Shown piece by piece: positions 1-35,474 of a stretch of DNA of 35,474 nucleotides. Within the stretch, counting starts at the first letter, position 1, and the number at the start of each line of letters is the position of its first letter. The notes under the pieces are model-generated. The model ran no database searches and had not been told where the DNA came from. It was given only the letters and a program-made list of their open reading frames with translations. A program made the translations under genes and the position numbers. This DNA is from an uncultured Lachnospiraceae bacterium (lineage in GTDB: Bacteria > Bacillota > Clostridia > Lachnospirales > Lachnospiraceae): the NCBI GenBank assembly GCA_946631295.1, contig CAMOZY010000022.1, forward strand, positions 1 to 35,474, in the 5' to 3' direction.

Positions 1-1360
1 CGAGGCTTCTGAACTCGAACTTGTTTCCGGTAAATGCAAACGGTGAAGTTCTGTTACGATCCGTTGTATCTCTGGGGAATGCAGGGAGAATATCAACGCC
101 AAGCTTCATTATCTTCTTCTCGGTTCCTGCATAAGGAGTGTCATTTTCAATGGCATCAAGTATTGCAGAAAGTTCATCGCCAAGGAATACGGAAATGATC
201 GCAGGAGGTGCCTCGTTAGCTCCGAGTCTGTGATCGTTACCGGCTGTGGCAACGGAAAGTCTGAGAAGATCCTGGTAATCATCAACAGCCTTGATAACAG
301 CACAGAGGAAAAGGAGGAACTGTGCATTTTCATAAGGTGTCTCACCGGGTGAAAGAAGATTGATTCCGGTATCTGTTGCCATGGACCAGTTATTGTGCTT
401 TCCGCTGCCGTTGACGCCTGCGAAGGGCTTTTCATGAAGCAGACATACAAGTCCGTGCTTTGCAGCTACCTTCTGCATGATCTCCATCATGAGCTGGTTC
501 TGATCGGTAGCGATGTTGGTTGTTGAATAGATGGGTGCCAGTTCGTGCTGAGCGGGTGCAACCTCGTTATGCTCAGTTTTGGCAAGTATTCCCAGCTTCC
601 AGAGTTCCTGGTTAAGATCGTTCATGAACTCCTGTACACGGGGCTTGATGACTCCGAAATAATGGTCATCCATCTCCTGTCCCTTGGGAGGTCTGGATCC
701 GAAAAGAGTTCTTCCTGTGTATCTGAGGTCGGGACGAAGATCATACATCTCCTTGGTGATAAGGAAGTATTCCTGCTCAGGTCCGACAGAAGTTCTGACA
801 TACTTTGCAGTATCGTTTCCGAAAAGCTTAAGAATACGGAGTGCCTGCTTGTTGAGTGCCTCCATGGATCTGAGAAGCGGAGTCTTCTTATCAAGTGCCT
901 CTCCGCTGTATGAACAGAATGCAGTAGGGATGCAGAGGGTCTTATCCTTGATGAATGCATATGAGGTAGGATCCCATGCCGTATATCCTCTTGCTTCGAA
1001 TGTAGCTCTGATGCCGCCCGAAGGGAATGATGACGCATCTGGTTCGCCCTGAATGAGTTCCTTGCCGGAAAACTCCATTATGACACTTCCGTCAGGTGAG
1101 GGAGTGATGAATGAATCGTGCTTTTCTGCAGTGATACCGGTAAGAGGCTGGAACCAGTGAGTAAAATGTGTAGCTCCCTTTTCAAGAGCCCATTCCTTCA
1201 TTGCTGATGCAACTGCCTCCGCAATCTTGGAATCGAGTTTCTTACCTTCATCAATGGTCTTTCTGAGTGATGCATACACCTTGGATGAAAGTCTTGCTCT
1301 CATCTGACGATCGTCAAATACAAGTTCTCCAAAATACTCCGGTACTGAATGTGTTTCCAT
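1..1360 (-). CDS. glnN: Glutamine synthetase type III (GSIII), C-terminus beyond window
   Basis: Ligates ammonia to glutamate using ATP, in the cytoplasm. The minus-strand frame is open from the ATG at 1358-1360 to the window edge and gives the N-terminal 453 residues of a protein that is usually about 700 residues. It begins [17 protein letters not shown] and carries family motifs in order: [71 protein letters not shown] and the nucleotide-binding end [24 protein letters not shown]. These are diagnostic of GSIII rather than GSI or GSII. The start has an AAGGAGG ribosome site 7 nt upstream. It has its own promoter and attenuator (1399-1482), so it need not depend on the bce genes upstream. 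A second GS lies at 6838-8064. Confidence 0.96.
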
Positions 1361-1398
1361 ATGATTGTTCCTCCTTTTTTGGAAAAACAGAAAAAGAC

Positions 1399-1445
1399 AA
1401 AGACGCCTTTTCTGCAAGTTTACAGAAAAGACGCCTTTGCCTTTT
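1399..1445 (-). promoter_or_regulatory. ANTAR-type hairpin overlapping a terminator in the glnN leader
   Basis: On the minus strand, 1445-1426 folds into stem AAAAGGC / GTCTTTT around the six-base loop AAAGGC, with A at position 1 and G at position 4 as in ANTAR targets. The loop and 3' arm (1438-1423) can instead pair with 1414-1399 in a 16-bp terminator stem with an 8-nt loop, followed by a U-rich run at 1398-1382. The two folds exclude each other, so a protein holding the small hairpin would permit read-through into glnN. The U tract is interrupted by G and C, so termination may be incomplete. The predicted start site (about 1447) is only a few bases before the hairpin. Confidence 0.82.
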
Positions 1446-1453
1446 CAAGTGAT

Positions 1454-1482
1454 AAAATACTACTGCAAAATCATGTTGTCAA
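1454..1482 (-). promoter_or_regulatory. Sigma-A-type promoter of glnN
   Basis: TTGACA (1482-1477) and TATTTT (1459-1454) are separated by exactly 17 bp on the minus strand. The same two hexamers and spacing occur before gltB (16295-16267), which supports a shared promoter class. The start site is predicted near 1447. Confidence 0.8.
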
Positions 1483-1526
1483 TATACAAGAAGCGATTTC
1501 TTCCAGAATCGATACATCACTTCGTA

Positions 1527-2504
1527 TCATCTTACTCTTTCCTGGGTAAGATCAAGAATAAATGTACTTCCTTTTCCGATTACGCTCTCCGCACTGATCC
1601 TGATGGAAAGAAGGTCTGCCGCCTTTTTGGCAAGGTAAAGTCCGAGTCCGCTTGATCTATTCTCAATCCGTCCGTTCGTTCCCGTATATCCCTTTTCAAA
1701 GATCCTGGGAAGATCCTCCGGTGCAATCCCGATACCCGTGTCGGCAACTCTCAGGACAGAATCTTTTACTGATATCGTGACAGAACCCGCAGAGGTATAT
1801 TTGACCGCATTTGACAGAAGCTGATCAAGGATACAGATGAACCATTTCCTGTCGCTGACTATAGTCGCATCAGTTTTCTCATAAATCAGCTGCAGCTTCT
1901 TCTCGAAAAACTGCGGGGCAAACTTTCGTACCGATTCACAGATAAGAGTATCGAGATCATATTCACGGATAACCAGATCATTGGTACCGCTCCCGATGCG
2001 GATATACTGTAACACCATCTCAACATACTGCTCTATTCTCGACAGTTCGATCAGCAGAGCATGATGCTCCGGAGTATCATCGGAAAGCTTAAGGCGCATG
2101 ACCGCGATGGGAGTCTTGATCTGGTGAACCCACGCGGTATAATAATCGATCATATCCTGCTTATCGGAAGATTCTTCATCATAAACCTTCTCCATAAGTT
2201 CACCAAGTGCGTTTATGATCTCAATATAATCCTCCTCAGCAAGAGATTCCGCATCCGGAAGATTTCTCCATTCGGATGCCACTGAGGAAAGGACTGACAT
2301 CCTCCGGTTTCTTTTTCTGTTTTCTGATATCAGATCGATGGCGAAGATCACGGCCATCACTACAAATGTCAGTATGACCGCATATATCATGGGTTCCGTA
2401 ATGATGTCATAAAGCGCAAAAATGGTAGCGTTTGCTGCGACCATCACAGCAAACACTGCCATTACTCTTATATTTTTACGGATAACTTCCTTTAAGATCT
2501 TCAT
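1527..2504 (-). CDS. BceS-like intramembrane-sensing histidine kinase
   Basis: A 325-residue sensor kinase that phosphorylates the response regulator encoded just upstream. Two hydrophobic segments lie near residues 14-32 and 39-58 with almost no extracellular loop, as in BceS-type kinases that sense through a partner ABC transporter. The H box HQIKTPIAVMRL is near residue 147, the N box LDQLLSNAVKYT near 234, and the G boxes are DTGIGIAPEDLPRIFEKG and SSGLGLYLAKKA. The ATG overlaps the regulator stop by 4 nt (ATGA), so translation is probably coupled. It is the last gene of a four-gene bce operon. I see no strong terminator between it and the glnN promoter, so some read-through into glnN is possible. 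Confidence 0.93.
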   Translation of the reverse strand: MKILKEVIRKNIRVMAVFAVMVAANATIFALYDIITEPMIYAVILTFVVMAVIFAIDLISENRKRNRRMSVLSSVASEWRNLPDAESLAEEDYIEIINALGELMEKVYDEESSDKQDMIDYYTAWVHQIKTPIAVMRLKLSDDTPEHHALLIELSRIEQYVEMVLQYIRIGSGTNDLVIREYDLDTLICESVRKFAPQFFEKKLQLIYEKTDATIVSDRKWFICILDQLLSNAVKYTSAGSVTISVKDSVLRVADTGIGIAPEDLPRIFEKGYTGTNGRIENRSSGLGLYLAKKAADLLSIRISAESVIGKGSTFILDLTQERVR

Positions 2505-3172
2505 GATATGATGTAGCCGCTTCCGGGTCTTGTGACTATCACATTCTTCAGTCCGACTTCCTCAAGCTTCTTCCTGAGGCGTGTGACATTGACCGTCAGC
2601 GTATTTTCCTCGACAAAGCAGTTATCATCCCAAAGTCTTACCATCAGAGTATAACGGCTCACGATCCTCCCTTTGTTATCCAGAAGAGTCTGAAGGATCC
2701 TCATTTCATTTTTGGTAAGTTCTGTCCTCTTTCCTTCGAAAGTGACACTGCTGTCATTAGTGTTCAGATCGGCCCCGTGAAAATTTATCATGCCGGAACT
2801 ACCTGACAGTTCATAGGAACGTCTCAGTATTGCCTGAACCTTGGCATTCAGCACCATAGGATCAACAGGCTTTGCGATAAAATCATCTCCGCCCATATTG
2901 ATCGCCATGATCAGATTCATATTATCCGATGCAGATGACAGGAAAACTATGGGAACAGTAGAGATCTTTCTTATCTCAGAAGTCCAGTAATATCCATTCT
3001 GGAAGGGAAGCATTATATCCATCAGCACAAGCTGGGGATCATATGCTCTAACTTCTCCGGTCACGTCATGAAAATCCGAAACAATGCGTGTCTCGTTGCC
3101 ATAGCATTCAAGCTGTCTGCATATTTCCTTTGCGAGCGCATGATCATCCTCAACAAGAAAGATCCTGTACAT
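2501..3172 (-). CDS. BceR-like OmpR-family response regulator
   Basis: A 223-residue DNA-binding regulator. The receiver domain (residues 1-118) has the acidic pair in MYRIFLVEDDHALA, the phosphoacceptor Asp in LVLMDIMLP near residue 52, the Thr/Ser switch in PIVFLSS and the conserved Lys in FIAKPVDP. The C-terminal winged helix (about 125-223) contains LTKNEMRILQTLLDNKG and ends VTRPGSGYIIS, typical of OmpR/PhoB proteins. It lies 15 nt after the permease gene and overlaps the kinase gene by 4 nt. It probably activates the bceAB genes in response to cell-envelope-active peptides. The inducer is inferred from family only. Confidence 0.93.
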   Translation of the reverse strand: MYRIFLVEDDHALAKEICRQLECYGNETRIVSDFHDVTGEVRAYDPQLVLMDIMLPFQNGYYWTSEIRKISTVPIVFLSSASDNMNLIMAINMGGDDFIAKPVDPMVLNAKVQAILRRSYELSGSSGMINFHGADLNTNDSSVTFEGKRTELTKNEMRILQTLLDNKGRIVSRYTLMVRLWDDNCFVEENTLTVNVTRLRKKLEEVGLKNVIVTRPGSGYIIS

Positions 3173-3187
3173 TTTATCTCCTTACGA

Positions 3188-5257
3188 TCAGTGTACTATC
3201 CTGTAATATGTTCTCGCTGTAAGCAGATATACAGCCACATAGACGACTCCGAATACAAGAAGCGTTATGATGGTGCATGTGACAAACAGAGAGGTATTGG
3301 TAAGCATCAGTATCTTCAGAAGCTTCAGAAGAATGGGAAATGCCATTATCGTATGGATCGCAGCTGTCACAAGAGGAAGAAAGAACTGGAGTATCAGCTG
3401 GCTTCCTATGGTCCTTTTTACCTCTCGCTCTTCCATACCGAGCTTCTCCATGATCTGGAATCTGCTCCTGTCCTCATAACCTTCCGATATCTGCTTGTAG
3501 TATATAATAAGGATTGTGGAAAACAAACACACAGATCCGAGAAGTATTCCGAGGAAAAGGAATGTTCCGTACATGTCGAGAACATTGTGAAGGCTCTCCC
3601 ATTTGGAATCTATCATAAAGTTGATCCCGTCCGGGAATTGTTCATTAAGCATCGCCTTTACATCACTGCTGAAGCTTTCTCCGGCCTCCGAAGATACCTC
3701 CTCACTGAAATTAAGTCCGAGCCTGCCCGCGTATTCAGAGGCATATTCGCCGTAACTTTCCCTCTGTGCCCTATAGATCTCATCCATGACTTCTTCATCT
3801 GCAACAACGATACCGATAAGATCGACAATATTGCCGTATGTTGCGGATATCGGAAAATACAATATGTTTTCCTTTACCTTATAAGTCTTTCCCGCGATAG
3901 TCAGTGTCTCCGGCACATCTCCGAAATGCTCTGCAGTTGACATTATCCTGCTGAATGCGATCTCATCCTTCTCAAGCCCGAGATCTCTTGCATCCGTCGT
4001 CACAAGCGTCTGTCCCTTTAACCTTTCATAAGTTTCCTCAGTTATAAAGATCGCACTGGTCAGTTCCGACATATCCCAGCTGCCGATCTCTTCCGCTTCA
4101 GGTTTGGTCAGTAACACGTCGTCTCTAAGCAGATATGAGACCGTGAGCATATTGGTCTTCTCCATTTCTGTTATCTCAAGACCGTTATTTTCTGCCGCTT
4201 TATAAACAATATCTGAAAGTATATCAAATGATACATGATTGACAAGTTCACCGTCTTCACTGAATGCGGAGAGATATACCTGCTTGGGATAGTTGGAATT
4301 CATTGTATCCTGAACTCCGCTGTACAGACTTACCGTAGTCGAGATCATGACCAGAACACCTGTAGCAAGGATTGCAATCGATGCAAGGCCAACAGCATTC
4401 TGCTTCATCCTGAAAAGAAGTCCTGCAACTGCAGGCATGTGATTCTTCTGATAGTAGTACTTCCTGTTTTTCTTCAGACACTTTAATACAAAAGTTGTTC
4501 CCGCAACAAAGAGACAGTATGTACCGACGATAACGAGCAGCACAGCCATAAAAAACAGCAGCAGCGCCTGTAGAGGAGCCTTGGTGGTAAGTGATATATA
4601 ATATCCGCTCCCGAGAGAGACGATCCCCATCACCAGAAGGATCCATCTTACCCTGGGCTCCCTTTCTCCGACACGCTTTCCTGCCATCAGATCGACGGGC
4701 TTCATAAAGAGGATCGATAAGCTTCCGAAGAAAAATGCCAGCATATCAAGAAACATGAATACTACGACAGGGAAGATGACTGTCCTCATATCAAGATAAT
4801 AGAATCCCGGAACTATCCCGCTATGCATCAGCCTGCAGATAAGAACTGATGATGCCTTATAGAACAGTATCCCGAACAGGATGCCGGTAACAGCAGATAC
4901 GAGGGATGTGATGACTGATTCGGCAAACAGGACCCTTATGACATGTCTTTTCTCCATTCCGAGAACATTGTAAAGTCCGTAATCACTCTTTCTGCGTTTC
5001 ATGAGAAATGAATTAACATAAAGTATCAGAATGAACGAGAGCAGACCGATAACAAATGAACCGAATGACATGAACATCTTCAGATATGATCCGCCAAGCG
5101 CATCCGCCAGCCTGTCATCATGCAGGATAGTGATCATTATGTAAAGACAGCCAAGAAGTCCGGCTTCCGCAAGGATCCTGGGAATATAGAGCTGTGTATT
5201 TTTCCTGATATTTTCGAACGCTATCTTCAGATAAAATCCTCTTTTCATCAGGGTCAC
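3188..5257 (-). CDS. BceB-like ABC transporter permease (FtsX/MacB fold)
   Basis: A 689-residue membrane protein forming the transmembrane partner of the ATPase encoded upstream. About ten hydrophobic segments are visible: one near the N-terminus, groups at about 50-250 and 285-315, and three at the C-terminus around 560-685. A large soluble region (about 320-555) lies between the seventh and eighth, the arrangement of Bce-type antimicrobial-peptide sensing and detoxification transporters. The listed start is a GTG that overlaps the ATPase stop as GTGA, with AGGAG 6 nt upstream. An ATG at 5248-5246 (MKRGFYLKIAFENIRKN) is an equally credible start. The substrate, such as bacitracin or a lantibiotic, cannot be read from the sequence. 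Confidence 0.92.
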   Translation of the reverse strand: MTLMKRGFYLKIAFENIRKNTQLYIPRILAEAGLLGCLYIMITILHDDRLADALGGSYLKMFMSFGSFVIGLLSFILILYVNSFLMKRRKSDYGLYNVLGMEKRHVIRVLFAESVITSLVSAVTGILFGILFYKASSVLICRLMHSGIVPGFYYLDMRTVIFPVVVFMFLDMLAFFFGSLSILFMKPVDLMAGKRVGEREPRVRWILLVMGIVSLGSGYYISLTTKAPLQALLLFFMAVLLVIVGTYCLFVAGTTFVLKCLKKNRKYYYQKNHMPAVAGLLFRMKQNAVGLASIAILATGVLVMISTTVSLYSGVQDTMNSNYPKQVYLSAFSEDGELVNHVSFDILSDIVYKAAENNGLEITEMEKTNMLTVSYLLRDDVLLTKPEAEEIGSWDMSELTSAIFITEETYERLKGQTLVTTDARDLGLEKDEIAFSRIMSTAEHFGDVPETLTIAGKTYKVKENILYFPISATYGNIVDLIGIVVADEEVMDEIYRAQRESYGEYASEYAGRLGLNFSEEVSSEAGESFSSDVKAMLNEQFPDGINFMIDSKWESLHNVLDMYGTFLFLGILLGSVCLFSTILIIYYKQISEGYEDRSRFQIMEKLGMEEREVKRTIGSQLILQFFLPLVTAAIHTIMAFPILLKLLKILMLTNTSLFVTCTIITLLVFGVVYVAVYLLTARTYYRIVH

Positions 5258-6009
5258 CTCTCTCTCCTGAGCATGGTGAGAGTATCCGAGATCTTCTTAT
5301 ACATCTCATCATTGTCCGACTCCCCGCGATACAGCTGGTGGAACACTACACCATCCCGTATAAAGAGTACCCTGTTTGCATGAGAGGCTGCATCTGTGGA
5401 GTGCGTTACCATAAGTATGGTCTGACCGTTTTTGTTGATCTGTGAAAATACTCGAAGCAGATCAGAGGCAGACTGTGAGTCAAGAGCTCCGGTAGGCTCA
5501 TCTGCAAGGATGAGTCTTGGCTCTGTTATAAGCGCCCTCGCTGCCGCAGCACGCTGTTTCTGACCGCCCGACACCTCGTAAGGGTACTTTTCAAGCAGAT
5601 CTTCTATACCAAGTGATACAGCGACAGACTTCAGCCTCCCCTCCATTTCCGACGGATGAACCCCGCTGAGAACCAGAGGAAGCAGAATGTTATCCTTAAG
5701 AGAGAATGTATCCAGCAGATTGAATTCCTGAAAAACAAATCCGAGATTATTTCTCCTGAATGCCGCAAGTTCTCTTTCCCTGACGGCATCCAGTCTTTTT
5801 CCATCAAGTTCAACGCTTCCGCCCGTAGGCTTATCAAGAGCGGCAAGAATATTAAGGAGAGTGGTCTTGCCTGATCCTGACTCACCCATTATCGCAACAT
5901 ATTCACCCTTTTCAACCGAGAAGGTGACTCCCTTGAGAGCCTGCACACGGGTTCCCCCGAGCCTGGAGACATATGTTTTCTTAATATCGTTTACTTTAAG
6001 CAGTTCCAT
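5254..6009 (-). CDS. BceA-like ABC transporter ATP-binding protein
   Basis: A 251-residue ATPase of the MacB/LolD/BceA class that drives the adjacent permease. It has Walker A GESGSGKTTLLN near residue 42, the Q loop in FVFQEFNLL, the signature VSGGQKQRAAAARAL near 146, Walker B RLILADEPTGALD and the switch His in MVTHSTDAA. Length and motifs are normal. It is the first gene of the bceABRS operon (6009 to 1527). The 100 bp upstream holds no consensus promoter that I can assign with confidence. A terminator at 6117-6163 separates it from the ANTAR gene. Confidence 0.95.
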   Translation of the reverse strand: MELLKVNDIKKTYVSRLGGTRVQALKGVTFSVEKGEYVAIMGESGSGKTTLLNILAALDKPTGGSVELDGKRLDAVRERELAAFRRNNLGFVFQEFNLLDTFSLKDNILLPLVLSGVHPSEMEGRLKSVAVSLGIEDLLEKYPYEVSGGQKQRAAAARALITEPRLILADEPTGALDSQSASDLLRVFSQINKNGQTILMVTHSTDAASHANRVLFIRDGVVFHQLYRGESDNDEMYKKISDTLTMLRRER

Positions 6010-6116
6010 TACATTTACCTCCGTTTCGTTTTATGCATCAAGCTTACCGAAACGGGACTTTTCCCAACATCGAATGATGTGATATCTATGTGACAATTTT
6101 GTAATATCCAATAAAA

Positions 6117-6163
6117 AAGGAGCTTCACAGGGATGACCTGACCATCCCGGATGATAACTCCTT
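6117..6163 (-). terminator. Intrinsic terminator after the ANTAR gene
   Basis: On the minus strand AAGGAG (6163-6158) pairs with CTCCTT (6122-6117), and an inner GGGATG pairs with CATCCC around a 7-nt loop. TTTTTTATT follows at 6116-6108. It closes the glnA-ANTAR transcript before the bce genes. Confidence 0.8.
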
Positions 6164-6221
6164 CAGAATAACATATTCACTTTCATGTGCAACCGTCTCA
6201 TCGCACATCATACATTAATAA

Positions 6222-6806
6222 CTATCCGTAAGTCTTGAGGATGTTCTCCGCAGTTTCCTTCTTGCTCAGGCACATATCCATGGCCTGCTTCTGGATGTAT
6301 CTGTGAGCATCCTCCTCGGTCATCCCACAGGACTTGATGAGAGCCCACTTTGCTCTGTTTACAAGCCTGATCTCCTCCATCTTATCCTCAAGAGTCATGG
6401 TCTTTTTACGGACCTTCTTAAGTCTTTCCCTGAAGCTGCACATGACACCGATGAGCTCACCGATGCGGTCGTCTTCAAGCGGTCTCATGACCACCATGAC
6501 ACCTTTAGGAGTCATCGAAGTACTTATCTCATCATACATTTCACTTCTTACGATGATCGCTGCAACACTGTCTGTCTCGGTGCATACGTCCACAGCGAAT
6601 TTTCTTCCGAAATCGTCGGGCAGAGGCGCATTGATCAGGACAAGGTCGTAATCCCTGTCTGATAATCTCCGCTGTGCCTTGGCTACGGTGTCAACAACCG
6701 TCACCGGCTCAAAGCTCCCTCCTTTGAACATGGGAAGCAGAACATTATTTATTTTTTCTGCTGCCGAAACCAGCAGCACACTGTAGACTCTCTCAGCCGG
6801 TAACAT
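6222..6806 (-). CDS. ANTAR-domain RNA-binding antiterminator with degenerate receiver domain
   Basis: A 194-residue protein with a response-regulator-like fold at residues 8-120, a charged helical linker (RKKTMTLEDKMEEIRLVNR) and a C-terminal ANTAR domain at about 135-190 (AKWALIKSCGMTEEDAHRYI followed by QAMDMCLSKKETAENIL). ANTAR proteins such as AmiR, NasR and EutV bind hairpins with A1/G4 hexaloops and prevent termination. The receiver looks unphosphorylatable: the phosphoacceptor position in LVLINAPLP is Asn, and the usual acidic pair near residue 12 is absent (LLVSAAEKIN). No kinase partner is adjacent, apart from the BceS-type kinase, which has its own regulator. It starts 31 nt after the glnA stop and probably shares the glnA transcript, so it would lie under the control of the leader it is proposed to read. 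The nitrogen role is inferred from matching hairpins before four nitrogen operons. Confidence 0.9.
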   Translation of the reverse strand: MLPAERVYSVLLVSAAEKINNVLLPMFKGGSFEPVTVVDTVAKAQRRLSDRDYDLVLINAPLPDDFGRKFAVDVCTETDSVAAIIVRSEMYDEISTSMTPKGVMVVMRPLEDDRIGELIGVMCSFRERLKKVRKKTMTLEDKMEEIRLVNRAKWALIKSCGMTEEDAHRYIQKQAMDMCLSKKETAENILKTYG

Positions 6807-6837
6807 GGATTGCCTTTCAGGTTTTTATTATTGCATA

Positions 6838-8064
6838 TCAGGCACGGACGCTGTTCTTATCAAGATATGACCTGAACAGTTCCTCAGGAAGAACCTCTTT
6901 TAACATATCGCTTGAAGAGGCAACATCGATCGCATCTTCAAGTGATGAAGGGATGGTATCGAATTTATCCAATGTGGTCCTCTCGGCACGATAGAGATTG
7001 ATCTTTGTCTCCTCGGGTGGCACAAGCCCCTGCTCTATCCCTTCAAGCCCGGCATGTATGATGAGTCCGAATGCAAGATAGGGATTAGCCATTGGATCGG
7101 GGGATCTGAGTTCCGCTCTCTTGTACTCTCCGAATGCCGCAGGAATACGTATCAGGGTTGAACGGTTTTCTCTTGCCCATGTGATAAATCCGGGTGCCTT
7201 TATTGTTCCGAGTCTGTTATATGATCCGGGTGTAGGATTGAAGAAAAGCGTCATCTCAGCAGCATGTTTAAGTATTCCGGCAATAACGGGTGCAAGATCG
7301 ACTTCCTTTCCATCCTTCTTGACGGAAAAATTGATATGCATTCCGTTGCCGGGTCTGTTCTTAACGGGCTTGGGTGAAAAGTCTACCGTCGCTCCGTTTC
7401 TGTTTGCAACAGCACTTACAACGCTTCTGAAGGTCATCGCATCATCAGCGGACTTGAGTGCATCGCAATACCTGAAGTCTATCTCATTTTGTCCGGGACC
7501 TTCTTCATGATGGGAGCTTTCGGGACTAATACCCATCTGCTCAAGGGTGATGCAGATTTCTCTTCTTATATTCTCGCCCCTGTCCTCGGGTCCGATGTCC
7601 ATGTATCCTGCTTCATCATAAGGAACCCTTGTGTTATCGCCCTCTATATCACTGCGGAAAAGATAGAATTCCTGCTCTGTTCCAAAATAGAAAGTATATC
7701 CCTTATCTTCAGCCTTTTTGACAGCATCCCTTAAGAAACGTCTGGAATCGCATTTAAAAGGTGTTCCGTCCTGCCAGGTGATATCGCAGAACATCCTCAC
7801 AACCCTTCCGTGTTCAGGTCTCCAGGGAAGTATTGCAAGTGTATCGGGATCCGGATGAAGAAACAGATCCGATGATTCAAATCCCTCAAATCCCTGTATT
7901 GACCACGCATCAATAGCTATGCCTTCGTTAAATGCCCTGTCGAGTTCAGCGGGCATAATTGAAATATTCTTAGCCTTGCCGAACACATCACAGAATGCGA
8001 GACGGATAAACTTGACATCCTCTTCCTCGACAAACTGTTTGACTTCCTCTTTCGTATAGTTCAT
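6838..8064 (-). CDS. glnA: Glutamine synthetase type I, short form
   Basis: Makes glutamine from glutamate and ammonia. At 408 residues it is shorter than the usual 440-470. Catalytic signatures are present: FCDVFGKAKN, TEQEFYLF, EGPGQNEIDFRY, NRPGNGMHINFS, TWARENRSTLIRIP and KRAELRSPDPMANPYLAFG. The length suggests the GSI-alpha class of Gram-positives, usually controlled by feedback and protein contacts rather than by adenylylation, but I cannot prove that from sequence. The ATG has AGGAGG 6 nt upstream. It is preceded by its own promoter and ANTAR-type attenuator (8105-8193) and followed by the ANTAR gene. The divergent neighbour is the GH9 gene. Two GS isozymes within 8 kb suggest different nitrogen regimes. 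Confidence 0.95.
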   Translation of the reverse strand: MNYTKEEVKQFVEEEDVKFIRLAFCDVFGKAKNISIMPAELDRAFNEGIAIDAWSIQGFEGFESSDLFLHPDPDTLAILPWRPEHGRVVRMFCDITWQDGTPFKCDSRRFLRDAVKKAEDKGYTFYFGTEQEFYLFRSDIEGDNTRVPYDEAGYMDIGPEDRGENIRREICITLEQMGISPESSHHEEGPGQNEIDFRYCDALKSADDAMTFRSVVSAVANRNGATVDFSPKPVKNRPGNGMHINFSVKKDGKEVDLAPVIAGILKHAAEMTLFFNPTPGSYNRLGTIKAPGFITWARENRSTLIRIPAAFGEYKRAELRSPDPMANPYLAFGLIIHAGLEGIEQGLVPPEETKINLYRAERTTLDKFDTIPSSLEDAIDVASSSDMLKEVLPEELFRSYLDKNSVRA

Positions 8065-8104
8065 AGATCCTCCTAAAGCTCAAAGCCCCCCGATTAATAA
8101 AAAA

Positions 8105-8158
8105 GCGCCCATTTCACCAAAGACTTCTGTCTTTATGAAATGAACGCCATTGCTCACT
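8105..8158 (-). promoter_or_regulatory. ANTAR-type hairpin overlapping a terminator in the glnA leader
   Basis: On the minus strand 8158-8139 folds as AGTGAGC / GTTCATT around the hexaloop AATGGC (A1, G4). The 3' half of that loop and the 3' arm form the 5' arm of a longer terminator (8147-8105), in which GCGTTCATTTCA pairs with TGAAATGGGCGC and AAAGAC pairs with GTCTTT. TTTTTTATT follows at 8104-8096. Only one fold can form at a time. The hairpin begins within a base or two of the predicted start site. Confidence 0.85.
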
Positions 8159-8163
8159 TAATC

Positions 8164-8193
8164 TTTATACAACATGCTTTTTTCCTTTGTCAA
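8164..8193 (-). promoter_or_regulatory. Sigma-A-type promoter of glnA
   Basis: TTGACA (8193-8188) and TATAAA (8169-8164) are 18 bp apart on the minus strand. GTATAA one base upstream would give 17. The start site falls near 8157-8159. Confidence 0.75.
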
Positions 8194-8232
8194 ATCCTTT
8201 TTTTCTTTACGGCGCCTGACACCCTTAATAAT

Positions 8233-8252
8233 TTCTTAATGTTACCTGGCAC
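8233..8252 (+). repeat. 20-nt repeat TTCTTAATGTTACCTGGCAC, copy 1
   Basis: An exact 20-nt match to copies at 10114-10133 and 10143-10162, all in the same orientation. A partly related GGCGCCTGACACCCTTAAT lies just before it (8211-8229). It sits between the glnA promoter and the GH9 promoter. Confidence 0.8.
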
Positions 8253-8317
8253 CATGTCAAAAATCGGTTATATATTGCCAAATATAATGATGTAACGGGG
8301 AAAACCTGATGATACCA

Positions 8318-8326
8318 TGGTACAAT
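8318..8326 (+). promoter_or_regulatory. Extended -10 promoter of the GH9 gene
   Basis: TGGTACAAT matches an extended -10 element (TGn plus TACAAT), with no good -35 upstream. It overlaps the perfect 10-bp palindrome TACCATGGTA (8313-8322), a plausible repressor site. Assignment is by pattern only. Confidence 0.45.
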
Positions 8327-8397
8327 ATAAGAGCAGCCGCCAAAAACACGGACAAAAAAATTCTTCAGAACCCTGATAATAATGGAGTGATATTATC

Positions 8398-10011
8398 ATG
8401 AACGATCGATTATCAAATATTAGGATCAACCAGACGGGATATTCGGATGCCCTTCCTGTTCATTTGGCAGTTTTATCCGAAGGCCTTCTGACTTTATCGA
8501 AAGATGGAGGTCTCCCCTGCTTCCCTGTCGAAATAGTGGCACCCGAGGCCGATGAAAGCTCGGGTGATAAAGTCACAATAGTAAACTTCGGTGTACTTCC
8601 TGAAGGCGAGTACAGCGCTCAGTGTGGCGAAGAATACGCAAGGCACATAACCGTAAAAAAGAATCCCTGGAAGGATGTCACCAACGCACTTATAAAAGGA
8701 CTTTATTACCAGAGATGCGGATGTGAATTAAAGCCCGAACATGCAGGCAGATTCGTTCATCCCGCATGTCACACAGCCCCTGCCTCCGAATGGGAAAACA
8801 AGTCCGTTAAAAAGCTCGTTACCGGCGGATGGCATGATGCGGGAGACTATGGCAAGTATGTCGGCCCCGGTGCAGTTACTGTAGCGCATCTTCTCTACAC
8901 TTACATTTTGTGTCCGAAGGGATGCTCAGACGAACTGAACATTCCGGAGTCCGGAAACGGTGTTCCTGACATCCTTAACGAAGCACGCTTCGAGCTTGAA
9001 TGGATCCTTAAGATGCAGAGAGAGGACGGCGCTTTTTATCACAAGCTCACCAAGGATCATTTTGCTCCTTTTATAATGCCTCAGGAAGATCATGACCCCG
9101 AATATCTCATGCCCGTATCGCACTGTGCAACAGCCGCAGCATGTGCATGCCTTGCACTGGCTTACAGAGTATATCGCAAATTCGACACAGAGTTTGCTGA
9201 CATTATGCTTAACGCCGCTCTCAGAGCCTCCAAATGGCTTGATGAGAATCCTGATTTCATCCCCTTTGTAAATCCCGAGGGAGTAAGGACCGGCATGTAT
9301 GGTGACAGAAGCGATAAGGATGAAAAGTTCTGGGCTGCATGCGAACTCTTTGCAGCAACAGATAGCAAAGAATATCTGAAAAAAGCTGAAGACCTGTATT
9401 CAGGCGAACTCAGGATCACATCATACGGATGGGCAGAGGTAAGCGGCCTCGGAGCAATGTGCTGTCTGTTCGTCCTCAGGGAAAAGGCCGGCGATATCCT
9501 TTACAAAGGATTAAAAGAAAGATTTATCGATGAATGCAATAATATACGTACTCTTTCGGAAAACTCCGGCTATGGTACAGCTCTTTCTCCAAAAGGTTAC
9601 GGATGGGGAAGCATTCTTCCCATAATGTCTAACGCAATGAGCATGATAATGTATGAGATGCTGACCGGAGATACATCAATGAGAGAAAATGCGCTGATGC
9701 AGTGGAATTATGCTCTCGGCTTAAATGCTCTTGATATGTGCTTCGTAACAGGTTTCGGTGAAAGATCGGTTATGAATCCCCACCACAGACCATCAGGCTC
9801 AGACGGAATAGATGATCCGGTTCCCGGGCTCATATCCGGCGGTCCCAACAAGGGATTTCAATATCCTCAGACAAAAGAAAAACTTGGCGACTCCGTTCCT
9901 CCCGCCAAGAGTTATCTTGATGAACTTCCTTCCGCAGATACCAATGAAGTAGCAATCTATTGGAATTCACCTGCTATCTTCGTGGGAGCATTCTTCAACT
10001 CGATATCATAA
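8398..10011 (+). CDS. Glycoside hydrolase family 9 cellodextrinase, cytoplasmic
   Basis: Hydrolyses beta-1,4-glucan oligomers by inversion. The 537-residue protein has an N-terminal Ig-like CelD_N region (about 1-90, INQTGYSDALPVHLAVL) and then the alpha/alpha-barrel. The catalytic Asp signature GGWHDAGDYGKYV is near residue 143, NPHHRPSGSD near 460, and the catalytic Glu lies in DTNEVAIYWNSPAIF near 516. There is no signal peptide, dockerin or binding module, so it probably acts on imported cellodextrins. Length and layout resemble the Butyrivibrio fibrisolvens cellodextrinase Ced1 as I remember it. GGAGTG lies 8 nt before the ATG. It is the only plus-strand gene in the nitrogen island and is bracketed by three copies of a 20-nt repeat, which may mark an inserted cassette. 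Confidence 0.93.
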   Translation: MNDRLSNIRINQTGYSDALPVHLAVLSEGLLTLSKDGGLPCFPVEIVAPEADESSGDKVTIVNFGVLPEGEYSAQCGEEYARHITVKKNPWKDVTNALIKGLYYQRCGCELKPEHAGRFVHPACHTAPASEWENKSVKKLVTGGWHDAGDYGKYVGPGAVTVAHLLYTYILCPKGCSDELNIPESGNGVPDILNEARFELEWILKMQREDGAFYHKLTKDHFAPFIMPQEDHDPEYLMPVSHCATAAACACLALAYRVYRKFDTEFADIMLNAALRASKWLDENPDFIPFVNPEGVRTGMYGDRSDKDEKFWAACELFAATDSKEYLKKAEDLYSGELRITSYGWAEVSGLGAMCCLFVLREKAGDILYKGLKERFIDECNNIRTLSENSGYGTALSPKGYGWGSILPIMSNAMSMIMYEMLTGDTSMRENALMQWNYALGLNALDMCFVTGFGERSVMNPHHRPSGSDGIDDPVPGLISGGPNKGFQYPQTKEKLGDSVPPAKSYLDELPSADTNEVAIYWNSPAIFVGAFFNSIS

Positions 10012-10063
10012 TATAGTTGAAAACCAGCCATCAGGCCTATATCATCAAGTCAGGAGACGACAG

Positions 10064-10103
10064 AAAAAGATCTCTATACCACCTTGGTCATAGAGATCTT
10101 TTT
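10064..10103 (+). terminator. Bidirectional terminator between GH9 and gltD
   Basis: AAAAAGATCTCTAT (10064-10077) pairs with ATAGAGATCTTTTT (10090-10103), extended by ACC/GGT inside, then TTG. The A-rich left flank gives U residues on the other strand, so it can also serve the convergent gltBD transcript. Confidence 0.88.
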
Positions 10104-10113
10104 TGTTTAAAAT

Positions 10114-10133
10114 TTCTTAATGTTACCTGGCAC
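10114..10133 (+). repeat. 20-nt repeat, copy 2
   Basis: Identical to copy 1 at 8233 (TTCTTAATGTTACCTGGCAC). It lies just after the GH9 terminator and 9 bp before copy 3. Confidence 0.8.
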
Positions 10134-10142
10134 TATTAATTC

Positions 10143-10162
10143 TTCTTAATGTTACCTGGCAC
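10143..10162 (+). repeat. 20-nt repeat, copy 3
   Basis: Identical to copies 1 and 2, ending 3 bp from the gltD stop codon. Copies 2 and 3 form a tandem pair with a 29-bp period. Confidence 0.8.
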
Positions 10163-10165
10163 CTG

Positions 10166-11629
10166 TTAGTTATTTCTGTAGCCCATGAGGTATTCGTCCA
10201 CCTCAGCAGCTGCGGCTCTTCCCTCGGCCAGTGCCCAGACGACAAGGCTCTGTCCTCTTCTCATATCTCCGGCTGCAAATACTCCGGGAACATTTGTTGA
10301 ATACTTTCCCTCGGGAGTAACTACGGTTCCTCTTCCGGACAGCTCAAGTCCGAAGCTTTCGGGAAGATACTTTTCAGCTCCGATGAATCCTGCTGCGATA
10401 AGGAGCATGTCGCACTTAAGCTTCTTTTCGGTACCCTTTACCTGGATAAGCTTGCCGTTTTCAAAACCGGTTTCAACAGTTTCGATACCGGTTATCTTAC
10501 CCTTTGACTGTATTACCTTCTTAACCGTTGTCTTAAATACTCTGGGATCTGATCCGAATACCTCGGCTGCTTCTACATGACCATAATCTGTGCGAAGAGT
10601 CTTGGGCCATTCGGGCCATGGGTTATTGGCCGCTCTTTCCACAGGAGGCTTGGGCATCATCTCAAGTGCCGTAACAGACTTGCATCCCATTCTGATAACG
10701 GTACCGATACAGTCATTACCTGTATCTCCGCCGCCCACAATAACTACATCCTTACCCTTTGCATCATAGTCCTTGGAAAGTTTCTTAATACCAAGTACAT
10801 TTCTGGTAGCCTGAGTGAGGAAGTCAACGGCAAAATAAACTCCGCCTGCACCTTCTATGCCATCACAAGCAAGTGCTCTGGGCTGCTTGGATCCGCAGCA
10901 AAGTACGACCGCATCATATTCCTTCTGAAGATCTGCAAGCTTTACATCCTTACCGATATTGACGCCTGTCTTAAATACTATTCCCTCTTCCTCCATAAGC
11001 TTCTGTCTTCTGGCTATAACCTGCTTATCGAGTTTCATATTGGGAATACCATACATAAGAAGTCCGCCGATACGGTCATCTCTTTCATATACGGTGACAG
11101 CATGTCCGCGTCTTCTGAGTGCATCAGCTGCGGACAATCCGGAAGGACCGCTTCCTATCACGGCAACCTTCTTGCCGCTTTCAGAAACAGGGGGCTTAGC
11201 TGTCATATAGCCCTCTTTATATCCCTTTTCTATCAGATATAATTCATTATCATGAATTGTGACAGGATCGTCATATTGACCGCATATACATGCCTTCTCG
11301 CAAAGTGCGGGACATACTCTTCCGGTGAATTCCGGGAATCTGTTGGTCTTAAGCAGTCTTGCAAGGGCATGTTCATCCTCTCCCTTGTAGATTGCATCAT
11401 TCCATTCCGGGATCAGATTGTGAAGAGGACATCCTACAACCATTCCGCTTAAGCTCATTGCCGACTGACAGAACGGAACTCCGCAGTTCATGCATCTTGC
11501 AGCCTGACATCTTCTCGCTTCCTCAGACTGAAAAGTATGAAACTCCTTGTAGCCCTTTATCCTTTCCTTTGCGGGAACTTCTTTGTTCTCTGCTCTTTCA
11601 TATTCAAGAAATCCGGTTTGTTTACCCAT
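10166..11629 (-). CDS. gltD: Glutamate synthase (NADPH) small subunit
   Basis: Passes electrons from NADPH through FAD and 4Fe-4S clusters to the large subunit. The 487-residue protein has the N-terminal cluster motif CMNCGVPFCQ and a second Cys set in GRVCPALCEKACICGQ, the FAD site GSGPSGLSAADALRRRGH, the NADPH site VIVGGGDTGNDCIG and the C-terminal GVFAAGDMRRGQSLVVWAL. The start chosen is MGKQTG, because GGGAGG lies 6 nt upstream. A longer reading would overlap gltB. The gap to the gltB stop is 14 nt, so it is cotranscribed with gltB and controlled by the attenuator before gltB. Confidence 0.96.
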   Translation of the reverse strand: MGKQTGFLEYERAENKEVPAKERIKGYKEFHTFQSEEARRCQAARCMNCGVPFCQSAMSLSGMVVGCPLHNLIPEWNDAIYKGEDEHALARLLKTNRFPEFTGRVCPALCEKACICGQYDDPVTIHDNELYLIEKGYKEGYMTAKPPVSESGKKVAVIGSGPSGLSAADALRRRGHAVTVYERDDRIGGLLMYGIPNMKLDKQVIARRQKLMEEEGIVFKTGVNIGKDVKLADLQKEYDAVVLCCGSKQPRALACDGIEGAGGVYFAVDFLTQATRNVLGIKKLSKDYDAKGKDVVIVGGGDTGNDCIGTVIRMGCKSVTALEMMPKPPVERAANNPWPEWPKTLRTDYGHVEAAEVFGSDPRVFKTTVKKVIQSKGKITGIETVETGFENGKLIQVKGTEKKLKCDMLLIAAGFIGAEKYLPESFGLELSGRGTVVTPEGKYSTNVPGVFAAGDMRRGQSLVVWALAEGRAAAAEVDEYLMGYRNN

Positions 11630-11643
11630 GTTATCCTCCCGCA

Positions 11644-14600
11644 TCAAACCGCTGTTCCGGTAATCTCTTTAAATGCTTCAAGCTCTGCGCTTTCTCTTGA
11701 GATGCCCTGCTCTTCGTACTTGGCGATTGTTTTGATCATTCTGTGATAATCTCTTGCAATGACCTTCTTGAAGCTGAGGATCTCTTCATCGAAGTTATCA
11801 AGTATTGACTTGCCGAGTTCGGAATCAGTAGCCTTTACATAGTCCTCAAGGATAGACTTGAGTTCTTCGATATCATACTTCTCTGTAACCTCTTCAAGTT
11901 CTACCATGTCCTTATTGACCTTGCGGTACAGACTGTGATCTCTGTCAAGAACAAAAGCGATACCGCCGCTCATACCTGCTGCAAAGTTCTTGCCAACGCT
12001 TCCGAGTATCACCGCTCTTCCGCCGGTCATATACTCAAGTCCGTGATCTCCGCAGCCTTCCGCAACAGCCGTCGCACCGGAATTTCTTACACAGAATCTC
12101 TCACCTGCGATACCGGTGATATATGCTTTTCCGGAGGTTGCTCCGTAAAGTGCAACGTTACCGACGATGATATTCTCTGATGCCTTGAATACGCTGCCCT
12201 CGGGAGGAGTAAGGATAAGTCTTCCTCCTGACAGCCCCTTTCCGAAGCCATCGTTTGCATCGCCCGAAAGTTTTATGGTAAGTCCGTGAGGAATAAATGC
12301 ACCGAAGGACTGACCACCGCCGCCTTCACAGTTAACGATAAATCTGTCTTCTGAAAGTTCGCTGCACTTGCTTCCATATTTTCTAACTATCTCAGATCCC
12401 AGAATGGTTCCGAGGCTTCTGTCTGTCGAACTTACATTAAGTGAAACTGATGAAGTTTTGGTCTTACTCTTTACGGCTTTATCGAACCATGGAAGAAGGA
12501 TCTTCTCATCAAGTGTCTTTTCAAGTCCGAAATCAAAGCTCTGCTTAGGATCGAATCTGTTCTCCTTAACAAGTGCATAATCACTCTTAAGTATCTCGGA
12601 GAATGAAATGGTGCATGCTTCACTTTGCTTAAACTCTGCTCTCTTGCGCAGGCAGTCGCTTCTTCCGATCATCTCATCAACGGTCTTAAATCCGAGTTCT
12701 GCCATGATCTCTCTGAGCTGCATTGCGACATATGTCATGAAATTGATGATGTGCTCGGGCTTTCCGGCAAATCTCTTCCTGAGTATCTCATTCTGAGTTG
12801 CGATTCCTACAGGACATGTATCCTTGGAGCAGACTCTCATCATCATACATCCGAGTGACACAAGCGGTGCGGTTGCAAAGCCGAATTCCTCGGCGCCGAG
12901 AAGAGCAGCTATTGCAACATCTCTTCCTGTCATGAGCTTACCGTCTGTCTCAATCCTTACCTTCTGTCTTAATCCGCTTTCGATAAGTGCATGATGTGTT
13001 TCTGCAACTCCGAGTTCCCAGGGAAGCCCTGCAGAGTGAACCGAGCTGAAAGGTGCTGCACCTGTTCCTCCGTCATAACCGGAGATAAGTACTACCTGTG
13101 CACCTGCCTTTGCAACACCGGATGCAATTGTTCCTACACCCGCCTCAGATACAAGCTTTACAGATATTCTTGCATTTCTGTTCGCATTCTTAAGGTCATA
13201 GATAAGCTGTGCAAGATCCTCGATCGAATAGATATCATGATGAGGAGGAGGAGAAATAAGCTGTACACCGGGAGTTGAGCATCTTGTCTTGGCAACCCAT
13301 GGATATACCTTCCTCGCAGGAAGATTTCCTCCCTCACCGGGCTTTGCACCCTGTGCCATCTTGATCTGTATCTCCGAAGCACTGAGCAGATATTCTTCCG
13401 TAACACCGAATCTTCCGGATGCCACCTGCTTTACAGCACTGTTTTTATCCGTACCGAAACGGTCAGAAGCCTCTCCGCCCTCACCGGTATTGGAACGTCC
13501 GCCAAGTGTGTTCATTGCCTTGGCGATGGTCTCATGAGCTTCTCTTGAAAGTGAACCGTAGCTCATGGCACCAACCTGGAATCTCTTGACGATCTCCGAA
13601 ACAGGCTCAACCTTATCAAGAGGAACCGGCTTGCCTGCAGGAACAAATTCAAGTAATCCTCTCAGTGTATGAGGATGATCAGGATCGTCAACAAGTGCCG
13701 TATATTCCTTGAACTTGTCGTAGCTTCCCATACGTACGGCCTGCTGGAGAAGTACGATGGTCTTGGGACTGTAAAGATGATCTTCCTTGTTGTCACCGCT
13801 TCTTAAGTTATGGAAGCCTGTGCTGTCGAGAACGGGATCTATGGGAAGTCCCATGGGATCGAATGCCCTGTCATGTCTCGACGCAATACCTTCCTCGATC
13901 TCCCTGACACCGATACCTCCGACTCTGCTGGTAACGCCGGTAAAGAATCTGTCAATGACATCATCTGAAAGGCCTATTGCTTCGAATATCCTTGCAGACT
14001 GATATGACTGGATCGTCGAAATACCCATCTTCGCGGCAATCTTTACAACACCGTTAAGCAGTGCCTTATCGTAATCATCGATTGCAGTATGCAGATCCTT
14101 ATCAAGGAGTCCGAGAGTAATGAGCTCTCCTATGCACTCATGCGCAAGATAGGGATCGACAGCTCTGGCACCAAAGCCCAGAACACATGCCATCTGATGT
14201 ACATCCCTGATCTCGCCGCTCTCAAGTATAAGTGACACAGCTGTCCTTTTTTTTGTGTTGACAAGATGCTGCTCAACAGCGGATACGGCCAGCAGTGCAG
14301 GGATGGGAACATGGTTCTCATCCACACCGCGGTCAGAGAGGATTATTATGTTTGCTCCGCCTGAAACTGCTCTGTCAACAGACAGGTAGAGCTGTTCAAC
14401 TGCTTTAAGAAGTGAAGTATGTTTGTAATAAAGAAGAGATACTGTCTCTGTCTTGAAGCCCGGTCTCTTCATGGAACGGATCTTCATAAGATCAACGCCG
14501 GTAAGTACAGGATTGTTAACTTCAAGAACAGTGCAGTTGTCACTCTTTTCACTTAACAGATCTCCGTCGGAACCGATGTACACAGTTGTATCGGTTACGA

Positions 14601-16173
14601 TCTTCTCTCTGAGTGAATCGATGGGAGGATTGGTAACCTGCGCAAACTGCTGCTGGAAGAATCTGTATAGAAGAGGATGATTATCCGAAAGCGCTCCGAG
14701 AGGAACATCATGTCCCATCGATACAGTGGGCTCTGCTCCGTTCATGGAAGCTTCAAGGATATATGTTCTTACCTCTTCATAGCTGTAACCGAATACCTTG
14801 TAAAGTCTGTCTCTTTCAGGCTGCGTAGATACAGGAACCTGATGATTCGGTATGGTAAGGTCCTTAAGTCTGATAAGGTGTGAATCAAGCCACTCACCGT
14901 AAGGATGCTTGGATGCGTAGGTTTCCTTACACTCTTCATCCGAAATGATCCTCTTCTGATGAGTATCGACAAGAAGCATTCTTCCCGGTGTAAGTCTTGA
15001 TTTTTTAAGGATCTTCTCGGGGGCGATATCAAGAACACCGACCTCAGAAGAAAGGATCAGTCTGTTGTCATCCGTAATATAGTATCTGGAAGGCCTGAGG
15101 CCGTTACGGTCAAGAGTTGCCCCGAACATCTCACCATCGGTGAAAAGAATGGCTGCAGGTCCGTCCCAGGGCTCCATCATCGTTGCATAATAATGATAGA
15201 AATCCTTCTTATTTTCACTCATAAAACGGTTGTGCTTCCAGGGCTCGGGAATCAGAGCCATCATTGCAAGAGGAAGATCCATGCCGTTCATATAAAGAAA
15301 CTCAAGAGTGTTATCAAGCATTGCGGAATCTGATCCGCTTGCAGAGATAACGGGATAGATCTTAGCCCTGTCACTTTCGAGAAGTTTGGAATGCATGGTC
15401 TCTTCACGCGCAAGCATTCTGTCGGAGTTACCTCTTATTGTATTGATCTCTCCGTTATGAGCGATGAATCTGTACGGATGTGCTCTCTCCCAGCTGGGAA
15501 GAGTATTGGTGGAGAATCTTGAATGTACAAGAGCGATGGCGGTCATATAATCCTTGCTCTGAAGATCGTCGTAAAATCTTCTGAGCTGTCCTACAAGGAA
15601 CATTCCCTTATATACGATCGTTCTTGATGAAAGAGAACAGATATATGTATCGTCGGAGCTCTGCTCAAATTCTCTTCTTACTACATATAATCTTCTGTCG
15701 AAGTCAGCACCTCTGTTAAGGCCTTCAGGTCTCTTAAGGAAGCACTGCCAGATAGAAGGCTGGCAGTTACGTGCTCTCTCGCCAAGGATTTCGGGATGGA
15801 CGGGAACCTCTCTCCATCCGATGACTTCCATCCCTTCCTTATCGGCAATAACTTCAAAGAGTCTCTTTGCAAATGTTGCCTTGAGATTATCCTGAGGAAG
15901 GAAGAACATTCCGATTCCGTAATCTCCCGCAGAGAGTTTTCCTGCCTTCATCTTTTTAAGGACTGATGAAAAGAAAGAGTGAGATATCTGGAGAAGGATA
16001 CCGACACCGTCTCCAACCTTGCCGCTTGCATCCTTTCCTGCTCTGTGCTCAAGCTTTTCAACTATTGTCAGTGCATCGTCCATAACGGAATATTCGGGTA
16101 TTCCGTCGATCTTGACAACAGCACCTATACCGCACGCATCATGTTCTCTGTCGTATGAAAGATTACCGTTCAT
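11644..16173 (-). CDS. gltB: Glutamate synthase (NADPH) large subunit
   Basis: Makes two glutamates from glutamine and 2-oxoglutarate. At 1509 residues it is full length. After a 13-residue propeptide the catalytic Cys14 lies in HDACGIGAVV, the class II glutamine amidotransferase N-terminus. The central and FMN domains follow (for example AKPGEGGNLPARKVYPWVAK and ISGYDGGTGAAPFSS). The 3Fe-4S motif is CMMMRVCSKDTCPVG near residue 1110, and the C-terminal GXGXG beta-helix contains GDANDGFGKGLSGGRL. A GAGAGGG ribosome site precedes the ATG. It leads a gltBD operon with its own promoter and ANTAR-type attenuator (16213-16295). Confidence 0.97.
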   Translation of the reverse strand: MNGNLSYDREHDACGIGAVVKIDGIPEYSVMDDALTIVEKLEHRAGKDASGKVGDGVGILLQISHSFFSSVLKKMKAGKLSAGDYGIGMFFLPQDNLKATFAKRLFEVIADKEGMEVIGWREVPVHPEILGERARNCQPSIWQCFLKRPEGLNRGADFDRRLYVVRREFEQSSDDTYICSLSSRTIVYKGMFLVGQLRRFYDDLQSKDYMTAIALVHSRFSTNTLPSWERAHPYRFIAHNGEINTIRGNSDRMLAREETMHSKLLESDRAKIYPVISASGSDSAMLDNTLEFLYMNGMDLPLAMMALIPEPWKHNRFMSENKKDFYHYYATMMEPWDGPAAILFTDGEMFGATLDRNGLRPSRYYITDDNRLILSSEVGVLDIAPEKILKKSRLTPGRMLLVDTHQKRIISDEECKETYASKHPYGEWLDSHLIRLKDLTIPNHQVPVSTQPERDRLYKVFGYSYEEVRTYILEASMNGAEPTVSMGHDVPLGALSDNHPLLYRFFQQQFAQVTNPPIDSLREKIVTDTTVYIGSDGDLLSEKSDNCTVLEVNNPVLTGVDLMKIRSMKRPGFKTETVSLLYYKHTSLLKAVEQLYLSVDRAVSGGANIIILSDRGVDENHVPIPALLAVSAVEQHLVNTKKRTAVSLILESGEIRDVHQMACVLGFGARAVDPYLAHECIGELITLGLLDKDLHTAIDDYDKALLNGVVKIAAKMGISTIQSYQSARIFEAIGLSDDVIDRFFTGVTSRVGGIGVREIEEGIASRHDRAFDPMGLPIDPVLDSTGFHNLRSGDNKEDHLYSPKTIVLLQQAVRMGSYDKFKEYTALVDDPDHPHTLRGLLEFVPAGKPVPLDKVEPVSEIVKRFQVGAMSYGSLSREAHETIAKAMNTLGGRSNTGEGGEASDRFGTDKNSAVKQVASGRFGVTEEYLLSASEIQIKMAQGAKPGEGGNLPARKVYPWVAKTRCSTPGVQLISPPPHHDIYSIEDLAQLIYDLKNANRNARISVKLVSEAGVGTIASGVAKAGAQVVLISGYDGGTGAAPFSSVHSAGLPWELGVAETHHALIESGLRQKVRIETDGKLMTGRDVAIAALLGAEEFGFATAPLVSLGCMMMRVCSKDTCPVGIATQNEILRKRFAGKPEHIINFMTYVAMQLREIMAELGFKTVDEMIGRSDCLRKRAEFKQSEACTISFSEILKSDYALVKENRFDPKQSFDFGLEKTLDEKILLPWFDKAVKSKTKTSSVSLNVSSTDRSLGTILGSEIVRKYGSKCSELSEDRFIVNCEGGGGQSFGAFIPHGLTIKLSGDANDGFGKGLSGGRLILTPPEGSVFKASENIIVGNVALYGATSGKAYITGIAGERFCVRNSGATAVAEGCGDHGLEYMTGGRAVILGSVGKNFAAGMSGGIAFVLDRDHSLYRKVNKDMVELEEVTEKYDIEELKSILEDYVKATDSELGKSILDNFDEEILSFKKVIARDYHRMIKTIAKYEEQGISRESAELEAFKEITGTAV

Positions 16174-16212
16174 ATCATTTCCCTCTCAGATCATGTGGAT
16201 AAAAAATAAGAA

Positions 16213-16258
16213 ACGGCGCCTCTAATGTCATTTAAACATTAGAGACGCCGTTGCCTCT
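16213..16258 (-). promoter_or_regulatory. ANTAR-type hairpin overlapping a terminator in the gltB leader
   Basis: On the minus strand 16258-16241 folds as AGAGGC / GTCTCT around the hexaloop AACGGC (A1, G4). The loop and 3' arm are shared with a 16-bp terminator stem (16251-16236 pairing with 16228-16213, 7-nt loop) followed by TTCTTATTTTTT (16212-16201). This is the cleanest example of the alternative folds in the window. The predicted start site, about 16260, is next to the hairpin base. Confidence 0.88.
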
Positions 16259-16266
16259 TGCAGAAT

Positions 16267-16295
16267 AAAATAATCTTTTTAAATAGCAATGTCAA
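16267..16295 (-). promoter_or_regulatory. Sigma-A-type promoter of gltBD
   Basis: TTGACA (16295-16290) and TATTTT (16272-16267) have a 17-bp spacer, the same hexamers and spacing as the glnN promoter. It lies just downstream of the amt terminator. Confidence 0.8.
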
Positions 16296-16307
16296 GAAAT
16301 TTTTTAC

Positions 16308-16359
16308 AAAAAGATTGACGGTTCCTTCGTTCACAGAATTTGTGATCGAAAGAACCGTC
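16308..16359 (-). terminator. Intrinsic terminator after amt
   Basis: On the minus strand GACGGTTC plus TTCG (16359-16347) pair with CGAA plus GAACCGTC (16329-16317), with one mismatch in the stem, followed by AATCTTTTT (16316-16308). It separates amt from the gltB promoter. Confidence 0.85.
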
Positions 16360-16380
16360 ACCTTTTCTATCTATAATGTA

Positions 16381-18141
16381 TTATTCAACATCCTGTAATG
16401 CTGCATAATCCTCTTCGCCTGTTCTGATCTTAACAACTCTGCTGACAGGATATACGAAGATCTTACCATCTCCGATCTTGCCGGTATAAAGTGTCTTCTT
16501 GGCAGTTTCAATAACAGAATCTACAGGAATCTTACTTACAACAACTTCAAGCTTGATCTTGGGAAGGAGCGTCATATCCATCTCAACTCCTCTGTACATC
16601 TCGCCGGCACCCTTCTGGATACCGCATCCGGTAACCTGTGTAACGGTGATACCTGTAACACCGAGATCGTTGAGTGCTCTCTTAATACTGTCATATCTTG
16701 AAAGTTTGGTAATGATGACAACCTTGTGCATTCCCGTATCAGCTACAACGCCTGCAGCTCTCATATCCTTCTCTGTATCAACTACAGGTACGGATGCCTT
16801 CTTCTGTGCGTCGCTTGCCTTGTCATAATCAGTGGTTCCGATACTGGTGTTCTCGTTCTCACTCATATATGCGCCGGTAAGATCTACAATACTGAAGCCT
16901 GCATATGCTGATGCAAGACCATGCTCTTTGATATCGAGGCCTTCAATTTCCTCCTCCTCAGAAACACGAAGTCCGAAGATAGCCTTAATGATAGAGAATA
17001 CTATTATCATTCCTACTACAGTCCATGCTGCAACTGCTGCAAATCCAAGGAGCTGTTTTCCGAGAAGTTCAAATCCGCCGCCGTAGAAAAGTCCGCAAAG
17101 TTCGCTGTCGGGCGCATCAGGTGTTGCAAAGAGACCAACTGCGATGGTACCCCAGATACCGTTCATCATATGTACAGCAACTGCACCGACGGGATCATCG
17201 ATGTGAGCCTTATAATCAAGGAACCATACACCAAAGCAGACAAGAAGACCTGCTACAGCACCGATAACGATGGCACCGAATGCATCAGTTACATCACAGG
17301 GAGCGGTGATTGCTACAAGACCTGCAAGTGAAGCGTTCATGCACATTGACACATCGGGCTTGCCATACTTGATACATGTGAAGATCATACATACTACAGT
17401 TGCGATTGAAGGAGCGATTGTTGTGGTTACGAATACGGATGCAAGCTGATCTACCGAAGTACATGCAGCACCGTTGAATCCGTACCAGCCGAGCCAGAGG
17501 ATAAATACACCGAGTGCACCGATTACGATGTTATGTCCGGGGAATGCATTAACCTTTGTTATCTTACCCTTTTCGTCCTTTTCAAACTTTCCGATTCGGG
17601 GACCGACCATCTTGGCACCGATAAGAGCTGAGATACCGCCTACCATGTGGATTGCACAGGATCCTGCGAAATCGTGGAATCCGAGCTGAGCGAGCCAGCC
17701 GCCGCCCCAGATCCAGTGTGCTTCGATGGGATAGATAAGTGCTGAGATAACTGCGGAATATACACAGTAGCTCAGGAACTTGGTTCTTTCAGCCATAGCA
17801 CCGGATACGATGGTAGCTGTTGTTGCACAGAACACAAGATTGAATACGAAGTTGGACCAGTCAAAATCTGCATATGATGTGAAGATATCAAAACCGGGCT
17901 TTCCGATAAATCCCATCACATCTTCACCAAGCAGCAGTCCGAAGCCGATCAGTATGAATACACAGCAGCCTATACAGAAGTCCATAAGGTTCTTCATCAG
18001 GATATTACCGGCGTTCTTTGCTCTCGTAAAACCGGTCTCCACCATAGCGAATCCGGCCTGCATCCAGAACACCAATGCTGCGCCGATCAGAAACCATACT
18101 GCAAAAAGTTTACCGTCGACAATACTCAATAATTCTTCCAT
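16381..18141 (-). CDS. amt: Ammonium transporter with a C-terminal fused PII signalling domain
   Basis: A 586-residue fusion. Residues 1 to about 410 form an Amt/MEP channel with about 11 membrane segments (FWMQAGFAMVETGFTRAKNA, DFAGSCAIHMVGG, GFNGAACTSVDQL, AVHMMNGIWGTIAVGLFA). A linker follows, and residues 471-586 are a complete PII (GlnB/GlnK) domain from MHKVVIITKLSRYDSIKRAL through GCGIQKGAGEMYRGVEMDM to TGKIGDGKIFVYPVSRVVKI. In PII numbering Tyr46 is kept but position 51, the uridylylated Tyr in enterobacteria, is Met. PII normally blocks Amt as a separate trimer; here blocker and channel would be tethered, responding to ATP/ADP and 2-oxoglutarate. The start MEELLS has GAGGAGG 9 nt upstream; the longer frame from 18210 has no ribosome site and would enter the leader. 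Two serial attenuators control it (18178-18277). Confidence 0.95.
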   Translation of the reverse strand: MEELLSIVDGKLFAVWFLIGAALVFWMQAGFAMVETGFTRAKNAGNILMKNLMDFCIGCCVFILIGFGLLLGEDVMGFIGKPGFDIFTSYADFDWSNFVFNLVFCATTATIVSGAMAERTKFLSYCVYSAVISALIYPIEAHWIWGGGWLAQLGFHDFAGSCAIHMVGGISALIGAKMVGPRIGKFEKDEKGKITKVNAFPGHNIVIGALGVFILWLGWYGFNGAACTSVDQLASVFVTTTIAPSIATVVCMIFTCIKYGKPDVSMCMNASLAGLVAITAPCDVTDAFGAIVIGAVAGLLVCFGVWFLDYKAHIDDPVGAVAVHMMNGIWGTIAVGLFATPDAPDSELCGLFYGGGFELLGKQLLGFAAVAAWTVVGMIIVFSIIKAIFGLRVSEEEEIEGLDIKEHGLASAYAGFSIVDLTGAYMSENENTSIGTTDYDKASDAQKKASVPVVDTEKDMRAAGVVADTGMHKVVIITKLSRYDSIKRALNDLGVTGITVTQVTGCGIQKGAGEMYRGVEMDMTLLPKIKLEVVVSKIPVDSVIETAKKTLYTGKIGDGKIFVYPVSRVVKIRTGEEDYAALQDVE

Positions 18142-18177
18142 AAAGTTTTTCCTCCTCAGGATTAATATATTAAAACA

Positions 18178-18224
18178 AAAGGCACTTCGAACTTCGCGGT
18201 GAAAGTTCAAAGCGCCTTTGCCTT
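18178..18224 (-). promoter_or_regulatory. amt leader, second ANTAR-type hairpin and terminator
   Basis: On the minus strand 18224-18209 folds as AAGGC / GCTTT around the hexaloop AAAGGC. Its loop and 3' arm begin a terminator (18219-18178) in which AAAGGC/GCCTTT, CTT/AAG and GAACTT/AAGTTC pair, followed by a short U run (TGTTTT). It lies between the first attenuator and the amt ribosome site, so RNA polymerase must pass both. Confidence 0.82.
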
Positions 18225-18235
18225 AAACAAAAAAT

Positions 18236-18277
18236 GCGTTCCGGAAATTTCTAAAAATTCCGGAACGCCCTTGCTCC
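18236..18277 (-). promoter_or_regulatory. amt leader, first ANTAR-type hairpin and terminator
   Basis: On the minus strand 18277-18262 folds as GGAGC / GTTCC around the hexaloop AAGGGC (A1, G4). The competing terminator pairs GCGTTCCGGAA (18268-18258) with TTCCGGAACGC (18246-18236) and is followed by ATTTTTTG (18235-18228). The hairpin starts about 10 nt after the predicted transcription start. Confidence 0.84.
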
Positions 18278-18293
18278 ATGTTTTATGTGTGTG

Positions 18294-18322
18294 ATATTAC
18301 TCCGCTAAAAAACATTTGTCAA
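18294..18322 (-). promoter_or_regulatory. Sigma-A-type promoter of amt
   Basis: TTGACA (18322-18317) and TAATAT (18299-18294) are spaced 17 bp apart on the minus strand, and the predicted start is near 18287. A very A/T-rich stretch lies upstream (18323-18353) and could act as an UP element. Confidence 0.8.
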
Positions 18323-18353
18323 ACATTTTTTAAAAATTTTTTAGAAAATTTTT

Positions 18354-18369
18354 ATGACACGCACGTCAT
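18354..18369. repeat. Near-palindrome ATGACACGCACGTCAT at the trpG 3' end
   Basis: The arms ATGAC and GTCAT surround a 6-nt centre. It overlaps the trpG stop and lies about 30 bp upstream of the amt -35. A closely related perfect-arm palindrome lies at 33904-33917. It could be a protein site or part of a weak terminator. Confidence 0.4.
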
Positions 18370-18932
18370 ATATTTAAAAAGTTCTTCAGCATAACCCTTC
18401 CGTTTGGTGTAAGTATTGATTCCGGATGAAACTGAAGTCCGTACACGCAGTATTCCTTATGCTCTACTGCCATTACCTCTCCATCATCTGTTTTTGCTAT
18501 AACCTTCAGGCACTCAGGTATAGTATCCTTGTCGGCAGCAAGTGAATGATATCTCGCGACCTCGACCTTTTCTTCAAGCCCTCCGAAGATCTTCGAATCC
18601 CTGTCAACCGTCACAACAGAGCTCTTTCCATGCATAAGCTGTTTTGCATATGTTACGGTTGCACCGAAAGATGCGCATATAGCCTGATGTCCCAGGCACA
18701 CACCGAGAATGGGAAATTCTCCGGACAGTTCCTTAACGACATCCATACATATTCCGGCATCCTCAGGTCTTCCCGGTCCGGGGCTGAGGATAATGTGGGA
18801 AGGTTTCATTTTCCTTATCCCATCTATAGTTACGGCATCATTTCTTACGACACGTATGTCAGGATTCAGTTCACCAACAAGCTGGAAGAGGTTGTATGAA
18901 AAACTGTCATAGTTATCAATCAGTAATATCAC
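18366..18932 (-). CDS. trpG: Anthranilate synthase component II (glutamine amidotransferase)
   Basis: Releases ammonia from glutamine for anthranilate synthesis, and in many bacteria also serves 4-amino-4-deoxychorismate synthase. The 188-residue class I amidotransferase begins MILLIDNYDSFSYNLFQ. The oxyanion strand is SPGPGRPEDAG, the nucleophile Cys lies in PILGVCLGHQAI near residue 79, and the His-Glu pair is in GLQFHPESIL near 170. The start is GTG with GAGG 9 nt upstream. It begins 1 nt after the trpE stop, so the two are translationally coupled. PabA would look very similar; the trpE-type partner decides the call. Confidence 0.93.
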   Translation of the reverse strand: MILLIDNYDSFSYNLFQLVGELNPDIRVVRNDAVTIDGIRKMKPSHIILSPGPGRPEDAGICMDVVKELSGEFPILGVCLGHQAICASFGATVTYAKQLMHGKSSVVTVDRDSKIFGGLEEKVEVARYHSLAADKDTIPECLKVIAKTDDGEVMAVEHKEYCVYGLQFHPESILTPNGRVMLKNFLNI

Positions 18933-18933
18933 C

Positions 18934-20388
18934 TTACACTTCCTCCGATTCCTTTATTGCCTTTACAACCGCAGAGGCTTTATTGATGCATTCGGTAAAC
19001 TCAGTTTCAGGCACGGAATCTGCAACTATTCCGGCTCCGCTCCTTACGAACACTTTGCCCTTTTTCTTGTAGGCCAGTCTGATGGAAATGCATGTATCCA
19101 TATTGCCGGTAAAATCAATATACCCTATAGCGCCTCCGTAAATTCCGCGCTTGATTCCCTCAAGTTCATCAATAAGTTCGCATGCTCTTATCTTAGGAGC
19201 ACCGGACAATGTTCCGGCGGGAAGCACAGAGCCTATCGCAGACAGTGCATCCTCATCATCCCTGATTTCTCCTCTTACGGTTGAACCTATGTGCATTACA
19301 TGTGAAAAGAACTGAACCTCACGGAGTTTTTCAACCTGAACCGATCCGAACTTTGAGATCCTTCCGAGATCATTTCTTCCAAGGTCGACCAGCATATTGT
19401 GTTCTGCAAGTTCCTTGGGATCTGCGAGAAGATCCTTGACAAGTTCTGCATCCTCCTCTGCATTTGCACCTCTTTTTCTGGTTCCTGCAAGAGGGAATGT
19501 ATGCACCACTCCGTCCTGAAGCTTTACAAGTGTTTCCGGAGATGCACCCGCAAGTTCCAGATCCTTGGAGCAGAAATAGAACATATACGGAGAAGGATTG
19601 ATCGTACGAAGCATTCTGTATGTGTTGAGAAGAGATCCTTCAAAATCCGCGCTGAGTCTGTTTGACAAAACTATCTGGAATATATCACCCTCAACGATAT
19701 GATGCTTTCCTCTTTCCACCATACGGCAGAATTCATCCTTTTCAAGGGCTGGTTTGAATTCACCTTTGACATGTCCGCTGATCTCATCGGACATACTGCC
19801 ATTTTCTATAAGTTCCTTAAGTTCCGAAAGTTCTCTCTTTGCCCTTCCGTATTCCGATTCAAGATCCGTCAGGTGAATGTTTACGATCAGTATGATCTTC
19901 TGCTTAAGATGATCAAAGGCAACAACCTTGTCAAAAAGCATAAGGTCGATGTCGTTGAATTCCTCATCATCGGTTTCGTTAAGATGAAGCGAAGGTTCTG
20001 CATATTTTATATAGTCATATGCAAAATATCCGACAAGGCCTCCGGTAAAAGGAGGAAGAGAGGAAATCCTGGGGCTTCTGTATCTTCCAAGCACTTCCCT
20101 TATATGTTCTGCAGGATTGGATGTTTCCACAATCTCATCACCTATCTTAAGCTTTCCGTTAAGACAGGTAATCTCAAGCTTCGGATCAAAGCCAAGGAAG
20201 GTATATCTTCCCCAGTTATCATTGTCCTTGGCAGATTCCAGAAGATAGCAATGATCGGAAACATTTTTAAGAATTCTGAGAACCTGTATGGGAGTTCTCA
20301 TATCGGAAAGCATCTCAAGACTTACAGGAGCAATATCATATTTTCCCTCTGCCTTGATACTCTTCAGTTCATCAAGTGTCATAGTCAT
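18934..20388 (-). CDS. trpE: Anthranilate synthase component I
   Basis: Converts chorismate and ammonia to anthranilate, the first step to tryptophan. The 484-residue protein has the N-terminal element CYLLESAKDNDNWGRYTFLG; the LLES motif forms the tryptophan feedback site and separates TrpE from PabB. The C-terminal chorismate-binding core contains ASPETLVKL, FPLAGTRKRG, DLGRNDLGRIS, LPAGTLSGAPKIRA and GGAIGYIDFTGNMDTCI. The ATG at 20388 is chosen because AAGGTG lies 9 nt upstream; the frame extends to a GTG at 20400 without a ribosome site. Only trpE and trpG are here, without trpDCFBA. It follows the GH5 stop by 13 nt. Confidence 0.94.
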   Translation of the reverse strand: MTMTLDELKSIKAEGKYDIAPVSLEMLSDMRTPIQVLRILKNVSDHCYLLESAKDNDNWGRYTFLGFDPKLEITCLNGKLKIGDEIVETSNPAEHIREVLGRYRSPRISSLPPFTGGLVGYFAYDYIKYAEPSLHLNETDDEEFNDIDLMLFDKVVAFDHLKQKIILIVNIHLTDLESEYGRAKRELSELKELIENGSMSDEISGHVKGEFKPALEKDEFCRMVERGKHHIVEGDIFQIVLSNRLSADFEGSLLNTYRMLRTINPSPYMFYFCSKDLELAGASPETLVKLQDGVVHTFPLAGTRKRGANAEEDAELVKDLLADPKELAEHNMLVDLGRNDLGRISKFGSVQVEKLREVQFFSHVMHIGSTVRGEIRDDEDALSAIGSVLPAGTLSGAPKIRACELIDELEGIKRGIYGGAIGYIDFTGNMDTCISIRLAYKKKGKVFVRSGAGIVADSVPETEFTECINKASAVVKAIKESEEV

Positions 20389-20401
20389 TTTTCTGTTCAC
20401 C

Positions 20402-21430
20402 TTATAAGAGTTTGATCAGCTCATCCCTCACTTCGGAAAGCCTTTCGTCGGAAATACCGAAATTCATGGATCTGTAGCTCCATGCAGCGCGTCCTATTCC
20501 GAACTTATTAAACGAATCGCTTATCATCTTATACCACTTTAAGGTATCTTCGGGAGTTGCATTTTCAATAACTCCGTATTCTCCGCAGTAAAGAGGTACA
20601 TTGCGTTCTTCAGCGATCGATACAGCCTCTGCAAAACACTTGTCAAAATATACACTGCTGAGCTTGTCCTCAGGATCAAATCCCGGGAATTCACATCCCA
20701 TGTTCGGAGTCTGAATCTGTGCATCCTCACCCATTTTTCCGTAGGTTGCATCAATGGATATCCTGTAATCCAGTGACATTCCGTTTACCCATCCTGCACC
20801 CTGATGAGTAAAGATTATGGGATCATAGCAGTGGAAATTATAGACGATATTTTCATCATAGGGAGCTTCAAGATCCTTCAGTGCCACAATGCTGTTATTA
20901 TAATATCCGCCTACAAGTATCTTGACATCAGGCTGGATGGCACGGATTCTCTGAATACATGTTCTTGAAATTCTGTTCCATGTATCACTGTATTCCTTGG
21001 CAGTAACTTCATTCAGAAGTTCGAAAGCAAGTGCATCTCCGTATCCTGTAAATTCCCGGGCCATCTTTTCCCAGAGCTTATAAAATCTCTCCTGATACTT
21101 TTCATTCTCAAAAAATCCGCTCTCACCATATCCTACGTCAAAAGAATAACCATAGGTCTTGTGAAGATCCAGAACCACGTTGAGACCATATTTACGTGCA
21201 AGATCGATGGTCTTTCTGATACGCTCGAAGCCTTCCTGGATGTAATTACCTTCCTTATCCTCAACAATCTCATAATCGATCGGAAGCCTGAAATGATCGA
21301 GTCCCCATTTTGCAATCTGCTCGATATCGCTCTCTACTATGAAATTGTCATACCTTTCCCTGGAATGGTCACACTGCGAATACCATCCGCCAAGATCTAT
21401 GCCATGAACAAAGCCCTTGAATTCTCTCAT
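20402..21430 (-). CDS. Glycoside hydrolase family 5 endoglucanase-like enzyme, cytoplasmic
   Basis: A 342-residue TIM-barrel retaining glycosidase. The order of motifs fits GH5: GIDLGGWYSQC at the start, HFRLPIDYE, VVLDLHKTYGY, the acid/base Glu in AFELLNEVT near residue 139, NFHCYDPIIFTHQG, the nucleophile Glu in PLYCGEYGVI near 281, and a late Trp in AAWSYRSMNFGI. There is no signal peptide, membrane anchor or binding module, so it is probably cytoplasmic and acts on imported beta-glucan oligomers. The ATG at 21430 has GGAGG 9 nt upstream. The gene leads straight into trpE. The exact substrate (cellodextrin, mixed-linkage glucan or mannan) cannot be read. Confidence 0.88.
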   Translation of the reverse strand: MREFKGFVHGIDLGGWYSQCDHSRERYDNFIVESDIEQIAKWGLDHFRLPIDYEIVEDKEGNYIQEGFERIRKTIDLARKYGLNVVLDLHKTYGYSFDVGYGESGFFENEKYQERFYKLWEKMAREFTGYGDALAFELLNEVTAKEYSDTWNRISRTCIQRIRAIQPDVKILVGGYYNNSIVALKDLEAPYDENIVYNFHCYDPIIFTHQGAGWVNGMSLDYRISIDATYGKMGEDAQIQTPNMGCEFPGFDPEDKLSSVYFDKCFAEAVSIAEERNVPLYCGEYGVIENATPEDTLKWYKMISDSFNKFGIGRAAWSYRSMNFGISDERLSEVRDELIKLL

Positions 21431-21527
21431 TTGCAAGTACCTCCAAATAAACAGGACATTTCTTCGCCGGTCCTTATCTTTCCTTTGTTTTGCGGTTTCC
21501 CTTCCGGCTGAAATGCGCTACAGATTC

Positions 21528-21556
21528 AGTATATTGGGAATTCCTGATAATGGCAA
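21528..21556 (-). promoter_or_regulatory. Promoter of GH5-trpE-trpG
   Basis: TTGCCA (21556-21551) and TATACT (21533-21528) have a 17-bp spacer on the minus strand. They lead into a 5' region of about 90 nt without a T-box or an obvious trp leader peptide. Confidence 0.65.
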
Positions 21557-21573
21557 GTTTTTTAAAAAGGACC

Positions 21574-21588
21574 TATATGATACATATA
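21574..21588. promoter_or_regulatory. Palindromic operator candidate TATATG-ATA-CATATA
   Basis: A perfect 6-3-6 inverted repeat midway between the GH5 promoter and the divergent XRE gene. It lies over the expected -35 position of the XRE promoter, whose -10 is TATAAT at 21595-21600 or 21606-21611. It suits autoregulation by the adjacent HTH protein. Confidence 0.45.
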
Positions 21589-21631
21589 TGATGTTATAAT
21601 ATCCGTATAATCCTGAGCCGGGGGTAAAACG

Positions 21632-22321
21632 ATGGAATTTTCCGAAAGACTTAATTCATATCTCAGAGAATTAGGCGTAACAGCCAGAGAATTGTCCGAA
21701 GAATGCGGAATCTCCCAGGTTACGATAAGCCGCTACCGCTCCGGTCAGAGAACTCCGTCATCTGATGGTTCCGATACCCTAAGGGATCTTGCGCAGGGCA
21801 TCGAAGCTTTATCCCGCAAAAAAGGATCAAGATACATCAGTGCGTCTGAAGTTCTCGAGTCCTTTGAATATGATCTCTCAGCGCAGAATATCACTTTTCG
21901 TCCGGATAACTTCAATACGATCATCGAAACATTTGCATTCAATACATCCAAAATGTCTAATTCGATGGGTTACGATCCGTCCTATATCTCCAGAATCCGT
22001 TCGGGCAAGCGGCGTCCTCCGCATCCGGAAGAATTCATACGAAAATTTACGGAATATATATATCCGATGCTGGAAAAAACCATTCCCCGCACCGAATTTT
22101 ATAAACTGATCGCATCAAAAGTCCCGGAAAATGATTCTCTTACAGTATTGGGAGAACTTCTCAGACTTTATCTTCTGGAAGATAACAGAAATGAAAAGGC
22201 TGTTTCAAGCTTCCTGAGACATATGGACGAATTCAGTTTCGACAAATATACGGAAGAGATTAGATTAAACAGATGGCTGTTCGGTTTTACAGTACTTCTG
22301 AAAAAAGGCATCCGGGATTAA
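21632..22321 (+). CDS. XRE-family regulator with two helix-turn-helix regions
   Basis: A 229-residue cytoplasmic DNA-binding protein. The first HTH (about 1-60) reads LGVTARELSEECGISQVTIS and continues RYRSGQRTPSSD. A second, degenerate HTH (about 90-140) contains MGYDPSYISRIRSGKRRPPHP. The C-terminal 90 residues are helical and unrecognised, so a ligand or dimer domain there is only a guess. A GGGGG ribosome site lies 7 nt before the ATG. It is divergent from GH5-trpEG, and a perfect palindrome lies between the promoters, so it may control both. Regulators of this layout are common in Lachnospiraceae but I know no assigned function. Confidence 0.8.
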   Translation: MEFSERLNSYLRELGVTARELSEECGISQVTISRYRSGQRTPSSDGSDTLRDLAQGIEALSRKKGSRYISASEVLESFEYDLSAQNITFRPDNFNTIIETFAFNTSKMSNSMGYDPSYISRIRSGKRRPPHPEEFIRKFTEYIYPMLEKTIPRTEFYKLIASKVPENDSLTVLGELLRLYLLEDNRNEKAVSSFLRHMDEFSFDKYTEEIRLNRWLFGFTVLLKKGIRD

Positions 22322-22365
22322 GGGAGATAATAGAGCACTGTTACATCCACTCTTCAGAGAACTGA

Positions 22366-23187
22366 TCAATTAACAGCCTTTATAAGAAATTCAGCAAGTC
22401 CGTCATGATCGTTATCATATTCGGTAACGGCATCGGCGGACTTTTTTACTATATCCTTGGCGTTGATCATCGCAATGCCAAGTCCCGCTTCTTCTATCAT
22501 TGATATATCGTTTTGTTCATCACCGGCAGCAATGGTATTTTCGACGGGAATACCAAGATATTCAGACAGCCTGATCACAGCAGAGCCCTTTCCTGCTTCC
22601 TTCATGAATATTTCCAGATAATTGGGATTTGAATAACAGGTGGTTACTCTGTCTCCGTATTTTTCCATGATTGCGATACGAAATCTCTCAAGCTTTTCAA
22701 GATCATGAAGTTCTATTGCAATAACCTTGCATGGATCCTCGGGAAGACTTCCTGCAATGTCATCCGTCACGATAAGAGGTCTTTGAATAACACGGTTATA
22801 ATATATCATCTCTTCTCCCTCATCTGGCGTGACGAGCGAATCCGAAGTATAGGTATGAGCATGTATCCCGTACTCAGCGGCCATTTCAAAGATTCCCGGT
22901 ATCATTTCCAGAGGGATTCCGCAGCGGAATATCACTTCCTTTTTATCGCAGTCATAGATCAGTGCACCGTTATAGCAGATAAGAAATGAACCGGGATAAT
23001 CCGCTTTCAGTTTTTTACTCACATCAAGAACATTATCAAGTCCGCGTCCGGTGCAGATTGCAAAATGATTGCCTGCAGAGACGAAGTCATCAAGCGCTTT
23101 TTTTGTTTTTTCAGAAATTCTCTTATCCGAAGTAAGCAGTGTTCCGTCCAGATCGGAGAAAAAAATCTTATTCTTTATATCGGTCAT
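22366..23187 (-). CDS. Cof-type HAD-IIB phosphatase
   Basis: A haloacid-dehalogenase-type hydrolase that dephosphorylates sugar phosphates, flavin or other small phospho-metabolites. Motif I is FFSDLDGTLL, with nucleophile and acid Asp residues, motif II is ICTGRG, the conserved Lys lies in EAGKGSAVIRLSEYLGI, and motif IV is AGDEQNDISMIEEAGLGIAM. The C2-type cap lies between about 90 and 190. The start listed is MTDIKNK, where AAGGA lies 12 nt upstream; an upstream ATG at 23199 has the same AAGGA immediately adjacent, which is too close. It is convergent with the XRE gene. Substrate unknown. Confidence 0.88.
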   Translation of the reverse strand: MTDIKNKIFFSDLDGTLLTSDKRISEKTKKALDDFVSAGNHFAICTGRGLDNVLDVSKKLKADYPGSFLICYNGALIYDCDKKEVIFRCGIPLEMIPGIFEMAAEYGIHAHTYTSDSLVTPDEGEEMIYYNRVIQRPLIVTDDIAGSLPEDPCKVIAIELHDLEKLERFRIAIMEKYGDRVTTCYSNPNYLEIFMKEAGKGSAVIRLSEYLGIPVENTIAAGDEQNDISMIEEAGLGIAMINAKDIVKKSADAVTEYDNDHDGLAEFLIKAVN

Positions 23188-23235
23188 CTGAATATCCATT
23201 CCTTCTCTTGTTTTTTCTTCAGCATACTGTCTGCA

Positions 23236-23287
23236 TAAAAAACTCCCATGGCATCTTAAGCAACATGCTATATGATACCATAGGAGT
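23236..23287 (-). terminator. Intrinsic terminator after the serpin gene
   Basis: On the minus strand ACTCCTATGGTATC (23287-23274) pairs with GATGCCATGGGAGT (23255-23242), with two wobbles or mismatches, followed by TTTTTTA. Confidence 0.82.
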
Positions 23288-23318
23288 GAGGATAGGCAAC
23301 TAATTTATTTTTTCCGGC

Positions 23319-24692
23319 TCAAAGTTCATTTACGCATCCAAGGAATACGGGAAGTCCTGTCTCATTGTCAACAATTGCGTATACGAAAGGTCTGTCGAGA
23401 ATGATGTACATGGGAGGATTGTATACTGCGACAGCGCTGCAGGTATCAAGAGTGATGGCGGTAACTGCGGCTGCTCTGGTTCCCTCTCTGTCAACCTCGA
23501 TAAAGGTCTTATGAAGAACGCTGCTGATCCAGCCCTGATACTCTTCATCTGTTGTAGATCTCATAATCCCTGAAAAATCAGCCTGCGCTCCTGAAAAAGG
23601 TGCTGTCATTCCCATTCCCATGAGTATGTCACTCATCTGAACATCATACTCATTCTTAAACTCAGGCATTGAAACGAGGATATCACCCTCATAATATTTG
23701 GGATTTCTGATTGCTTCCGCAAAATCCTCTCCGCTCGCAGCAAGTTCTCTGATGTAATCATTTACGCTTATACCCTCTTCGGGAAGTATGCCTACGAATG
23801 AATAATCACCACCCTTATAAGGACGGATAAAACCTGTTCCGTTACCAAGCTCGATATATGAAGCCTCAGTGCTGTTAAGCATGGTTACTTTTGATTCGGT
23901 TCCGTCAAAATTTCTGAATATGCAGTTTTCATCGATGTCATATTCCTCATATTCGTTCATCCACTCGCCTTCAAACGCCATGGCATTTATGAGGATCATC
24001 CTGTTCTGGTCATCAATTGCCTGAATGATCTCATCGATCATTCCGCGGGTCTCCATTTCAACCCATGCATTAACATCCTTTACTGTTTCCTTGTCAAATG
24101 CTGCCATCCAGACATCTGCATCGTACCAGCTCTTTGCGGCAGCTGCGAATTCAGGAACAACCTCCATCCTGCCGTCATTTCTGAACCATATAGAATTGGC
24201 CACGTTCCATTTTACATCTTCAGATGACTCAAAATGGTCGGCCATTGCAAACATGATACGGTTCATCTGCTCAATGGATAATCCGCCGTTTATGACTGAT
24301 TCCATCTGAGAAAGTGTATCACCGTTTGCACCGTTTTCAGTCATTCCGAAAGCCATCATTATGGATGTGGGAGAAATGAGAATATTCTGACCTTCTCCCT
24401 GATCTTCAAGCACATTTTCAAAAAGGTTCATGCTCGATCCGGAAAGTGCCTGTATCCACTCTTCATTAAGATCTGACTCACTGTATGATACATTTATGGT
24501 ATTTGCATTTTCGGTAACATTGATGGAATTTTCACTTATACTGCCGTTTTCTTCTCCGGGTTTTTCCGAAGATGAGATATTCGGATCCTGTTCCTGGGGA
24601 TTTCCCCATATTCCTCCTCCTGAAATCTCCGTAGGACCGCAGCCCGCAATTATCATTCCTGCCATTATTCCGGCGATTATCTTCTTTTTCAT
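23319..24692 (-). CDS. Serpin (serine protease inhibitor), surface lipoprotein
   Basis: A 457-residue inhibitor that would trap serine or cysteine proteases as a covalent suicide complex at the cell surface. The N-terminus is a lipoprotein signal (MKKKIIAGIMAGMIIAGCG, Cys18), followed by a Ser/Asn/Glu-rich spacer to about residue 75. The serpin core contains NILISPTSIMMAFGMTENGA, INAMAFEGEWMNEY, HKTFIEVDREGTRAAAVTA and the C-terminal RPFVYAIVDNETGLPVFLG. The reactive-centre hinge EGTRAAAVTA (about 400) has the small residues needed for loop insertion, so it is predicted to inhibit. By alignment the P1-P1' bond is near Cys-Ser in TLDTCSAVAV, give or take a residue or two. It is in the same orientation as the AraC gene, 125 nt away. 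Confidence 0.93.
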   Translation of the reverse strand: MKKKIIAGIMAGMIIAGCGPTEISGGGIWGNPQEQDPNISSSEKPGEENGSISENSINVTENANTINVSYSESDLNEEWIQALSGSSMNLFENVLEDQGEGQNILISPTSIMMAFGMTENGANGDTLSQMESVINGGLSIEQMNRIMFAMADHFESSEDVKWNVANSIWFRNDGRMEVVPEFAAAAKSWYDADVWMAAFDKETVKDVNAWVEMETRGMIDEIIQAIDDQNRMILINAMAFEGEWMNEYEEYDIDENCIFRNFDGTESKVTMLNSTEASYIELGNGTGFIRPYKGGDYSFVGILPEEGISVNDYIRELAASGEDFAEAIRNPKYYEGDILVSMPEFKNEYDVQMSDILMGMGMTAPFSGAQADFSGIMRSTTDEEYQGWISSVLHKTFIEVDREGTRAAAVTAITLDTCSAVAVYNPPMYIILDRPFVYAIVDNETGLPVFLGCVNEL

Positions 24693-24737
24693 CTATATAT
24701 GCCTCACTTTCATTTTTTCACAATTCATAGGGGATTC

Positions 24738-24760
24738 AAAAACCCGGAATCTTACCGGTT
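24738..24760 (-). terminator. Weak terminator after the AraC gene
   Basis: On the minus strand AACCGG pairs with CCGGGTT across 7 nt with a bulged G, followed by TTTTG. It is short, so some read-through to the serpin gene is likely. Confidence 0.35.
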
Positions 24761-24816
24761 TCCCGTATTTATCCCGCTCTATAATTTAAGACGGACACAC
24801 TGAAGATGCGGTCACA

Positions 24817-25623
24817 TTATTTTCTTACTTTTTTACCCGGTGAGATTCCGAATCGCTTTACATATGCTCTGTAAAAAGAGGAATAATCCCCAAAACCGCA
24901 CTTTTCCGCTGCTTCACCTGCCCCTGTGCCCTCCGAGATCAGTTCCTTTGCAAAAACAAGTCTTTTTGCCGTGATATATTCCCACGGCGGTGCACCGATG
25001 TATTCCTTAAATAGCCTTGTCAGCTGTGAAGGGCTGATATAGAAATGCGCAGCGATGGATTCGACAGACAGTTCTTCTGAAAGATGGTCATTAACATATT
25101 CGACTATTCCGGAAGAAAGTGTTCTGTTTTTCCCACGGCGAGGCTTGCTGCGGCCGGCGAATTCCTCCCCAAGATCAAGCAGCATCTGCAAAAGGGCGGA
25201 ATAAAGAAACAGATCCCTGTCCACTGCATTTGCTTTCTCATCGCAGATTTTTTCAAACAGTCCCTTATATTCCGGCCTGTAATAAAGATTATCCCTGCCA
25301 AGTCCTCTGCCTGTCAGAGGCTTCATCACATTCCTTGAAGGATCCACCGCATCAAACATATCTATCGGGAAATTTATCGCATATCTTTCATATGCACCCA
25401 TTGAGTTCAGTCTGGCTCTATGCACCTCTCCGGGCCGCATGAGAATGAGACTTCCGGGTTTAAGAGGGTATTCTGAGCCCTCCACAAGATAATCCGCATC
25501 ACCTTCTATAAAAAAATAGATCTCACACCTGTCATGGATATGCATGACATAGCCTCTTCCATCCTCTCGCTCATCCCTGGCATGACGTGTATATATTCCG
25601 TTTTTTTCACATTCGATCAGCAT
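24817..25623 (-). CDS. AraC-family transcriptional regulator with cupin sensor domain
   Basis: A 268-residue regulator. The N-terminal cupin (about 25-95) has MHIHDRCEIYFFIEG and LILMRPGEVHRA, as in sugar-responsive AraC proteins. The C-terminal double HTH (about 165-268) contains LSVESIAAHFYISPSQLTRL and the family signature FGDYSSFYRAYVKRFGISPG. It is divergent from the TIM-barrel and oxidoreductase genes, with ATTTGCAAT repeats in the shared 164-bp gap, so it most likely activates them in response to a sugar or its derivative. The start is an ATG with a weak ribosome site. Confidence 0.92.
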   Translation of the reverse strand: MLIECEKNGIYTRHARDEREDGRGYVMHIHDRCEIYFFIEGDADYLVEGSEYPLKPGSLILMRPGEVHRARLNSMGAYERYAINFPIDMFDAVDPSRNVMKPLTGRGLGRDNLYYRPEYKGLFEKICDEKANAVDRDLFLYSALLQMLLDLGEEFAGRSKPRRGKNRTLSSGIVEYVNDHLSEELSVESIAAHFYISPSQLTRLFKEYIGAPPWEYITAKRLVFAKELISEGTGAGEAAEKCGFGDYSSFYRAYVKRFGISPGKKVRK

Positions 25624-25690
25624 ATTATTTATCCACAGTGATCCGCTTTTTTCAGGGTGTTATTACCAAATCTTATCTATTTATGACATG

Positions 25691-25732
25691 ATTTGCAATG
25701 TTTTTACAGATATTTGCAATTTTAATGCAAAT
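25691..25732. promoter_or_regulatory. AraC operator candidate: ATTTGCAAT repeats
   Basis: ATTTGCAAT occurs at 25691-25699 and 25712-25720, spaced 21 bp (two helical turns), with an inverted near-copy AATGCAAAT at 25724-25732. The block ends just before TAATAT (25743-25748), a -10 without a good -35. That is what an activator-dependent promoter for 25788 would look like. Confidence 0.55.
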
Positions 25733-25787
25733 TCAATCGGGGTAATATTAGGTCACATTAAGGATACAGCCAAAAGGGAGGTGCCAT

Positions 25788-26609
25788 ATGAAATTCAGAC
25801 TTGCAGCATTCGCAGATGAAGCTTCCGGAGAGATCAAAGGACAGGTAAAGGCTATGCACGATAACGAAATAGCGCTTCTGGAAATCAGGGGTGTAGACGG
25901 AAGCAATATCTCGGAAATAAGTGCGGATAAAGCCCGTGAGGTCAGAAAAAGACTTGATGATGAAGGAATCGCGGTGTGGTCGCTCGGTTCCCCTTATGGC
26001 AAGATCAGTCTGGATGATGATTTTAAACTACACCTTGAATCCTTCAAAAGAGGACTCGAAAATGCGCATATCCTCGGATGCAGACATATAAGAATGTTCA
26101 GCTTCTACGGAACTGAAGGAAGAAAGAACGAAGTTTTTGAGCGTCTGGCCGGGTTTATCAGAGCTGCAGAAGGACAGGACATTATCCTCTGTCATGAAAA
26201 TGAGAAGGGTATCTACGGAGATATTGCTTCAAGATGCCTTGAGATACACAGAGAATTTCCGGATATCAGGGCAGTATTTGATCCTGCGAATTTCATACAG
26301 TCAGGACAGGATACTATCGAAGCCTGGGATATGCTAAGTCCTTACGTCGAATATATGCACATCAAGGATGCAATGCCGGACGGAAGCGTTGTTCCTGCGG
26401 GGAAGGGCTCAGGAAATCTTCCATATCTTCTTTCTCAGTATAAAGAAGAAGTACTTACCATAGAACCTCATCTTACTGTATTTGCAGGTTTTGACAAGCT
26501 CGAAAACGTTGAGAAAACTAAAATGAATCCCTTCAGTTATCCGGATTCTTTTACAGCTTTCAGTGCTGCGTGTGACGCGCTGAAAGAAGTTCTGACACAG
26601 GTGTCATAA
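25788..26609 (+). CDS. Sugar phosphate isomerase/epimerase-like TIM barrel protein
   Basis: A 273-residue xylose-isomerase-like TIM barrel (AP endonuclease family 2 fold). Likely metal ligands follow the family order: Glu in ALLEIRGVDG, Glu in ILCHENEKGIYGD near 143, Asp in IRAVFDPANF near 168, His in EYMHIKDAMPDG near 195 and Glu in VLTIEPHL near 230. Such proteins isomerise or epimerise keto-sugars, inositols or their acids. An AGGGAGG ribosome site lies 6 nt before the ATG. It is paired with the Gfo/Idh/MocA gene 91 bp downstream, a common partnership in inositol, hexuronate and oxidised-sugar catabolism. Substrate not determinable. Confidence 0.88.
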   Translation: MKFRLAAFADEASGEIKGQVKAMHDNEIALLEIRGVDGSNISEISADKAREVRKRLDDEGIAVWSLGSPYGKISLDDDFKLHLESFKRGLENAHILGCRHIRMFSFYGTEGRKNEVFERLAGFIRAAEGQDIILCHENEKGIYGDIASRCLEIHREFPDIRAVFDPANFIQSGQDTIEAWDMLSPYVEYMHIKDAMPDGSVVPAGKGSGNLPYLLSQYKEEVLTIEPHLTVFAGFDKLENVEKTKMNPFSYPDSFTAFSAACDALKEVLTQVS

Positions 26610-26700
26610 TCAGGCCTGATCATAAAAGAGCCTGAAAATTCGAATTAAGAGAGATTCAATTACTGATCATAAAGCGTAAAAATATAAGAAAGGCACATAT

Positions 26701-27813
26701 ATGGATAAGATAAGACTCGGAATAATCGGAATGGGAAATATGGGCTACGGTCATCTTAAGAATATCTGTGACGGACTCTGTCCGCGAATAGAAGTTACGG
26801 CATTCTCCGATCCGAATGTTAAGATGCTGGAACGTGCATCACAGCTTCTTCCGTCTGCTAAGGCCTTCGAAGACACAAATGATCTTCTTGACAGCGGTCT
26901 GATAGATGCTGCGCTGATAGCAGTTCCTCACTATGATCACCCCACAATCGCAAAGGAATGCTTCAGGCGAAAGATCCATGTCATGACCGAAAAACCTGCA
27001 GGTGTCTACACAAGGCAGGTACGTGAGATGAATGATGCCGCCGCAGAATCAGGTGTGATCTTTGCCATAATGTTCAACCAGAGGTCCAATCCTGTATATT
27101 CAAAGGCAAGAGAGATTGTACAGGAAGGCTTGCTTGGCGAGCCCAAAAGGCTTGTATGGATAATCACCAACTGGTACAGATCACAGGCATATTACGATTC
27201 CGGAACATGGCGCGCAACATGGGACGGCGAAGGCGGAGGTGTACTGCTCAACCAGGCTCCTCACAATCTCGATCTGTGGCAGTGGATCTTCGGTATGCCT
27301 AAGCGAATAAGAGCATTCTGCTCCTTCGGAAAATACCACAACATCTCTGTTGAAGACGATGTAACGATATACGGAGAATATGAAAACGGTGCCACATCTA
27401 CGTTCATAACAACAACCGGTGAAGCTCCCGGAACAAACCGTCTTGAGATATCCGGCGACCGGGGCAAAATAGTCATAGAACAGGGATGTCTCAAATGGAC
27501 TAAGCTTAAGGTCCCCGAAAGAGAATTCTGCTTTACCTGCAAAACAGGATTTGAAGCACCGGAAACAGAATATGAAGAATTTACTGCTCAGGAACCTGAA
27601 GGCCATGTAGCACTTCTCAATAATTTTGCTGATGCCATAATCGATGGCACACCACTCATCGCAAACGGTTACGAGGGGCTTAATTCTCTCTCCATATCAA
27701 ATGCTGCATATATCTCCGCCTGGAAAAATGACTGGGCCGATATACCTGTCGAGGAAGAATTCTTCGAAAATAGGCTTTCCGAGCTTCGCTCATCTGAAAA
27801 AAAAAATAAATAA
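26701..27813 (+). CDS. Gfo/Idh/MocA-family NAD(P)-dependent oxidoreductase
   Basis: A 370-residue sugar or inositol dehydrogenase type protein. The Rossmann motif is IRLGIIGMGNMGYGHLKNI, the catalytic-lysine signature is VMTEKPAGVYT near 97, and the C-terminal substrate domain contains GGGVLLNQAPHNLDLWQWIFG near 180, with the His/Asp pair typical of the family. Length is normal. It is probably cotranscribed with the TIM-barrel gene under the AraC regulator. A likely role is a coupled oxidation and isomerisation of one sugar derivative, which I infer from the pairing. Confidence 0.9.
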   Translation: MDKIRLGIIGMGNMGYGHLKNICDGLCPRIEVTAFSDPNVKMLERASQLLPSAKAFEDTNDLLDSGLIDAALIAVPHYDHPTIAKECFRRKIHVMTEKPAGVYTRQVREMNDAAAESGVIFAIMFNQRSNPVYSKAREIVQEGLLGEPKRLVWIITNWYRSQAYYDSGTWRATWDGEGGGVLLNQAPHNLDLWQWIFGMPKRIRAFCSFGKYHNISVEDDVTIYGEYENGATSTFITTTGEAPGTNRLEISGDRGKIVIEQGCLKWTKLKVPEREFCFTCKTGFEAPETEYEEFTAQEPEGHVALLNNFADAIIDGTPLIANGYEGLNSLSISNAAYISAWKNDWADIPVEEEFFENRLSELRSSEKKNK

Positions 27814-27855
27814 AGTCGCAGCTCCTCCTGAACCGATTGAAGAATTACAGAAAAG

Positions 27856-27882
27856 ATGGCGGGTTCGCTGGTGACCCGCCAT
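27856..27882 (+). terminator. Bidirectional terminator
   Basis: ATGGCGGGT (27856-27864) and ACCCGCCAT (27874-27882) form a 9-bp GC-rich stem. TTTCATT follows on the plus strand, and CTTTTCTG on the minus strand serves the convergent lipoprotein gene. Confidence 0.75.
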
Positions 27883-27953
27883 TTCATTACCTATTTCAAA
27901 TTGTTTTTCATCCTGCATCCGTCAGTGCAATGACATTATCTGCATTGAAAACA

Positions 27954-28880
27954 TTATTCTTTTTTTGCATCCGGCACCACATCATAATAATTCGTATACC
28001 ACTGATAATCATAATAATTTTCATCATAGTAATTGAAATCACACATAAAATATTCTGTCCCGTCGGATGCCTTAAAATAATAAATCATAACAGGTGAAGT
28101 GCCCTCCGTCGGATAATCGGTTCCCAGCACACTTACTACCCTGTCAAGATCTGCACCGGTATCTGCAAACGTGCCTTCCTCCTTACGAAGAAACTGTGCA
28201 TTGGCATCAGTCTGATATCTGGCCATTTCCGTGTAATAGTTTGTTTTCTCCTGCTCAAGGCTTATCCATTCTATATTGGGCAGTTTAACAGATCCGAATC
28301 TGTCGGAAGTGTACCCCCCTTTTTCTCCAAGCCTGTAGCAGGGAATCTCCCAGTTATCCATGCGTCCGTTCAGATTATATGACTGAAGTACTTCAGCACA
28401 GGCAAGCGCTGCATTTTCCGCATCCTCGGCATTTTCTGCGCCTATTCTAAAAAAATATATGTCTTCGGTATCGCACGCAGCACCGTAATTCTCACATATC
28501 TCCTCCAGTTCATCCATGCACTGTGAAAAAACATAATCACACAGAGCATTATGAAAAGTCGAACCGGTATGTTCCACGCTTCCAAAGGAAGAGCCGTCAA
28601 TAACTATATCATCCATCCCGCTTGATATCTTATACTCAAACCCCTGCAGTTTATCCCTGAGTATAAGAACGGTACTGTCTTCATTTTCCGTCTGTGATAC
28701 TATCTCACACTCTCCGTACGTCTTTACCGCTTCCCTGTACAATTCCCTTGCTGTCTTGACACGTCCGCATCCTGATAAAACAAAAAGCATCGTTGCAAAC
28801 AGCATACATGATATAACCGAGTTTTTTACTATTCCATTACCTAAGGCTGATGATCTGCCACCCCTTGCAAATGTGTTCAT
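27954..28880 (-). CDS. Lipoprotein of unknown function
   Basis: I do not recognise this family. The 308-residue protein has an N-terminal signal ending in a lipobox (MLFATMLFVLSGCGRV, Cys near 42 from this start). The mature part is acidic with several Cys (CENYGAACDTED, ALACAEVLQSYN) and a Tyr/Asp/Asn-rich C-terminus (MCDFNYYDENYYDYQWYTNY). The start is MNTFARGG with GGGGAG 5 nt upstream; a GTG at 28922 lacks a ribosome site. It follows the metallophosphoesterase gene by 45 nt on the same strand and is probably cotranscribed with it. Confidence 0.8.
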   Translation of the reverse strand: MNTFARGGRSSALGNGIVKNSVISCMLFATMLFVLSGCGRVKTARELYREAVKTYGECEIVSQTENEDSTVLILRDKLQGFEYKISSGMDDIVIDGSSFGSVEHTGSTFHNALCDYVFSQCMDELEEICENYGAACDTEDIYFFRIGAENAEDAENAALACAEVLQSYNLNGRMDNWEIPCYRLGEKGGYTSDRFGSVKLPNIEWISLEQEKTNYYTEMARYQTDANAQFLRKEEGTFADTGADLDRVVSVLGTDYPTEGTSPVMIYYFKASDGTEYFMCDFNYYDENYYDYQWYTNYYDVVPDAKKE

Positions 28881-28925
28881 TTCTTCTCCCCTGTTCTCAT
28901 TTTCAGGTAATCGATACTTCACTAT

Positions 28926-29762
28926 TCAATAAAGATCTATAACCACCACTTCAGGATGATTGAAAAATCTCGGAGCAGGTGTGCTCTCCCTCGCAAGTCC
29001 CCTGCCGACCTCCATTATACTACCATTTGACAGTTCGTATATTCCGCTTACATATTCTGCCATGGCGCCTTGATTTGGTGCGTACAGCCCTCTGTTGATA
29101 AAAGGTATCCTTATCTGTCCTGCATGTGCATGTCCGGCACATATCAGGTCAAAATCATACTGTTCATAAATATCCGTCAGTTCAGGCCTGTGACTAAGCA
29201 AAATCCTGACATGAGTGTCATCGCTTGCTTCATATGCTGCATCAAGCTGCTCTCTCCATCCTGCATTCGTCATCCTCGTAGGATCATCAACACCACAGAT
29301 ATCCAGTGTTACACCATTTATTGTTATGCTGCTGCAATCACCGGCAAGAACAGTAACTCCTAAGTCTGTCAGATATTCCTTTATTTCCGGAACTCTTTCA
29401 CTCCAGAATTCATGATTGCCTGTAACATAAAAGCATGGATATTCGTTTGACATGGCTTCCACAAAATACTTTGCATTTTCATCGCCAAGCTTATCATCAA
29501 AAATATCACCACCCAGAAGAATGATATCAGGAGCTTCTTTTTCAACACGCCTGATAAGTGAGCTTTGCTCCCGTCCATATCTGCATGAATGAAGATCCGT
29601 GATCAAAACAATCCTTACAGGAATACATTCACCCGGAACAAGATCAAGCGATATTCTCTCCGTCACCGGAATCCATGACCAGAGCGATGCCAAGATAATA
29701 AACAGCAGAATACCGTAAAATATCACCCGGCCTTTATGTTTTTTTACAAACGAAATAATCAT
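28926..29762 (-). CDS. Membrane-anchored calcineurin-like metallophosphoesterase
   Basis: A 278-residue YaeI/YkuE-type phosphoesterase. An N-terminal membrane helix (VIFYGILLFIILASLWSWIP, about 13-32) anchors the enzyme with the catalytic domain probably outside. The dinuclear metal motifs are complete: LITDLHSCRYG, IILLGGDIFDD, CFYVTGNHEFWS, ILLSHRPE and LICAGHAHAGQIRIP. In the family substrates include lipid-linked or nucleotide diphosphates; here none can be assigned. The promoter region carries a direct repeat (29799-29825). Confidence 0.9.
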   Translation of the reverse strand: MIISFVKKHKGRVIFYGILLFIILASLWSWIPVTERISLDLVPGECIPVRIVLITDLHSCRYGREQSSLIRRVEKEAPDIILLGGDIFDDKLGDENAKYFVEAMSNEYPCFYVTGNHEFWSERVPEIKEYLTDLGVTVLAGDCSSITINGVTLDICGVDDPTRMTNAGWREQLDAAYEASDDTHVRILLSHRPELTDIYEQYDFDLICAGHAHAGQIRIPFINRGLYAPNQGAMAEYVSGIYELSNGSIMEVGRGLARESTPAPRFFNHPEVVVIDLY

Positions 29763-29798
29763 TTCAACGATCCGGTATAAGCGCTTTCGATAGATAAC

Positions 29799-29825
29799 TT
29801 TACTTAACTTTCCGTTTTACTTAAC
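29799..29825. repeat. Direct repeat TTTACTTAAC x2 upstream of the phosphoesterase gene
   Basis: Exact 10-nt copies at 29799-29808 and 29816-29825 (17-bp period) lie 37-63 bp upstream of the phosphoesterase ATG. They may be a regulator site or chance in an A/T-rich stretch. Confidence 0.4.
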
Positions 29826-29845
29826 ACCCATATTATATCAAAAAA

Positions 29846-29871
29846 ACCGGACAGGCTGTATCCTGTCCGGT
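29846..29871 (-). terminator. Intrinsic terminator after the symporter gene
   Basis: On the minus strand ACCGGACAGG pairs perfectly with CCTGTCCGGT around a 6-nt loop, followed by TTTTTTGAT. Confidence 0.9.
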
Positions 29872-29952
29872 AATGCAGATCACTTTATGAGTTTTCTTAA
29901 GTTCCGGTCACAAAATATTTCTAACGTATCATTAATCATCCGGTATGCCTGA

Positions 29953-31491
29953 TCAATCACTCAGCGACTGTGTTACGGGAACTTCGTTCTTCTTATCATA
30001 GCAGCTGAATATCTTATCAACTTCCTTCGTATCAGGCTTCTTTGTAATAAGAGATACTACAGGAACGATAACAAGTCCCGCAAGCATTACGAATGCACCT
30101 GCGTTTATGGGAGACTGTAAAAGAGCGGGAAGTGTGCTTCTGAAGAGCATGTTGTAAGTCATGAAGCCTGCACCGAATATGAAGCTTGCAAGGCATCCTG
30201 CTTTTGTTGTTCTCTTCCAATACAGACCATAGAGGAAAGGCGCAAGGAATGCACCTGCCATAGCTCCCCATGAAACACCCATGAGCTGTGCAATAAAGGT
30301 AACGTTTGATCTGTACTGAACGATAGCAAGTACTACGGAGATTGCGATGAACACAACGATAAGTGCTCTGATCCAGAGAACCTGCTTCTTATCTGACATT
30401 TTCTTTATAATGGTTCCCTTGATAAAGTCTATTGTAAGTGTGGAGCTTGATGTCATAACAAGAGATGAAAGTGTTGACATTGAAGCTGAAAGAACCAGGA
30501 TAACAACAAGTCCGATGAGTAAAGGACTCAGATTTGAAAGCATTGCAGGGATGATGGCATCAAATCCTTCCGTCTTAATGTCGACCTGATCACCGAACAG
30601 TCTTCCGAAACCTCCGAGGAAATAACATCCACCCGCAACAACTCCTGCAAAGAGTGTGGAGATGATCGTTCCCTTGGTAATTGATTTCTCAGACTTGATC
30701 GCGTAGAACTTCTGAACCATCTGAGGAAGTCCCCATGTTCCGAGAGACGTAAGGATAACAACACCGATAAGATTGATCGGGTCGGGTCCGAAAAATGAAT
30801 TAAATACTCCGGGTGTGGAACTGACAGTCTCGTCAGAAACCTGTGCAAGCTTATCGAGTGCTGCAAGGAATCCGCCCTTTGAATTAAGAACTGCAAGAAT
30901 GACTGCCACGATACCAAAGAGCATTATGATTCCCTGTATAAAGTCATTGATTGCAGTTGCCATATATCCGCCGGCAATAACATAAATTCCTGTGAGTACT
31001 GCCATGAGAATGATGCAGTATACATAGTCGATATTAAATGCCATGCTGAAAAGTCTTGAAAGACCGTTATACAGTGATGCGGTATAAGGGATCATGAAGA
31101 TAAATACTATCAGGGAAGCAAAAAGCTTAAGTCCCTTCGAGTGAAATCTCTGTCCGAAAAACTCCGGCATCGTTGCTGAATTAAGATGCTGGGACATGAT
31201 CCTTGTACGTCTTCCGAGCACCCTCCAGGCAAGCATCGATCCAAGAAGTGCATTTCCGATACCGATCCAGGTTGAAGCAATACCGTACTTCCATCCGAAC
31301 TGTCCGGCATATCCTACAAAGATAACGGCACTGAAATAACTCGTTCCGTATGCAAAAGCTGTAAGCCAGGGACCTACGCTTCTTCCTCCGAGTACGAATC
31401 CGTTAACGTCTGTGGCGTTCTTACGACAATAGAAGCCTACTCCTATCATCACCCCAAAGAAGATCACCAGCATTAAAACCTTAGTAATCAT
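29953..31491 (-). CDS. Sodium:solute symporter (SSS/PutP family)
   Basis: A 512-residue transporter with about 13 membrane helices that uses the sodium gradient to import a small solute. Family features include GFVLGGRSVGPWLTAFAYGT, ATAINDFIQGIIMLFGIVAV, VMTSSSTLTIDFIKG and GVSWGAMAGAFLAPFLYGLY. Proline, pantothenate, sugars and carboxylates are all carried by relatives, so the substrate is open. The start has GGAGG 6 nt upstream. The promoter TTTACA-17-TAAACT carries two palindromic operator candidates, so expression is probably repressed by a dedicated regulator not in this window. The short C-terminal tail (CYDKKNEVPVTQSLSD) is cytoplasmic. Confidence 0.92.
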   Translation of the reverse strand: MITKVLMLVIFFGVMIGVGFYCRKNATDVNGFVLGGRSVGPWLTAFAYGTSYFSAVIFVGYAGQFGWKYGIASTWIGIGNALLGSMLAWRVLGRRTRIMSQHLNSATMPEFFGQRFHSKGLKLFASLIVFIFMIPYTASLYNGLSRLFSMAFNIDYVYCIILMAVLTGIYVIAGGYMATAINDFIQGIIMLFGIVAVILAVLNSKGGFLAALDKLAQVSDETVSSTPGVFNSFFGPDPINLIGVVILTSLGTWGLPQMVQKFYAIKSEKSITKGTIISTLFAGVVAGGCYFLGGFGRLFGDQVDIKTEGFDAIIPAMLSNLSPLLIGLVVILVLSASMSTLSSLVMTSSSTLTIDFIKGTIIKKMSDKKQVLWIRALIVVFIAISVVLAIVQYRSNVTFIAQLMGVSWGAMAGAFLAPFLYGLYWKRTTKAGCLASFIFGAGFMTYNMLFRSTLPALLQSPINAGAFVMLAGLVIVPVVSLITKKPDTKEVDKIFSCYDKKNEVPVTQSLSD

Positions 31492-31514
31492 AACAATCCT
31501 CCAATAACATTTTT

Positions 31515-31570
31515 ACGCTTTAAAGCGTTGCACCAATAAAGAGTTTAGCACTTTAAAGCGTTGGTGTAAA
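31515..31570 (-). promoter_or_regulatory. Symporter promoter with twin CGCTTTAAAGCG operators
   Basis: On the minus strand TTTACA (31570-31565) and TAAACT (31547-31542) are 17 bp apart. A palindrome CGCTTTAAAGTG (31560-31549) fills the spacer, and a perfect copy CGCTTTAAAGCG (31527-31516) lies just downstream of the start site. Centres are 33 bp apart, about three helical turns, which suits cooperative or looped repression. Confidence 0.7.
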
Positions 31571-31784
31571 GACATAAAAAGCATAAACTGCCTGCAACAT
31601 ATCGCGCGGACAACACCATATATCAAAGTATTGTCCGCGCGCTAATGTGCTGGCAGTAAATGCTTTTAATGTTTATAGACGAAAATTGCTTCGCAATTAT
31701 CGTTAGTTCAACCGGACAAAAAACGTCCGGTTGAAAGACATAAAAAGCATAAACTGTCTGCTTGAAAGACATAAAAAGCATAAA
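31568..31784. repeat. Compound repeat element with direct repeats and three perfect hairpins
   Basis: This fills the gap between the symporter and EAL genes. AAAGACATAAAAAGCATAAA occurs at 31568, 31734 and 31765. Between the first two lie a near-palindrome at 31580-31664 (AGCAT/ATGCT, CTGCC/GGCAG, and a perfect 11-bp core CGCGCGGACAA / TTGTCCGCGCG around a 17-nt loop), AATTGC-TTC-GCAATT (31684-31698) and TTCAACCGGAC / GTCCGGTTGAA with a 7-nt loop (31707-31735). I find no credible ORF. It could be a small non-autonomous mobile element, a structured RNA or stacked terminators. The GC-rich core is unlike the A/T-rich surroundings. Confidence 0.75.
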
Positions 31785-31810
31785 AAAAGAGGATGTTTCC
31801 ATCCTCTTTT
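31785..31810 (-). terminator. Intrinsic terminator after the EAL gene
   Basis: On the minus strand AAAAGAGGATG pairs perfectly with CATCCTCTTTT around a 4-nt loop, followed by TTTATG. Confidence 0.92.
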
Positions 31811-31814
31811 CAGG

Positions 31815-33917
31815 TTAATCCTTAAGTTCGTATTCAAATCCGTTTAGAACAACCCTTGCACGCCCGTGTACTATGTCAATCCTGTCAGGTGGCAGGTATT
31901 CTCTGAGCTTCATGTCTGTCATTATCTTGACCGTGGTATCCGAATCAATAAATGACAGATCGGTATCTCCAGTAAATCCTCCGAAAGGAAGTACTTTTTC
32001 TCCCTTCGCATAGACTCTCATGGATGCTCTCTCAATCTTAAACTGTGTCTTTCCTTCAAGAGCGCCGCTTCCGGTACATCTGTCATTATGCGTGTTCATG
32101 ACAACACTTGCATCATGAACATATACATCCGAATGCTCACCGGTAATGCATCCGAGACCGACAGCTTCCTTTCCGCTCATATACAGCTTGATCGAACTGC
32201 TTGCCACATTCACATTATCATTGGCACTGGTGGATCCTATTGCAACACCCTTGATGGTATTAAGTTCAATATTAATGTCGGCATTATTGATATCGAGATT
32301 GCAGTCATTGTAAAGAACTCCGATGCCAAGTGCTCTGTCACCGTTCATTTCCAGCGAGAACTGACCGCTGTTAATTGCAATACTGCCACCGTATCCCGAA
32401 CCGATACATACACCGATAGTTCCGCTTGTAACGATCTCAAGATTACCTTCATGACTGAAAACAAGACTTCCGTGATATGCGGTGATACCGTTTCCGATTC
32501 CGAAATATTCTTCGCCGTCCAGAATGATCTTCAGATCACCGTCTCCGCTTAAAGTAAATTTCGAACTCTCGGGAACCCTTATTCCTCCCATGCTCATCCT
32601 GTTATCACCCTTCAGGAAAAGAGTGACATCACAGTTTTTGCCAATCTCTATGCAGGGAAGCTTCTTCTTATTTGTAAGTCTGACGTTCTCAAGAACAAGT
32701 TCAACACTTACTCCGTCCGCTATCTCTATAACAACCTCAGCGTCAAGCTTGGGATTTCCGCTTATCGAATAATCTCCGTCTCTTCCGATCAGGATACATG
32801 CAGTTTCATTCTCTGCAATGCGTGCCAGATCAATATGCTCACCACTGTCGGCATCATATACCTGGGATGCCATTCCCTCCTGTCTTTCATGGAGAAAACT
32901 CTTTATCTCCTGCCTTATATCATATGGGACAGATTCTATGGGATCTGCTGCAGGTCTTGCGGTATAGAACCCCTGTATCAAATCTGCACCGAGCAGTATA
33001 ACAGCCCTTAATTCCTCGGAAGTCTCAACACCTTCTGCAAGAGCGAGGATTCCGTTACTGTGACAGAACTCTATGATCTCACGCACAAAATGTCTCTTTT
33101 TGGGATCATCCTGCATTCCGCTGAGAAGTGATCTGTCAATCTTCACATAATCAGGCATATAGCGAAGAAGATTTCTGACGTTGGAATATCCGGTTCCATA
33201 GTCATCTATGGCGGTCTGGACATTCATCCTTTCAAGTCTTTCCTTGAAGACCTGGAAATCATCTCCTTTAAGCTCTGCCTGCTCAGTTATCTCCACAACA
33301 ACATAACCGTTGTGCTTAAGAAGAAGTTCATCAACCTTTGCCTGATCTTCATCGGACAAAACAGTCTTGGGAATACTGTTAATAAAGATCATCTTCTTAT
33401 GGAAAAAAGAAGGATCTGCATCTATCACTCCGAGAATATTCAGAAATGTGGCTTTCTGAATATCATTGAGACGATTTACAAGATCAGCATATTTCAATAT
33501 CTGAAGAGGGCTTTTAAGAAGTTCACTCTGAGGCCTCATAAGTGCCTCATATGAATAGATCTCGCCAGTTGCAACACTGACAATGGGCTGATAATGATAT
33601 TTAAACAGATTGTTGTCGATAATACGGTCAGCTTCCTCGAGTTCAGTAACTTCCTGTTCGCTGAGTGTAGCCATAAGACCACGCCTGGTCTCATCATCGC
33701 TTCCGGTTTTCAGATATATAAGTTCCTTGCCGAGTGTGACTATATCATCCCAAAGCATACCCAGCTTATCATCTATATCGCCGAGTTCTTCCTTATAGCG
33801 GGAAGTGATCTCATCAAGTGCTTCATCCGATGAGACGCTCATTATTTCATTTAAAAAATTGTGAATTGTTGAATGGATATTATCCCGCATATAAGTCCGT
33901 TCTATGACGCACGTCAT
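31815..33917 (-). CDS. EAL-domain c-di-GMP phosphodiesterase fused to a beta-solenoid-like C-terminus
   Basis: A 700-residue cytoplasmic protein without signal peptide or membrane segment. Residues 1-95 are helical. Residues 100-335 are an EAL domain with the catalytic set apparently complete: YEALMRPQ (near 124), the Asn in FINSIPKT, VEITEQAEL, AIDDYGTGYSN (near 235), DYVKIDRSL, ALAEGVET (near 292) and LIQGFYTARP. It should cleave c-di-GMP to pGpG. From about 365 to 690 the protein is a run of short beta-rich repeats with G-I-G steps (YFGIGNGITAYHGSL, GVCIGSGYGGSIAINSG, RALGIGVLYNDCNLDIN, GVAIGSTSANDNVNVAS, AVGLGCITGEHSDVYVH), suggesting a right-handed beta-helix, a fold usually seen in extracellular carbohydrate-active proteins. 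The listed ATG has AAGGA 11 nt upstream and lies inside a palindrome; MRDN at 33890 is a less likely start. Confidence 0.9.
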   Translation of the reverse strand: MTCVIERTYMRDNIHSTIHNFLNEIMSVSSDEALDEITSRYKEELGDIDDKLGMLWDDIVTLGKELIYLKTGSDDETRRGLMATLSEQEVTELEEADRIIDNNLFKYHYQPIVSVATGEIYSYEALMRPQSELLKSPLQILKYADLVNRLNDIQKATFLNILGVIDADPSFFHKKMIFINSIPKTVLSDEDQAKVDELLLKHNGYVVVEITEQAELKGDDFQVFKERLERMNVQTAIDDYGTGYSNVRNLLRYMPDYVKIDRSLLSGMQDDPKKRHFVREIIEFCHSNGILALAEGVETSEELRAVILLGADLIQGFYTARPAADPIESVPYDIRQEIKSFLHERQEGMASQVYDADSGEHIDLARIAENETACILIGRDGDYSISGNPKLDAEVVIEIADGVSVELVLENVRLTNKKKLPCIEIGKNCDVTLFLKGDNRMSMGGIRVPESSKFTLSGDGDLKIILDGEEYFGIGNGITAYHGSLVFSHEGNLEIVTSGTIGVCIGSGYGGSIAINSGQFSLEMNGDRALGIGVLYNDCNLDINNADINIELNTIKGVAIGSTSANDNVNVASSSIKLYMSGKEAVGLGCITGEHSDVYVHDASVVMNTHNDRCTGSGALEGKTQFKIERASMRVYAKGEKVLPFGGFTGDTDLSFIDSDTTVKIMTDMKLREYLPPDRIDIVHGRARVVLNGFEYELKD
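33904..33917. repeat. Palindrome ATGACGCACGTCAT over the EAL gene start codon
   Basis: Perfect 6-bp arms with a 2-nt centre cover codons 1-5 of the EAL gene. A related sequence lies at 18354-18369. It could act as an operator or a translational hairpin. Confidence 0.45.
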
Positions 33918-33942
33918 TTATGAATTTTTCCTTAATATTTGT

Positions 33943-33951
33943 ATTCTATCA
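33943..33951 (-). promoter_or_regulatory. Extended -10 promoter candidate of the EAL gene
   Basis: TGATAGAAT on the minus strand (TG one base before TAGAAT) fits an extended -10. The best -35 (TTGCGT) is 19 bp away, so the assignment is tentative. Confidence 0.4.
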
Positions 33952-34023
33952 CAATTTTTGAATATATACGCAAAAAAATGCAGGAAAAACAGCTCCTGCA
34001 AGAAATTTTAGTACCTTATTCAC
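33949..34023 (-). CDS. Possible 24-residue hydrophobic leader peptide
   Basis: A GTG at 34023 with AGGAGG 9 nt upstream opens a 24-codon frame, MNKVLKFLAGAVFPAFFCVY then IQKL and a stop. It could form a single membrane helix. A terminator-like hairpin (33979-34000) lies inside the frame, and the EAL gene starts 31 bp beyond its stop. It may be a leader peptide or a small membrane protein, or the frame may be fortuitous, since the Leu/Phe run partly comes from the U tract. No independent support. Confidence 0.3.
   Translation of the reverse strand: MNKVLKFLAGAVFPAFFCVYIQKL
33979..34000 (-). terminator. Hairpin with U tract between the solute-binding and EAL genes
   Basis: On the minus strand TGCAGGA pairs with TCCTGCA around an 8-nt loop, followed by TTTTTTTG. 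It could be a second terminator for the upstream operon or an attenuator before the EAL gene. Confidence 0.65.
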
Positions 34024-34101
34024 CCCTAATACCCTCCTGTTCAAAAAGCTTCTGAAATATCATATTTCACATAAAAATCATGTATATATGATTATATCAA
34101 A

Positions 34102-34127
34102 AAAGCGGCCGCCGAAGCGACCGCTTT
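34102..34127 (-). terminator. Intrinsic terminator after the solute-binding protein gene
   Basis: On the minus strand AAAGCGG and CGC pair with GCG and CCGCTTT, with one mismatch and a TTCG tetraloop, followed by TTTGAT. Confidence 0.9.
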
Positions 34128-34161
34128 CTGTTAGCTTTAAGCTGTCAGTGATCCGTAAGGA

Positions 34162-35474
34162 TTACTTCCAAGCATCATACTGCTTCTGGAACTCAGCAAG
34201 AACGTCCTGATATCCTGCCTCGTCAAGAGCTGCCTGATACTGCTGGATTACGTTCTTAACATCAGATGATGCATATCCGCCGTTCTCAAGAGCGAATCCG
34301 TACTCTTCGAATACGTTCTGGCAAGCGGTGTACTGTGCCTCAACGGGGCTCTTGTCGAACTGGAATCCGTTAGCGCAGGAGATAAGAGCTGAAGAGTTGA
34401 AGTCAATGTACATCTGAGAGGTGTAAGGGTTCTCAGCTTCGCAGGTAACTACGGTAGCGTTTGCAGACTCCCACATTGAGTGGTTGTACTTAGCATCCTT
34501 AACCTTCTCTACATATCCGTCAGCATTGTAGTTGAAATCTTCGCCTTCGATACCGTAAGCATAGATATCAGCAAGCTTGGAATCGGTGAAGAGGAGTCCA
34601 AGGAAGTCTACGCAAGCCTGAGCCTCTTCAGGAGTACATGTAGCTGCAATAGCGAAGCAAGATCCGAGCATGGAGTCGGTGTGCATATATCTCTCAGATG
34701 CGGGCTGCATAGCAACCTGCTGGCCATATCTTCCGTTAGCCTCTCCGTTGTTGGGGATGTCAGTCCACCATGAAATACCCCAATCCTGAGTCTGAGTGGT
34801 GGTGTCATCGGTGGTCTTGGTTACATCGTCCTCAGAGATGTAGCCTTCCTCTGCCCACTTGCACATAAGAGTACAGAACTCTTCGTATTCAGGGGTAAGG
34901 ATGGTGTCTACAACACTGTTGGTCTTTCTGTCAACAGCAACCCAGTTTGAAGTAGCGTCGCCGGTGAAGAAATCGAATGAATCGATGTACCATCTGTAGA
35001 ACATAGCGGTTCTCTGGGTAAGGAAGGGATACTTAAGTCCTTCTGAAGCGCAGTCAGCGAGCATGGGCTCGAGATCAGCAAGCTTCTTAACCTTGGTGAT
35101 GTCCCATCCGTACTTGTCAACGAGCTCCTGACGGAACATGAAGTCATATCCTTCTACGTTATCCTTGTAAACAGGGATGAAGTAGTTTCTTCCGCCGTAC
35201 TTGGAAGCTTCCCAGGTGTTAGCATCCATTGAGTTGTAAAGAGCTGATCCGGGAAGAAGATCGGTGATGTCATAAACAGCGTTTGAAGCATAAAGGTCCT
35301 TGGTTCCGATGGTGCTTTCCCAAGAAGCGGTCCAGAGAAGATCGATCTCGCCGTTGTTAAGAGCAAGGTTAGCCTTGTCCTCATACTCGGAAGCGATGTC
35401 GTGAAGAGCGATCTGGACATTGATCTTATCAGCGATGTATGCGTTGATAGCGTCCTCAACCTTCTTAACCTGTG
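34162..35474 (-). CDS. ABC transporter solute-binding lipoprotein (DUF3502/LplA-like), N-terminus beyond window
   Basis: Extracellular sugar-binding component of an ABC importer, cut by the window edge. The frame stays open to the edge, giving 437 residues. Reading from the edge: VKKVEDAINAYIADKINVQI, then IASEYEDKANLALNNGEIDL and LLWTASWES, then YFIPVYKDNVEGYDFMFR and the terminal domain ending LAEFQKQYDAWK. This layout is that of the oligosaccharide-binding lipoproteins with a DUF3502 C-terminus that abound in Lachnospiraceae; the first ATG in view (35229) is internal. Codon use is highly biased (AAG, AAC, GAG, GCT), suggesting strong expression. A terminator follows directly, so the permease genes must lie upstream outside the window. 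Ligand unknown. Confidence 0.9.
   Translation of the reverse strand, partial: QVKKVEDAINAYIADKINVQIALHDIASEYEDKANLALNNGEIDLLWTASWESTIGTKDLYASNAVYDITDLLPGSALYNSMDANTWEASKYGGRNYFIPVYKDNVEGYDFMFRQELVDKYGWDITKVKKLADLEPMLADCASEGLKYPFLTQRTAMFYRWYIDSFDFFTGDATSNWVAVDRKTNSVVDTILTPEYEEFCTLMCKWAEEGYISEDDVTKTTDDTTTQTQDWGISWWTDIPNNGEANGRYGQQVAMQPASERYMHTDSMLGSCFAIAATCTPEEAQACVDFLGLLFTDSKLADIYAYGIEGEDFNYNADGYVEKVKDAKYNHSMWESANATVVTCEAENPYTSQMYIDFNSSALISCANGFQFDKSPVEAQYTACQNVFEEYGFALENGGYASSDVKNVIQQYQAALDEAGYQDVLAEFQKQYDAWK

Follow-up and report, generated by a model that had tools for sequence, protein, structure and literature searches.

ANTAR control of genes for nitrogen assimilation has published precedents. 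Passages of Ramesh 2012 (PMC3369931) report that ANTAR targets stand in front of genes for PII, amt, glutamate synthase, and glutamine synthetase, and describe a dual-hexaloop RNA for EutV, NasR, and AmiR. In Clostridium saccharobutylicum, NitR antiterminates and induces GS/GOGAT genes on nitrogen limitation, according to a section of a review on Stutz 2007 (PMC6316151); part of another publication (PMC4676874) mentions a C. acetobutylicum nitR gene and, for C. thermocellum, an ANTAR gene within a GOGAT cluster. The structure of EutV with RNA led to the minimal motif being redefined as a single hexaloop, as the dimer engages one hexaloop, while two hexaloops were still held necessary for antitermination and a bioinformatic analysis of single-hexaloop motifs was urged (Walshe 2022, PMC8934654).

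The locus analyzed here encodes a NitR-like protein and carries hairpins that resemble the dual-hexaloop RNA, as set out in those passages of Ramesh 2012, in the hexaloop with A at position 1 and G at position 4, in a hairpin that excludes an intrinsic terminator, and in the nitrogen genes that follow. They differ from it in that there is no upstream P1 hexaloop and the hairpin stands at the predicted 5' end of the RNA. With C. saccharobutylicum NitR, as the review section presents it, the locus shares an ANTAR protein tied to GS/GOGAT genes (a likeness based on the domain and on glnA adjacency), whereas here four operons of one cluster have located single-hexaloop elements. Compared with the EutV of Walshe 2022, the present regulon is a candidate natural single-hexaloop case. 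That ANTAR systems control nitrogen genes has been published before; what is different here is the architecture. The original prediction for this DNA had cautioned that the link might be known, which the passages of Ramesh 2012 bear out; it had also called the organization distinct without naming the reasons, which are that there is a single hexaloop where two would be usual and that the regulator is of the pseudo-receiver type.

Leader elements of the four operons

The window (the whole 35,474-nt stretch that was analyzed) contains the following features.

2..1360, minus: glnN, type III glutamine synthetase, truncated by the contig end (GSIII_N, E = 1.2e-82; Gln-synt_C, E = 2.1e-20)
1454..1482, minus: predicted glnN promoter, TTGACA-17-TATTTT
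1425..1446, minus: putative glnN antiterminator hairpin, loop AAAGGC (GCAANGGCGY match and leader inspection at the RNAfold stage)
1395..1442, minus: predicted glnN leader terminator (simple terminator scan; R1, 41.9 bits, training member)
6222..6806, minus: nitR-like gene, 194 aa, degenerate receiver and C-terminal ANTAR domain (PF03861, E = 3.2e-15)
6838..8064, minus: glnA, glutamine synthetase (top NCBIfam match is type I, under its cut-off)
8164..8193, minus: predicted glnA promoter, TTGACA-18-TATAAA
8138..8159, minus: putative glnA antiterminator hairpin, loop AATGGC
8099..8151, minus: predicted glnA leader terminator, mutually exclusive with the hairpin (RNAfold; R1, 33.3 bits, training member; absent from the simple scan)
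10166..11647, minus: gltD, small subunit of glutamate synthase
11644..16173, minus: gltB, large subunit of glutamate synthase
16267..16295, minus: predicted gltB promoter, TTGACA-17-TATTTT
16241..16258, minus: putative gltB antiterminator hairpin, loop AACGGC
16212..16252, minus: predicted gltB leader terminator (simple scan; R1, 42.2 bits, training member)
16381..18141, minus: amt-PII fusion, PF00909 and PF00543 in a single ORF (the longer ORF 16381-18210 was scanned; start set by eye)
18294..18322, minus: predicted amt promoter, TTGACA-17-TAATAT
18261..18278, minus: putative first amt antiterminator hairpin, loop AAGGGC
18231..18272, minus: predicted first amt terminator (RNAfold; R1, 34.5 bits, training member; absent from the simple scan)
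18205..18228, minus: putative second amt antiterminator hairpin, loop AAAGGC
18178..18219, minus: predicted second amt terminator (simple scan; R1, 40.9 bits, training member)

The original prediction had placed five hairpins with these loops, closed by a C-G pair and overlapping terminators in mutually exclusive folds, before these operons, and an ANTAR gene inside the cluster. All of these were recovered. The five hairpins lie on the minus strand, each with a hexaloop that has A at position 1 and G at position 4 and a C-G closing pair, and GCAANGGCGY matches the window at exactly these five sites (0.31 matches expected; five or more in 0 of 100 shuffles). When the leader stretches were folded by RNAfold (-29 to -45 kcal/mol, the first amt stretch taking in part of the second amt hairpin), a long terminator stem overlapped every hairpin. 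Three of the five leader terminators (glnN, gltB, and second amt) are listed by the simple terminator scan, whose total of 17 in positions 1 to 20000 is no excess over the 15.3 in shuffles; for the glnA and first amt terminators, the support comes from RNAfold and from model R1, whose training set included all five window elements. The promoters are of the TTGACA type, and the distance from the end of the -10 box to the GC of the hairpin is 13 (glnN), 10 (glnA), 12 (gltB), or 19 nt (first amt hairpin). In the amt-PII gene, the ammonium transporter and the PII domain form one reading frame.

The putative regulator NitR

The nitR-like gene is the sole ANTAR match in its 91%-complete genome. For comparison, 40 nitR loci of the family were used, being the better-scoring or better-assembled of 131 and no random draw. 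An ANTAR ORF lies directly 3' of glnA in 39 of these 40; the remaining locus (L056) is cut by the contig end, and glnA is not visible. The ANTAR domain is present in all 40 aligned NitR proteins, and Response_reg matches 11 of the 40 at E ≤ 0.01. In none of the 40, the window protein included, does the receiver have the phospho-acceptor Asp, the position being occupied by Gly (29), Asn (6), Ser (4), or Ala (1). The EutV RNA contacts K149, E160, and M172 are retained in 40/40 ANTAR domains, and the EutV Y164 position is His, Phe, or Tyr in 40/40; other contacts are lost, as R142 is variable, R168 is replaced by Gln in 36/40, and R175 and R177 are mostly altered.

Judged by these residues, NitR is a pseudo-receiver ANTAR protein, unlike the phospho-activated EutV type, which has a phospho-aspartate that the window regulator lacks. 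Pseudomonas AmiR is likewise an ANTAR protein and has His at the EutV Y164 position in the alignment. AmiR is a pseudo-receiver whose ligand partner, AmiC, passes the ligand signal to it. Because NitR is without a phospho-acceptor, its signal probably arrives through a partner protein, in the way that AmiC serves AmiR; the adjoining glutamine synthetase or PII would be our guesses for that partner.

Conservation and covariation of the element

In 41 loci (the 40 nitR-centered loci and the window), the motif with a terminator was found 45 times, compared with 1 to 9 times for ten control loops; raw matches numbered 132 for the motif and 29 to 131 for the control loops. Nine of the 45 were judged false by eye and dropped, leaving 36, of which 31 form alignment A1, five mostly long-looped elements being omitted. 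AAnGG occurs in 21 of 39 glnA leaders (0.6 expected), while the runner-up among 256 loop types occurs in 4, and the signal is strand specific, with a single leader having it on the opposite strand. The exact motif is missing from 18 of the 39 leaders, two of which (L063 and L071) have it before the upstream gltB.

Both folds covary: hairpin pairing is 82%, compared with 39 to 54% for the slid alignment, and terminator pairing is 93%, compared with 41 to 66%. Of 111 elements, 71 served as a held-out set after those used in training, those with duplicate sequences, and those lacking the core had been removed; the search model had stem letters, and hairpin pairs were unmodeled. Hairpin pairs 1 to 5 are formed in 71, 71, 70, 62, and 43 of the 71 elements, respectively, with shuffled means of 57.8, 58.9, and 52.0 for pairs 2 to 4, and pairs 6 and 7 show chance-level pairing. 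G-U pairs occur in 8 elements at pair 2 and in 6 at pair 3. The stems thus keep pairing while their sequence varies, as had been claimed from the window.

Loops were tallied in 106 elements (the best-scoring matches listed plus those of the nitR-centered loci), found with a model trained on the AANGGC loop: AAAGGC in 71, AAGGGC in 13, AATGGC in 10, AAAGGT in 5, AACGGC in 3, and AAGGGT and AAAAGC in 1 each, with the core missing in 2. The distance from the motif to the -10 box has a median of 14 nt. One match (G000:C28:14997), which by eye abuts an apparent tRNA 3' end, was considered a false positive and is kept as unassigned in the tally. No Rfam family reached its gathering score; three matches below that score, to miRNA/snoRNA models, were discarded.

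Co-occurrence with ANTAR genes

An ANTAR gene is present in 131 of 150 sampled Lachnospiraceae genomes. A covariance-model match was found in 118 of these 131 but in only 3 of the 19 genomes without the gene (Fisher, 3.6e-11), and in a sample of the order (146 genomes, at least 25 families) in 67/93 versus 6/53 (Fisher, 6.4e-13), values in which the genomes are non-independent and shared ancestry inflates the counts. Co-occurrence of hairpin and ANTAR gene, which the original prediction had named among its tests, is therefore seen at both levels. In both searches only the top candidates per genome were scored, under strict filters, so misses are expected. The exceptions in the family are 13 genomes with the ANTAR gene and no match and the 3 with a match and no ANTAR gene; in one of the latter (G114), the match (E = 9.8e-6) stands in front of glnN, and the first base of its loop is G.

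One hexaloop or two

The single hexaloop sits at the predicted 5' end of the RNA. A candidate upstream P1 hexaloop within the predicted transcript was found for 1 of the 106 elements (listed matches), and upstream hexaloops with A at position 1 and G at position 4 numbered 4, compared with 4.6 in shuffles. As a positive control, the dual-hexaloop scan gave four raw matches in eight second-ANTAR loci, two of them canonical and both beside eut genes; in 41 NitR loci it gave five, none convincing. A universal absence of an upstream hairpin was rejected at the order level, where some elements are preceded by a further hairpin whose loop is different (by eye, tetraloops in L274, L277, and L278 and GACAAA and AACTAA loops in L174 and L175) and several have no clear promoter immediately 5'. 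Because of these extra hairpins and unclear promoters, the single-hexaloop claim is firm for the family only. These leaders, in contrast to the targets of EutV, seem to need no more than one hexaloop; since passages of PMC3369931 describe the upstream hexaloop as needed by EutV in vivo, function of the lone hexaloop stays a candidate.

Genes preceded by the element

In the window, elements precede four operons (glnN, glnA-nitR, gltBD, and amt-PII, the last having two). Among the 106 elements (listed matches), 83 precede glnN, glnA, amt/PII, gltB, asnB, purF, pyrG, or carA, namely, 58 of the 78 match-centered and 25 of the 28 nitR-centered elements. The glutamine-using enzymes asnB, purF, pyrG, and carA appear to be added patchily, in some genomes. 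purF scored above the cut-off in 37/40 genomes, and 30 loci were examined; uniform control of purF was rejected, the element lying directly before the gene in 1 of the 30 and another about 950 nt upstream. For pyrG, the element is directly before the gene in 6/30 loci, one of them weak (25 bits), and for the groEL control in 0/30, with one 21-bit match within those loci. Control of amidotransferases by the element would accordingly seem patchy.

Proposed mechanism and alternatives

The four operons very probably constitute a NitR regulon governed by transcription antitermination through the AANGGC hairpin under nitrogen shortage. RNA polymerase would start at a strong promoter, and the first RNA made would be a hairpin of about 4 to 6 bp with the loop AANGGC. 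By default, the loop and 3' arm of this hairpin would pair with downstream RNA to form the intrinsic terminator, and transcription would end. Under a shortage of nitrogen (glutamine), NitR would bind the hexaloop through its ANTAR domain and hold the hairpin, allowing read-through. The exclusive folds, the loop, the promoter position, the ANTAR co-occurrence, the gene set, and the glnA-nitR linkage are supported by the sequence comparisons; we infer the binding of NitR to these hairpins, the activating effect of that binding, and nitrogen or glutamine as the signal.

Were the motif an operator in the DNA just 3' of the promoter, bound by a transcription factor of the ordinary kind, with incidental terminators, its narrow spacing from the -10 box would be natural, as this is often seen for operators. 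Such an operator is nevertheless very improbable, given that stem letters change while pairing is kept, G-U pairs included, that a covarying terminator overlaps the motif, that the motif is strand specific in glnA leaders, and that it tracks a gene for an RNA-binding protein. It also seems highly unlikely that the terminators passively set basal expression and that the loop is conserved merely as part of the terminator stem. In 30 of the 31 aligned terminators, the two loop adenines are indeed paired to the U-tract, but the 5' arm of the hairpin is dispensable for the modeled terminator, and yet pairs 2 to 4 are formed in 71, 70, and 62 of the 71 held-out elements. Moreover, changes in the inner stem and at the third loop position are matched by changes in the bases they pair with, while G persists at loop positions 4 and 5; there is some circularity in this last argument, as the motif used to select A1 already specified G at those positions.

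The same leaders might be under the control of a riboswitch for a small molecule or of a different antiterminator protein, with ANTAR co-occurrence due to shared ancestry, which does raise the counts in non-independent genomes. We give this little credence: aptamers are usually larger than one short hairpin, Rfam offers no family at its gathering score, and the co-occurrence is also seen in the order sample, which spans at least 25 families. The opposite polarity, with NitR favoring the terminator or repressing under nitrogen excess, is similarly improbable, as passages of PMC3369931 present EutV, AmiR, and NasR as antitermination proteins, and C. saccharobutylicum NitR is said to induce in the review section cited above (PMC6316151). 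Antitermination by NitR is thus the preferred reading, and the shared ANTAR system originally proposed for the ammonium-assimilation genes is supported by the comparative sequence evidence.

Implications

A broader view, for and against which we see the balance as about equal, is that Lachnospiraceae and probably much of the order have a second architectural class of ANTAR system. In it, a phosphorylation-independent pseudo-receiver, NitR, which in most cases has no other ANTAR protein beside it in the genome, would read a single 5'-end hexaloop with no recruitment hairpin needed and would coordinate the supply of glutamine (glnA, glnN, gltB, amt, and PII) together with its consumption in some genomes (asnB, purF, pyrG, and carA), the adjoining glutamine synthetase being the likely sensor. 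Walshe 2022 left open the role of single-hexaloop sites, for which the present elements, of about 45 to 65 nt, would be natural examples associated with one protein. Our findings indicate a likely nitrogen regulator for this gut and rumen family, one that in some of its genomes may connect the assimilation of nitrogen to the making of nucleotides and asparagine, for which glutamine is consumed.

Hairpins and terminators in the nitrogen gene cluster

The window is an entire contig of 35,474 bases, and its nitrogen genes all lie on one strand:

Minus strand, truncated at the contig end: glnN (type III)
6222-6806, minus strand: nitR, encoding the ANTAR protein NitR
Minus strand: glnA
Minus strand: gltDB
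16381-18141, minus strand: amt-PII, ammonium transporter and PII domain in one fused reading frame

A protein similar to the amt-PII fusion is mentioned for C. thermocellum in the accessible text of PMC4676874. Genes for a histidine kinase, an OmpR-type regulator, an FtsX-like permease and an ABC ATPase lie between nitR and glnN (1527-6009, minus strand); in L048, a locus from a genus relative, nitR and the glnN element stand just 1.1 kb or so apart. A cellulase-like gene of glycosyl hydrolase family 9 (8398-10011, plus strand) is divergent from glnA.

The original prediction placed five hairpins in the leaders of these genes, and the pattern GCAANGGCGY indeed occurs at exactly these sites (loops AAAGGC, AATGGC, AACGGC, AAGGGC and AAAGGC) and nowhere else in the window (0.31 expected). 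When each leader was folded, a long terminator stem was predicted, the 5' arm of which contains the hairpin loop and 3' arm; thus, the two folds exclude each other, as had been proposed. A simple terminator scan recovers three of the five terminators. Two tandem elements precede a single gene at amt in the window (18173-18278), at gltB in locus L117 (4442-4523) and at asnB in locus L057 (16516-16619).

Conservation of the element

As a less biased test, every loop type fitting CxxnyyYGY (256 in total) was counted in 39 glnA leaders. AAnGG is present in 21 leaders (0.6 expected; 1 on the opposite strand), the next-best loop type in 4. With a terminator required, the motif gave 45 matches in 41 loci (132 raw), compared with 1 to 9 (29 to 131 raw) for ten control loops. 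In the glnA leaders of L043, L047 and L052, the terminator seems by eye to be retained and the loop degenerate (for example, GAGGGGCG where CAAGGGCG is expected).

In an alignment of 31 elements, chosen by motif and terminator energy with removal by hand, 82% of hairpin cells are paired versus 39 to 54% when slid, and 93% of terminator cells versus 41 to 66%; the selection fixed the loop, its closing pair and, at pair 2, a pyrimidine, and left the other stem letters free. The predicted stem covariation was borne out in 71 distinct elements outside this alignment, found with a model that had stem letters but no hairpin pairs: pairs 2 to 5 form in 71, 70, 62 and 43 of them, versus shuffled means of 57.8, 58.9, 52.0 and 34.0 (maxima of 1,000 shuffles, 64, 64, 59 and 43). 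Pairs 6 and 7 are at chance level; the hairpin therefore consists of a hexaloop on a stem of some 4 to 5 bp.

Co-occurrence with the ANTAR gene

An ANTAR gene is present in 131 of 150 Lachnospiraceae genomes (128 with one match, 3 with two), and the covariance model of the element matches 121 of the 150 at an E value of ≤0.001. The expected association of hairpin and ANTAR gene was found: the model matches 118/131 genomes with the gene versus 3/19 without (Fisher, 3.6e-11), 96/109 versus 3/19 after removal of 22 training genomes (5.0e-10), and 67/93 versus 6/53 (6.4e-13) among 146 genomes of the order from at least 25 families, five of these genomes being common to both samples, although these P values overstate independence because the genomes are related. 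The matches in the six ANTAR-less genomes of the order sample are weak (E values, 1.2e-4 to 7.0e-4). In the ANTAR-less genome G114, a related element with G at loop position 1 precedes glnN (L112, 3238-3283, minus strand); it may reflect decay or another reader.

A single hexaloop at the predicted transcript start

In the window, 10 to 19 nt separate the end of the -10 box from the hairpin GC; we assumed that transcription starts on the seventh base past the -10 box, which puts the RNA 5' end at the hairpin or just upstream of it. In a set of 106 family-genome elements scoring ≥30 bits, 71 have a promoter score of ≥11 (versus 1.6% of shuffles), and the predicted start lies ≤12 nt upstream of the loop-closing C in 91, 13 to 20 nt in 9 and >20 nt in 6. 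Only one has a candidate upstream A1/G4 hexaloop inside the predicted transcript, and the 45 nt upstream contain no more such hairpins than shuffles do (4 versus 4.6).

A dual-hexaloop scan of 41 NitR loci gave five raw matches, one of them at a leader (L032), where the first hairpin falls within the promoter. As a positive control, the scan was applied to genomes of the order with two ANTAR matches; in eight loci surrounding the higher-scoring ANTAR gene it gave four raw matches, two of them canonical (L349 and L350). Both adjoin eutA/eutB near eutP (by Pfam), and their ANTAR proteins retain the receiver aspartates (L350 Response_reg E value, 1.3e-27). Outside the family (L174, L175, L274, L277 and L278), a second upstream hairpin is visible by eye before some elements, with non-ANTAR loops (tetraloop, GACAAA or AACTAA).

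Ramesh 2012 had already reported ANTAR targets upstream of PII, amt, GOGAT and GS genes, and takes such a target to be a pair of hairpins, the first being required in vivo (PMC3369931). An actinobacterial search likewise demands two stems (PMC8164766). In the accessible text of Walshe 2022, the dimer contacts one hexaloop, and the role of single-hexaloop motifs is posed as a question (PMC8934654). Among the open-access matches listed, we found neither a description of ANTAR terminators with a single hexaloop nor one of this element in Lachnospiraceae. The element is predicted to work like an ANTAR system, but its RNA falls outside the dual-hexaloop definition.

NitR and its putative regulon

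In 39 of 40 loci, the ANTAR reading frame lies directly 3' of glnA; the remaining locus is cut. By sequence, NitR matches the putative antiterminator 1s8n (E value, 4e-10), AmiR (5.6e-5), EutV 6wsh (5.1e-4) and the nitrate regulatory protein 4akk (0.0076). A receiver domain is recognized in 11 of 40 NitR proteins (E value, ≤0.01); the phospho-acceptor aspartate is present in none of the 40 aligned. According to the accessible text of PMC8934654, EutV K149, E160 and Y164 contact loop G4. The K149 and E160 positions and the loop plug M172 are invariant in the 40 proteins, and all of them carry His (as in AmiR), Phe or Tyr at the Y164 position. Differences are seen at R142 and at contacts such as R168.

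The gene following each of the 106 elements was identified from representatives by Pfam and NCBIfam: glnN (25), glnA (19), amt or PII (11), asnB (8), gltB (8), purF (7), pyrG (3) and carA (2), together 83; a circularly permuted ATP-grasp protein (5), an 856-aa PPDK_N protein (4), an ABC ATPase (2) and purA (1). Seven are unassigned, including the GltB-like L051_3013, and four elements meet a contig end. These eight core genes also follow 58 of 78 elements from outside nitR-centered loci. The source genome carries two further elements outside the window (L110, plus strand), at 33 bits before the 856-aa PPDK_N protein (3385-3431) and, weakly (24 bits), before a solute-binding protein (7356-7404). 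Counted from the genes, an element precedes pyrG in 6/30 loci, purF directly in 1/30 and groEL in 0/30. Both counts thus indicate a regulon core of nitrogen assimilation with an optional glutamine-spending branch.

At the sequence level, the alternative folds, the conserved loop, the position of the promoter, the linkage and the co-occurrence are evident; NitR would presumably bind the element and activate expression in response to a nitrogen signal. Because its phospho-acceptor is lost, NitR likely has a protein partner, for which glutamine synthetase and PII are guesses. NitR would activate the regulon when nitrogen is short, a direction favored by the identity of the genes and by the known NitR described in the accessible text of PMC6316151.
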